Part shown: positions 1 to 64,000 of the stretch, one piece after another | How positions within the stretch are numbered: position 1 is the first letter of the stretch | How the letters are laid out: each line of letters begins with the position of its first letter | Assembly (NCBI RefSeq): GCF_041381155.1 | Contig: NC_091140.1 | Coordinates: 21,728,864 to 21,792,863, forward strand | Origin: Argopecten irradians | Lineage: Eukaryota > Mollusca > Bivalvia > Pectinida > Pectinidae | Direction: 5' to 3' | Length of the DNA: 64,000 nucleotides | Notes under the pieces: model-generated | The model's input: only the letters and a program-made list of their open reading frames with translations | The model's database searches: none | Told to the model about the DNA's origin: nothing | Made by a program: the position numbers and the translations under genes

Positions 1-275
1 CAATAAGGATGTAGATTAATGAAGCTGATGCATCAGACAATAATGATGGTGTGTGAAACTGCGACTGCAAATGATGATGATGGTGATGATGACGATCAAT
101 TGAAATGATGATGATGATGATGATGATGAATGGTGATGGTGATGATGATGAGATGTAGATGAGGATGATGAATAGTGATGATGATGATGAATGAAGCTGA
201 TGCAGCAGATTATGATGTTGATGGTGAATGAAACTGATGTGGCAGATGACGATTGATGATAATCTTTTGTTTTGT
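1..275. repeat. Imperfect GAT/ATG trinucleotide repeat
   Basis: Dense runs of GATGATGATG, broken by point changes and short unique words such as GAAGCTGATGCA, which recurs. It probably continues beyond the left edge. It borders the 3' side of the decayed LINE that follows, so it may be an expanded LINE tail or an unrelated microsatellite. Open frames here, rich in His or Ser, are by-products of the repeat. Confidence 0.9.
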
Positions 276-339
276 ATTTGTAAAAATGCTTTGGAAAAAT
301 AAAATAACTATAAAAAAATGTGTAGCTCAATGTTGTTAT

Positions 340-1965
340 GGTAAGCCTTATGTTTGACTATCATCTGCTTATGAGCTTTAAGTTCAAATAGTATATCATT
401 TTTTTAAAACTTATTAAACTGATATCTTTTTCTAAACATTTAATTTTAAACAAATATTGCTTAATCAATAGTAAAATAAGGTTATCTACTATCAAGTCTG
501 TATCACAAAAACTGAATTTTCCAAATATAAATTCCTGTTTAATAAAATCAACAAAAATGTTATCAGCATTAATTAATTGTTTTAAATCACTTAAAAGATT
601 AGTAACTTTGTCACAATCCCAAAACATATGTTCAATTGTTTCCGGAAAATTTCTACAGAATGTACATTTATTGTCTGGTTTAATTCCCATTTTATGTAAA
701 ATTGTATTTGTAGTTAAAATTCTATGGTTGATTCTGTATTGGAGCCATCTTAGTTTTGTATTATTAGTGGTTTTAAAGACATTTACAAAAATTTCTTTCC
801 ATTGATTTTCCTGGATATTAAAAGTTTAAGACCCTTTTCTTTGTGATGTGGGTTTTGTATGATTATAACACAAGATTCTATAAATGTCCTGCGTCCCTTT
901 TTTATTTCTTAATATAAGTTTCAAATTAAATTTAATGGTGTGTTTGGTAAACAGATTACTGAAGAGAAAGTTTCATGTTTACTATTTATTAAATGTTTTA
1001 CTGCTCTAATAATACCATGAAATAATAAAAAGTTGGATCTTATATCATATTTTTGGTGAAATTCTTCAAAACTATAAAACGTTCCATCTTTTTTGACAAT
1101 ATCATATATATACATTACTCCTTTCCAGAATCATTCTTTGTAAAAAAAACCAGCCCTGCAGGTAGGGCGTTAGAATTGTACCTGCTGCCCCTATTGCATG
1201 ATCGTAAAAGGCGACTAAATTTAGGATCTTATCTTTTCTTTTCTTCCTAACTGACTTTATCTTTCCTAATGCCTTCCTTGGCACCGCCTCACTTTTGGCC
1301 TTGCGTTGAACGTTCGCCCCTGTGAGGAAGGCTCTGGGTTCTGTCCCCTGGCCGAGACACACCAAAGTCTATAAAAGTGGTAGTTTCTGCTCCTGCTTAG
1401 CGCTCAGCAAACGGGGAGTGGGACGACTGGTTCGCCCGTTGTCAGTATAATGTGACCGGGTGGGGTGTGTTGCTTGGTGTCTTCGTCGGCATGCTTCAGT
1501 GATATAGCATTATAAAAAGGGCAATAGTTCCACTATACAAGAAGACATAACATGAATTTACTGCAGTCTCCCAAAACACGCACCTCGCACAACACACACG
1601 CAACACACCGCATACATGGGAGGCCGTCCTTACATGACCATGGCTGTTAATAGGACGTTAATTAATCAAACAAACAAAAAATTGTAAAAAAAACAGGTTT
1701 GTTTATTTTGATGTTATAATTATACCACAAAGGTTTTTCACAAATTTTACCATTGTAAGTATTAGACCTTTCTATTGTTTTATACCATGCTTCAAGAACA
1801 TTTTTCCAAAACAAGTTTGTACATTCTCTCAAAGTAATTTTGAGTTTTTGAAGTCCACAATTCGCTAATGAAAATTTATCATTATATTTATCTGCAATAA
1901 TGCATCCAACTAGCATCATCTTTATAAATCCGCCTTACCCATGTTGCCTTGAGACCTGTTATAAA
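340..1965 (-). mobile_element. 5'-truncated LINE fossil, reverse transcriptase C-terminus, split by a SINE-like insert
   Basis: Minus-strand translation gives the C-terminal part of a non-LTR polyprotein in two pieces. The upstream piece (about 1960-1695) contains LKATWVRRIYKDD, ANCGLQKLK, FWKNVLEAW and KPLWYNYNIKINKPVF. The downstream piece (about 1130-361) contains IYDIVKKDGTFYSFEEF, LRWLQYRINHRILTTN and the cysteine cluster CTFCRNFPETIEHMFWDC. This order is typical of L1/Tx1-like LINEs of aquatic animals; the clade is uncertain. It is dead: a frameshift lies near position 1919, a TGA replaces the Trp codon before KGVMYIYDIV, and the 5' part is missing. The pieces are separated by a 531-bp retroposon at 1151-1681. 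Confidence 0.8.
1151..1681 (+). mobile_element. SINE-like nonautonomous retroposon (copy 1) inserted in the LINE
   Basis: The element begins CAGCCCTGCAGGTAGGGCG and ends in a tail GGACGTTAATTAATCAAAC followed by (CAAA)n-like sequence. A 13-bp direct repeat TTGTAAAAAAAAC flanks it at 1138-1150 and 1682-1694, as expected for target-primed insertion. A related full copy lies at 41090-41610 and a partial diverged copy at 9724-10065, both in the opposite orientation. The stretch GGTTCTGTCCCC near 1340 resembles a polymerase III B box, but no clear tRNA head can be folded by eye. It has no coding capacity. The family name is unknown to me. Confidence 0.8.
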
Positions 1966-3066
1966 AAGATTTCGTGTTTGTTTTGTTTTGTCTTGATAAA
2001 GGGGCAGAAAATTTGACAATTTTGTTTTGTCCACACGGTTGGAATTACTTCCTTGTCCCATATTATTGTTATGTTAAACATAATGATATTTACGTCTACA
2101 GTGCAGTAAATACGCTACACACGGTTACACCAAATAGCCAAGTTGTGTTCTACCATTCCATTTCACATTATACGAGGATACTAGTAAATATAAAGTGACT
2201 CTTTCAGATACGTTTTCATCTCAACATACACAAAGCATGAAAACAAGGCCTATTACAGTGCATACACTATGTTGTAAAAGCGTTACACCAATCTAATTAA
2301 AACATACGGAGTGTACGGAGTAGATAATGAACATCGAATTTTAATTAGATTGAGCATTACACATACAGCTGAATTTATCAAAACTTATGATTTCCAATAC
2401 ATCACTGCAGAAAAACATAGAACGTCAACATTTTCACCCAGTTATGGCACATAGAACATTAAAATTCAGTATGGGGGGCGTTTATGATAAGTAATGCATT
2501 ATAGTAACTAACAGTTCCTAGACAAAAATGTTACTGTCCTGTGCTTTATTGTATTGTAGACCTACAGTTCTGTATTTCAAGATCATAGCTACATTGTCTA
2601 TAAAGAGATAGCGATATGGCCCAGTTCACAAACATTCCTTAACTTCAAGTAATCCCTTAATTGAAAATTCTCCTTTTCATTTAAATAAAATATAAATGCA
2701 AACGTAGTTCCTTAAAACAACCTACATGCCCATAGCGGAACTCGCGGAACGCAGTGGAGTTTAGACGCTGTGGTTTCCGAGAGAGCCACGTGACAGAAAG
2801 TATTAGATGTTGTTTTCATTATTTTATTCCAATGCGATACATCACTTATTGTATGGCTTTGCATTTTATTTAATTTCATTTTTATCGTCAATTATTGAAT
2901 GACTATCTTTAGCTTGATTTGCCATCTATATTAAAATCCATTAGTAACATAACTGCCTTTACAAATGTTTTCAGTCTCCATTAAATCACTGAAACATAAC
3001 AGGGACTATGACGTTAAGTAGTATGCTAGTAATAAGACAATTTAAATGTTAAAACTTAAAAAGTTT
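1966..3066. other. No recognisable feature
   Basis: AT-rich sequence with no repeat pair, splice-bounded exon or conserved protein word that I can see. The only frames are short and unsupported. Confidence 0.5.
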
Positions 3067-3355
3067 AAAGAAGACGCTCGATCTTCTTGGTCAATATGTC
3101 AAGTACTCCGGGCTGAAGCCTAATATTGAAACAACCAAGTGTATATGGTTTGGCAGCAAGAAACAGAGTGATGAAAGATTATGCAGAGGAAACTTAACTG
3201 ATATGATGGACCTTTTATTTTTGTGGGAGTGAAATTTAGTATCAACATAAATGGTATTAATAATATTAACTTTGAAAGTAAAATAAAAGAAGTTAAAGCA
3301 ATAATTCACTGTTGGTCAAGAAGACATCTTAGTTTTGTTAGTAGAATTACTGTAG
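3067..3355 (+). mobile_element. LINE reverse transcriptase fragment, decayed
   Basis: The plus-strand translation reads YVKYSGLKPNIETTKCIWFG and then, after a shift of frame near 3215, VGVKFSININGINNINFESK, KAIIHCWSRRHLSF and SRITVV. The words SGLKPN..TKCIW and W.RR.LS..SRITV are the palm/thumb signature of L1-like LINE reverse transcriptases. Only about 95 codons remain and the fragment ends in a stop. It has the opposite orientation to the LINE at 340-1965 and covers a different part of the protein, so it is a separate insertion or a rearranged piece. Confidence 0.75.
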
Positions 3356-3469
3356 TCTAAGACACCGCAAAACTCGACACATACGCACGCCATCCATCCA
3401 ACTAGCAGGCAAAAACTAATTTTCGTAGGATATCTCAAATATTTTCCGGAACATTTTTTTTTCAAATAT

Positions 3470-3692
3470 ATATACCCCGGGGGGTCAGAGCCAAAATTTA
3501 TACAAGTTCTGTTCCCCCTCCCCCAAGGTTGTTTGTGGCCAAATTTGGTTACAATTCATGCAGAACTCTATGACTAGTAGTGATTTAAAGGAAATGTTGA
3601 CGGACAGACGGACGGACGGACGGACGACGGATGGACGACGGACGCCGCGCCATGAGATAAGCTCACCGGCCCTTCGGGCCAGGTGAGCTAAA
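3470..3692 (+). mobile_element. Pearl/Helentron-like element end with (ACGG)n and terminal hairpin
   Basis: A unique stretch with GTTTGTGGCCAAATTTGGTT is followed by an impure (ACGG)n/(GACG)n run at about 3598-3645 and a strong hairpin at 3660-3690 (AGCTCACC...GGCCC TTC GGGCC...GGTGAGCT), then CTAA. This order (core, ACGG microsatellite, terminal hairpin) matches the pearl elements described from bivalves, regarded as Helentron-related; CTAA fits the CTRR end of that group. The left boundary is not defined. Confidence 0.6.
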
Positions 3693-3699
3693 AAATGGC

Positions 3700-4655
3700 A
3701 AAAGTATGGTTCTAGTCAAAACGCAGAAAGGCACATGTTGAAAATGGCCGCATGTTGTTATTCTATAAGGAAAAGTATCAATCTTTTTAAACATAAATAC
3801 TGTTACATAATTTAAAGAAGGCAATTGTGCAAAATATCCTGTAAACATCAATATATATATTAAAACCATTCGGAAAAAAATCATGTATATGACCTAAATG
3901 GTAAAATTCCTATGAAATCAAATATTTTGTCAAATGAGTATCTTTGTTCCTTTGGTATGAACTCTCATTTCCAAAACTCTATTCATGTACTGATCTATAA
4001 TCTGTATTGATACCACATTTAGTGCGACCGTGCGTACGACTCTACTAGGAAGTGCTTTCATCGAGTACACGTACGCCAGACCATCGTCGTTCAGGCGTGC
4101 AGTTCGCTGTTTTGTGTAGCACACAATCAGACGACACGTTATATTGTACTATAAATCAATTTGAAATCTGCTCATTCTCTAACGAACGTCTAGACTTTTT
4201 ACTCGTCACAGATTTTTTTTTTCTGATCGAAAAAATGAAGCCAATATCTTAAGATATTTGGTTTGTTTTGACATGGCTTTGTTTTGATAGCCATCTACCA
4301 GCTAGAGTAAATTAAAAACGTTTTATATATTGTCAGTGAACAAAAAAACTTTAATTGTCTTCGAAAAACTACCGACACATAACATTGCCTAACACCGGCA
4401 TTCCGAAGGATTCGAACACCTATCCATTACTTATCAATGAAGTTAATCTTAATATATATTTATAGTTAAGTATTTATATTAATCCACACATCCTTAAAAA
4501 CCATCTACACGATGATAACAACCTCAAAAGGGGGGAATAGTGGTATAGGTATATATATATATATATCAAATCCGTCATAAGATAAATTGATACAGCGACA
4601 TTTCAAATTAAAAAACAGTAACGATTTGTTTAGACGGATAGGAGAGTTCCTTCTA
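3700..4655. other. Gene A downstream flank; homologous to the flank of gene B
   Basis: No coding exon is visible. The block 4080-4140 contains GCTGTTTTGTGTAGCACAC followed by CAGACGACACG. It matches 9045-9090 downstream of gene B (GCTGTTTTGTGTATTATAC followed by AAGACGACACGATA), which shows that the duplication unit extended several hundred bases past the last exon. An (AT)n run lies at 4551-4566. Confidence 0.6.
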
Positions 4656-4661
4656 TTTATT
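4656..4661 (-). terminator. AATAAA polyadenylation signal of gene A
   Basis: TTTATT on the plus strand is AATAAA on the minus strand, about 57 nt past the stop codon of the last exon of copy A. No equally close canonical signal is seen after genes B, C or D. Confidence 0.5.
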
Positions 4662-4717
4662 CTATTAAAAAAATGCACTCAAACAAAATGTCTCAGATGA
4701 TCATTCGTCAAAAACAT

Positions 4718-6221
4718 TTATACAATTTCTTTGTTAGGCTTGTTGGCCATATTATTGGAACTACACAATTGTTGAAGATGCTCGTTGCCAGTGTTGCCAG
4801 GATCAGCTGGAGATAAAGTTGGATATTTCGCTTCCGGGTCACACAATGGGGTAGTTTCCATGGTGGTTGGCGATTTGGTATCGTGGCTATCAGACGGAGG
4901 ATTATCCGAGGTGTTTGATGCTGTATGTTGGATAAGAATAGCAGGGCTTTCGGATGCCTTTATAACAAGACGCTGCGTGTTTGTCGAGGCGATCACTACA
5001 CCTAGGACAAGGAAAAATAATTGACACAGTTAAAAAGGTTATCTATAAACTAGAACTGCAGTGATAGATATAATACTATCATTGAATCAGTTATGGATGA
5101 AAATTTTCAAATACAACAGGTATTTTTTCAACATTTAGTTAAAGGCATTGATAAATGCCATCATATATTGTCTGTTTTTGCTGTTAAAATTGTTCAACTA
5201 TTTGAAGGCGATCTGGAGCTAAAATTGTTAAACTATTTGTGGTCTGTTTCAGAATGGAAACTTACGTCCGGCAGCCTGTTGTCGTCGGTAGCGATCACAA
5301 CATGTACATTACCACAAACTTTTTCTTCGTGCAAAATAGGCAATTATACCTATCATACCAAAGATCATAGCACCTCCCAGAGGCGCAGCAAACCTACAAC
5401 ATAATGTTTACTATACAATAATAGACTACAAGTGTGGTCGAAATTACAGAACTTGTTTCAAAAATAAAATTCTTTCGGGTCAATAATATATTTTCTTTGA
5501 TTATTTTACGATACACAATGATCCGTAGATATATGTGTTTTAAATGCTACGCGGAGTTCATGACAACATACAAGTATTGTAAACAAAGTATTTTTACAGT
5601 AAATACAAATTTCCGACTTTCGAAGCAGGTTTCTACAAAAACGCATTATTAGTGAAATGAATTTACTGAATGTCAGTGAATGCCATCACTGATCATATAG
5701 ACAAAATAAATATTAAATAAAATGACTAACCTTTTGGTGTTATTCCTCCATTCTTGAGCTTCAGTTTCTTTTTACTGTAATGAAATATGTTTGAAAGAAT
5801 GATCAGGTCATAGTCCGGTTGTTTAAAGAGCGATTAGCTTAATTGCCTGATTAGTGATTTTTATTATTTGCTGTATAACCGATGATCATATCTTCACTGA
5901 AATAAGCCAGAAGATAAAGAGTAGTGTGTTGCATAATCTTGTAAAATCTTGTAAAGTTAGTTTTACAAAAAAATGATTTTATCTTTATTTGAAAATTGTA
6001 ATAAAGCTTATCACCCTTTGATCAAATGGACCCTGATCTTTCCATTTTGAAAACAAATATTATTATCTTGATAGAACTTTCTATCATTTCAATATTTTTA
6101 ACTAAATGCAACAACTCATTTGCGATAGGTATTCAATTAAATATACGTAATGTGGATACTCCCCAGAAAACAACAGCAGGAATGCAACAACACCGAGTAG
6201 ACGTTGATAGTGGAATGCCAT
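4718..6221 (-). pseudogene. Copy A of the tandem small membrane protein family, broken
   Basis: Four exon-like blocks match those of B, C and D. They are 6221-6164 (MAFHYQRLLGVVAFLLLFSG, a signal peptide), 5774-5731 (contains QEWRNNTK), 5393-5266 (hydrophobic GGAMIFGMIGIIAYF) and 5001-4718 (tail VIASTNTQRLVIKASE... ending NKEIV). Three lesions make it unlikely to encode the full protein. The exon 1 donor GT is GG (GGGAGTATCC where D has GTGAGTATTC). Exon 2 carries one extra A in its opening A-run, shifting the frame (44 nt, against 37 in B). A TAA follows ARRKSLW just after the membrane segment. Acceptors and the other donors are intact, so decay looks recent. B is the closest relative by signal peptide and 3' flank. 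It could still be transcribed. Confidence 0.8.
5002..5265 (-). other. Intron 3 of copy A
   Basis: Donor GTAAGT follows the membrane exon and the acceptor is CCTAG. The interior repeats the words AAATTGTTAAACTATTTG and AAATTGTTCAACTATTTG about 40 nt apart. Nothing else is seen. Confidence 0.6.
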
Positions 6222-6269
6222 TATGCGAAATGCAGGTACACACATAGATTGTTTTAACTATTGTTTTGT

Positions 6270-6284
6270 ATTGCCTACTTTAGA
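6270..6284 (-). promoter_or_regulatory. Conserved TATA-like core block of copy A
   Basis: On the minus strand TCTAAAGTAGGCAAT lies 49-63 nt upstream of the ATG. The same block at the same distance precedes B, C and D. It reads as a weak TATA-type element and implies a 5' UTR of only about 30 nt. Confidence 0.5.
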
Positions 6285-6329
6285 CTGGTGACTCTACACG
6301 TACCGCTAAGGTAAACATTAGTTCGTGTG

Positions 6330-9000
6330 TGCAACAAATGTCAATAATATGCCAGTGTTCATGGATTTGATACCCTACTGAATAATGGCATTCTTGATAT
6401 CGTCAAATGAAAAGTATTCTAAATACGTTTCATCATTAGAAGTGTAATTTAAACCGTATTTTGTTTCAATTTCATACATAAATAACAAAATACTGCAAAC
6501 GTAATGATTAAAAAAATATGCGATACTTATATAAATATAATGATAGACTAGATTCAGAATTATGAACTAAGTTTAAGTTAACATTAACAAATAAGTTATA
6601 TGTGTTGAGAATTGGGGAAACCCGAGGTGGGCGGTTCATACGGTAGATCGTATAGGATATGAGCAATTACTCGTTCATGGACTTAACAAAACAAATCAAC
6701 TGTTAACTAAAAGTGTTTAGTTACAAAAATAAAATTACAGAGGCAGCGGAATATAAATTCATTGTCGATATATATATATATATCAGAATTTCTCCGTATA
6801 ATAAGTTATCATGAATGTATCCTGTAAGTAAATATAGTATGGCTGATATCTTTATAGGTGGAGCAATGCAGAACATAGAGTTCAGTGGTCTTCTTTGCCT
6901 GACTTCAGGAGCAGGGGGATATAGTCAACATAATGTTTTACCGATTTATGCACTTTGGGCATATTTACTTTTACCCGATATCACACTATATCAACATAAT
7001 CCATTGTAGGATTGGTTTTGAAAGTTATTTTCAAAATGGTACATTTAACATCAACTTCAAGTCACGATGACCCTTGACCTATGGTCAAGAACAGAATCTC
7101 TACCTATGGTCAAGAACAGAATCTCTAACATGAAAAAAAAACAGCATGATGATTTGAAGATCAACTTTCCCTTGGCCATTATTAACCAGAATTGTAATGT
7201 TTATTCATAAAGTTTTCAGCACTATGGATATTGAAAAAAGAAGAACCCACTATAGAGAAATGATACCGGTATAGTCGAACTTAATTAGGAACAGAAATAT
7301 CCATAGTTGTCTATAGCTGTTAAGATTAGGATTACGTTTCAAAATGAGAAAGTGTGTTTTGTAGGCTGCACCAACTTCAACTGCATGCTATTTAAATGAT
7401 GTAAACTATTTATTTCAACGTTTGTGGGAAGAAAAGATATCGCCCGGTAATGGAGGGGGTGCCGCGTAGTACTTATGAATACCGGATTATCTGTACCAGG
7501 AAGTTCGTTGCGTGTCACATTATTGTTTACCAATCAAAGATGAAATGACATATTTCGTTCCAACTACAATATATTCACACTGGAAGGCAATACTGCGGTA
7601 AGAAATTGATACGTTTTTATTTCTTTTTTTTAACATGTTTTATCATATCTGGATTTAGGGTTTTAGTCTGTTTTGTTTATGGATGTGTCCGTTTCAGGAC
7701 GTTGAGAGAAAAACGAGAGTTCGCGGAGAAAAACCATCTACCTATCATCAGTTCCTGGGACCTACTCCTTTCAGATGCTTAACTTTCAACCCTGATGTAT
7801 TTTTCGACACACATTGACCAATCGTTCTCAAAACTAAACACACAACAGAAGCGGCTGCTGACTGGGAACATTTACATAAAATTTGAGAAAATCTTTTCAA
7901 TAGTTTTTGAGAAGAGGCAATAAATAATAAAATTGAACCGTCCCTAAGCCAAAGCTATGAAGTACGAGGGAGATACTGTTAACGGGAAATATCAATTCAG
8001 TAGTGATAACGAACTAAACTCTTAATTGTTAAAATTCAAGATGGTTGCTGGTCGGCCGTGTTGCTTCTTGCAACAGATAGCAATTTGCCGACTCTGCTCT
8101 TTTTCTCAATTAATATCAAATTCATCCAGGAAGGGATTCATTTCATACATAATAGAATTTCAATGAAAGAATTGTCCATGAACAGCCGTCACAACATGCC
8201 AAGAATATGACGAGACACGATACGATGTGATGATCAGGGTATGAAATATGACTCCAGAACGAATGAATACGCATTATCCAATATTCATGGCTCAATAGTA
8301 AACTCGTTAACTCGTGCCCGTTATCACATGTCTTGAAAACAATAAAGTTAATTCTAATGTTGTATCCATTCGTATCTATTGCAGAAGGTCTGAGTCAGCT
8401 GTTTTATAGTTTTTTGCAGTTTTTGATTTATTTCAAATGACCTTCGATATCAATCGACACAGCAAAATATTGAGTCGAAATATTTATGTTGTTTCTTTTA
8501 GACCAAATAACTTATCTATTACATCAATAGCAAATTGCGTGTATATACATAATGATATAGCCAATGTAAGGATGTCATGTTACATCAATGGTCTAAAGTC
8601 ATATGATATTTCGAGATAAAGTGACAGAACAATACCTTCTTGGCCAAATTAATCTTCATGTTGAAATTGTGCCTCATTAATTAAAAGTAAAATTAAGCTC
8701 TTTCTTAAACATACACTTATAAGAACAATGCGATTGTTATAATACCTGTACTTTTTCTATAATTCTTAGCATGGGTTTAGAACCATTGGATCTTAGGTTA
8801 CCGTAGTAATCAAGCTCAAACAGTTCGTTTTGTTAAATTCAGAATTGTGAATACTGTAGTCTTTTGTACTCTCCTTGTCGAGGTTTGAATTTCTTTAGCC
8901 CATTTAAGCATTGGTAGGGATAAGAAGACTTTTTAATAATAAGCCGTATTTACACTTTATTCAGTATGACCGAATAATTCAATCAGGAAGTGTTTAAGAA
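6330..9000. other. Intergenic DNA between copies A and B; one 25-bp tandem duplication
   Basis: The only clear structure is a perfect tandem pair of 25 bp at 7078-7102 and 7103-7127 (unit begins CCTATGGTCAAGAACAG). An (AT)n run lies at 6771-6783. No exon of the local gene family and no transposon protein could be found here. Confidence 0.5.
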
Positions 9001-9346
9001 AAGTACATATGTACCGTCTATCTTCATTCACGAGTGAAGTTTGCTGTTTTGTGTATTATACATCAAGACGACACGATACACGATACAGATTTATTGTTCT
9101 TTTCCAGACCAGGACATTTGTTAAGTTTACAGACATACACACAACACACTTTGAGCCTGACAGATTGAACAGAAATTCGTCAATTATAAGCAGAGAACTA
9201 CGCTGAACCACATTGGTCACAACGAACAATGGATACAACGAAATGACTGTGTATCTATTTACTCTGTTTGCACTCAAAACATCTATTAAATTTTTTTTTT
9301 TTTTTGACATTTTGGCAATAATACTGTAAATACATGTACACGACAG

Positions 9347-12300
9347 TTAATAAAGGTGATCTATTTCAGTGTTGCCAGGATATGATGGAGATGAAACTTG
9401 AGATTTCGTTTCCTGGTTGTACAGCGGAGGATTATCGGGTGTATTCGCTGGTGTACGTTCGGTGGGATAAGTTGGCATGCTGGATACATTAACATGCACG
9501 AGAGGCCGTGTGTCTGCCGAGATCATTTCCAAACCTAGAAAAAATATGATAATCATCTTAATTATCATATCAAGTTATCGCTCAATCGCTTAATCTTTAT
9601 CTTAAAATCCCAAAAATAACAGGCTGTAACGTTAGATTACACGTATTCACGGGAGTTTTTCTTGTTATCGCCCATTTGTTAAGGTATTGTGGCTGTTGAA
9701 ACTATTTTGTTTAAATGTTTTAGTTAAATTAACGTCAAATCAACAACCAGAGTCGTCTAAGGATGACCTCCATGTTACGTATGTGAATTCCGTGGTGCGT
9801 GTTTTGAGATGCTGTGGTATATTTGCTTTATGTCTTCTTGTAATATAGAAACTCTTGCCATTTTTATAGTACGATCCCACTAAAGCATATCGTCGAGGAC
9901 AACAATCAAGCACATCTCACCCGATCACGTTAAACCGACAACGATCAAACCAGTCGTCCCACTCTCTTTATACTGAGCGCTAAGCAGAAGCAAAAACTAC
10001 CACTTTTATAGACTATGGTTTGTCGCGGTCAGGGGACAGAACCTTTCTTGAAGAGGCGAGAGTAGCATGGGTGACTTGTGGTACTGTTCAAATGGAATTA
10101 TTAGCGTCATGTAGATTTTCGCTGATTTCACTTTTATTAAAACTCTGCGAACATATCCATGCGAATCGTGTTAGCAAAGTTTATATATATATATATGAAT
10201 AATTTCATAATTCAAGAATTATCTTGCAAATAGATTTCAGGCTGGCAAAACAATTCATATGTGAAAACATTTAACATACAGTGTTTGATTGGTTTAATAT
10301 CCTAAAACAGTGAGGGTCATTTAAGAACCTACAGTGTCATGTTTATGCATAAATTTAGGCAGAGGAAAGCTAGAATACCCTAAGGAAAAGCACCGACTGG
10401 TGATAAGTACCTGGCAACTGCCCCAAATAAAATTCGAACTCGCGACCCAGAGCAGGAGGGCGTCTTAACCAGACTTTTTGGTGTAATTGTCTACTGTAAA
10501 TCTACACGAATGTTGAAAACGCGACTACTATAACCCAGTACGATTGTTAGAATGGTTTGTAGTCGACTTTAGACTTACGTCTGGCAGCCTGTAGCTGTTG
10601 TCGATCGCGTTCGCGTTTCTGTATTCCCACAAACGTTCTGTATCGTATGCAACAACAGGTGACGAGGGCCATTATAACGATCACTGAACTCCCTCCAAGT
10701 ATATAGTACCTGACATGATTGACAAAAAATGCAAAATCAGTATTGTCTTAAAGGAAAACAATAGCATATGTTACCTCATACCCTCTAAATTTTGGAAGAT
10801 TTTTGAGAGTTTGCGCGATTACAATATTTGTTACTTTTTCATCGTTTTTCCTTAGAAATTAAAAATCCTTAAACTACATTTAAATCCAAAAATAAAAAGA
10901 CAGAATGTTTTAATTCGATTCTTATAATTAAATGCTTGATATTTTCATATTTGTGAACTTCCATGATTAAAAACAGAAATCAACTTGATAAGTTGACATA
11001 GCTTATAATGTCGTAACACTGGTGATTTATGTGAAAACTTTGAAGTAAAAAAGATGGAATTTCAACTCTCCACATCGTGTAAAAAGCGCACATCTTAGAA
11101 ATGGCCGCCAAATGGGTCATTTATTTAAACTGCTATTAAAATATTTACAAAAGATAGAAGACTTATTTTTGTCAGATTTGACTTTTTGAGATTTGATTAG
11201 ACAATTTTTTTTTTGAATCCATAACAATTCTTCGTTCGTGGTTGAAACGAGACTTCAACGAGAGTGAAACCTTACCAGAGAAGATCCTTAAAGGTAGGTT
11301 TCGCCCAATGAAATATAAAGACTACGAAATTGAAATTTATCCTATACATAGATATAATCTTCAGATCATTTTCAATGCATACATCGAACAATATGGGTGG
11401 TCAGTTGCCTAGCTTGACCAGGAAAATACTCCTCTAAAAATAGAGCGAAGTCAAGCTTTACATAGAACATGATGAGGCCGCAGCAACATACGGAAGCGTG
11501 CAACAAAATGTCAGATAGAAGTGACAGTCTTGCCACGGCATGTTTAGTTAAAAAACAACAACAACAAATCGAAGTGCGAGGGACTGTTTATACATATCAT
11601 ATAATCTAAAACACTTCATGTTACTTACATACGCTCGCTAACTTTGTACACCAAATATACATGTAGTTAGTCTGTATTTGTGCGCTGGCATATGTGTTGA
11701 AATTTAACTCACCACGTGCAATGCCGTTACAAGAGTCCCAACAGATCCCGGCAAGTTCCGCTTGAGATGTGGCTTCTGTTTCTTTTATTGCTACATGCCA
11801 TTTCTGAATTTAATTCCTATAGATATCCTAGGGTGCTACCGAATCCATTATAATTTCCTCCACTTTGTTGCCGATTCAGATATATTTTCTTCATCGCACA
11901 CACTTTCGTTCAGCCATTTTGTTTACTTTTAGTGCGTGACAATGCGCATGCGCCAAACTTCGACAACACAATCCATCGCAGCTTCATTTGCATATTATTT
12001 TGTCTGACGGACACCGTAATAAATCAAGGATTTCCTTCAATTTTGTATTCAAGACACATTTGTTCAATCTCAAACACATAAGGAAATTAAATTGAGATAT
12101 TTTAATATGTTTTTTCATCTTTTCTTCCGCTTATCGCATTTCACAAAAAAAAATATTTAGTTGGTTGGGCGAAACCTACCTTTAATGAAATAATTCCATG
12201 ATCATATATTCAAAATAACTATAAGCTGCAACTCACGATCCGTTGTTGTTTCTCCAGCCTTCAGCTTCTTTTGCTGAAAGTGATAAATATTGTTTTAAAT

Positions 12301-12527
12301 ATAAAAATACTAACAATTATTTGATACTTAACAATCACTCTTAAAAATCACATCGACATATTTTAATATTGAGTGTTACCTTAGAATCGCAGCTTAGCTT
12401 TTGTTTGTTTGTTTGTGATGTGATTCTAAAGATCGGTTACAAAATGCAAAAAAAATACTAATTACTTACCAAGAACCACTAATAGGAATGCAACAACACC
12501 GAGTACACGTTGATAGTGGGAGGCCAT
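9347..12527 (-). CDS. Gene B, predicted 137-aa signal-peptide/single-pass membrane protein of the tandem family
   Basis: Four exons join in frame with GT-AG splice sites: 12527-12470, 12273-12237, 10709-10579 and 9534-9347 (intron phases 1, 2, 1). Residues 1-20 form a signal peptide with core VLGVVAFLLVVLA. Residues 21-32 (KEAEGWRNNNGS) are the whole ectodomain and include the sequon NGS. A membrane segment spans about 36-54, followed by CCC, RYRTFV and a charged stretch (QKRERDRQQ). The tail (77-137) is Thr/Pro rich with no recognised domain. B lacks the ectodomain Cys that C and D have at position 25. The ATG is chosen because it starts the hydrophobic signal, sits in the same place in all four copies and has a conserved promoter block upstream. 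The family is not recognised; a membrane adaptor or small receptor is only an inference. Introns 2 and 3 carry transposons. Confidence 0.75.
9724..10065 (-). mobile_element. Diverged partial SINE-like copy (copy 3) in intron 3 of gene B
   Basis: Matches the elements at 1151-1681 and 41090-41610 over most of its length. Shared words in plus-strand order are AATTAACGTC, GCGTGTTTTGAGA, CCAGTCGTCCCACTC, ACTGAGCGCTAAGCAG and ACTACCACTTTTATAGAC. The head end (the CCTGCAGGTAGGG side) is missing. It is visibly more diverged than the other two, so it is probably older. Confidence 0.7.
10335..10500 (-). mobile_element. tRNA-derived SINE fragment in intron 3 of gene B
   Basis: On the minus strand TGGTTAAGACGCCC is followed by GGTCGCGAGTTCGAATT, an A-box-like and B-box-like pair as in tRNA-headed SINEs. 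Further on comes CGGTGCTTTTCCTTAGGG, the kind of body seen in mollusc SINEs. The acceptor-stem partner and CCA region are absent, so this is not a functional tRNA gene. A related body fragment is at 25249-25320. Confidence 0.6.
11292..12181. mobile_element. TTAA-flanked nonautonomous DNA transposon in intron 2 of gene B
   Basis: The ends are perfect 17-bp terminal inverted repeats AGGTAGGTTTCGCCCAA, each flanked by TTAA (11288-11291 and 12182-12185), the target preference of piggyBac-type and some other elements. The interior of about 860 bp has no transposase frame. It is inserted between exons 2 and 3 of gene B, with splice sites unaffected. Confidence 0.8.
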
Positions 12528-12575
12528 TATGCGAAATGCCGGTAGATATATACATTGCTTTAACTATTGTTTTGT

Positions 12576-12590
12576 ATTGCCTGCTTTAGA
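12576..12590 (-). promoter_or_regulatory. Conserved TATA-like core block of gene B
   Basis: The minus strand reads TCTAAAGCAGGCAAT, 49-63 nt upstream of the start codon. Upstream similarity with copy A continues through the word GACTCTACACGTACCG (plus strand), about 40 nt further. Confidence 0.55.
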
Positions 12591-12629
12591 CTGGTGACTC
12601 TACACGTACCGATAAAGTATACATTGGTT

Positions 12630-13660
12630 CGCACCCATATGACTTAAATACAGATCACCATTATACACCACGTTATGAAGATTAGATTGGGTTCCACATT
12701 TTTCATATTACTGTTATGTTATATCATACTGGTCAAGCGAGAAGTATATATAATCAATAGACGTTTTGAGGTCAATTGATTGTTTTACACGATACCTATC
12801 ACTTCATGTATATTTCCAGAATTCGAGATATGATTTTTGATTGTAAAAATGAATAAATTGCAATTGCCGATGATCCCAGAAATATCATAATATTGAATTA
12901 CTTTTTAAGACGTGATGATTAAAAGTTTTATATGTAAGTAAAAATTTAATGAATACGTTGAGTATCCTTAACATAGTCCAACTAAGCAACGAGGAATGTA
13001 ACGTGTTGGCAATTTTTAACAGAACAATGCATTTTTATGAATTTGAGACCATCTTGTCATGTTCCTGACTAGATGAGGCTACAAAATGAAGCTCGCACAT
13101 GGAGCGTTTTAAGTCACATTCTGCTCGTTGTTCGTTTTCAAATTCGTATTAGCCGAAAGAGAAAAAAGAATTGGTGCAAAATGGGAGTTTAAAAGTAATA
13201 TATTTTATTTTATTTTTTTTACATTGGGCAGTCATGATACGACAAGATGAAGACCACTTACATTCATGAGTCCATAAATTGATCTTTTTTTATTTTTATA
13301 AGCTGTTACGAAATAGTATTATATAGTTGTTATGAATGCAGTTTAAAGTAAATATGAAAGGTGTTTCCAACGACGAAAGGTTTGTCTCCGCGGACCCGTC
13401 CGACTATTCGAAAAAATATGGATTCTTTCTTTGATTGAAATTATAAATCAAGGAACAAAAAAGCTGATTCTCAAAGGTAATTGCCTTTATTGAAGATAAA
13501 TTATGCTTAACCCAATTAGACATTTTCAAGACTTTGTGAAATAGGATAAATACGAAACGTTGGAGTCTGAGGGTAAAATTTAAGCCAATACTAAGTATTA
13601 TCGCTATACAATCGATATTTAATGTCAATTAGGACATTGGTAATAGAAGAGTAAATGTTA
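12630..13660. other. Intergenic, nothing recognised
   Basis: AT-rich DNA upstream of gene B. No conserved coding words, paired repeats or splice-bounded frames are visible. Confidence 0.45.
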
Positions 13661-13667
13661 CTTGCTA

Positions 13668-13805
13668 ATGCAAAGGTATCCTTGATACTACAGGGGTTAC
13701 TATCCCTGCCATTAATATCAATTTTCCTGTGTTTCACAATAAGATAGTTCAGGGGTGGATATAACGTCAGTGAAAGTAACCCCTGGAGTATTGAGGATGA
13801 TACAA
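13668..13805. mobile_element. Small foldback/MITE with ACTCCAGGGGTTACT-type ends (copy 1)
   Basis: The left end GATACTACAGGGGTTACTAT is inverted relative to the right end, which reads GTAACCCCTGGAGTATTGAG. The same end sequence recurs at 13909, 14205 and 36345, so this is a dispersed repeat end and not an exon. Confidence 0.6.
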
Positions 13806-13908
13806 AGGATGCTGCTGCTATTGATATCATAATTAATTGATATAATCAGAATTACGTATGTTTCAAGTCACAATGTAGTAGAGTCAATGGAACCACAAGT
13901 ACATTGAA

Positions 13909-14205
13909 AAACATCTTCAACACTCCAGGGGTTATTATGACTATCGATATATCCACCCTCTGAATATATCATAGCAAACCTAAAGGCTATTTGTGCAACA
14001 ACAGGTAAGCATGTAGTTTGGAATGAATCGATTAACAGTACATATGTATTTTGTATGGATGTGCAGCTGAGCCCCTCTCTCTCTGTAAATATTCTAAGGA
14101 AATCTCTGCAGGCCTGAGAATGGTCAGTTTTGTTTGCTATAACATATTCCAAGGATTGGATATTATGACTTAGATAGTAACCCCTGGGGTATCGAGGATG
14201 AATGG
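13909..14205. mobile_element. Related foldback/MITE (copy 2)
   Basis: The left end CACTCCAGGGGTTATTATGA and the right end TAGTAACCCCTGGGGTATCG face each other about 300 bp apart. The 94-codon minus-strand frame between them has no recognised domain, and its end (NNPWSVEDVF) is simply the translated terminal repeat; a similar word arises from the single end at 36345. Confidence 0.55.
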
Positions 14206-14420
14206 AAAGAGTACTTATTGTTTATCAAACTGAACATAAGACGCAAGTCTACCATACATTTTTATTTACATTTCGCTTTTGCTTTGTGTTATAATATTTA
14301 AAACGAAGAACATTCCAGGGCTTGTCAGGTTAAGAGGATGAATCAACACTGATTTCGGGCCCGCTACAAGAATTAGAAGTGTAATGCTAATTTATTGGGA
14401 GACTTTATTCTCTTTTCCAG

Positions 14421-14823
14421 GACAGGGATATCCGCGATTTTACTGGTGTTATAGATTGGTAAGAGAAAAAGATTCATTCACCGTCTTTGGGGTAGGACAG
14501 GAGATCTTAATCATCTGGATAACATTCTGAAGCTGTCAAACACTCGGCACAGTCTCGTGTTTGACAAAAAAATCATACTCACCGGATTGAGATTAACAGT
14601 TCACCCCTTTGGAATGAGACGAGAATCCTAGCCCGACGGTAATATTCTTAAGTTGTCAAACACGATGCTTTGATCTCCTATCCCACTCCAAAGAGAGTGA
14701 ATGATTATTTTTCTCATTTTCTCTTAGCCCGCGTTAGCACGTGCAAAAATCTCGTGTAGCTTGTCTTTACCTTAGGGTGAGATAGAAAAATCTCACACTG
14801 GTAAAATTGCAGATATCCCTGTC
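14421..14823. mobile_element. 400-bp foldback MITE
   Basis: Long imperfect inverted arms. The outer ends begin GACAGGGATATC on both sides (left GACAGGGATATCCGCGATTT; the right is its inverted counterpart, with CTGCAATTT). An inner pair, CATTCACCGTCTTTGGGGTA on the left and CACTCCAAAGAGAGTGAATG on the right, also pairs. No open frame spans it. No clean target duplication is seen. Confidence 0.7.
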
Positions 14824-14829
14824 TCAATC

Positions 14830-16361
14830 AAAAGGGGGTGAACGGTTCTATGATCCCCTCCGCCACCAATGCCTTAATTTATGAAAAGCAATAAATAGAT
14901 AATTAAATCTTATTTAAACTTTTTATTTACAAATTTTGGGACAAGTTTTATCAGCTAATTTGCTGACAAGGTAAGATTTCATATTAAGATGCCATATTAT
15001 TTGCAACTGAATGATCAATTTCTATTAAATGTTACACAATATGTCAATGTCTAGCTATAGATTTATTTTTATTAATTTTGGGAAACAATTGTCCAATTTT
15101 AACATTCAATATAAACCACACTTAGTCATATATATCCTATATTTTGTTATATGTTACGAGCTTCTTTAAATTTTAATCATGAAATTCAAAAGCTCATACT
15201 TTTCTGAATTATAAAATGGGTTTGCTAATTTTTTGGCATTTGTATTTTTGAAAATAGATGTTAAAAATTGAATCTATAATACAAGGGAAGCAATTCAGTT
15301 TTCACATACATATATCATATTCTAATAATAAATATACAATCGAATTTTGAAACACAATAATTTATTATACCGTAATTAATTAATTAAGACTATTGATTCA
15401 TAAAACACCTGTATTTAAGGTCACCTACAGAACAAATAGCAGGCACAACTCAAGCTTGGTTTATCGCTTTGTATTTGAAATGTTGTTTTACTGAAGATGA
15501 ATACAGCCATGTATGAACTAAATATACAAGATAGCATTTATACAAAATGAAATATAAAAAAAATAATAAACGAAATTCTGTGAAGGAAATCAGAAGAGAC
15601 GGTCTACCTTAACGTGACCAATATATACAGCTGTACCTAATTATTAAGCAATAACAACAACAAACATATTGATAAACAGAATCTCCTAAAATCCAATAAA
15701 ATTATATAATATCAATATATGAGAGTACGCCTAAGCGATATTAGTTCTAGAAACGTGTGTTAAGGTAAATCATACATGTAAGGATACAAAAGTATATCGG
15801 TGTGTAGACAGAAAATACACTATGGAAAATTTATTTAAAATGGATGAAGCAACGATAATAGCATTCATATAAAAAAATCAAAAGCTTAATGATTTCGACT
15901 TCAACAAAACCAATTCAAAAATTTCCCGTGCTCTCGTTTTATCATTTTATTTTTTTCTGAAAAAAAACCCGTTTCAACCAAAATGAAATATTTTAATAAT
16001 TGTAGTTTTGAATAAGTGAAGAAAATAAACACGTTGATATGACAGTTTTTCTGGGTTTCGTTTGATTTTACGTAAACATCTTATGAAATCAAATAAGATA
16101 AATAAGACGTCCCAGGATTTGCTTCTGATGGAAACTCTGAGTGTCATACGAAACACCACCGACCTACGACAATGTCTAACAAACTGTTCCAAGTTGGACT
16201 CGTTATGTGATCCTCGTAGTTAGATATACAATAACAAAAGGATGAAGGAAATTATCAAAACTGCCTATACTGTGAGAAAAGCAAGCATGTATCGGATCAC
16301 AGTCTTGCAAGTAACCGGTTATATTTACAGACATTTCAATCGGTGTAGCTATAATAAATTA

Positions 16362-16400
<39 letters not shown>

Positions 16401-16500
16401 ACAAACAAACAAAATGGCACTGCTCTGACTCTACGAGAAAACATATACTTTTAAGGTATCTTTTTTTAGTATGAACGCGACAGACAACTCCTCAACCCAG
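14830..16500. other. Intergenic, AT-rich, ending in a poly(A) tract
   Basis: No exon or paired repeat is recognised. An uninterrupted run of about 34 A residues at 16362-16395 precedes AAACAAACAAACAAA, the look of a retroposon tail, but no element body could be tied to it. Confidence 0.4.
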
Positions 16501-16503
16501 CAT

Positions 16504-18808
16504 CTAAACTCTTTGATGGTATCCAGTGTTGTAAGGGTTTGACGGAGATGGACTACCGGGAGTTGTCTGGGCATCAGATGAAGAACTGTTCAGGGTACTG
16601 CGTGTTCCTCGCTGGTCATACCCAGTGTTGTATGGGTTGGCTTGGCTACTTGATGTATCAACCACATGGTGATGTGTGTCTACGATTAGCATAGCTGGAA
16701 AATAACAGTATTAACAATAATAAAATTAGATATTTTAATGTGTGACTACAATAGATCTGGAAATTGATAATAAATTATAATTTTGATGATTATATGGTGT
16801 GAGAACTTAAGATAAATGTACATGGTTTGTTCAAACATCAAGCTGAAGGAAAAGCCTGAATTTTACATTGGATATGCCAGACTGATGAACACTTACGTCT
16901 GGCTGGTTGATAGCGTTTTTCCACAAAAGTTCGGTATCGTAAGCAACAAGTTATGCAGAAAACCATGATCACAAGAGAGCAACTTCCTCCGGCAATGATG
17001 TAGCTTAAACAGAACGTGAAACTCAGTCACAATATACGGTATTTATACAAAAATAAAGTTGGTGAAGAATTAGAGGATTTATTAGCAAAACTGGTTTTGA
17101 TATTATTATCATACTTAAGACAAAAGTAGTGATTAATTAAAACAGATTAACTAAAACAGAAAATTATAGGAATGTGAGTGTAAGGGGTGAAAATAAAAAC
17201 TATGATAGCTTAAATACCAACAGGTCGGACAGGGTTCCGCCATATGACTTCCCGACCTGGGTATCAGACTACCGCATGCATGTCACCGTCAACATGCACA
17301 ATGAAATGGTTTTAACAACTGGTGTAAATTACAGTTGAATAGTTTCATTTCATGTGTGAATTACAGTAATTTCCACTTGAACAAAACTGTTCGATAGATT
17401 AGAAAGCACCATTCATCGCGGATGTTTAACCAACATTTCTCTGACAGACATTTATGAACATTGGTCAGTGAACTTCTTGCTAAATGCATATAATTCAACA
17501 TACTATTCCCAACAGAATCATAATGAATCTCGTCATTTAAAAGCAACAACGTTTTTTCAAGATAAAATCAGAGGTAGTGATCCATTGACCTTGACCTTTA
17601 ACAAAATGACCTTGACCTGCAACCCACTGTCACTGACTTAGGGTCAGACGAGGCTTTCGTTGCCCCATTGTCAGGCAACTCAATGTCAACTTGTGAAAAA
17701 CTTGGTTCATATTATGTTTCACAAAATGTTTATCAGTTAGCTACTTTCAAATATCCCATTGTAAAAGTCCAAGATGGCCGTTCAGCAGCCATTTTGAATC
17801 CAGTTATCCCAAAATGTTACACAGCAGCTCTAGATGACACGAGGAGTTATTCTACCAAATTGGTAACACTCAAATTTCTCCAGTAGACAACTTGGTCGCT
17901 GCGTAGCCATTTTGGATTCGGTTTACTGAAAACATTAAACAGCACTATAGGATGGCATGTGAAATTATCCTGCCTTTGAAAACAATACCCTCCCATTGCA
18001 ATTTTATAAAAATAAAGCAAAACAAACAGACAGATAGACAGACAAAATGATGATTGTAGGACAGCCGAGGCCCAAATAATAAAAAAATATCTGGCTGACA
18101 TAGAAAACATTGCTGCTTGAAGTGAAATATGAGATAAATCTTATGAAGCACTAAAGCATATTTTCATGTGTTATGAAACTACTTACCTGTGCGTGTTCGT
18201 CCACCAACATTCGACTTCTTTGACTAAAAGTCAATAAAACATTGACTTTAACGGAATATGTATAGATACAACACGGGAAACGATTGATATTTTTTCAGAT
18301 ATGTCGATTTTAGCAAATATGCCGCCATGTAGGCTTTTTACAGGTTCTAATTATGAAACATAGACCCAGACATTTTGTTGGATCAGTGACAGGTTAACGC
18401 TAGTCAATTACAAGGGCTAGACTTGGTTCCAGGCCACAAATGTCATCCACAGGACGGAATGTTGGCTCCTTTTCTGTAAAGATATTATTGCTTTTGATTC
18501 CTTATGGCTTGTTCACATTTTATCATTTAGGAAAGACAACAATTGTGTAAGAAAAACGTTGGTAAATGTCCATAATATGGGAGAATATAAGTTTAACAGT
18601 GGCTTGTTAAAACCACCCACTGAGTAATCTGTAGTCCACTTTATTTTGTAGTATTCATATAAACACTATTGGCTAGCATTTCACATTTCTGGTTACACAA
18701 TGTAATATGTACAGTATATCTGATTAATGATGATTTTACCGAATACTCACCTAGAAACACCACCAGAAATGCCACCACACTAATTACATGATGATTTAGT
18801 GACGCCAT
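16504..18808 (-). CDS. Gene C, predicted 130-aa signal-peptide/single-pass membrane protein of the tandem family
   Basis: Exons 18808-18751, 18223-18187, 17003-16897 and 16694-16504 join in frame (phases 1, 2, 1), all with GT-AG borders. Residues 1-20 are a signal peptide (core VISVVAFLVVFLV). Residues 21-32 (KEVECWWTNTHS) are the ectodomain, with one Cys at 25. A membrane segment covers about 35-53 (IAGGSCSLVIMVFCITCCL). The juxtamembrane LRYRTFVEKRYQPARP is basic, and its CC could be palmitoylated (inference). The tail has two copies of NPYNTGY, at 87-93 and 120-126, followed by DQR and HQR, separated by a Ser-rich linker. The Tyr-bearing repeats look like docking sites for a cytoplasmic partner, but that is inference. 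Closest to gene D in ectodomain and tail. Function unknown. Confidence 0.78.
17210..18186. other. Part of intron 2 of gene C; no gene seen
   Basis: Contains TGACCTTGACC twice (about 17580-17612) and paired phrases around CAGCAGCCATTTTGAATCC and GTAGCCATTTTGGATTCGG. These suggest an old dispersed repeat, not exons. The frames present have no recognisable protein words. Confidence 0.4.
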
Positions 18809-18855
18809 CTTGCAAAAGGCAGGTAGATGTTCGCATTAATTTGTTATTGTTACGG

Positions 18856-18872
18856 ATTGCCTGCTTTAAAAC
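18856..18872 (-). promoter_or_regulatory. Conserved TATA-like core block of gene C
   Basis: The minus strand reads GTTTTAAAGCAGGCAAT, 48-64 nt upstream of the ATG. It is the most TATA-like of the four versions. Confidence 0.55.
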
Positions 18873-18909
18873 CGGCAACACTAGAACAAACCTTACAGGT
18901 ACAGAAAGA

Positions 18910-20300
18910 TACACATTAAGATTGATATTCTTCGGTGGTTCAGTCAGTCCCGTTGAAGTCTCGTTTTCGACATAGAATCAAAGAAGTTATGAGATTTTCA
19001 AATAAAAACTATCAATATCTGTAGCAAGCTTGCCTGTTGCAAATTTTTGTCAAACAAATTACATTACTAATTTAGTAGATTTTTTTTATACTGGGGATTT
19101 TTAAGAAATGGCCCATTAGCGCCATTTATGAAAATTGTGTCTTTTTTCCGCTATTGAGTAGAGCCACAAGATTTATCCCATTTTTTAACTGAAATTGATT
19201 TACATAAATCATCAATGCGCCAGTATATTTAGCTGTATCGGAGATCCTAATTTTTGCTTTAAACTTTACTACTGGGTCCGTGTGTAATATAAAACATTGA
19301 GCATTAATGTTGTGAAATGAAACACGTTATGTCACTTATATTTTTACATTTATATGTAAATTTTGAGCACTTTTTATTTTTTTACTCCTAAAATACTGAA
19401 AAATAACAAATAAATTGAGAAAATGGGGTCAAAAAAGTAAGCAGCACAGAACCCCCCATTTTTCCTGCCTGATTTATAAAGAACAACGCCATTCCCTGTT
19501 TATATGCAAAATATAAATAACAAAAGTTTTAAATACCAAACTTTTTTCTAATAAAGGGATAAATTTTTGCAAAAATGGACTGAAAATGTGTGCATATTGT
19601 ATTTCAAAATTAAAGGGTAGGGGTAACATATATTGATAATCTGAGAAAAAATATTAGTCTTATTAAATCAAAACTGGCATATTTTAAAGGAGACAACTAG
19701 AAAATAAATTCTACAAACATCCATACAAAACAAACACCATTCATTAGCAAAATATTGGGCTTAATCTGCTTGTGTATCTATTAGCCCAAAACTGGCGAAA
19801 TTCCTCACCCCCATAGAAATACCAATAAATTGACAACTATTTAGCTTTGAGTGACAATAAGCTCGAAACACGATCGACACAGACATAAGTTTTTTTTCAT
19901 TAAATGCGGAGAGTCTTTAATTATACTGTCTCTCGATTTAAGGAATTAAAATTATGTGTATCTAGCTGATGTATCTGCTCTCGGTCGATGTAAAGCCAAA
20001 CTAGCTTCATTGTGCCAGTTTTTGTGTTGTCGTATGGGCCATTTCCTATTAACGTCACAAATCTGTCTTCACCTCCCTGGTAAAACAAGGAACGAATGTA
20101 AGACCTACCATTTATGTGAGCTAATCGGTTTAGGTTGACGAAGATGTCTGAGCACACACCCCTCCCCAAGGATCCGCCACACTTATATTAATATTGAATT
20201 TAATTTAAGTGTGATATTTCATTAAAATATATCAGGCATCATTTGACATATACCACACATAATGATGTCCCCAATTTCGAATAAAGTAAGAGTGACATCA
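18910..20300. other. Intergenic, nothing recognised
   Basis: AT-rich DNA upstream of gene C. No supported coding exon or transposon end was found. Confidence 0.45.
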
Positions 20301-20354
20301 CCAAGTTTTACATCGTTAAAAATGACAAATAGACGATCTTACATGAGTGACTTT

Positions 20355-20459
20355 GTGATTTGGAATTTATCAAACGAGTTCAATAATTTGATATGCCACA
20401 AGCCTTTAAGGCGAATGGCATATCAAATTATTTAACTAGTTTGATAAATTTTATATCAC
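20355..20459. repeat. 105-bp near-palindrome (foldback)
   Basis: The arms GTGATTTGGAATTTATCAAAC and its counterpart, then AATAATTTGATATGCC and GGCATATCAAATTATT, fold around the loop ACAAGCCTTTAAGGCGAAT. Weaker pairing continues outward on both sides to about 20310 and 20505. It is probably a small MITE; a structured RNA hairpin is the alternative. Confidence 0.65.
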
Positions 20460-20744
20460 ATAGTTACGAGCGTAAAATTCTATTCATCACATAACTTTTG
20501 TTAATAGAAATAGAAATGAAACTTTAAATTTCGTCTCTATATTATACAGTAGAGATCCGACTCGGATGTGACGTTTCCGTCTACTGAAACCTAAATCTAT
20601 ATGTGACGTCATAACAGTGTTATTACAGATGTGTCTTACGATATTTATGACATGGCCGTATGACATGGCTGGACGGGCCAGTTATGTGATAAATGTGTTT
20701 TCATAATTATTATCACAAAATTGAACAAGGACATAGTCATTCAG

Positions 20745-22055
20745 ATCCCCCGCCAATGGAGATATCAAAGCTGAAGTAAGTTTGATTGTGGAGACTTATG
20801 TGTATGAAACAAAAAAAAAAGGAAGTTGAGCTAAAGAAAGATGGAGTATAATTCAAGTAAAGCAGGGCTGCAATTGTTGAATCAGGTATACAGCCTTGAC
20901 ATTTATATTAGACTATATACACAAAGATGGGTGGAGTTTTGCAAAGTAACATTTACCATTTACCATGATATTTTCAGCAATGTTTCCATGGTAACGGAAA
21001 AAGTGCAAAAGTGAAAACCTAAAAAAATAGCAAAAGGTACTACTAGACCATATAAAGAATGTGTCTATGAAGTTTCGTGGAAATATCTCTGCTGGTTTTA
21101 GAGTTGTGCTCCGGAAATGAACCTGCTACAGAAATATGATATTTTCAGCAATGTTTCTATGGTTACAGAAAAAAGCACAAAAAGTGAAAACCTAAAAATA
21201 GCAAAAGGCACTACTAGACCATAAGAACAATGTGTCTATGAAGTTTCATGGAAATATCTCTGCTGGTTTTAGAGTTATGCTCCGGAAATGATTCTTACAC
21301 AAAAATCTGCCATTTTCAGCAATGTTTCCATGATTACAGAAAAAAGTACAAAAAGTGAAAACCTTAAAATACAAGTCTATGAAGTTTCATGGAATAATCT
21401 CTGCTGGTTTTAGAGTTGTGCTCCGGAAACGATTCTTACACAAAAATCTGCCATTTTCAGCAATGTTTCCATGGTTACAGAAAAAAAGTACAAAAATTGA
21501 AAACCTTAAAATAGCAAAAGGCGCGCTACTAGACCATAAGACCAATGTGTCTATGAAGTTTCATGGAAATGTCTCTTCTGGTTTTAGAGTTATGCTCCGG
21601 AAATGATTCTTACACAAAAATCTGCCATTTTCAGCAATGTTTCCATGGTTACAGAAAAAAGTACAAAAAGTGAAAACCTTAAAATAGCAAAAGGCACTAC
21701 TAGACCATCAGACCAATGTGTCTATGAAGTTTCGTGGAAATATCTCTTCTGGTTTTAGAGTTATGCTCCGGAAACGAACCTGGTACAAAAATATGATATT
21801 TTCAGCAATGTTTCCATGGTTACGGAAAAAATGCAAAAAATGAAAACCTAAAAATAGCAAAAGGCACTACTAGACCATAAGACCAATGTGTGTATGAAGT
21901 TTCGTGGAAATATCTCTACTGGTTTTAGAGTTATGCTCCGGAAACCATTCGTACGGACGGACGGACGGACGGACGGACGGACGGACGGACGGACGGACGG
22001 ACGGACGGACGGAACCCATTTGTATATCCCCCGCCAACTTCGTTGGGCGGGGGAT
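20745..22055 (+). mobile_element. Pearl/Helentron-like element with six core repeats, (ACGG)n and terminal hairpin
   Basis: The left end is ATCCCCCGCCAA; the right end is a hairpin at 22026-22055 built from the same word and its inverse around a CTTCG loop. Between them lie six tandem cores marked by TTTTCAGCAATGTTT, at 20971, 21142, 21313, 21454, 21628 and 21799. The period is about 171 bp, with one unit some 30 bp shorter. A pure (ACGG)n run of about 15 units follows at 21952-22013. This layout is that of bivalve pearl elements. It is noncoding; frames reading KFHGNISSGFRVMLRK arise from the repeat. Confidence 0.85.
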
Positions 22056-22059
22056 AATA

Positions 22060-22820
22060 AAAAAAATACAATGTCGTTAATTTTCTACGGTAAACGCATT
22101 ATCAGTATGTCAGAAAGAAAAAATAACTAACATTAATTGATCAAGAAATCGGAGCCAGGTTGATCTGGGATTAAAAGAATAAAAGTTTGAATCTAATTGA
22201 CGGCCATGACATGATGATAAGCTAGTGTCACATTCAGATCAATCGTTTTTAAAGTGAATAGTCGGGCAAAGAAAACAAGTCTAAATTTTTCATTGGCCTT
22301 CCAAAAGTTCTCACATATTAATACGATGGTCAAGTTCTGCTTAGTTTCCCAGTTCTGACCATTAAAGTAAAGAAAAGTTGAAAGCATTGAAAGCGAGGCT
22401 GTGTGGAAATGTAACCACGGACATAGTGAGCCGGGAGGACGTTTTAGAATTCCCATACTTTAAATTAATTTCTTCGTACGCAGACAGATTTTGACGAGAG
22501 ATTTTTATTTTTCCATTTCATAAGAAATTATACTGGGTACATTCACACCATTTTTACCGACTTTAGCCATCCTTGCCCGACTGTTCACTTTAACATTAGT
22601 TTTACGTTTATTAAATATAAATTTATATAGGACAACTTCGATTTTCATCATTACCTATCATTATTTATTCATTTATACATAATATTGAGAAAGTGAAGAC
22701 TTACGAAGTAACTCAAACTCAAACAATTGTCTTTGTCAAAGTATGAATCTTAACTTTGCTATCACTCCGATACTTTTTTGCATTAGCAATTCAAGCTTAC
22801 TGATTATTTAAATGTTTTAA
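22060..22820. other. Intergenic, nothing recognised
   Basis: No exon, paired repeat or tandem structure is visible between the pearl-like element and the 56-bp array. Confidence 0.45.
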
Positions 22821-22821
22821 G

Positions 22822-23312
22822 AAAGAAAACGTATCACCCTGCTAAAAAGAATGACGCCACTGTTATGTTGACCTTACGTTTAAAACGTATCACCCTGCTA
22901 ATTAGAAGGACGCCACCGTTATGTTGACTTTACGTTTAAAACGTATCACCCTGTATCACCCTGCTAATTAGAAGGACGCCACTGTTATGTTGACTTTACG
23001 TTTAAAACGTATCACCCTGCTAATTAGAAGGACGCCACCGTTATGTTGACTTTACGTTTAAAACGTATCACCTTCTTAATTAGAAGGACGCCACTGTTAT
23101 GTTGACCTTACGTTTAAAACGTATCACCCTGCTAATTAGAAGGACGCCACCGTTATGTTGACTTTACGTTTAAAACGTATCACCCTGCTAATTAGAAGGA
23201 CGCCACTGTTATGTTGACTTTACGTTTAAAACGTATTACCCTGCTAATTAGAAGGACGCTACTGTTATGTTGACCTTACGTTTAAAACGCATCACCCTGC
23301 TAATTAGAAAAT
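22822..23312. repeat. 56-bp minisatellite, about eight units
   Basis: The unit contains GTATCACCCTGCTAATTAGA, then AGGACGCCAC, GTTATGTTGAC and TTTACGTTTAAAAC. Units alternate between GACCTTACG and GACTTTACG, and between GCCACC and GCCACT. The join of adjacent units forms the palindromic word ACGTTTAAAACGT. A diverged unit persists outside the array at 23355-23410 (GGGACGCCACTGTTACGTTC). Confidence 0.9.
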
Positions 23313-23419
23313 TAGTTTTTTAACAAGTTTCATAAATTTAGTTTTTTCTCATTACGTATGAAACTATTACCCTGTCAAAGCGAGGGACGCCACTGTTACG
23401 TTCACCTTACGTATAAGGT

Positions 23420-24680
23420 TATGTCTAGTTACTCCACCAGGAAGTTCAGTAAGGTACTACACCTGAAAGTCATCCATCCGTGTAAACCTCTGCACACCAT
23501 ACATGTGATATAAGCAAACCAAAACTTGTTTACAAAACTAGGCCTATTGTTGTTTAAATTGATGTTCTCAAATATTGATTAATATTAATATATTGATTAT
23601 TATATGTTTAAAAATACACAACAACAAAAAAATCCTAATCATAACAGTTAAATTTGGTTAAATCCTAATATACGTGTTTCTCTTTTAGAAACTTAATTAG
23701 TTTCATTCAAACATATGAATAAATCTGCAAAATGAAAATATCATATTACCACTTTGGCCTACAATTTAAAAATTATATGAAACTTAGTGAGCTCAGATTA
23801 GCGAACATAATTTTCTGTATAATGAAATGTGTAAAATTATAAACAAACGAGTAAACATACAAATGATGTACATGTATATGGTTTCTGTGGATATTGTTTT
23901 CGAACGACAGTGATCATGATATCACAATTGTATTTCACATTTAAGTAAGCACTAAATGATCTAATAATAAGTTATTCACTAATCGACATATACTAAAACA
24001 ATGATAAAATTTAAAGTAAGGAATTTCCATTACCCAGAGAAATATCACTCATGGTATATTTCGAACTGGTCAAGTTTTCTTTCATTTGATGACAAATGAA
24101 CTTCAAGTTGAACAGGGAACTGACGAATCGCCAGCTGTGAATCAAACCGCCCATGATACGTTAGGTACACGTGCGTTCGAGAGTAACACAATCGACTGAC
24201 AAAGACTGTGTGATATAATTGAAATAACAAAATAATCATGAGAGTAATGTAAACATTCCACACTTAATGTACTTCCAGAGAACGATATCCACCATCTTGA
24301 GTTGTATAATAAAATTTGAATTGAAGTTTCGACCCTGATAGTGGTTAAATAAATATTGACAAATAAAGACTCGTGAATGATAACAGATAAACAAGGTAGG
24401 TGTTCCGTGAGAGAGAGCGTCCCTTGCCTAATAGCTTTTTGACACACAACTAACATATTTTGGTCTAAACTGGACCATTCGGAAAAAGATCCCACAATCC
24501 CTCAAATTCATTAATTAGTATGTCTATGTAGGTTATTTAATAAAAATGAAATACGTTTTAAACTCTATCTGTGTTAAGTTTCTCTTGAGTGACAGCAATT
24601 GAATCACAATGATCATAACGGAGATTAATCATGAAAAACCCATCACGTCTTTAAAAAGCAAAAGAGCATTTGTGATATCC
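23420..24680. other. Intergenic, nothing recognised
   Basis: AT-rich DNA before the transposase exons. It may include the 5' part of that transposon, but no terminal inverted repeat or upstream exon could be identified. Confidence 0.4.
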
Positions 24681-24687
24681 TACACAG

Positions 24688-26536
24688 TAAAGCAATTCTG
24701 GTAGTCGATGGAACATATATCTTCATTCAAAAAAGTCACAACTTTTAATTCCAACGACGATCCTACAGCCTTCACAAGAACAGACCCCTTATAAAGCCAA
24801 TGATGATTGTATCAACAACTGGATACATCATTTCTGCCCTTGGCCCCTACCATGCTGATGTAAAAAATAATGATGCAAGTATTATCAAGCATAACATTAA
24901 CTTCAATATGGAAAACATGCGGGAGTGGCTGCAAGAGGAGGATGTTCTTATTGTGGACAGAGGTTTTCGAGATTTGGTTGAATTTCTTGGCGAGATAGGT
25001 ATTGAATCTCACATGCCAGCATTTCTTCTAAAAGGACAGAAACAACATTCTTCCGAAGAGGTATTTTTATAATTCAAGTACACTTTATGTGTAATAATAA
25101 TGTTTTGAAGCAATAATGCATTCATAATTTACACACACAGTGTACTTTGGCGCATTATAAATCATAAGTATAAACATATTGATAATAAGATTGATCTTTG
25201 TGGTCACTTGTTCAACACATTAAAACAAGTCCTCAAACTCTGGTTCATAGGTAAAGGGTTTTTATCCGGATACTCCGGCTTTCCTCCACTTTATAAACTG
25301 GTACATCCTCAAATGATCCTGGCTGATAATATGATATTTAACCAAACATTTCAAATCAAATATTGGCAATGACAGAAAAGTAGTTGAATATCTTAAGTTT
25401 ATTACAGTAGTTTTGATACAGATATAGTCTGAACATTTGCACTTTTTAATTTTATATTAATGTTTGCACACTGTTTTGCAGGCCAACACTTCAAGACTTG
25501 TTACAAAGATCAGATGGGTAGTGGAATCTGTCAATTCAAGGATTAAACAATGGAAGTACCTAGCCAACATTGTCCCTAATACACAGATTCCTTATATTGG
25601 TGATTACGTCAGGTTGATCTGTGCCATATGCAACAAATATAAGGGACCTCTGAGTGCTGGGAATCCTGATGATGACCAAATACTTGCTGCAAAGATGAAG
25701 GTATGTGCACTTTAAAATTAACTTAAAACAATGTGTTGCTTTTTATTCTGTTATAAAGAATTACCAGATATTTGAAATAATTGATTGTGATGGCATATAT
25801 TCTGAATACTCTGTAAGCTTTTTAATATGCAGATGTAATATTAGTATAGAAGTTCAAAATACGAGTAATTGAACAAAATTCTATATGCCATAATATTGCT
25901 TCCTTCCTCAAATATTGTTGATACAATGATTGTTTTATTCATAATGATAAAGATGGTAGACAAACAAGGAATTCACACAGCTGTTATGTTTTATTACTTA
26001 TTCAAACAGGTCCTGAAAAAAAGAAGAATGTGCTGCAAGAGCGAGTAACTGAGGAAGGTCTTGATAGGAAAACACATGCATGGAAGAAGCTGGATGCAGC
26101 AGATGCAGTGCCAGATTTCCCTTCCATGAGTGAAGAAGAACTGCGTGATATCACTATCGGTATATACCAGCTACAGATGGCCAAACACTATACTCAGGAA
26201 CACATGACAGAGGATGGTAGATTCCAGATCGTGTTAAATGAAGATTTTCCAGGAATTCTCAGGGCACAAGTTCAGAGCCGCCATACCTCATCTAAAAGGT
26301 ACTGGCTGTGGGTGGAATATAGTCCTGCAGTTGTAAAAAGCTGGTATTGGCAATGTCAGGCTGGTGCTAGAGTGGTTGGAACATGTTGCCATATTGCAAC
26401 AGTTCTATGGTATCTGGGGTATGCCAGACATTCTGTTGACATCTTACCCAGTGTCCAGAATTGGTCGAAATATCTACAAGATGCATCAGAATTTCCAGTG
26501 TTAATGGATGACAGTGATATCAGTGAGGAAGAATGA
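24688..26536 (+). pseudogene. DDE transposase with C-terminal SWIM-like finger, decayed, three exon blocks
   Basis: Blocks 24688-25060, 25482-25700 and 26024-26536 (alternative acceptor at 26010) are bordered by AG and GT. The first carries AILVVDGTY (first Asp, 24707) and VDRGFRD (second Asp, 24956). The second carries [18 protein letters not shown] (Glu, 25524) and AICNKYKG. The third ends with WYWQCQAGARVVGTCCHIA, a SWIM-like Cys/His finger, and an acidic tail DDSDISEEE. The catalytic order and spacing fit a DDE_Tnp_4-like (PIF/Harbinger-type) transposase; family placement is tentative. An in-frame TAA at 24746 breaks the first block. The best-looking third acceptor (CAAACAG at 26009) is out of phase, while a weaker one at 26023 keeps the frame. 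Upstream exons and terminal repeats were not found. Confidence 0.7.
25249..25320 (+). mobile_element. SINE body fragment inside the transposase intron
   Basis: TTTATCCGGATACTCCGGCT followed by TTCCTCCAC resembles the body of tRNA-headed mollusc SINEs and the minus-strand sequence at 10345-10400 (CTTTTCCTTAGGGTATTCTA, then GCTTTCCTCTGCC). No tRNA-like head is present here, so it is a truncated copy or a transferred tail. Confidence 0.45.
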
Positions 26537-26539
26537 GAT

Positions 26540-29500
26540 TGTGTAAGAATGGCTTTAAAGTTTTCTTGTTTACATCTGTGAATTAGATATCAGTATATCA
26601 TGACCAGACTAATATATATTGGTATGTCATTTGAATTCTAAACCACCAATAAATGTTTTCCTTTCCAAGATTTGAATGTAAAAATCTGCTAGAGTACTAA
26701 TGCTAATTGATGCATTTTGGTCACTTAATTTGTTTATCAAACTTTGACAGATATGTTGTTGTGAAAGGGTTAGTGTTTGAAATATTACCAATTTTAACTT
26801 TATGAATGTTTAACATTGACAGCAGTAATGCATGCAGATGCTTTGTAAAAATGATTAAATGATTTGATTGATTTAGACTCATTTTTAAAAATATTGATGT
26901 TAGACATAATCATCATATCATTCATCATTCAAACATTAGTATGTCATTGGTTGAAGTGTTTAAACTGCATATATAGTGTGGGAATTTTTCATGTTTTTTT
27001 TGCTTACACCTTGATCAGATTTTTCATGCAACATATATTAAGTGCTACTTATGCTAGTCAGTCCATTCAGAGAAGAAATGGTAAACAAAGATGAGATGAT
27101 TTCCAATGATTATATATATATGTACGCAATGTATGCCAGTTTTATAACTAAACACATGCACGTTCTGGTTCCACTGACTTGCTGATTTGAAGTGCAAATG
27201 AAAATAATCTGGTACATATTTAACATGGCGTTTTAGTATCGTTTTTTCCAAATTAAGAAGCATTTATTTGTAATTAAGTAATGTTCTGCTTCTTATTAAT
27301 TTCTAATAGTAATATAATAAATTCATTCTATGATTGTTGATGATGAAAATATCATGATGACGATGATGATTGTGAATGTGGTTGTGGTGTCGGAGGCATG
27401 TGCAGATGTTAATGGCTGATGTTTGAAAATATTTTATGATACAACCATACACTTGTATTTGTTGCTGTGATAATTGCAGATTAATTGATATGTCAGTATT
27501 ATCGATAGCAATAATATTTATCGATAGTAATAATATTCTCAGAATATTGATAATTACTTTTAAATTATTGTTGATTGTACATGTATGCATGTTGATTATT
27601 TTTGTTAAAAGTAGCATTGCCAGTTATGTAATTTATTCGGTTATTTTGTACTGAATGAATGAAATAGGAATGGATTATAAAGGGATAAAGAGGGGTACAT
27701 GACATAACGTGATTTACAGAACAGGATGCGAACCTCTGGCACACCGTGAAAAGTTGTAAGTTCGTAAGTCACTGGCGCGGCTGAAAATGCTCGTAAACTT
27801 GGCCTGCTGTACATCAGAGTCTGTCATCTTTCATTATTGCACTTGGGAATTTCAATAAATTAAGAGTACTGCCATTTTTCTTTTTTAAATTGTGAGTGTA
27901 TAATAATTATTGTAGATAGAAGTTATTCTAATCATCTTTATATCATTATTTCATATTGTGTCTAAATGTTTGATAAATGATGTTGTTATGTTCTCAATAA
28001 TTTGATTGATATAAACTTTCAGAAATGTAAAAACTGTCTTGTTTTTATTTAACATTATCCTTAAATAACAAAATTACAATCTTTCTGACAGCTGAAATAC
28101 AAAAAGGGAATAACCAAAACTAAAATTTCAACATCTAAAAAAACTTGTTATGTTGTGTTTTGAGTGCCTAGAAAATTGTTGTTATAGAGAAAAATTGGTT
28201 GCTATGGTGTTACTATGAGCTGTAAAAGGATAAAGTTTTCTGAAATGTGACATGCTTTGACTATTTCATATTCATGATACATAATGCACACTCTCCCACT
28301 AAATATAGAAGTTGGGACATCCTTAAAGTGACAAAACTGTCTATTTTAGCATGAATACAGTATACTGGTTGCCAGGCCTGTTGCTAGGCAACAACATGTC
28401 AGAATGCTTTGAAATAGTGTTTTTATAAATCTCATATATTGGTGAAAATAAGTAATGAAAATAAAAGGAATCTGTGTTGGGGCCAAAAATGGCCCTTATT
28501 GCACCTACTCCTTTGTATTGGTATATTTTAATAGTACAGTTATAAAATACACTCCCAAAACAAACAAAAAAACAAACAAACACTTTGCCAAAAAAAAAAC
28601 ACAGACAAACCAAATCCCGCACTATAATATTGTTATTGATATTGTTGATTATATCTCGCCGTTTATGTTTATGTTTCCTAAATGTAAAAGCGTAATTGCT
28701 TCCAGCTGATATTGTATTGAGATAAACATTACGTCAAGTAGGCTTTGCTTTGATAGGTTTCTCGTATCAATAAATGGACCAGAACGTACCTATTTTCATT
28801 GAAGTATATACGTTTATATAATGGAGAACTTCTTTAACGACGTATTTTTATTGAATATCACTACAAGTTGAAACATATCTTTCAATATTTTCCTGTTTAA
28901 ACCGACTTTATACATGCAGTATATCTTCTCCAACTTGATCTCCCATTACTGGAATACCCCCCATTCGCCGAACTGATCACATGGTCCCGACAGTGACTCT
29001 TTATGTTTCATGTAACAAAGCCCCGCATAGCTCGAACTGCTACCCGTCGAATACCCCTTATTCCTCGAACAGTATCTTATCCAATTTAATACTATTTAAC
29101 CATCTACTCTTCAAGCAGGTGTTTAACTATTCAGATTTGTTTATCTACAACATGTTGTATTCATTTCTATCCAATGTTATGACTATTACAAACAAAAGTC
29201 ACTTTTATGAATAATTGAAATGCTCTAAAACAAAATGATAGTGTTTCTTAGCATACATGGTTTGTCATAATTCTTATTCAGAAATAGATCAAAAGAAACC
29301 TAAAGGATATCCTCGTGAGAAATTTGTTCAGTTTGACGAAATTTTATCTTGTGTGTCATTAATTAACAGTCAGGGTCACATGGAGTTCCAAACTTTACTT
29401 GTAATAAGAATCCATTGTATTCCCAAACACAACATTGATCTTCAGAAAACACAAAGTCACTTATTTAGTATGTGTAAGGTTAAAAACATTTTTTTTAAAA

Positions 29501-29730
29501 TATACAAATAATAAGTCACTTAATATATAATAAACTACTTGAAATGATAAAATGACCACAGTGATCTGCCAGGGTTTTCTAAAAACCTAAATGTGTACAT
29601 CTAAATCCTAAGTCTGTTTGCACTCGATATATAAACCTGTTTCTTAAGTTTGAATGTCTAGCTATTATAAAGCGAAGAATTTATACATGGTTTTGCTAAG
29701 ACGTACTGTCGGCGACATTCCTGGAACTTC
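26540..29730. other. Intergenic, nothing firmly recognised
   Basis: AT-rich, with small GAT-type repeats near 27340-27375. Between 28950 and 29070 the words CCGAACTG, CTCGAACTG, GTCGAATACCCC and CCTCGAAC recur with loose spacing, which suggests an old dispersed repeat. No family exon or supported protein is seen. Confidence 0.4.
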
Positions 29731-29737
29731 ACGACAC

Positions 29738-32508
29738 TTAACGTGGCTGATCGTACCCAGTTTTGGAAGGATCTGATGGCGACGGATTGCCAGGAGTGGT
29801 AGGCTTGACAAACTGGCCATTAGTTGGAGGAATTCCCGAGGTGCTGCCGGTACTGGATTGGCGAAAAGAGGGGTGAATATCCGGGGTACTTCCATTCACG
29901 GATCGTACATAAGAAGGTGGTATACCCATGGTTCCTATTGTCCCGGTTTGGTCATACCCGGCGTTGTAGGGGTTGGCTGTGTTGCTGGGTGTACCAATGA
30001 CGCGCTGCTGTGTGTTTCCCGGTATGACCATCAACTCTGTAAAACAATAGAAAGACCCATAAATCTTACATTAGCTGATGGATATCAATTCAATAACAAC
30101 AAGGTCAACGATATCAACAGAAAAGATGGTTGCGCCCATAAAAACATGTGGTGTCTGTTCCAACAATTGATTGGACAAGATTGTCACCTAAACGTCTGTC
30201 GGAAGCGGATTTAGGAGAAATTCATGACATTAAATGTGACCTTTATACACAGGGATAAATGGACAATATACATTTTATATTTGGGTCCGAAGATGACCGT
30301 AGATCTACGATATGAGTACTTACGTCGGGCTGGTCGTCGTTGACTGGACATACATCTTTGGGTTCGTAAACAAATACGAATCACGATGAGTATGATGAGA
30401 ACTACAGAAACTCCTCCAACTGTGACGTAGCTAAATTGTGAAACAAAATCATGCTTAAAAATAGTCACAATACATACGACAAAATAATTAACTTCGTTAG
30501 ATATCCATCCTATAGTACCAACATCGTGAAACAGCGTTACGTCAAATATCGTGTGTCAGATTATTTGATTTGGCAGTTGTGCTATATGTTATCGAGTTAT
30601 TGTTCAGGACCTGAAACCTGTCGCACAAGGCCATGGTAAGATCTGTATGCACTGTTCGAAACTTTCAAATTTTAGCACATATTCTTTTCAAAGCAAGTAA
30701 ATAAAATGTCGTAAAATAATAATTAATCGTTATAAATAAAAATATCATACAGCGAATTGTTTGAAATTGGACTTATATAAAAAAGTATCTACACAAATAA
30801 AAATCCTGTTAAAAATGCTCCACCGCCGACAAAGCATAAATGATATTCATCATTTGAACAATAATTAGTGTTTAATCGTGTGTATGTATGTATAATTAAC
30901 ACAAAAAATAATATAAAATAATTTACTTCGCCTTTGGTACATGCGCAATCAGTACTTCATTCCATATAGGATATAGTAGCACGGAAATTTTTTCGGGATG
31001 CAATTAATTATTTTTATATTTTTAACTTGAAGTAAAATTAGCAGCTCAAACTTTTCAATGGTGATAATGGTGTAAATTAAGTAACTTTTGTAACTGAAGA
31101 AAAATACTAAATCGTCTGCTCCTGTTTTTGATAGTGAAAAAAATACCATTTGTCAGCGGTGGAGCATCTTTAACAGTATCTAGCACCCAAAGCTAGGAAA
31201 AAACAAACTTTCACGATCACAAACATTATTATATGGCTGTGTGTTTTGCTCGCTCCTGATTGGCTGAAACTAACACTTTCCCGCCACGATACAACACGAT
31301 ATCAACCAGAAAATTCCGAACTATGCATTGTGACGTCATCCCAGGTTGATATAAGATTCCAGAACCCCCAGGTCGTACCCAAATATAGAAATCTTGAATT
31401 GTGACGTTCTGTAAAATGACGTCACAATCACTTCACAGGTTGATATAAGATTCCAATAGCTCCAGGTCGTACCCAAATATAGCGCAAAGGGAATTTCCGT
31501 GACGTCAAAAATCTATTGTGACGTCATCATTCAGCGAGATGTAACGGATAGCAGCAGGTTTACTGGAATCGATGTGACTCTGCAAATATTTGTGTGTGCA
31601 TTTTTGTCAGAGTTTTCAAATTATAATTAAAATGGTGTTTTCTCTATTTTATTGATATTATCAGCCTTTTATTTTCCTCCTCGAAATTATTCAACCGGAT
31701 TATTGAGTATCGGGGAGAGGGGCTACTCAATATCATGAAGAGGAAATACATGTACATATACATGTAGTCAAATGGTTTACATTAAGTAAATGCCATATAA
31801 TAAAACAGATATCGACCTGTTTTCAGGTGGATACGGTGATTTATCAACCCTCGAAAGTGATATAACCCTCCGCCTACGGCCTCGGGTAATATCACTTCCT
31901 CGAGTTGATAAATCACCGTATCCACCTGAAAACAGGTCGATATTTGTATAATGTCAGTTTTAACTTTTAAGTTACGCACAACGTATTTTTAGAAACAATG
32001 TATAATCATGGTGACATCATAATGACAATTGCTATGGCAATTTGTTTTCATCCAATGAACGAAATTTGTGACATAAATATGCCACCCTACCAACCCATAT
32101 ATCACTAGATCGGATGTCTTGACCGTGGCGATACTCTAACATCTAGATAATGTGTAAGGTAACAATTTACCTGTGGGTGGATGTCCAACATTCGGCTTCT
32201 TTTACTGCAAGCAAATGCGCTTATAACTGATTTGTTTGAAAAGAAACAAAATATAGACAGAAAAATCGAGCACTTACATCATAAATGAGAAGTTGGTAAA
32301 TCATAACGTCTCAACAACAATAAATTATTGGATCAAAAGCCAATTGAATACTTCCAATTGTTGTAAAAACTCTTTTTAGTATCATTATATGGTGGCTGAA
32401 CTTAGTTTCTTGTATGACTGGAAACATGTTAAAAGAATTTGAATACTCACCAAGAAATACCAACAGGAAAGCGGCAACAGAAAATAGATGTTGACCTGAA
32501 GGCGCCAT
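29738..32508 (-). CDS. Gene D, predicted 165-aa signal-peptide/single-pass membrane protein of the tandem family
   Basis: Exons 32508-32451, 32204-32171, 30430-30324 and 30036-29738 join in frame (phases 1, 2, 1), all with GT-AG borders. Residues 1-20 are a signal peptide (core LFSVAAFLLVFLV). Residues 21-31 (KEAECWTSTHS) are the ectodomain, with Cys25. The membrane segment is about 34-51 (TVGGVSVVLIILIVIRIC). The basic juxtamembrane LRTQRC...RRPAR lacks the RYRTF motif of B and C. The tail is the longest of the family: NPYNAGYDQ at 88-96, then three loose repeats around GIPPSY, DIHPSF and GIPPTN, then TTPGNPSPSDP and a final TGYDQPR. The last part parallels the end of C. Introns 1-3 are 246, 1740 and 287 bp; intron 2 holds a TTAA MITE and a palindrome. 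Function unknown. Confidence 0.78.
30813..31169. mobile_element. TTAA-flanked MITE, copy 1 (intron 2 of gene D)
   Basis: Ends ATGCTCCACCGCCGACAAA and TTTGTCAGCGGTGGAGCAT are inverted repeats, with TTAA at 30809-30812 and 31170-31173. A second copy lies in the opposite orientation at 58139-58482, sharing words such as GATGCAATTAATTATTTTTA (inverted there) and GCAGACGATTTAG. It is noncoding. Confidence 0.85.
31342..31482 (+). repeat. Two 47-bp direct repeats, 94 bp apart
   Basis: CAGGTTGATATAAGATTCCA followed by GGTCGTACCCAAATATAG occurs at 31342-31388 and 31436-31482. TGACGTCA or TGACGT words are interspersed. It is part of intron 2 of gene D. Confidence 0.8.
31809..31943. mobile_element. 135-bp near-perfect palindrome (foldback MITE)
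   Basis: The arm ATATCGACCTGTTTTCAGGT, continuing with GGATACGGTGATTTATCAAC, is repeated inverted. The loop region carries CCGCCTACGGCCTCGGG. It lies in intron 2 of gene D on the side near exon 2. Long hairpins of this kind are abundant in bivalve genomes. Confidence 0.85.
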
Positions 32509-32552
32509 CTTGTCAATACAGGTAAATTGCTGCACGCTTAAAAATCCGTTGC

Positions 32553-32569
32553 ATTGCCAGCTTTTAGGC
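32553..32569 (-). promoter_or_regulatory. Conserved TATA-like core block of gene D
   Basis: The minus strand reads GCCTAAAAGCTGGCAAT, 45-61 nt upstream of the ATG. It lies only about 160 bp from the edge of the large foldback at 32732. Confidence 0.5.
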
Positions 32570-32731
32570 AGACGATTCTACTTGTATCTCATAGGTAGAG
32601 AACGGTTCGTACCTTCGTGTCTAACATACATATTTACAAAACCATGCAGTCTGAGTATTGCTGAAGCAAAACGTGTCCCCTAGCGTAGGTCCTCCATAAA
32701 CTATTAAAACTGACTTAACTAAACTATTAAA

Positions 32732-35700
32732 CATGGGCTAGGAGGGTCCCATATGCACCCCTCCCCCCCCCCAAACCTCCGAACCAATATTTTTCTGAAC
32801 ACCTACCCACTGTCACAAATCCACAACAATGTTAACATTGCATAAGTTTGGGATGAACCCATCGATTTCGCTAAAAATTGAAAAATAGTCATACATTAAA
32901 ACATTTTTCAACCGAAGTTAGACAAAAATGAGGTTATACGGGGAAAATGACCCACAATTAGCAACCAGATACAGGAAAAAAAATCCAATATATGGCAGTG
33001 ATTATTACGCCAGGATAAATGAAAAAAAAAAATCGGATTTTTTTCAAAGCTCAAAAAATGTGAGAATTTTTTTCAGCAAATTTTTCATATATTAGTGTTT
33101 GTACCGCATCAAAAAAATGGGTTTCCCATAAACAAACTATTCTATTCTTCTAAGAATTTTTGAAAACTTATCAAACTTTTAACAACAACAACAACTACAA
33201 AACCAATTTGATTAACATGTTATAGGTTCCGGTGTATGACCGTACATCAAGATGGCCACCATTCTTCGAATTTACACCAAAAAAAAAAAAAATTGAAGAA
33301 TAGTACATAACACAAATATTATGTTCGAACATAAGTTGTAGACAAATGTGGAATCAAAATGGACCACAATATTTTTTTAAAACGTCATAATACACATATC
33401 AGGACCAAAGTAAATCCCAATATATGTGTAGTGATTTGTACGGAAGAAATAAAAAAAAAAATATTTTTAAGCTCAAAAATGGTGATTTTTTCAGCAAATT
33501 TTTCATACTTGGCTTGACGCAGCAGAAATGTTCCCAACAACAAATTATTACTCGTAATCAGTTATTTAAACTCCGATCAATCAGTAAAAAACAAAAACAA
33601 AAACAAAAATATATAGAAATGCAAAAAAAGAATTATTATTTTATACCCTCAATTTTGTAGATTAGCAGCGTCTCAAAAATAACACAACACCTACCGATAG
33701 CGTAACAAATGTAACCTAAGCTAAGCCTGTGTTTTCCGTTAATATCATTTAACAGTTCCCAAAGCGTTTGTGTCTTTGAAAATGAGCACATTCATTGTTT
33801 TTTCCTGATGCATAAGCATTAAGCAAAATGTCATTAAAATGTGTTACTACAATGTACACTTAAAAGGTCTTTCACTGGTTTCTCAAAGGATAATCCATAT
33901 AATCAAAGTGCGGTAGGTTTTCTCCGCCTCAGCTGACCATTATCCACTGAAGAGACTCGGCATATTCTGGATAGCAGTACAATGCAGTCCCGATCAGAGT
34001 ACACAGAGATATCAGTATCCTATTTCATCGAATGCCAGATCTTAAGTCTTCGATGTCGAAGAGATCATGTTTACACCTGCATTAACCAGTTGTTGTTTCT
34101 AGCCATTTAAGACCCAAGTCCATGACCAGAGTTCATGATCAGGAATAAACAGTGTCCAGGGATGATGCATGTGATGGGTCTCTCTTTCAAGATTCTAACT
34201 TTATCGTACGTATATGCTGTTTGTTTCAGACATTCCCCGGCATAAAAATGGAAATTACACCAGATGCACATTCTTACAATGGTGGGAAGTTGGTTCTCTT
34301 TAGCACATAACTCCATAATTCGTATGAAGTACAATTCATCAATGGACCCTCGTGCAACCATAAATGGCACAGGTGATATCATCGAGGTCATTAATGAGGG
34401 CATAAATGTTTAATGTTTTTTCATTGGTCTGACTTTTCCCACTCCCTTGAAGGTGCTGGTTGTGTCACATCTGGTGTATGCGCAAAGAGACCATTGAAGA
34501 CTCTCCAGTAAAAAGTTCTCTAAAGTGCTTTCCAGACTTGGCAAAGAGTAAAACTTCACTGCAGACCTCATTTATGACCTCAAAGAATCCACCTGTGCCA
34601 CCTACGGTCACTGAGTTAAAAGAATGAGGAATTGTGCTTCATACGAATTAAGGAGAACCATCTCAACCCTCCGCAGAATGTTGATCTGGTGTCTTTTCCA
34701 TCATGCCGGGGAAGTCTGGAACATCATATACGATATGTGAATCTAGGTGAAACTAGGTTGGAAACAGGAAGAGCTCCCACATCCCTGAAGCCGATGTTTC
34801 TGATCTTAACTCTGACCATGGACAGTTGACAAGTTAGAACCACGATGGTAAACCCGGTAATGTAATGTCACATCAGGTCACCGAGGTCGAAGACGACACT
34901 CTGGCGAGAAAGCACGCACAACGAAAATGATTAGCATTAAGAACTAGTGAAAGAAATATGTGACACTGTAGTAACCACTCTTATATTTCCTTGCGTTATA
35001 CACAGGAAATAAACAATGGATGTGCTCATTCTAAAAGACACAATATGTTTCGAAACGTGTGTCATGGTATTTACGGAACTTTAATTTGATACCCTATAGC
35101 TATTAGTTAGCGTTTTGCTGTAATAATTCAGTTTGAGAGGCTACTAGCCTACAAAATTTTGAACATGAAAATGGATTATTTTGAAGTCCCACTTAGATAT
35201 TCAGCCAACTTTAAATTCAAATTTGTTAAGATATAAATCGTCAATAGCCAATGTTATATTCATGAAATTCCAAGACACCAGGAAACTGTAGTGTTAGCGG
35301 TTTGGAAAAAAATGCCGCATCCGGTAATGTTTTGTAAACCAAATGATGGGTATAACAATTCTCTTTTGCATTTCTATATATTTTTGTTGTTGTTGTTTTA
35401 AACAGATTCATAAGAGGTCAAATAACTGATTGTGAATAATAATTTGTTGTTGGGAAACAATTTTGCTGCTTCAAGCCAAATATGAAAAAATGCTTAAAAA
35501 ATTACCATTTTTGAGCTTAAAATATTATTTTTCATTTCCTGCGTTCAAATCACTACATATATTGGCTTATTGGTCCTGACATGTATTTGTTGTTCTATTG
35601 TGGTCAATTTTGATACCTCATTTGTCTACTTCAGTTGAAAAATGTCAATGTTATGACTATTTTTCATTTTTCAGCGAAATTCGAGATGGTGGCCATCTTG

Positions 35701-36216
35701 ATGGACGTCATAACCGGAATTTATACGATGTTAACATTGGTTTTGGTTGTTTTTGTTGCTTAAACTGATTGACAAGTAGTCAAAAAACTTTTTATAGAAA
35801 TAATAGATTGCTGTTGGGAAACATTTTTGCTGCGTCAAACAAAATACGAAAAATTTGCTGAAAAATTCACCATTTTTGAGCTTTAAATCCGATTTTTTTT
35901 CATTTTCCTGCGTAGAAATCACGACATATATTGGATTTTTTGGTCCTGATATGTATTTTGTTGTTCTATTGTGGTCATTTTGATACCTCATTTGTCTACT
36001 TCGGTTGAAAAATGTTAATGTTATGGACTATTTTTCATTTTTTAGTGAAATTCGAGATGGCGGCCATCTTGATGGACGTCATAACCGGAAGTTCATCCCA
36101 CTTATGCAATGTTAACATTCGGATTTGTGATCAGTGGGTCATAAGGGTTCAGAAAAATATTTGGTTCGGAGGTTTGGGGGGGGGGGGGGTGCATGTGGGG
36201 ACCCTCCTAGCCCATG
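32732..36216. mobile_element. 3.5-kb foldback element with long inverted arms
   Basis: The left arm is about 32732-33650 and the right arm about 35347-36216. They pair from outer CATGGGCTAGGAGGGTCC / GGACCCTCCTAGCCCATG, through a poly(C)/poly(G) tract and CAATGTTAACATTG-type words, to inner TTTATACCC / GGGTATAAC. The right arm holds two tandem versions of a block with CATCTTGATGGACGTCATAA (35693 and 36066), so part of each arm is itself repeated. The 1.7-kb centre has short minus-strand stretches such as MELCAKENQLPTIVRMC that resemble decayed coding sequence but are not recognised. No target duplication was found. Confidence 0.8.
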
Positions 36217-36284
36217 CCTACTTTCGTTATATCCACACCTGGACAAACTGGAACCAGTTCAGAAGAAAAAACAACTGTCCATCA

Positions 36285-36345
36285 CAGAGAGTCCAGGGTT
36301 GGATATACCATTGTGATAGTAACCCCTGGAGTATTGAGGATACAT
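36285..36345. repeat. Single dispersed repeat end, ACTCCAGGGGTTACT family
   Basis: The block GATAGTAACCCCTGGAGTAT then TGAGGATA matches the ends at 13668-13805 and 13909-14205. Its partner end could not be found within a few hundred bases. A nearby frame reading CDSNPWSIEDTC is the translated repeat. Confidence 0.6.
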
Positions 36346-36349
36346 GCTG

Positions 36350-37770
36350 TGATAATATTAAGCTATAAGATGTACATAAAGAATCAAAGAATAAGCGAAG
36401 TCCAGACAATTATTTTGTAACAATAACAGTGGTAGCATTACCTACATCTATCAATCATAAAAACTTGATTGCACGTTACTTTGATGATTTTAAAATTATT
36501 ATAGGTGTTACCTCCCTTACGGGCAGGTATCCATTGTGACGTCATTATTTTGTGTAATCGAAATTCACGTCGTTTTCTCTAAAAAGACACTACGCTCGCA
36601 AAAACGCATCATGTCACAATAAATCGCTGCACATAAGGACAGATAACTCTGTAATATGCAAACTGATGTTCTATTTTCATGGACATCGGAGTTGGTAAGA
36701 TGTACTATTTATCAAAAACATGTGTTGATATTGGATTATATCCTCCCAACAGAAGGGCCAAACAGACCATACTAGGATGATTATGTTATGACGTAACATA
36801 CACGGTCAGACAATTGAACTAGTTTGTAGCAACCAAATTCCATCAAACTGTTTTAGTATTCTAAGAACCTTTACTCAGTTATTGTAATAATCATAAACTT
36901 TTGAAAATAATTGAAACGACAATCTGTACTTTTCGCTTTTCTTTAACACGCGAATATATTAATATGAGTATTTTGCTCAAATATAAGACAAATGGAGACA
37001 AAATGAAATATTGAGTGTAAAGTACCGTTTTCTTTATAGAAGACCACAGAAATTTTTAAACACTTTTATAATTTGTAGAATCACGACTGAATTATTCAAA
37101 AAAACACTTTTAATCGTGGGTAGGTATATTGGATATTACCTTTTAATGGAAAGCATACCACTACTTCTCTAACCTGACCAGGATATTTATTAACGTGCAG
37201 TGAATTAAACCAGAAACCACATTCAAGCATGCAGCTTTCTGATTCATGCAACCATTTCATGTAATTTAAATACATTTTCTAGATTTCGGATAACAGCTCT
37301 TTAGATTCCTTTCCTTTCAACGTGTACTTTATTGGTTTGAATAAATAAACAAAAAACAATGTTTACTCATTTTAATGTTTTAATGTATGTTTTTGGTACA
37401 TCCTGTTACGTATCAGTAACTAAGGTTCGTATATAGGGCCATTCTATTGAATTTTAACTGCAAGCCTATTGATCACTACTCTGTTGCAACTAGACAGAAA
37501 TATCTGATCTAGTATTATTATGAACCTACGGAAGTGTCATATTAATAGAAAATATGTCGTTATAACCACTTATGTATCTTGTAATAACGACCTTAGGTAT
37601 GTCGTAATATCGAATAAGTATCTCGTAATGCAATGTATGGCATAATACCGGCTTAGTATCTACTTAGTGTCCTACTAACAAATAAGTAATATCGTGATAA
37701 CGACTTAGCTTTGTCGTAAATAACATTGTTACAAAGTCGTTTATTTAAGGAATAGAATAATATTTGCTGT
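36350..37770. other. Nothing recognised
   Basis: AT-rich DNA. Between 37550 and 37740 the word GTCGTAAT or TCGTAAT recurs five or six times with TATGT or TAGTAT neighbours, a loose degenerate repeat. No exon is seen. Confidence 0.4.
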
Positions 37771-37777
37771 TGAGATT

Positions 37778-37880
37778 ATGAGGGTATTAATGATAATGGA
37801 GCACGTGTAAATTATGTAACTCCGGCGAAGCCGGGTTACATAAAATTTACACCGGGCTCCATTATCATTACAAACCTCAT
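37778..37880. repeat. 103-bp palindrome
   Basis: The arms ATGATAATGGAGCACGTGTA and GTTACATAAAATTTACACC fold around CCGGCGAAGCCGG. The organisation is like that of the palindrome at 31809-31943 (long arms, CG-rich loop) with unrelated sequence. It is probably a small foldback MITE. Confidence 0.75.
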
Positions 37881-37889
37881 CAAAATAAA

Positions 37890-39825
37890 AAAATATATTC
37901 CTTATATTTACAGTTTTATACGTAAATTAATATTATCTATTCGCGCGACAGTTGCATATTTTTTTTATTAAAATACATATATTTTGTTCTCTCGCGTCAT
38001 CGTCAACGAATGCGATTGACCAGCTGATTTTTAGAATCGAGTCATTCATATCGTCCCACCAAAAGTGGGGTCATGACCCCACGTTGCTACACCAACGACT
38101 ATTCCCGTAACATAGAATCGCCGCACGTGTTGCACTATAAATATACACTGATAATGATAACACTAGAAAGCATGGTTATTGAGTCCATGTCAGTGCAAAC
38201 TGTAAATGTAACGACATAACCAATTCGTTTTTACGAGATTACGGTATAATTCAATTTTGAATTTTATGAACCAAAACTAACATTAATGTAAATTGTACCT
38301 TGTTATTGGCGTTCAGTTTCCTTCCTGTGAAACGTACGGTTCGATTTTAAACAAAATAACAGTTTAATGTAACCACATAGAACTCGAGCAAAGCACCTAT
38401 AAATTTCATTAAACAATCATCATTATCACTATGTATGTCGGGTGATGGTACAACTTGTAAGACTATATTTGGTTTATAAATGCACAAAATTTTTAGATAG
38501 ATACTGTCGCGTTGACGTTTTCTGAGCATATCCTGAACCAGTGAAGCGTGTCGAGTCTATTCATAGTATTGGTCATAGCTAAAAATGATCTCACAGTTGA
38601 CATATCACACACATATGGCTTATAGGTAATCATTAAATCATTGAAAAGAGACAATTAGAAAAAAATGATCATGAAAAGAAGGTTGGTTCAGAAAAATAAA
38701 ATTCAACCTGTCTATTTTGGGCAATTCCAAATTCCAACATTTTCATGAAATATTTTCTCTCTCGTCGTAATACGTCAAAACGGTTAAACTATCAAGGCCA
38801 CTGGTAAAATGTTCATTCCTCTTGCATTTAAGTTCTGGAGATAACAAATATGCTCAAAGTTCTCAGACGATTTTCATAATTCGATGTAAAATATAATTGT
38901 TGGTGAATAACTCTGTAACAACAAGAGATGATTTCTTCAACTGTTTATTGTTACATTTAAGATGTGTGAAACTAAATATATGTTACTGTACAAACGATTA
39001 ACACAAAAGTTTCATTCTTATCTTAAAAGTCTACCTTTTATTGGGAAATAGTTTGTGCTGAAAAGTCGATAATACTGGGTTGAGGGAACAGGTTTATCAT
39101 AGATGTGATATAATACAATAAAACAAGAAATCAACTATGATATATTTTTGATAGAATAACAAGTATTTTATACCTCACTTTCATTTAGAATGTTCTGATT
39201 GTATCAAACTCGATATGGCCATTGAATAGTTAGATTATTTACACCCGGAATTGGAGGGGGAGGAATTAACCAGGGAATCTAACCCCTCAGCAGAAAAATG
39301 ACCAATAACCACAGCAAAATAACTTGGAAGCTCGCACGTGGACCGATTCTTTGACGTCATATGCAACGTCAACCAACAATTTATTTTCTTTTTCAGCCCG
39401 ACAAATTTAGTAACGCTGTTGGGAAATGAGTATGTCGTGTCAAAAGTGAAATTCTCGCTTTCAAATTCTTATTGGATGCGGCTAGGTTCAGGCGACCAAT
39501 AAAAACGCAGTTTTTGTATGTCACCAAATCTGAATTGAAGTGATAGTAGTGACCTACATTTGTAAATATTGAAGCGTACAATGACTGTCAACAACCGCTC
39601 CTAGCGGAGTCATATTTACTCAATTATAAAATTTAGACCAGCGCTTAATGAAGTACATGGATACGTTGCTCTTCAAACAGATTGGGAAAGTAAATACGTG
39701 CGTGGTTTCTGTTTCTCAAAGTTAAACAAATTATGCAAAGATAAACTGCGATCTCCTGACAAAATTGGACACTGATGCATGAAACACACTTCGCTCTCGA
39801 GAAAATAGTTCTTTCGAGGGAGACA
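37890..39825. other. Nothing recognised
   Basis: No paired repeat, conserved protein word or exon with both splice sites could be supported. The longest frames here have no internal features. Confidence 0.45.
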
Positions 39826-39831
39826 TTTCTA

Positions 39832-40852
39832 CAGTGGCGTAGCGCCCGTGCATGCTTGCATGCTCAAGCATGCAAAAAATAATCTGACTTACATTTTTGT
39901 ACAGTCAGAAAAAACACAATATTTGAATACACGTAACGCTGCAGAATATAAATTACGTATGAATTCATATGATATGTCCAACTGTATGCCTAACATAATT
40001 TTGTGCACATTTGAAAGACTTGAAGATTGGCCATTCTGGAAACTTATTAGAATGGTCTATATATTTCCGGTTACCAAGTTGTTAAATTTGATTATGTTTG
40101 AATCTTGTCAAAGACAGTATTAGACTTCTTCACCAAAATCCATCAAGCAAATGTGGATTTTGAATCGGGAAACACTTACGAATACCAAAATAAACAACAT
40201 CGCATGAAAAGTTAGAAATATTCTAAAATATTCTAAAAACGTATAATTATATTAAAATGATATCAAAACAACTAAAATAGCAATTGCAACATGTTCTTGG
40301 CCTTAGTAACGAAAAAGTGAATTTTTCAATTTTGGTTCGCTTCCTGCCCCGTTAAAACGCGTGATAAACCATTTTGACAGTGGTCTTTGACTCGCTGTCA
40401 TAAACAAACCAACACGTAAGCTTAATTTTAATTTTGTATAAAATATTCGCCATTAGTTTTTCATCAGTTAGAATAACACAAAATACTCCCATTGCTTAAA
40501 AATTTAATTTTTACAGCCAAAATCCGTGTTTTTGTTCGAGCACTTGTCAGGGGAGTCTAGTATAGTACGATTATATGTATATAAACAAATCACCATTGTT
40601 CTAATTTTGTGCATAGTTTTGCATGGTGTATCACCTAAATATCGTGACCTCCATTTAACCATTGGTACGTCCGTTAAAAGTTACCATAGTTCTAAGTAAA
40701 ATGGTTACTACATTGTAACAATTTCCCGTCAGCTTCTGGGGGGCTTCGCCCCCCATACCCCCTACCGGGGCTTCCCCTGGATCCTGAGCAGGGGGCTGTC
40801 GCCACCTGCACCCCCAGGCATGCAGGCCTATCCAGACCTAGCTACGCCGCTG
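39832..40852. mobile_element. Nonautonomous DNA transposon with CAGTGGCGTAGC ends
   Basis: The left end CAGTGGCGTAGCG and right end GCTACGCCGCTG are terminal inverted repeats; both sides are flanked directly by TTCTA (39827-39831 and 40853-40857). CAG.GGCG termini recall hAT-like elements, which make 8-bp duplications, so the 5-bp flank leaves the superfamily open. The right part is GC-rich (GGGGGGCTTCGCCCCCC). The short plus-strand frame inside has no recognised domain. Confidence 0.7.
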
Positions 40853-41089
40853 TTCTAGATGTATCCCTCCACAGAGGCCATAATTGTGTAATAATAACAT
40901 ATCAAATAAACAACCCTACATGTAAATATAATATACATTGTCACAGACAAAAGTATATTATAACACAGATTAATAATTAACAGGTGTTCGAGAATAATAT
41001 GCGATCTCAATGCCATCGAAAATAATCATAATGCCTTAAATCTCTATCAAATCCAGGGAGACATTCAGTCTCTTATGAAAATCCTGTGT

Positions 41090-41610
41090 TTGTTTGTTTG
41101 TTTTGTTTGTTAGATTAATTAACGTCCTATTAACAGCTATGGTCATGTAAGGACGGCCTCCCATGTATGAGGTGCGTTGCGTGTATGTTGTGCGAGGTGC
41201 GTGTTTCGGGAGACTGCGGTATATTCATGTTATTTCTTCTTGTATAGTGGAACTGTTGCCCTTTTTAAAGTGCTATATCACTGAAGTATGCCGCCGAAGA
41301 CACCAAGCAACACACCCCACCCGGTCACATTATACTGACAACGGGCGAACCAGTCGTCCCACTCCCTGTATACTGAGCGCTAAACAGGAGCAGAAACTAC
41401 CACTTTTATAGACTTTGGTGTGTCTCGGCCAGGAGACAGAACCAAGAGCCTTCCTCGCAGGGGCGAACGCTCAACTCAAGGCCAAAAGTGAGGCGGTGCG
41501 AGGGAGGCATTAGGAAGAAGAGAAAAGATAATATCCTAAATTTAGTCGCCTTTTACGATCATGCAATAGGGGCAGCAGGTACAATTCTAACGCCCTACCT
41601 GCAGGGCCAA
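41090..41610 (-). mobile_element. SINE-like retroposon, copy 2
   Basis: A full-length reverse-oriented relative of 1151-1681. It opens with the tail (GTTTGTTAGATTAATTAACG) and closes with CCCTACCTGCAGGGC. The flanks GAAAATCCTGTGT (41077-41089) and AAAATATCCTGTGT (41611-41624) are near-identical, consistent with a target duplication. An 82-codon frame across it is a by-product. Confidence 0.78.
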
Positions 41611-41624
41611 AAAATATCCTGTGT

Positions 41625-42225
41625 GAAAAACGAACAACCTGTCTGCGGTTACTACAATTACTCTTAGTTTAAGGAACAATTTAAATTGTAATCCTCCATT
41701 AGAAGAATATTGATGTAAATTGGGCGAGGGGAATGTGAGGATGAAGATCAACATCGTATCTAAACACGGGGTACTTTTGATGGGATAATGGTGAGATTCC
41801 AGGTGATCTTATTCTGATATCAACAAAATTATCCATCGAGCAACATTACAAAAAGTACGATACACACAATGCCAAAGATAATCAGAGACAAATAAAAAAT
41901 CACGAAACGACATCCTTAGTACTAGTATTCTCTAATCAAAAGTAAATGTGAAAAAATTAACCAATCACACCATTATTATGTTTATCAATGCTTTGCTAGC
42001 TATAATATGAAACAGCCAACAAATCAGTTTCCATAAAGTTTTTTTTAATTGCGTATTAAGTTTACAAGAATTCAGTTCACGCTGTGTAAAAGAATGTCCT
42101 TTAATTTCGGGCGAAATCCGTTGATTGCCTTCACTTTAAGTCCCCGAAATCCGTATGAGCTCGGGGGTGTTTGCACTTCACTGGTGGATATGGTAAGTCC
42201 ATACATCATCAGGGGATGTATTGAC
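41625..42225. other. Downstream flank of the HSPA12-like pseudogene
   Basis: No recognised element. No obvious AATAAA for the minus-strand pseudogene lies close to its stop at 42231. Confidence 0.4.
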
Positions 42226-42230
42226 AACCA

Positions 42231-45200
42231 CTACAGAAAGTCAAATGCTTCACTAACCGTCTCTCCTGTTTTTTCAAAAATGGCCTCTACTTTGAGTTCG
42301 GTGTGACCGAAGGTCATTTGCACCTTGACTTGTCGGTCACGTCCTTTAGACGAATCTGGCAGGAAAAGTTTCAATTTCCCTATCATGATACATTCGGCAT
42401 CAGTTACGTACAAAGGTGCACATGTCATGTTTGAAGACACATAAACGGGGAAGACCATATAAGTTTGATCGGCCCTGGCAGGTTGATATGACCGTACTAC
42501 TTGAGGCTGTCCGATGTCGAAAGGATCGCCAGCCTGCACATGGACGTCGAATATGCTATGACACCAAAAGTTTCCATCAGAACTTGTAAAAAGTTTTGAA
42601 CTGTCGTGTACTGCCATTTTAAATGGGTATGACGTTTCTATTCCATATGTAAATTTGCAAACTCTCGACTTGATTGCTTGCGGGTCTTGTCCAAATATGA
42701 CAGTTCCTTTAAGAACAGCTAGACCAGCTTCGTTTGGTACAATGAACCGTAGAGTTAGAAAGTTTTGCTAATTTCGTCCTGAAGGATAAGAGGTTCCGAA
42801 AATCCACCGACCATAAAGATACTCTTCACTCCTCTCAAATTCGGCTCCTCCAGCAGCTTCTTCACATGCGACACGATATGCCTTGAAGGGTCGTCAAACA
42901 TTTGCTTCGCCAGATCTATACAGACTCGAAGTTTATCACCTGTGACTGAGAGTCTACCTTCGAAACATGGCAACGATTTCACAATCGTGGAAATATCTCG
43001 GCCGGCCATTCAAATCCTTGCATGCATCGTTCAACGTGGTTGGAATCTTGAAGGTAATTTTATCATTGGTGGCATCATATGGCTTCATTGTTCGTTTTTT
43101 CACTTCAAACTCGCGGAAGAGTTCCATCATGTCATATTTGTCTTTTTACATAAATCGTTCTAAAGCATCGCTGCCAACAATATTAGACAGAAGGAGTTGG
43201 TAAGCTTGGTCCACCTTAGTACCTCCCCAGTCTCCACCATTGGCCTTGTGGATTTCTCTCAGGGATCCATCCCGCTGTGTACAGTTATGTCTATCGTACC
43301 ACCTAAAAATAATTATATTTTTTTTGTGTCCTTGTAAAATGTATTTGTTATACCGTATAGACGTGTAGACGTGGCAATCACTGCATCGTATATATTGATA
43401 TATCGATAAAGTGGTAGAATCGTGTCACCACGACGAATATCATAGCATCAATAAAGCGATAAACTTCGCATCACTATGGCGATATAATAGCACAGTAAGT
43501 AACCATACGGCGACATCATAGTATCAATAGATCGACATCATAGTATCAGTATATCGACATCATAGTATCAATATATCAACATCATAGTATCAATATATCA
43601 AAAACATCATAGTATCAATATATCGACATCATAGTATCAATAGATCGACATCATAGTATCAATAGATCGACATCATAGTATCAATATATCAACATCATAG
43701 TATCAATAAATCGACATCATAGTATCAATATATAATACATCATAGTATCAATATATCGACATCATAGTATCAATATATCAACATCATAGTATCAATATAT
43801 CAACATCATAGTATCAATATATCGACATCATAGTATCAATATATCGACATCATAGTATCAATATATCGACATCATAGTATCAATATATCAACATCATAGT
43901 ATCAATATATCAACATCATAGTATCAATATATCGACATCATAGTATCAATATATCGACATCATAGTATCAATATATCGACATCATAGTATCAATATATCA
44001 ACATCATAGTATCAATATATCGACATCATAGTATCAATATATCAACATCATAGTATCAATATATCGACATCATAGTATCAATATATCGACATCATAGTAT
44101 CAATATATCGACATCATAGTATCAATATATCAACATCATAGTATCAATATATCAACATCATAGTATCAATATATCGACATCATAGTATCAATAGATCGAC
44201 ATCATAGTATCAATAGATCGACATCATAGTATCAATATATCAACATCATAGTATCAATAGATCGACATCATAGTATCAATATATCAACATCATAGTATCA
44301 ATATATCAACATCATAGTATCAATATATCAACATCATAGTATCAATATATCGACATCATAGTATCAATATATCGACATCATAGTATCAATATATCGACAT
44401 CATAGTATCAATAGATCGACATCATAGTATCAATAGATCGACATCATAGTATCAATAGATCGACATCATAGTATCAATATATCGACATCATAGTATCAAT
44501 ATATCGACATCATAGTATCAATATATCAACATCATAGTATCAATATATCGACATCATAGTATCAATATATAAACATCATAGTATCAATATATCAACATCA
44601 TAGTATCAATATATCGACATCATAGTATCAATATATCGACATCATAGTATCAATAGATCGACATCATAGTATCAATATATCAACATCATAGTATCAATAT
44701 ATCAACATCATAGTATCAATATATCGACATCATAGTATCAATATATATACATCATAGTATCAATAGATCAACATCATAGTATCAATATATCAACATCATA
44801 GTATCAATATATCGACATCATAGTATCAATAGTATCAATAGATCGACATCATAGTATCAATAGATCGACATCATAGTATCAATAGATCGACATCATAGTA
44901 TCAATATATCAAAACATCATAGTATCAATATATCGACATCATAGTATCAATAGATCGACATCATAGTATCAATAGATCGACATCATAGTATCAATATATC
45001 GACATCATAGTATCAATAGATCGACATCATAGTATCAATATATCAACATCATAGTATCAATAGATCGATCATAGTATCAATATATCAACATCATAGTATC
45101 AATATATCAACATCATAGTATCAATAGATCGACATCATAGTATCAATATAATAATATCATAGTATCAATATATCAACATCATAGTATCAATATATCAACA

Positions 45201-48200
45201 TCATAGTATCAATATATCGACATCATAGTATCAATATATCGACATCATAGTATCAATATATCAACATCATAGTATCAATATATCAACATCATAGTATCAA
45301 TAGATCGACATCATAGTATCAATATATCAATATCATAGTATCAATATATCAACATCATAGTATCAATATATCAACATCATAGTATCAATATATCGACATC
45401 ATAGTATCAATATATCGACATCATAGTATCAATAGATCGACATCATAGTATCAATATATCAACATCATAGTATCAATAGATCGACATCATAGTATCAATA
45501 TATCGACATCATAGTATCAATATATCGACATCATAGTATCAATATATCGACATCATAGTATCAATATATCAACATCATAGTATCAATATATCAACATCAT
45601 AGTATCAATATATCGACATCATAGTATCAATAGATCGACATCATAGTATCAATATATCAACATCATAGTATCAATAGATCGACATCATAGTATCAATATA
45701 TCAACATCATAGTATCAATATATCAACATCATAGTATCAATATATCGACATCATAGTATCAATAGATCGACATCATAGTATCAACATATCGACATCATAG
45801 TATCAATTTATCAACATCATAGTATCAATATATCAATATCATAGTATCAATATATCAACATCATAGTATCAATAGATCGACATCATAGTATCAATATATC
45901 AACATCATAGTATCAATATATCGACATCATAGTATCAATATATCGACATCATAGTATCAATATATCGACATCATAGTATCAATATATCGACATTCATAGT
46001 ATCAATAGATCGACATCATAGTATCAATAGATCGACATCATAGTATCAATAGATCGACATCATAGTATCAATAGATCGACATCATAGTATCAATATATCA
46101 ACATCATAGTATCAATATATCGACATCATAGTATCAATATATCGACATCATAGTATCAATAGATCAACATCATAGTATCAATATATCAACATCATAGTAT
46201 CAATAGATCGACATCATAGTATCAATATATCAACATCATAGTATCAATATATCAACATCATAGTATCAATATATCAACATCATAGTATCAATATATCGAC
46301 ATCATAGTATCAATATATCAACATCATAGTATCAATATATCAACATCATAGTATCAATAGATCGACATCATAGTATCAATATATCAACATCATAGTATCA
46401 ATATATCAACATCATAGTATCAATAGATCGACATCATAGTATCAATATATCAACATCATAGTATCAATATATCAACATCATAGTATCAATATATCAACAT
46501 CATAGTATCAATATATCAACATCATAGTATCAATAGATCGACATCATAGTATCAATATATCAACATCATAGTATCAATATATCAACATCATAGTATCAAT
46601 ATATCGACATCATAGTATCAATATATCAACATCATAGTATCAATATATCAACATCATAGTATCAATATATCAACATCATAGTATCATATATCATCAACAT
46701 CATAGTATCAATAGATCGACATCATAGTATCAATATATCGACATCATAGTATCAATATATCAACATCATAGTATCAATAGATCAACATCATATTACCAAT
46801 ATATCAACATCATATTACCAATATATCAACATCATAGTATCAATAGATCAACATCATAGTATCAATAGATCGACATCATAGTATCAATATATCGACATCA
46901 TAGTATCAATATATCAAAATATCATAGTATCAATATATCGACATCATAGTATCAATAGATCGATATCATAGTATCAATATATCAACATCATAGTATCAAT
47001 ATATCAACATCATAGTATCAATATATATACATCATAGTATCAAGATATCAACATCATAGTATCAATATATCGATATTATACTATCAATATATCAACATCA
47101 TAGTATCAATATATCGACATCATAGCATCAATAGATCGACATCATAGTATCAATAGATCGACATCATAGTATCAATAGATCGACATCATAGTATCAATAG
47201 ATCGACATCATAGTATCAATATATCGACATCATAGTATCAATATATCGACATCATAGTATCAATATATCGACATCATAGTATCAATATATCAAAATATCA
47301 TAGTATCAAGATATGACATCATAGTATCAATAGATCGACATCATAGTATCAATAAATCGACATCATAGTATCAATATATCAAAAACATCATAGTATCAAT
47401 ATATTGACATCATAGTATCAATAGATCGACATCATAGTATCAATAGATCGACATCATAGTATCAATAAATCGACATCATAGTATCAATAGATCGACATCA
47501 TAGTATCAATATATCGACATCATAGTATCAATAGATCGACATCATAGTATCAATATAGCGACATCATAGTATCAATAAATCGACATCATAGTATCAGTAG
47601 ATCGACATCATAGTATCAATAAATCGACATCATAGTATCAATAAATCGACATCATAGTATCAGTCATATATATCGACATCATAGTATCAATATATCGACA
47701 TCATAGTATCAATATATCGACATTCATAGTATCAATATATCGACATCATAGTATCAATATATCAACATCATAGTATCAATATATCAAAACATCATAGTAT
47801 CAATATATCGACATCATAGTATCAATAGATCGACATCATAGTATCAATAGATCGACATCATAGTATCAATAGATCGACATCATAGTATCAATAGATCGAC
47901 ATCATAGTATCAATATATCGACATCATAGTATCAATAGAATCGACATCATAGTATCAATATATCGACATCATAGTATCAATAGATCGACATCATAGTATC
48001 AATATATCGACATCATAGTATCAATATATCGACATCATAGTATCAATAAATCGACATCATAGTATCAATATATCGACATCATAGTATCAATAGATCGACA
48101 TCATAGTATCATATATCGACATCATAGTATCAATATATCGACATCATAGTATCAATATATCAACATCATAGTATCAATATATCGACATCATAGTATCAAT

Positions 48201-51200
48201 ATATCAACATCATAGTATCAATAGATCGACATCATAGTATCAATATATCAACATCATAGTATCAATATATCGACATCATAGTATCAATATATCAACATCA
48301 TAGTATCAATATATCGACATCATAGTATCAATATATCAACATCATAGTATCAATATATCAATATCACATAGTACCAATATATCAACATCATAGTATCAAT
48401 ATATCAACATCATAGTATCAATAGATCGACATCATAGTATCAATATATCGACATCATAGTATCAATATATCAAAACATCATAGTATCAATATATCGACAT
48501 CATAGTATCAATAGATCGATATCATAGTATCAATATATCAACATCATAGAATCAATATATCGACATCATAGCATCAATAGATCGACATCATAGTATCAAT
48601 AGATCGACATCATAGTATCAATAGATCGACATCATAGTATCAATAGATCGACATCATAGTATCAATATATCGACATCATAGTATCAATATATCGACATCA
48701 TAGTATCAATATATCGACATCATAGTATCAATATATCAAAACATCATAGTATCAATATATTGACATCATAGTATCAATAGATCGACATCATAGTATCAAT
48801 AAATCGACATCATAGTATCAATATATCAAAACATCATAGTATCAATATATTGACATCATAGTATCAATAGATCGACATCATAGTATCAATAGATCGACAT
48901 CATAGTATCAATAATCGACATCATAGTATCAATAGATCGACATCATAGTATCAATATATCGACATCATAGTATCAATAGATCGACATCATAGTATCAATA
49001 TAGCGACATCATAGTATCAATAAATCGACATCATAGTATCAGTAGATCGACATCATAGTATCAATATATCGACATCATAGTATCAATAAATCGACATCAT
49101 AGTATCAGTATATCGACATCATAGTATCAATATATCGACATCATAGTATCAATATATCGACATATAGTATCAATATATCGACATCATAGTATCAATATAT
49201 CGACATCATAGTATCAATATATCATGACATCATAGTATCAATATATCAATAAACATCATAGTATCAATATATCGACATCATAGTATCAATAGATCGACAT
49301 CATAGTATCAATATATCGACATCATAGTATCAATATATCGACATCATAGTATCAATATATCGACATCATAGTATCAATATATCGACATCATAGTATCAAT
49401 ATATCGACATCATAGTATCAATAGATCGACATCATAGTATCAATATATCGACATCATAGTATCAATAAATCGACATCATAGTATCAATATATCGACATCA
49501 TAGTATCAATATATCGACATCATAGTATCAATAGATCGACATCATAGTATCAATATATCGACATCATAGTATCAATATATCGACATCATAGTATCAATAA
49601 ATCGACATCATAGTATCAATATATCAACATCATAGTATCAATATATCGACATCATAGTATCAATATATCAACATCATAGTATCAATATATCAACATCATA
49701 GTATCAATATATCGACATCATAGTATCAATATATCAACATCATAGTATCAATATATCGACATCATAGTATCAATATATCAACATCATAGTATCAATATAT
49801 CGACATCATAGTATCAATATATCAACATCATAGTATCAATATATCAACATCATAGTATCAATATATCGACATCATAGTATCAATATATCAACATCATAGT
49901 ATCAATATATCGACATCATAGTATCAATATATCAACATCATAGTATCAATATATCGACATCATAGTATCAATAGATCGACATCATAGTATCAATAGATCG
50001 ACATCATAGTATCAAGATATCGACATCATAGTATCAATAGATCGACATCATAGTATCAATATATCAACATCATAGTATCAATAGATCGACATCATAGTAT
50101 CAATAGATCGACATCATAGTATCAATAGATCGACATCATAGTATCAATAGATCGACATCATAGTATCAATATATCGACATCATAGTATCAATAGATCGAC
50201 ATCATAGTATCAATATATCGACATCATAGTATCAATAAATCGACATCATAGTATCAATATATCGACATCATAGTATCAATATATCGACATCATAGTATCA
50301 ATATATCGACATCATAGTATCAATATATCGACATCATAGTATCAATATATCGACATCATAGTATCAATATATCGACATCATAGTATCAATATATCAACAT
50401 CATAGTATCAATATATCAACATATAGTATCAATATATCGACATCATAGTATCAATATATCGACATCATAGTATCAATAGATCGACATCATAGTATCAATA
50501 GATCGACATCATAGTATCAATAGATCGACATCATAGTATCAATAGATCGACATCATAGTATCAATATATCGACATCATAGTATCAATAGATCGACATCAT
50601 AGTATCAATATATCGACATCATGGTATCAATAAATCGACATCATAGTATCAATAGATCGACATCATAGTATCAATACATCGACAACATAGTATCAATACA
50701 TCGACATCATAGTATCAATATATCGACATCATAGTATCAATAAATCGACATCATAGTATCAACATATCGACATCATAGTATCAATACATCGACATCATAG
50801 TATCAATACATCGACATCATAGTATCAATAGATCGACATCATAGTATCAATAGATCGACATCATAGTATCAATAGATCGACATCATAGTATCAATAGATC
50901 GACATCATAGTATCAATATATCGACATCATAGTATCAATATATCGACAATCATAGTATCAATAGATCGACATCATAGTATCAATATATCGACATCATAGT
51001 ATCAATAAATCGACATCATAGTATCAGTATATCGACATCATAGTATCAATATATCGACATTATAGTATCAATAGATCGACATCATAGTATCAATATATCG
51101 ACATCATAGTATCAATATATCGACATCATAGTATCAATATATCGACATCATAGTATCAATATATCGACATCATAGTATCAATATATCGACATCATAGTAT

Positions 51201-52560
51201 CAATATATCGACATCATAGTATCAATATATCGACATCATAGTATCAATATATCGACATCATAGTATCAATATATCGACATCATAGTATCAATATATCGAC
51301 ATCATAGTATCAATAAATCGACATCATAGTATCAATATATCGACATCATAGTATCAATAAATCGACATCATAGTATCAATAGATCGACATCATAGTATCA
51401 ATATATCGACATCATAGTATCAATAGATCGACATCATAGTATCAATAGATCGACATCATAGTAAATCAATAAAAATCGACATCATAGTATCATATATCGA
51501 CATCATAGTATCAATAGATCGACATCATAGTATCAATATATCGACATCATAGTATCAATAATCGACATCATAGTATCAATATATCGACATCATAGTATCA
51601 ATATATCGACATCATAGTATCAATAGATCGACATCATAGTATCAATAGATCGACATCATAGCATCAATAGATCGACATCATAGTATCAATAGATCGACAT
51701 TATAGTATCAATAGATCGAACATCATAGTATCAATATATCGACATTATAGTATCAATAGATCGACATCATAGTATCAATATATCGACATCATAGTATCAA
51801 TAGATCGACATCATAGTATCAATAGATCGACATCATAGTATCAATATATCGACATCATAGTATCAATATATCGACATCATAGTATCAATATATCGACATC
51901 ATAGTATCAATATATATCGACATCATAGTATCAATATATCGACATCATAGTATCAATATATCGACATCATAGTATCAATATATCGACATCATAGTATCAA
52001 CATATCGACATCATAGTATCAATATATCGACATCATAGTATCAATATATCGACATCATAGTATCAATAAATCGACGTCATAGTATCAACATATCGACATC
52101 ATAGTATCAATATATCGACATCATAGTATCAATAAATCGACGTCATAGTATCAACATATCGACATCATAGTATCAATAGATCGACATCATAGTATCAATA
52201 TATCGACATCATAGTATCAATATATCGACATCATAGTATCAACATATCGACATCATAGTATCAATATATCGACATCATACTATCAATAGATCGACGTCAT
52301 AGTATTTTCTTGGCGTAAGTTTTTGATACGTTACTGTATAATATGACCTTAGTCAGAGATGCAATCAGAGCACGTACCTCCAGCGTCCAACACCATATAT
52401 TTTGACCCCGGAGTAAAAGCATGCACATCATCCTCTCCATTCCGTTCCACGGGTTGGTACTTGCAGTAGAGAGATGCAACTTCCGGTTCTAGGGCGATCA
52501 TCAAATGACCCTGTTCGATACCAGACTTCAACAAAATACGGATCATGCAGCATGTTATAT
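42231..52560 (-). pseudogene. HSPA12-like (Hsp70 superfamily) pseudogene, N-terminally truncated, intron filled by a minisatellite
   Basis: Minus-strand exon 52560-52378 encodes LLKSGIEQGHLMIALEPEVA and KYMVLDAGG, then donor GTACGT. The matching exon from 43302 opens so that the splice restores the Hsp70 phosphate loop (DAGGGTIDITVH). It continues with GDWGGTKVDQAYQ, KKRTMKPYD, SIFMVGGFSEP, VPNEAGLAVLKG and a C-terminal beta region ending EAFDFL. These are HSPA12A/B hallmarks; the family is greatly expanded in bivalves. It appears dead: one frameshift lies after DITVH, a TAA after ALERFM, a shift near KDLNG and another after DEISKTF. The N-terminal half of the ATPase domain is absent upstream. 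It was presumably a cytosolic chaperone-like ATPase gene. Assembly error is a less likely explanation for so many breaks. Confidence 0.85.
43500..52305. repeat. 8.8-kb minisatellite of a 22-bp unit, about 400 copies
   Basis: The constant part is CATCATAGTATCAATA, followed by a six-base variable part, mostly TATCGA, GATCGA, TATCAA or AATCGA. It lies wholly in the intron between the two HSPA12-like exons (43303-52377) and makes up nearly all of it. The TATCAA variant is common up to about 46.8 kb, thinner in 46.9-49.6 kb, common again at 49.6-50.0 kb and nearly absent from 50.45 kb to the end. Degenerate precursors (ATATCATAGCATCAATAAAG) sit just left of the array. Confidence 0.95.
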
Positions 52561-52564
52561 TGAA

Positions 52565-52770
52565 CAGGCTCTACTCTACAAGGCTGATCTCTAGTTATCA
52601 ATATTTCATATTTTATAATTCAATGCTTTTCGGTTTGACAAAGATGAGTGAACAATGTCAACACCAATAAACAGTTTGAAAGGATCTTTATTGTTGTATT
52701 TCATTAAGTCTTGAAGTTGAAATCAAATTATTTTACATTTGATGGATTTATCTAGTTACTATGGTGGCAT
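52565..52770. other. Junction between the pseudogene and the giant inverted repeat
   Basis: About 200 bp with no recognised feature, where HSPA12 N-terminal coding sequence would be expected on the minus strand. Its absence suggests that the inverted-repeat unit replaced or separated it. Confidence 0.4.
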
Positions 52771-54900
52771 ATTTCTGCCATCGAATTGCCGACTTACGAC
52801 TTAATGATGTCGACATAATTAAGGCATTATGTCGACATCATATAGGAAGATGTCGACATCATATAGGAAGATGTCGACATAAACAGAAGAATATGTCGAC
52901 TTACCACATGTACCTGCCCACGTAATGATTCCAAGATAATTATGTAGAAAGTCGGTAACTCGGCGATTAATCGTGTTTATGCTCGGGTGTGACACCGACT
53001 TGTCAGTTATTGATGTCGACATCTAAACTAAAAGATGTCGACATCTGGTCTTGAAAGTGGAAATCAAAGGCCACTCTTTCATGACGCACTGTGTATATGC
53101 AGCAAGGTACCATACAGCAGAGATCGACGTTGATTTTGTTAATTCAGGTTTTTATTTATTTGATTTCAAAATTAAAAATTGTGATCCTGCACATCCCGGC
53201 CATGCAGCTGTAATTAACCTACGTGTACGTAGCTGTTAGTCCGAGCTGAGGAAGTTAGAGTGCAAGAGGACTCTGCTTTGTACAACGAATTTCCATCCTC
53301 TTGGCCATAATTATTTTTAATATAGGGGTACATTGTATAACCGTGGGTTGGAAATTCGTTTAAAAGCTGTGTGTGTGTTTTGTGGATTGGCATTCGTACC
53401 AAGTCTATGTACTACATACCGTACTATACTATATTAAAAAATGAATGAAAAATTAAAAAAATGCAAAACAATGATTTTTTTCATGTTTTATTTTCTTGCG
53501 AATCACGAAAAAATACCAGTTACGTAATTTAAAAGCCATAAAGGTCACAGTACAGGTACACAATACACATTGGGAAACCAGCTTCACTTGTTAGCTTGCC
53601 CTGTCAATACATATATATATATATAGGTAAATATTTACATCCCTCGATACACTTATATAAAGGCACAATGAATTTTTGTTACGGTCTTAATAGCCAGATT
53701 CAACCTTTGGTCCTGCCGGGACTATTTTTTGTAGTAAAAACACGCGTTCTTTGTAGTCAAACGTGGTAAAAAAGTCACGTGCTTATACTTCATTCAGGCC
53801 ATTGGCCGGAGTATACAATTGTATTATGGGTAACTAGTGATCACGTGATTGTGTGTTTACTTCCAAATATGGTGATAGTTTGCTTGCCATTTCTTCGGAA
53901 AAAGTGATCTATTTGAAAATATTTGAACTCCAAAATGTTATTAATATTGCATGCATATGATTCTGACTTGCACATATGTACTGTTTTACTATAAATAATG
54001 AACTGAAATGAGTTATAAAATTGTCATTTCCTCGTTTTGTAAATACATGATGTAATGCGAATTTACCAATTCAATAGGTCTAACCGTCAAATCAAGGATC
54101 AGCGAAGATCGGCTACTCCCGGCTAAATTCGTAGAATTATAAATTTATCTTGATATATATATAATTACCCGCTTTAGGTTTCAGAACAGATACATACATT
54201 TTTTATAACACAGAGAAAATAAGATCTTCGTCAAAAGGCCAAATTATATATACTAAATACCAGGTCAGAGAAAATTACTCTATTTGGAAGTAAACACACA
54301 CTCATGTGATCACTAGTTACCCATAATACAATTCCATATTTATTTCGGCCAATGACATGAATGAGGTATAAGCGCGTGACTTGTTTTACTACGTTTGACT
54401 ACAAAGAACACGTGTTTTGTGCCATTATTGGGCAAATCCCCCGCGGATCGTGGTTTCATTTCCACCATTTGAAATTGCTAAGCAATACTATCATATAATT
54501 GTTTATTTTCTTTACAAACAAATAGTTATAAGCTTCCGTGTAGCGCACTTAGCTTTTTGGGAATCTAATACATGTGTACACATACTAAGGACACTGATGT
54601 GCATGCACGGGCGTATGTGCTTACATGGCAGCTTCACACCTGGTAATTTGGGACCTAGGACCTAACTCATTGTGCTTCGGTAGGTTCCGTACGAAAATGT
54701 ATCATTTTGTTTGTCAGAAATACTCTTCATATACTGAAAGGTCTCAAGGCCCTCTACCAATATTGTGAATTTTATGGCCCTGGGGTCTCAGAATTGTCCC
54801 CAGGGGATAGGGTCTTTACCATAGTTTATATAGGGAAACACATTTATGAGCATTATTTGCTCAATTTTCATATGAAATGTAACAGATATAATGGAATCAA
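52771..54900 (+). repeat. Left arm of a giant inverted repeat
   Basis: Pairs with 59083-61671 over its whole length, from outer ATTTCTGCCATCGA to inner GATATAATGGAATCAA. The outer 270 bp is packed with the palindromic word ATGTCGACAT, partly as a 21-bp tandem (GATGTCGACATCATATAGG). The arm contains TTTATATAAGTGTATCGAGG-type words, an (AT)n run at 53613-53624 and a nested foldback MITE at 53740-54416. A 60-codon frame (VEIKGHSFMTHCVYAARYH) is preserved in both arms but has no recognised domain. Confidence 0.9.
53740..54416. mobile_element. Foldback MITE nested in the left arm
   Basis: The inverted ends ACACGCGTTCTTTGTAGTCA and TGACTACAAAGAACACGTGT continue inward for about 130 bp each, including ATTATGGGTAACTAGTGATC and its inverse. 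Its counterpart sits at the matching place in the right arm (59578-60213). Confidence 0.8.
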
Positions 54901-55243
54901 ATACTTTTCATAGATTAAAAGGTTAAATTGATATCATCACTGACTGATTTCATGGGCCTGATAGGCCAATATATGGTGCTTATATACGGTGTATGTCTTT
55001 GTTTCACTCTGTATCCGAACTCAGGTGACCAATCAGAAAACAAAAAACATGGCTGACAGGTGGCTATTACTGCTATTTAAATAAATAGACTTCATTTTTA
55101 GTTTTCCCATGTTATAAAACATTTCCAAGAGGAAAGAAAAAGGTAAAGAATTACAGAAATAGAGAAAAGATCCACCTTTTATTGGCATGATTTACATCAG
55201 TCAGTAGTGGGTACCAAGTTAATTAAACTTTAATGTGCAGCTG

Positions 55244-55756
55244 CAGGGGCGTAGGAAGAAAAGGGTTCTCCTGCACATTTTTCGTACTTCATTTTAGAAA
55301 TTTTTGCAGCTTTGCGGCACATTTCCTAAAACGTTCAATCACGTTACGTTCAAACCTTTAACAATAAAAATTCAATATACATGAACAAGACTAAAAATGT
55401 CCATCAAGGGATTCTACTATTTCAAAAATGTTTCTTAAAATTTTAATTTGTTTATATGTCTTAGCAAGACAATTAAATCAATTCATTATTTTTTGAGTTA
55501 ATCAACAATGTGCTGAAGGTGTGAAGCCGGTAATGATATGACGGCATTCACAATTACAATTTCTAGAAGCAGGTAACTTTAAGTCGCTTTAAAATCCTCA
55601 AAATACATCGTAAAACTCATCTTGGCCATTCTAAATCGTAATATTTTTTTTTCCCGGGGGAGACCTCCGGACCCCCAAAACACCAAAATCTCGCGCACTC
55701 GGCGCTCGCAAAATCATCTACATAGTATTTTTTTTGTTTCCGGGTGAGACCCCCGG

Positions 55757-55790
<34 letters not shown>

Positions 55791-55980
55791 CACCAAAATC
55801 TCGCGCATTCGGCGCTCGCAAAAAAAATCATTACAATACATCGTAAAAATTACCTCAGCAATTCAAAATCGTCATATTTTTCTGGGGGAGACTCCCGGAC
55901 CCCAAACACCCAAATCTCGACCCTTCGTCGCTCGCACGCCATTTTGCTTATTCATTAATTTCCTGTTAGCGTCGCCACTG
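55244..55980. mobile_element. Possible nonautonomous DNA transposon with CAG.GGCG ends and three 115-bp internal repeats
   Basis: The outer words CAGGGGCGTAGG and CGTCGCCACTG form an imperfect inverted pair. Inside, CCAAAATCTCGCGCA and GGCGCTCGCAAAA recur at about 55683, 55793 and, diverged, at 55908, each after a GGGGGAGAC/CCCCGGACCCC word. A run of about 31 C lies at 55758-55788. No target duplication was found, so the boundaries are tentative. Confidence 0.4.
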
Positions 55981-56103
55981 TCTAAAGATGTGGATGTGTA
56001 CAAGGATTATATGTAATGATTTATGAGAAAAACATGAAAGTATATATGGTTGCGTGTTGAATTAATCTCCTCGTGTGGGAGTGAAGTCTCAAGTGTCTTT
56101 TGA

Positions 56104-57003
56104 CCGGTGTAACGTTGAAAATGGACCCCCGTTGAAAACTGACCTCGGGTCATTTTTCAACGTTGAAAAATGACCCCGAAAACCGTTGAAAACTGAACTT
56201 CAGCGCACTTTTCACACCGACCCGTTGAAAACGGACCCCGTTGAAAAGTGACACTTCTCAGGAAAAGACAAAGATAGGCTATGCCTGTTGTCTGATCCCA
56301 TTGACACATAACATCTTTTGTACAACAACACCACACAACACAACCACACCACAACACACAACACAACAACACCACAACACACAACCACGCAACAACAATA
56401 CAACACCACACACCAACAACAAAACACAACAACAACACAACACGACACACAACATCACACACAACACAACATATCACACAACAACACGACACACAACAAC
56501 ACAACACACATCACAACCACACGACAACACAACACACAACACAACACCACACAAAATACAGCCACATAGCATCCAACAGCACACACAACACAACACACCA
56601 ATAACACACAACATAACAACAACACAAACACACAAAACACAACGATGATAACAATACAAAATTTCATTTCAAATCGCGGTGATTACGTAATTTAGATATC
56701 AGCCTATAAGGGGGGGGGGCTTATATTAAGAATGGCGATAACAGAATTCGAGAATTATGTTTGTGCAACAGCTACATATGTGAATGCACTAAGGTCATTT
56801 TCAAGAGACCGTCCGTTGAGAGTTTGCCAAGGTCATTTTTCAACGGTCATTTTTCAACAGACCTGCCGTTGAGAATTGACCCTACACGCTGTCAATTTTC
56901 AACGGCATGTTAAATTTTCAACGGCATTCGGGGTCCGTTTTCAACGTTGAAAACTGACCCGAGGTCAATTTTCAACGAAGGTCCATTTTCAACGTTACAC
57001 CGG
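56104..57003. mobile_element. Foldback element with CCGGTGTAACGTTGAAAATG ends
   Basis: Both ends start CCGGTGTAACGTTGAAAATG in inverted orientation. Each terminal region (56104-56255 and about 56810-57003) is made of short repeats of CGTTGAAAA followed by TGACC or GGACC words in both orientations, so it can fold on itself many ways. The middle (56318-56655) is a C/A-only stretch of CAACAC and CACAAC words, which yields long low-complexity frames on both strands. Confidence 0.75.
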
Positions 57004-57004
57004 C

Positions 57005-57885
57005 ATCTTCCAGTGTCTGTTGTAAGCAATTTACAATCTTCTTAATAACCAAGAACCTCATACATGGACATGATATTGGGCCATAGCATGCTGGGATTAA
57101 GGGATACAAAGTTTGTTCAAATCAATGATCTTGACCTATGTGCCAAGTCACAGGGCTGAGACATATCTATTATTTGTTTAAAAGTAAAACATTATTTATA
57201 ACTGTGCATATCGAAATTCAGGTGACTGTTAGATATATATATCCTTATTGCCTTCTGCTCATTCTCAACTCTCATCCATTTGTAAGCAATTCTAACAAAC
57301 TCCTTCTCCACAACATGGTTTTTCTCACTTTACAGCAAGTTCAAAAACAACAACAATAAAATTACGATCATGAATATTTTGTATTGTTATTTATTTATTT
57401 TTTTTTTGCAAATTTTCAGCAAAACAAACATGTTTCAAATTATATTAATACACATATTTGATTAATATATTTAATCTGCATTTATTTTTTTAATTAAAAA
57501 AAATGAAAAAAAAACCTATCCTAGCAAATGTACATGGTTTGTCATTTCAATCAAGGGAGATAATCCGTTTTGAGGGATTCTCCACAAAGTGGAAAAGTTA
57601 AGATTATAATTCACTTTCCATGCATTATTCAACCAAAAAATTAGCCTGGGACATTTCCTGGTCAACGTCAATTATAATTTCAACACAAATTTATTAGATG
57701 ATGTTTCAAGTAATTTTCAAGTATATACATGAACTTTGACATCTGGCACAATATGTAATCTTCAATTTATCAATGTTTCACAATCAAGTCTACTCTAAGC
57801 CTTCTGTAAGCTAACACAAACTCTGCCTTTGTGTGATATAATTCAAACAGGGTTCAAAACACAATGGAACACAGCTCTATACAGC
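57005..57885. other. Spacer of the giant inverted repeat, nothing recognised
   Basis: AT-rich DNA with T-runs near 57398 and 57486. The exon expected downstream of the piggyBac-like exon (with its Cys cluster) could not be identified here. Confidence 0.4.
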
Positions 57886-57893
57886 TCTATCTC

Positions 57894-58053
57894 ACCTGGC
57901 CCACATATTTTGGTTCCCGTTGGATGGAAGGTGTCCTAAGAAATGTCTCGTTGATAGGCGCTGAAGGTTGTCTCCCTTCTTCCTACCTTTAGATTCTGGT
58001 CCTGTAACATCAGCCTCCATGAAAAGATCGCAGATAATTTCTATTCTGAAATT
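57894..58053 (-). pseudogene. Isolated piggyBac-transposase-like exon
   Basis: The minus-strand exon is bounded by an AG acceptor (TTTCAG) and a GTGAGA donor. It reads IEIICDLFMEADV, KKGDNLQRLSTRHFLGHLPS and NGNQNMWAR. The word RLSTRHFLGHLPS followed by a basic residue at the splice matches the segment just before the C-terminal Cys-rich finger of piggyBac-derived (PGBD4-like) transposases. Neither the catalytic core nor the finger is found nearby, so it is a remnant or an exon whose neighbours have decayed. Confidence 0.5.
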
Positions 58054-58138
58054 GTGAAATTAATAGATTATGAGAATGTTAACTTTCATGACTTCACACA
58101 AAAAGCTTTTGATGTAAATATTTTATGCTCCCATTTAA

Positions 58139-58482
58139 AGATGATCCACCGCTGACAAATGGTATTTTTTTTTATCTATCAAAAACAAAAGCAGACGATT
58201 TAGAATTTTTCTTCAGTTACAAAAGTTACTGACTTTACATCATTACCACCATTGAAAAGTTTCAGCTTTTCATTTTACTTGAAGATAAAAATATTAAAAA
58301 TAATTAATTGCATCCCGAAAAAATTCCGTCGCACTATGTCCTATATGAAATGAAGTACTGGTTGCAGAGTAATTAATTATTTTATTTTTTGTGTGTTAAT
58401 TAGACATATATACACACGATTAAACACCAATTATTGTTCAAATGATGTGTATCATTTATGTTCTATCGGCGATGGAGCATCT
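58139..58482. mobile_element. TTAA-flanked MITE, copy 2
   Basis: Same element as 30813-31169, inverted. The ends AGATGATCCACCGCTGACAA and GGCGATGGAGCATCT lie between TTAA at 58135-58138 and 58483-58486. It lies in the spacer of the giant inverted repeat. Confidence 0.85.
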
Positions 58483-58489
58483 TTAAAAC

Positions 58490-59080
58490 ATTCATATGTA
58501 CTTGATCAAAGTTCCGGATTCTTTATTGTTTTTTTTAGCATTAAAATGCAACTTCAAAGCCCAAATTATTGAATCCTTAAGAATTAAGACAGATATATTT
58601 TCTTTTCCATAGTACATATGCTTCATCAGCTGACGTTATGTGTTTGTACTTGTATTTCATCACCTTGATACCCTTTGAACAGAAACACATATAAATAATA
58701 TTATATATATTTCTGCTTTGAAGCACTGGGTGTTGACTCATTTTTTTGTAAAGACTGCAATGTCAAGGACATGAAAAAAACTTCTTCCACCATTTCAATG
58801 TCCAACTTAGGAAAAACCAACAATGCTTTAAAGAATTTGAAATAAAAATAAACTCATTTACTGACGTGCGCATCTCCTAGCATTTGTGATATAGTATTTA
58901 CAATGTAACCAAATCTTTTTCAACAGATTAAATTTTAATGGCTCTCATATTATTGATCTATCAACAAAGTGTTTAGCTGTAAAAATTCAATTTAGTCTGA
59001 CTATTTGACTTACCTGTCTACTGCTCCCACGCGCTTGTGTAGCTCAAAACACAGTCAGACGGACAATTCTGTTGCCATTA
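58490..59080. other. Spacer of the giant inverted repeat, nothing firmly recognised
   Basis: A minus-strand GTAAGT donor-like site follows TAGACAG near 59013, which could end a small exon, but no coding words support it. Confidence 0.35.
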
Positions 59081-59577
59081 TGTTGATTCCATTACATCTG
59101 CTACATTTCCTATGAAAATCGAGCAAATAATGCTCGTAAATGTGTTTCCCTATATAAAACTATGGTAAATTTGACCCTCTCCCCTGGGGAAAATTCCGAG
59201 ACCCCATGCAGGGCCATGAAATTCATAAAATTGGTAGAGGGCCTTGAGACCTTTTAATCTATGAAGAGTAATTCTGACAAACAAAATGATATACTAATAT
59301 AACCAGTAGTATCTAGGCATTTTCGTGCGGAACCTACCGAGGCATAATGTAGGTCCCAATTTAGCACAATTAGCCCGTGCATGCACATCATTTTCCTTAG
59401 CATGTGTACAAGTACATGTATTAGATTCCCAAAAAGCTAAGTGGGCTACGCGGAAGCAAACCATTTGTTTGGAAAGAATTTGGAAATTAAACTATGAAAT
59501 GATAGTATTGCTTAGCAATTTCTAATGGTGTAAATGAAACCACGATCCGCGGGGGATTTGCCCAATAATGGCACAAA

Positions 59578-60213
59578 ACACGTGTTCTTTGTAGTCAAAC
59601 GTAGTAAAACAAGTCACGTGCTTATACCTCATTCATGCCATTGGCCGAAATAAATATGGAATTGTAATATGGGTAACTAGTGATCACATGATTGTGTTTA
59701 CTTTCAAATATAGTGATTTCTCTGACCTGGTATTTAGTAATCTTATTTTCTCTGTGTTATATGTATCTGTTCTGAAACCTAAAGCAGGTAATTACATATC
59801 AATATAAATTTATAATTCTACGAATTTAGCCGGGAGTAGCCGATCTTCGCTGATCCTAGATTAGACGGTTAGATCTATTGAATTGGTAAATTCGCATTAT
59901 ATCATTTATTTACAAAACGAGGAAATATCAGTTTTATAACTCATTTCAGTTCATTATTTATAGTAAACAGTGCATATGTGCAAGTCAAAATGATATGCAT
60001 GCAATATTAATAACATTTTGGAGTTCAAATGTTTTCAAATAGATCACTTTTTCCGAAGAAATGGCAAGCAAACTATCACCATATTTGGAAGTAAACACAC
60101 AATCACGTGATCACTAGTTACCCATAATACAATTGTATATTCCGACCAATGGGATGAATGAAGTATAAGCACGTGACTTTTTTTTACTACGTTTGACTAC
60201 AATGAACGCGTGT
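59578..60213. mobile_element. Foldback MITE nested in the right arm
   Basis: Counterpart of 53740-54416 at the same place in the arm, with ends ACACGTGTTCTTTGTAGTCA and TGACTACAATGAACGCGTGT. Because both arms share the insertion site, the MITE was present before the arms were duplicated, or gene conversion copied it. Confidence 0.78.
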
Positions 60214-60230
60214 TTTTACTACGAAAAAAT

Positions 60231-60785
60231 AGATGCAGATCTATGTATCCCGAGTTTGGAGCTTAAAACCTCAAAAACCTAACATACGAGGAACGCTTAG
60301 AAAGACTAAATCTTCCAACTTTACAACATCGGAGAACTAGAGGGGACATTATAAATGTTTTTTAAAATAAAAAAACATAATATGATCGTAGAGTAACTGA
60401 GAACTTTTTGCAAATGGACAGTACAGGCAGAACGACAGGTCACTCTGAGAAAATTTTTAAGAAACGTTGCAATTTAGAATTAAGATAGAAATATCTTCAG
60501 TAACAGAATAGTAGACATATGGAATAAATTGCCGCAACATATTATAGATGCAGATACTGTATACAACTTTGAAGTAATGTTAGATGAACACTAGACAAAC
60601 ATTTGTTTTAAAATCTAATAGTCTATATTGTAGGATCATAGCCATTGATATACTGGAATTTATTTACTTATTTTATGAATGTATATATTGTTGATATGGA
60701 TATAGAGGCTTCCAGCCTGCATCCATCAATTGTCCTAATAAATCCTAATAAAACTGCGTTCCGGGAGGATTTTTAGTCGAAAGGT
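60231..60785 (+). mobile_element. LINE 3'-end fragment (CR1/L2/Jockey-like) inserted in the right arm
   Basis: The plus strand reads LTYEERLERLNLPTLQHRRT, then RGDIINVF, and after frame changes FLQMDSTGRTTGHSEKIFKK. This is the post-polymerase region of CR1/L2/Jockey-type LINEs (ERL..L.LPTL..RR.RGD). It ends with AATCCTAATAAATCCTAATA, a repeated 3' tail. Several stops and shifts make it a fossil. The left arm lacks it, so it came after the arms formed. Confidence 0.8.
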
Positions 60786-61671
60786 TGACCGTAAGGAAAA
60801 TTCGTTGTGCCTTTATATAAGTGTATCGAGGGATGTAAATATTTATGTATTTATATATGGACAGGGCAAATTAACAAGTAAAGCTGGTTTCCCAATGTGT
60901 ATTGTGTACCTGTTCTGTGACCGTTATGGCTTTTAAATTACGTAACTGGTATTTTTCGTGATTCGCAAGAAAACAAAACATGAAAAAAATCATTGTTTTG
61001 CATTTTTTTTTAAATTTTTCATTCATTCTTTTAATATAGTATAGTACGGTATGTACTACATGGACTTGGTACGAATGCCAATCAACAAACACACACAGAG
61101 CTTTTAAACGAATTTTCAACCCACGGTTATACCCCTATATTAGTAAATAATTATGGCCAAGAGGATGGAAATTCGTTGTACAAAGCAGAGTCCTCTTGCA
61201 CTCTAACTTCCTCAGCTCGGACTAACAGCTACGTACACGTAGGTTAATTACAGCTGCATGGCCAGGATGTGAAGGATCACAATTTTTAGTTTTGAAATCA
61301 AATAAATAAAAATCTGAATTAACAAAATCAACGTCGATCTCTGCTGTATGGTACCTTGCTGCATATACACAGTGCGTCATGAAAGAGTGGCCTTTGATTT
61401 CCACTTTCAAGACCAGATGTCGACATCTTTTAGTTTAGATGTCGACATCAATAACTGACAAGTCGGTGTCACACCCGAGCATAAACACGATTAATCGCCG
61501 AGTTACCGACATTCTACATAAATATATCTTGGAATCATTATGTGGGCAGGTACATGTGGTAAGTCGACATATTCTTCTGTTTACGTCGACATCTTCCTAT
61601 ATGATGTCGACATAATACCTTAATTATGTCGACATCATTAAGTCGTACGTCGGCAACTCGATGGCAGAAAT

Positions 61672-61836
61672 TGTTACGTCTGGGGCTGATGACAAACATC
61701 AACAACACGTGTTCGCCATTATAGAACTACTTTTTATTGACTAACAGACAGACAGGTTGTATTCTTACGCAGGGCGTAACTAATGACTGGAACCAAACTA
61801 TATAAATCCGGATCATAGCAAACTAAATACATAACA
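61672..61836 (-). repeat. 3' LTR of the Ty3/gypsy element, about 165 bp
   Basis: Bounded by TGTTA...TAACA. On the minus strand it contains a TATA-like TTTATATAG and a polyadenylation signal AATAAAAAG. A purine-rich tract (GGAAGGGAGGAAA) sits directly upstream, at 61837-61849. It is short for an LTR but within the range of small gypsy lineages. Confidence 0.8.
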
Positions 61837-64000
61837 TTTCCTCCCTTCCAATTTAGAAGTACCAAACTATGAAAGATGTACATGTTTCTCAAATGCTGTT
61901 TTTACCGTTACAGTTAATTTATTTATTATATATATATGATGTCCATAATGATCAGTCAATGAATGTTCTATCACGATTATTATCTAAGGATTTATCAGAG
62001 AGTATCTCTCGTCATACACCTTAAAAGTTATAATGACTAGACAACACATAATGACTAGATTTAAGTATATGTAATTTGATGAGTACTATTCAAGACTTAG
62101 TCTTGACTGATTGCACAGGGATTATTATGCCCAAATACACAGTGCCACTGCCAATCAGGTTTTATCCCTATTGATAACGATATAGTAGTTCACAAATCTA
62201 ATTTCACAGGGGCACGAATGTTCTCCCTTTTTGGATAGCGTCGTGTCTCTGTTGGAACTGAGTTGGCTGGCGGTGTCACTACCTCCAGTGTGGCTGGTGG
62301 AGCCGTGATAGTTTGTTGGTACCGGTATAGTCGATGGTGCTAAGCTGACTGGTGGTGTCGGTGCAGATGATGGCACCATTACCTCTGGTTCCGGTTCCAT
62401 AGCGATCTGTGTTGCACGAACTTGGTCTGTATGACGTCTCCAAATACTACCATTGCCAGTATCAACTTTGTATGAAAGCGGACCAGTTTGTTGTGTAATC
62501 TGACCTGCAATCCACTTTCCCCCTCCGCGATAGTCGCGAACCAAAACTTGCTGGCCGGTCTTAAACTGGCGTACTTTAGACCCACAGTGAGAAGATATCT
62601 TCATTCGTTCCTGTCCCTTCTGAACTCTCGCGAATACATTTGGTTTGAGACAGTCTAATCGAGTCCTCAGACTTCTACCATACAGTAATTTTGCTGGGGT
62701 TTCGCCTGTTGAAGCGTGTGGTGTGGTTCTGTACTTGAGTAAGAAGTTACTAAGTTTATGTTGGAGAGATCGGTTGTCTCCCTTGGCTTGTTTCATAGCC
62801 TGTTTAAAGGACTGTACAAAACGTTCGGCAAGTCCGTTTGTCCGTGGATGGTACGGTGCTGAAGTAGTGTGTTGAATGCCGTTCTGTTTCAGGAATTGTT
62901 TGAATTCCTCACTTACAAATTGTGGCCCGTTGTCCGAGACAATCTGTCGTGGCATACCTTGTTGAGAGAATAAGATTCGTAATTTCTCAATGGTGTGTGT
63001 GGCTGTTGTAGACTTCATTGGGTAGACCTCAGGCCATTTACTGTGAGCATCAACAATGATGAGAAACATACTGTTGAGAAACGGCCCGGCAAAGTCAATA
63101 TGGAGCCTATCCCAAGGGGTGGTTGGCCACTCCCAGGGATGAACTGGTGCGGCTCGCGGTGTATTACTCGTAGATTGACATCCAGAGCAGGACTTACACA
63201 TGTTCTCTCTATGTCCGAATCAATGTTTGGCCACCACACATAACTTCGAGCAATGGATTTCATCCTGACTACGCCCACATGCCCATCATGAATTTCCTGT
63301 AGTACTCTTGTTTGTAGCGTGTTAGGGACGATAACTCGGTTACCCCATAACAATACATTTTGATGTACGTTCAGTTCTGTAGCACGGTTACGAAAAGGTT
63401 TGTACACATCGTCACATGGAAATTCTGTACTTCCTTGTAGAACAGCCTCCAATACTTTCGACAGTACTGGATCTCGCATTGTTTCCTTGCGTACTTGTGT
63501 GTCCGACACTGGTAATTGTTCTATCTGTGAGGTATAGAACAAAGATGAGGTGTCTGTATAGTCACCCTGAGTCTTTAAAGGAAGTCTGCTGAGTCCATCA
63601 GCATTTGCGTGGTTATGAGTGTTCCTATACTCAATGCTGTAGGTGTGTCCAGAAAGAAACATGGCATACCTTTGTAATCTTGCTGCGGTCATGGTAGGTA
63701 TCGATTTGTTTGGATGCAAGATGCTGACCAGTGGCTTGTGATCGGTCACTAAGGTAAAATGACGTCCGTAGAGATATGTGTTGAACTTTTGTACACCCCA
63801 ATAGAGACCCAAGGCCTCCTTGTCGATCTGTGAATATCCCGTCTCAGCCTTTGTCAGTGATCGTGAAGCGAATGCCACAGGTCGCTCTGTTCCGTCCTCT
63901 GTGATATGGGAAAGTACACACCCCAATCCATAAGGTGAAGCGTCGCATGCTAGCTTTACTGGAAGCTTAGGGTCATAATGACAGAGAACTTGTTCCGACG
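61672..64000 (-). mobile_element. Ty3/gypsy LTR retrotransposon, 3' part; continues past the window
   Basis: A fossil or near-whole retroelement of the Ty3/gypsy group. In minus-strand order from the window edge it shows the end of the reverse transcriptase region with RNase H, a zinc-binding domain, an integrase with its C-terminal part, a purine-rich tract and one LTR. The coding part seen carries about one break and is otherwise open, which suggests a fairly young copy. The 5' LTR, gag and most of pol lie outside, so LTR divergence cannot date it. Integrase and RNase H words (TDHKPLV, DAHSKWPEVYP, SDNGPQF) make the family assignment firm. Confidence 0.92.

Follow-up and report, generated by a model that had tools for sequence, protein, structure and literature searches.

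Candidate sorting adaptors with short ectodomains and PY- and tyrosine-motif tails encoded in tandem in Argopecten irradians

Three genes and one pseudogene

The window, 64,000 nucleotides of Argopecten irradians contig NC_091140.1, carries on its minus strand four tandem copies, named A to D, of a small four-exon gene for a predicted single-pass membrane protein. The features are located as follows:

4718-6221, minus strand: copy A, pseudogene with three lesions; exon remnants 6164-6221, 5731-5774, 5266-5393 and 4718-5001
12528-12631, minus: conserved 5' flank of B, of which 104 bp are common to A and ~60 bp to C (blastn; genome-wide DNA search using the C flank)
12470-12527, minus: B exon 1, 58 nt, start and signal-peptide-like hydrophobic stretch; ATG, donor GTAAGT, phase 1; left-out profile score 47.5 vs a shuffled-window maximum of 28.5
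12237-12273, minus: B exon 2, 37 nt, predicted short ectodomain AKEAEGWRNNNG; acceptor CAG, donor GTGAGT, phases 1 to 2
10579-10709, minus: B exon 3, 131 nt, predicted transmembrane segment and basic juxtamembrane part; phases 2 to 1, hydropathy 2.44
9347-9534, minus: B exon 4, 188 nt with stop, predicted cytoplasmic tail with the PPxY motif PPLY (gene model)
18751-18808, minus: C exon 1, 58 nt (gene model, left-out profile score)
18187-18223, minus: C exon 2, 37 nt, VKEVECWWTNTH (gene model, exact exon-2 pattern)
16897-17003, minus: C exon 3, 107 nt, predicted transmembrane segment (gene model, hydropathy, left-out profile score)
16504-16694, minus: C exon 4, 191 nt with stop, NPYNTGYDQ and NPYNTGYHQ, without PPxY (gene model, motif scan)
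32451-32508, minus: D exon 1, 58 nt (gene model, left-out profile score)
32171-32204, minus: D exon 2, 34 nt, VKEAECWTSTH (gene model, exon-2 pattern)
30324-30430, minus: D exon 3, 107 nt, predicted transmembrane segment (gene model, hydropathy, left-out profile score)
29738-30036, minus: D exon 4, 299 nt with stop, NPYNAGYDQ, IPPSY and C-terminal GYDQPR (gene model, motif scan)

Copies B, C and D comprise four exons each with intron phases 1-2-1, and all nine introns are of the GT-AG type. With exon lengths of 58/37/131/188 nt (B), 58/37/107/191 nt (C) and 58/34/107/299 nt (D), the last exon including the stop, open products of 137, 130 and 165 aa are obtained. Exons as short as 34-58 nt are said to be missed by gene finders. 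Profiles of exons 1 and 3 were made from two of the copies B, C and D and used to score the third (leave-one-out), with 20 dinucleotide-shuffled windows as control. The left-out copies scored 47.5-54.0 (exon 1) and 49.0-63.5 (exon 3) compared to shuffled maxima of 31.0 and 28.5; B exon 3, taken as the DNA reads with its split first codon, scored 58.5. Conservation between the window copies is mainly exonic (blastn). Splice sites, phases, frames and profiles suggest that B, C and D represent genuine spliced genes, as part of an adaptor explanation that, taken whole, we rate somewhat below an even chance.

In copy A the exon 1 donor reads GG instead of GT, an extra A causes a frameshift in exon 2, and exon 3 contains an in-frame TAA. 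On account of these three lesions, the set in the window is three genes and one pseudogene. The first-pass annotation had described four proteins with four exons, phases 1-2-1 and a 58-nt first exon, which holds for B, C and D and fails for A, a dead copy. Flank and exon 1 of A are still 90.5% identical to those of B over 148 bp (blastn). Shared 5' flank also extends over ~91 bp between D and the family locus E1 and over ~20 bp between C and D; at E 0.01, blastn matched neither A nor B to D. The conserved B flank is a possible core promoter with 5' UTR.

One strong membrane segment per protein (best 19-residue hydropathy 2.29-2.68) follows a signal-peptide-like start with ~13 hydrophobic residues (best 19-mer 1.66-2.04) in B, C and D, as judged by hydropathy alone. 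The membrane helix begins with a Gly-Gly pair. The first-pass description of this layout, including the very short ectodomain and the positively charged juxtamembrane part, was thus supported, and the conserved words it had cited recur: the VAFL of B and C is AAFL in D, the PAR of C and D is AAR in B, and KE.E.W and R..R-like pairs behind the membrane segment are found as well. Residue 25 is Cys in C and D and Gly in B. By the -3/-1 rule for signal-peptide cleavage, the most natural site would be A/V-E-C/G before W, and residue 25 would be removed. Support for the disulfide dimers via Cys25 that had been proposed is weak, given the Gly of B and the predicted cleavage.

Family extent, constraint and tail motifs

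In the 846-Mb genome, all matches of single protein queries from the family with E below 0.28 fall on one contig, C7; matches elsewhere (C155, C12, C14 and C2) had E values of 0.28-3.4. A query with the tail of Z, a broken neighbour, gave further matches on C2, C15 and C13, mostly interrupted by in-frame stops and none with an E below 0.0088, as well as a distant match on C7 (E 0.096); all of these were dropped. In total, ten family loci were found on C7. Three, namely B, C and D, are demonstrably intact, and within the sequence retrieved the other seven are either damaged or lack parts. A search of 144 kb for the exons missing from E, Z and F gave none, and neither did a search of 60 kb for those missing from E2 and E3.

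Synonymous change exceeds nonsynonymous change in all three comparisons of intact copies, with Fisher P values, for which sites were taken as independent, of 2e-6 (B-C), 9e-4 (B-D) and 3e-4 (C-D); 51-66% of synonymous sites differ. Equal accumulation of both kinds, which had been set as the refuting outcome, was thus not observed for B, C and D.

The tails vary in length and motifs. The tyrosine motif PYNxGYDQ is family-specific: eight genome matches were obtained, all at family loci (8/8), compared to none for the reversed control. C and D each contain one exact and one near copy; in the B tail the motif is absent. Similarly, all five genome matches of the exact exon-2 pattern lie at family loci. 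One-mismatch matches elsewhere numbered four, as many as the reversed-pattern control gave, and were discarded. A PPxY motif occurs in the B and D tails and is absent from that of the intact copy C. A single PPxY is not significant, as 7% (B) and 8% (D) of shuffled tails contain at least one. Z carries seven PPxY spread over two reading frames.

Relation to known membrane proteins

According to literature, Shisa-like or STMC6 proteins are defined by a six-Cys ectodomain, its cysteines arranged as C*C*CC*CC downstream of the signal sequence (PMC5578492). In contrast, the 7-12 ectodomain residues of the present family contain no Cys in B and one each in C and D. Near the window copies the six-Cys pattern was not found; its four matches in the window all lie in a repeat at about 56.5 kb. 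CYYR1, with four small exons and three PPPY repeats (PMC1863428), is similar in its single-pass layout, signal-peptide-like start, four exons, Cys in or beside the membrane segment and, for some copies, PPxY in the tail.

Pfam profiles for CYYR1, WBP-1 and Shisa_N gave 3, 1 and 6 matches over the genome at E up to 1, none of them over the cut-off, and WBP-1 and Shisa_N also had below-cut-off matches in one bacterial control each. On reading, L051, L055 and L056 looked like Shisa/CYYR1-type exons and L052 looked like a related gene of another plan; L053 and L054 were judged chance, and L057-L060 are near-copies of L056. The 'Shisa-like' label of L061 rests on its six-Cys order because its protein scores below the Shisa_N cut-off (E 0.029).

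The 1-2-1 phases of B, C and D are the same as those of the six-Cys Shisa-like genes L056 and L061, in which the ectodomain exon has phases 1-2 and the phase of exon 1, which was not located, is deduced from exon 2. A membrane exon of phase 2-1 occurs in four of the five Shisa-like loci examined (L056, L061, L051 and L055, the end of the ectodomain exon being ambiguous in L055); L052 differs in its exon plan. With 124 nt in L056 and L061, the ectodomain exon is longer than the 34-37 nt found here. Comparison with the L061 protein by hhalign gave a probability of 1.5%, which is not significant. Because the six-Cys ectodomain is absent and the similarity is not significant, the family is not filed as a Shisa-like or STMC6 member. 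The intron phases lend support to the Shisa/CYYR1 likeness noted in the first pass; the sequence tests are not significant.

Whole B, C and D gave sub-threshold Pfam matches only. These are at noise level and, apart from the WBP-1 and Comm leads, taken as membrane-segment noise. For B, WBP-1 was best (E 0.018, residues 41-111 covering membrane segment and tail, 16.1 bits vs a cut-off of 28.1), tied with the unrelated TMIE; C and D did not match the WBP1/VOPP1 family. Comm (PF15957) was matched by B at E 0.24 (12.1 bits vs a cut-off of 27) and not by C or D. C gave two viral membrane proteins (best E 0.012) and a copper transporter, D synaptobrevin. A PDB profile search yielded two matches, the best being a TMIE chain at E 0.11.

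Commissureless and PRRG4 share with B and D the short single-pass form with cytoplasmic PY motifs, which C lacks; PRRG proteins, however, carry a Gla domain that is absent here. In PMC5578492, short PY-motif membrane proteins are presented as a sorting kind, Comm is likewise without ectodomain Cys, and in a Comm-type assay a phenotype was obtained from PRRG4 and none from CYYR1 or Shisa4. CYYR1 binds WWP1 in a PPxY-dependent manner (PMC11399591). Shisa-like proteins are over-represented in mussel gill (PMC5549309), which among the matches listed in the Shisa-like/bivalve literature search was the only source with 'Shisa-like'. Literature searches for the tail motif strings and for oyster with the full CYYR1 name gave no match, and one for short-ectodomain proteins unrelated matches only.

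A possible sorting adaptor and its alternatives

The reading we favour, though with slightly less than even confidence, is that B, C and D are short type I single-pass adaptors, confined to one contig here, that would sort membrane partners through PY and tyrosine tails. The signal peptide would insert the protein, and exon 2 would expose some 7-12 residues, not enough to form a ligand-binding fold. The membrane helix with its Gly-Gly start could associate with itself or with client membrane proteins, and the tail (PPxY in B and D, PYNxGYDQ in C and D) could serve to bind WW-domain or SH2 proteins, HECT ubiquitin ligases of the Nedd4/WWP type being the most plausible candidates. This could lead to sorting or degradation of the bound client, in the way reported for Commissureless, PRRG4 and CYYR1. 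The phases would fit an origin of the family from a Shisa-like gene whose ectodomain exon shrank. The missing PPxY of C, the non-significance of a single PPxY, the hhalign probability, the noise-level Pfam matches, the L052 plan and the null phenotype of CYYR1 and Shisa4 count against this model.

In a more specific form, which is possible and rather doubtful, a Shisa/CYYR1-like branch lost its Cys-rich ectodomain as the phase-1-2 exon shrank to 34-37 nt, and would act solely through the membrane helix together with a PY/tyrosine tail that evolves rapidly. Membrane and tail parts would then suffice for a working adaptor.

Signalling subunits of the DAP10/DAP12 type have an acidic membrane residue and an ITAM or YINM tail; they would associate within the membrane with a receptor that binds the ligand, and signalling would proceed via phosphorylated tail tyrosines. 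The tiny ectodomain and the PYNxGYDQ-type motifs in C and D, which the relics Z, E1, E2 and E3 also carry in exact or decayed form, resemble this system, Cys25 of C and D could bridge dimers, and YDQP in D is similar to the Crk SH2 preference pYDxP. However, none of the three membrane segments contains an acidic residue, neither ITAM spacing nor YINM is present, the Cys is not conserved and perhaps cleaved off in C and D, and B is without PYNxGYDQ, so that we regard such a role as unlikely.

We are equally sceptical of a decaying family whose tandem duplicates come and go, B, C and D being remnants under weak constraint and of little function. With three intact loci out of ten the family may indeed be decaying. 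The synonymous excess is not significant between D and E1, a copy with a nonsense codon (P 0.24; dN/dS 0.95 in exon 4), C and D differ with a dN/dS of 0.62 over exons 1-3, and the variable tails point in the same direction. On the other hand, B, C and D keep all splice sites, frames and membrane segments despite their diverged synonymous sites, and the overall synonymous excess among them is clear.

An additional phase-compatible ectodomain exon, alternatively spliced from an intron, would make these ordinary Shisa/CYYR1-like proteins. The phases and the length of introns 2 (1.2-1.7 kb) would allow it, but introns of different window copies show no translated similarity at E 1e-3 and the six-Cys pattern is missing nearby, which renders it improbable. 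Least probable is an uncleaved N-terminal stretch forming a two-helix hairpin with a 12-residue loop, as suggested by two hydrophobic peaks with a short loop between, since the first stretch is short and less hydrophobic than the second, as expected of a signal peptide.

The case for the sorting adaptor is limited by weak homology evidence and many broken copies. If the model is right, the family would represent a natural experiment in which the plan has been cut to signal peptide, membrane helix and tail, and its three intact paralogues could be used to ask if the membrane helix alone determines which clients a short PY-motif adaptor picks.

Gene models and their conservation

Exons of the minus-strand copies were set by hand and then checked by script. 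Three of the four copies of the small-membrane-protein family gave the following models (window positions, exons 1 to 4):

12470-12527, 12237-12273, 10579-10709, 9347-9534, minus strand: copy B, four exons, 137 aa
18751-18808, 18187-18223, 16897-17003, 16504-16694, minus strand: copy C, four exons, 130 aa
32451-32508, 32171-32204, 30324-30430, 29738-30036, minus strand: copy D, four exons, 165 aa

All nine introns of B, C and D start with GT and end with AG, and their phases are 1-2-1. Copy A retains identifiable remnants of all four exons and is a pseudogene, since its exon 1 donor is destroyed (GG), exon 2 carries a one-base shift and exon 3 an in-frame TAA. The four-copy family of spliced genes proposed in the first-pass annotation therefore stands for B, C and D, whose frames are open, and not for A.

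Profiles were built from two of B, C and D and scored on the third, with 20 dinucleotide-shuffled windows as control. The left-out exon 1 scored 47.5-54.0 and the left-out exon 3 49.0-63.5, compared to best scores of 31.0 and 28.5, respectively, in the 20 shuffled windows. DNA matches between copies fall mostly at exons and the adjoining 5' flank. A and B are 90.5% identical over 148 bp, a match that begins 104 bp upstream of the start and runs into exon 1; of their seven matches, five overlap exons. B and C match twice, at exon 1 and at exon 3, and C and D align at exons 1, 2 and 4. No DNA match at E 0.01 was obtained for A-D and B-D, and translated comparison of the introns of A, B, C and D among copies gave nothing at E 1e-3. 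The closest pair is D and E1, a family locus outside the window, where intron stretches align too; the sole B-E1 match falls outside exons.

Equal synonymous and nonsynonymous change, which would speak against coding function, was not seen among B, C and D. With sites taken as independent in the Fisher tests, dN/dS was 0.30 for B-C (P 2e-6), 0.48 for B-D (P 9e-4) and 0.46 for C-D (P 3e-4; 0.62 over exons 1-3). For D-E1 the ratio of 0.72 was not significant (P 0.24), and E1 has a nonsense codon.

Between C and D, tandem arrays occupy window 20965-21954 and 22826-23309 (171-bp and 56-bp units), and transposase-like gene pieces with introns were seen by eye at 24800-26536 (plus strand), whose 168-aa ORF matches nothing in Pfam at E up to 1. 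An 8.8-kb satellite (43511-52305), made of about 399 copies of a 22-bp unit with 93% matches, shows strong negative GC skew. Retroelement fragments at 62155-63926 (minus strand) encode, in two open frames that overlap, an integrase core and RNase H/H2C2 domains.

Distribution in the genome

Further loci were sought by protein searches of the genome (845.8 Mb, 1508 contigs), followed by exon scans of fetched sequence. All six additional loci lie on C7, the contig whose positions 21728864-21792863 make up the window:

about 21717030-21717302, minus strand: E, exons 1-2 only
21724154-21725067, minus strand: Z, exons 3-4, frame broken in exon 4
about 21803107, plus strand: F, exon 3 only
23803438-23805851, plus strand: E1, four exons, one in-frame TGA in exon 3
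23819867-23821586: E2, exons 2 and 4 found
23825336-23826271: E3, exons 1 and 4 found, the latter with in-frame stops

Three of the ten loci found were demonstrated to be intact, a count that covers the fetched sequence, where exons farther out or strongly diverged would escape detection. Protein-search matches off C7 begin at E 0.28. The exact exon-2 pattern occurs five times in the genome, each time at a family locus; one mismatch adds four occurrences, as many as in the reversed control (4). The DNA form of PYNxGYDQ occurs eight times and never off the family loci: Z, E1 and E3 carry it twice, C and D once, and the control not at all. Within the reach of these searches, the family is confined to two places on C7, and the protein, exon-2-pattern and PYNxGYDQ searches of the genome turned up no relative whose ectodomain is longer. 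A tandem array of 50-bp period (about C7:23827760-23832216, L046-L047) adjoins the second cluster; its translation mimics the SYIIVG of exon 3.

Comparison with Shisa-like and CYYR1 genes

A loose likeness to Shisa/CYYR1 proteins had been suggested. Six-Cys Shisa-like genes of the same genome have the 1-2-1 plan of B, C and D, and the membrane-exon phases are common to the family and four of the five Shisa-like loci examined. Over the genome Pfam CYYR1 and Shisa_N gave sub-threshold matches only; on inspection these included ectodomain exons with six Cys and membrane exons of the CYYR1 type. In L056 and L061, on contig C11, a 124-nt ectodomain exon has phase 1-2 and the membrane exon phase 2-1, the phase of exon 1, which was not located, being deduced from exon 2. 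The membrane exon is also 2-1 in L051 and L055, although the L055 ectodomain exon may end either at its first GT, in phase 0, or at a later one, in phase 2; L052 holds membrane segment and tail within one exon. A match of all three phases would arise by chance in 1/27 of unrelated four-exon genes if phases were even, and known phase biases make it commoner, so the shared phases are suggestive of a Shisa-like link, not proof. The L061 ectodomain starts near AAEEC, compared to VKEAEC in the family. Human CYYR1 has four small exons and three PPPY repeats, according to PMC1863428.

On the other side, hhalign of the family against the L061 protein gave a probability of 1.5%, and Pfam matches of B (WBP-1 E 0.018, TMIE E 0.018, Comm E 0.24) were all below cut-off and no better than unrelated Pfam matches of C. 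Since the six-Cys ectodomain, the defining feature of Shisa-like proteins, is missing, the family is not counted as Shisa-like here; it may still work like a Shisa-like protein.

C11:23872760-24024405 (including L056 and L059-L061) is a cluster of six-Cys Shisa-like genes, which Pfam Shisa_N scores below cut-off. An L056-type protein query gave 30 genome matches at E up to 1, 18 of them in this cluster and four on contig C78.

Protein features and possible role

By hydropathy, B, C and D have a stretch resembling a signal peptide at about residues 8-20 and a single membrane segment at about 33-53; KE.E.(C/G)W and some polar residues lie in between. The -3/-1 rule for signal-peptide cleavage most naturally places the predicted cut before Trp, which would take away Cys25 and leave about 7 residues outside; an earlier cut would leave about 12. 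Arg-rich stretches follow the membrane segment. The tail of B carries NPPLY and that of D NPYNAGYDQ and IPPSY, ending in GYDQPR; C has NPYNTGYDQ and NPYNTGYHQ and lacks PPxY. The broken Z holds seven PPxY across two reading frames, mostly in IPP(F/S)YD units. By shuffling of tails a single PPxY is not significant (B 0.07, D 0.08, E1 0.19), so the PY reading leans on B, D, E1 and Z jointly, two of which, D and E1, are closely related.

PMC11399591 describes CYYR1 binding WWP1 via PPxY and steering it to lysosomal degradation. PMC5578492 sets Comm, yeast Rcr, PRRG, CYYR and Shisa side by side as short PY-motif membrane proteins; in its fly assay PRRG4 was Comm-like, CYYR1 and Shisa4 not. The simplest reading, offered tentatively, is that B, C and D would be short PY-type membrane adaptors, with the membrane helix left to choose clients. 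Counting against it are that C has no PPxY, that the PPxY statistics are weak and that many copies are broken. Its rivals are a signalling subunit of the DAP12 kind, decay of the gene family, a hidden exon and a hairpin in the membrane.

The small gene family is real and its near-absence of ectodomain is unusual; in this genome it was found on one contig only, and the kind of protein, short and single-pass, is ordinary. It would become of moderate interest if Shisa-like descent or an adaptor role were shown.
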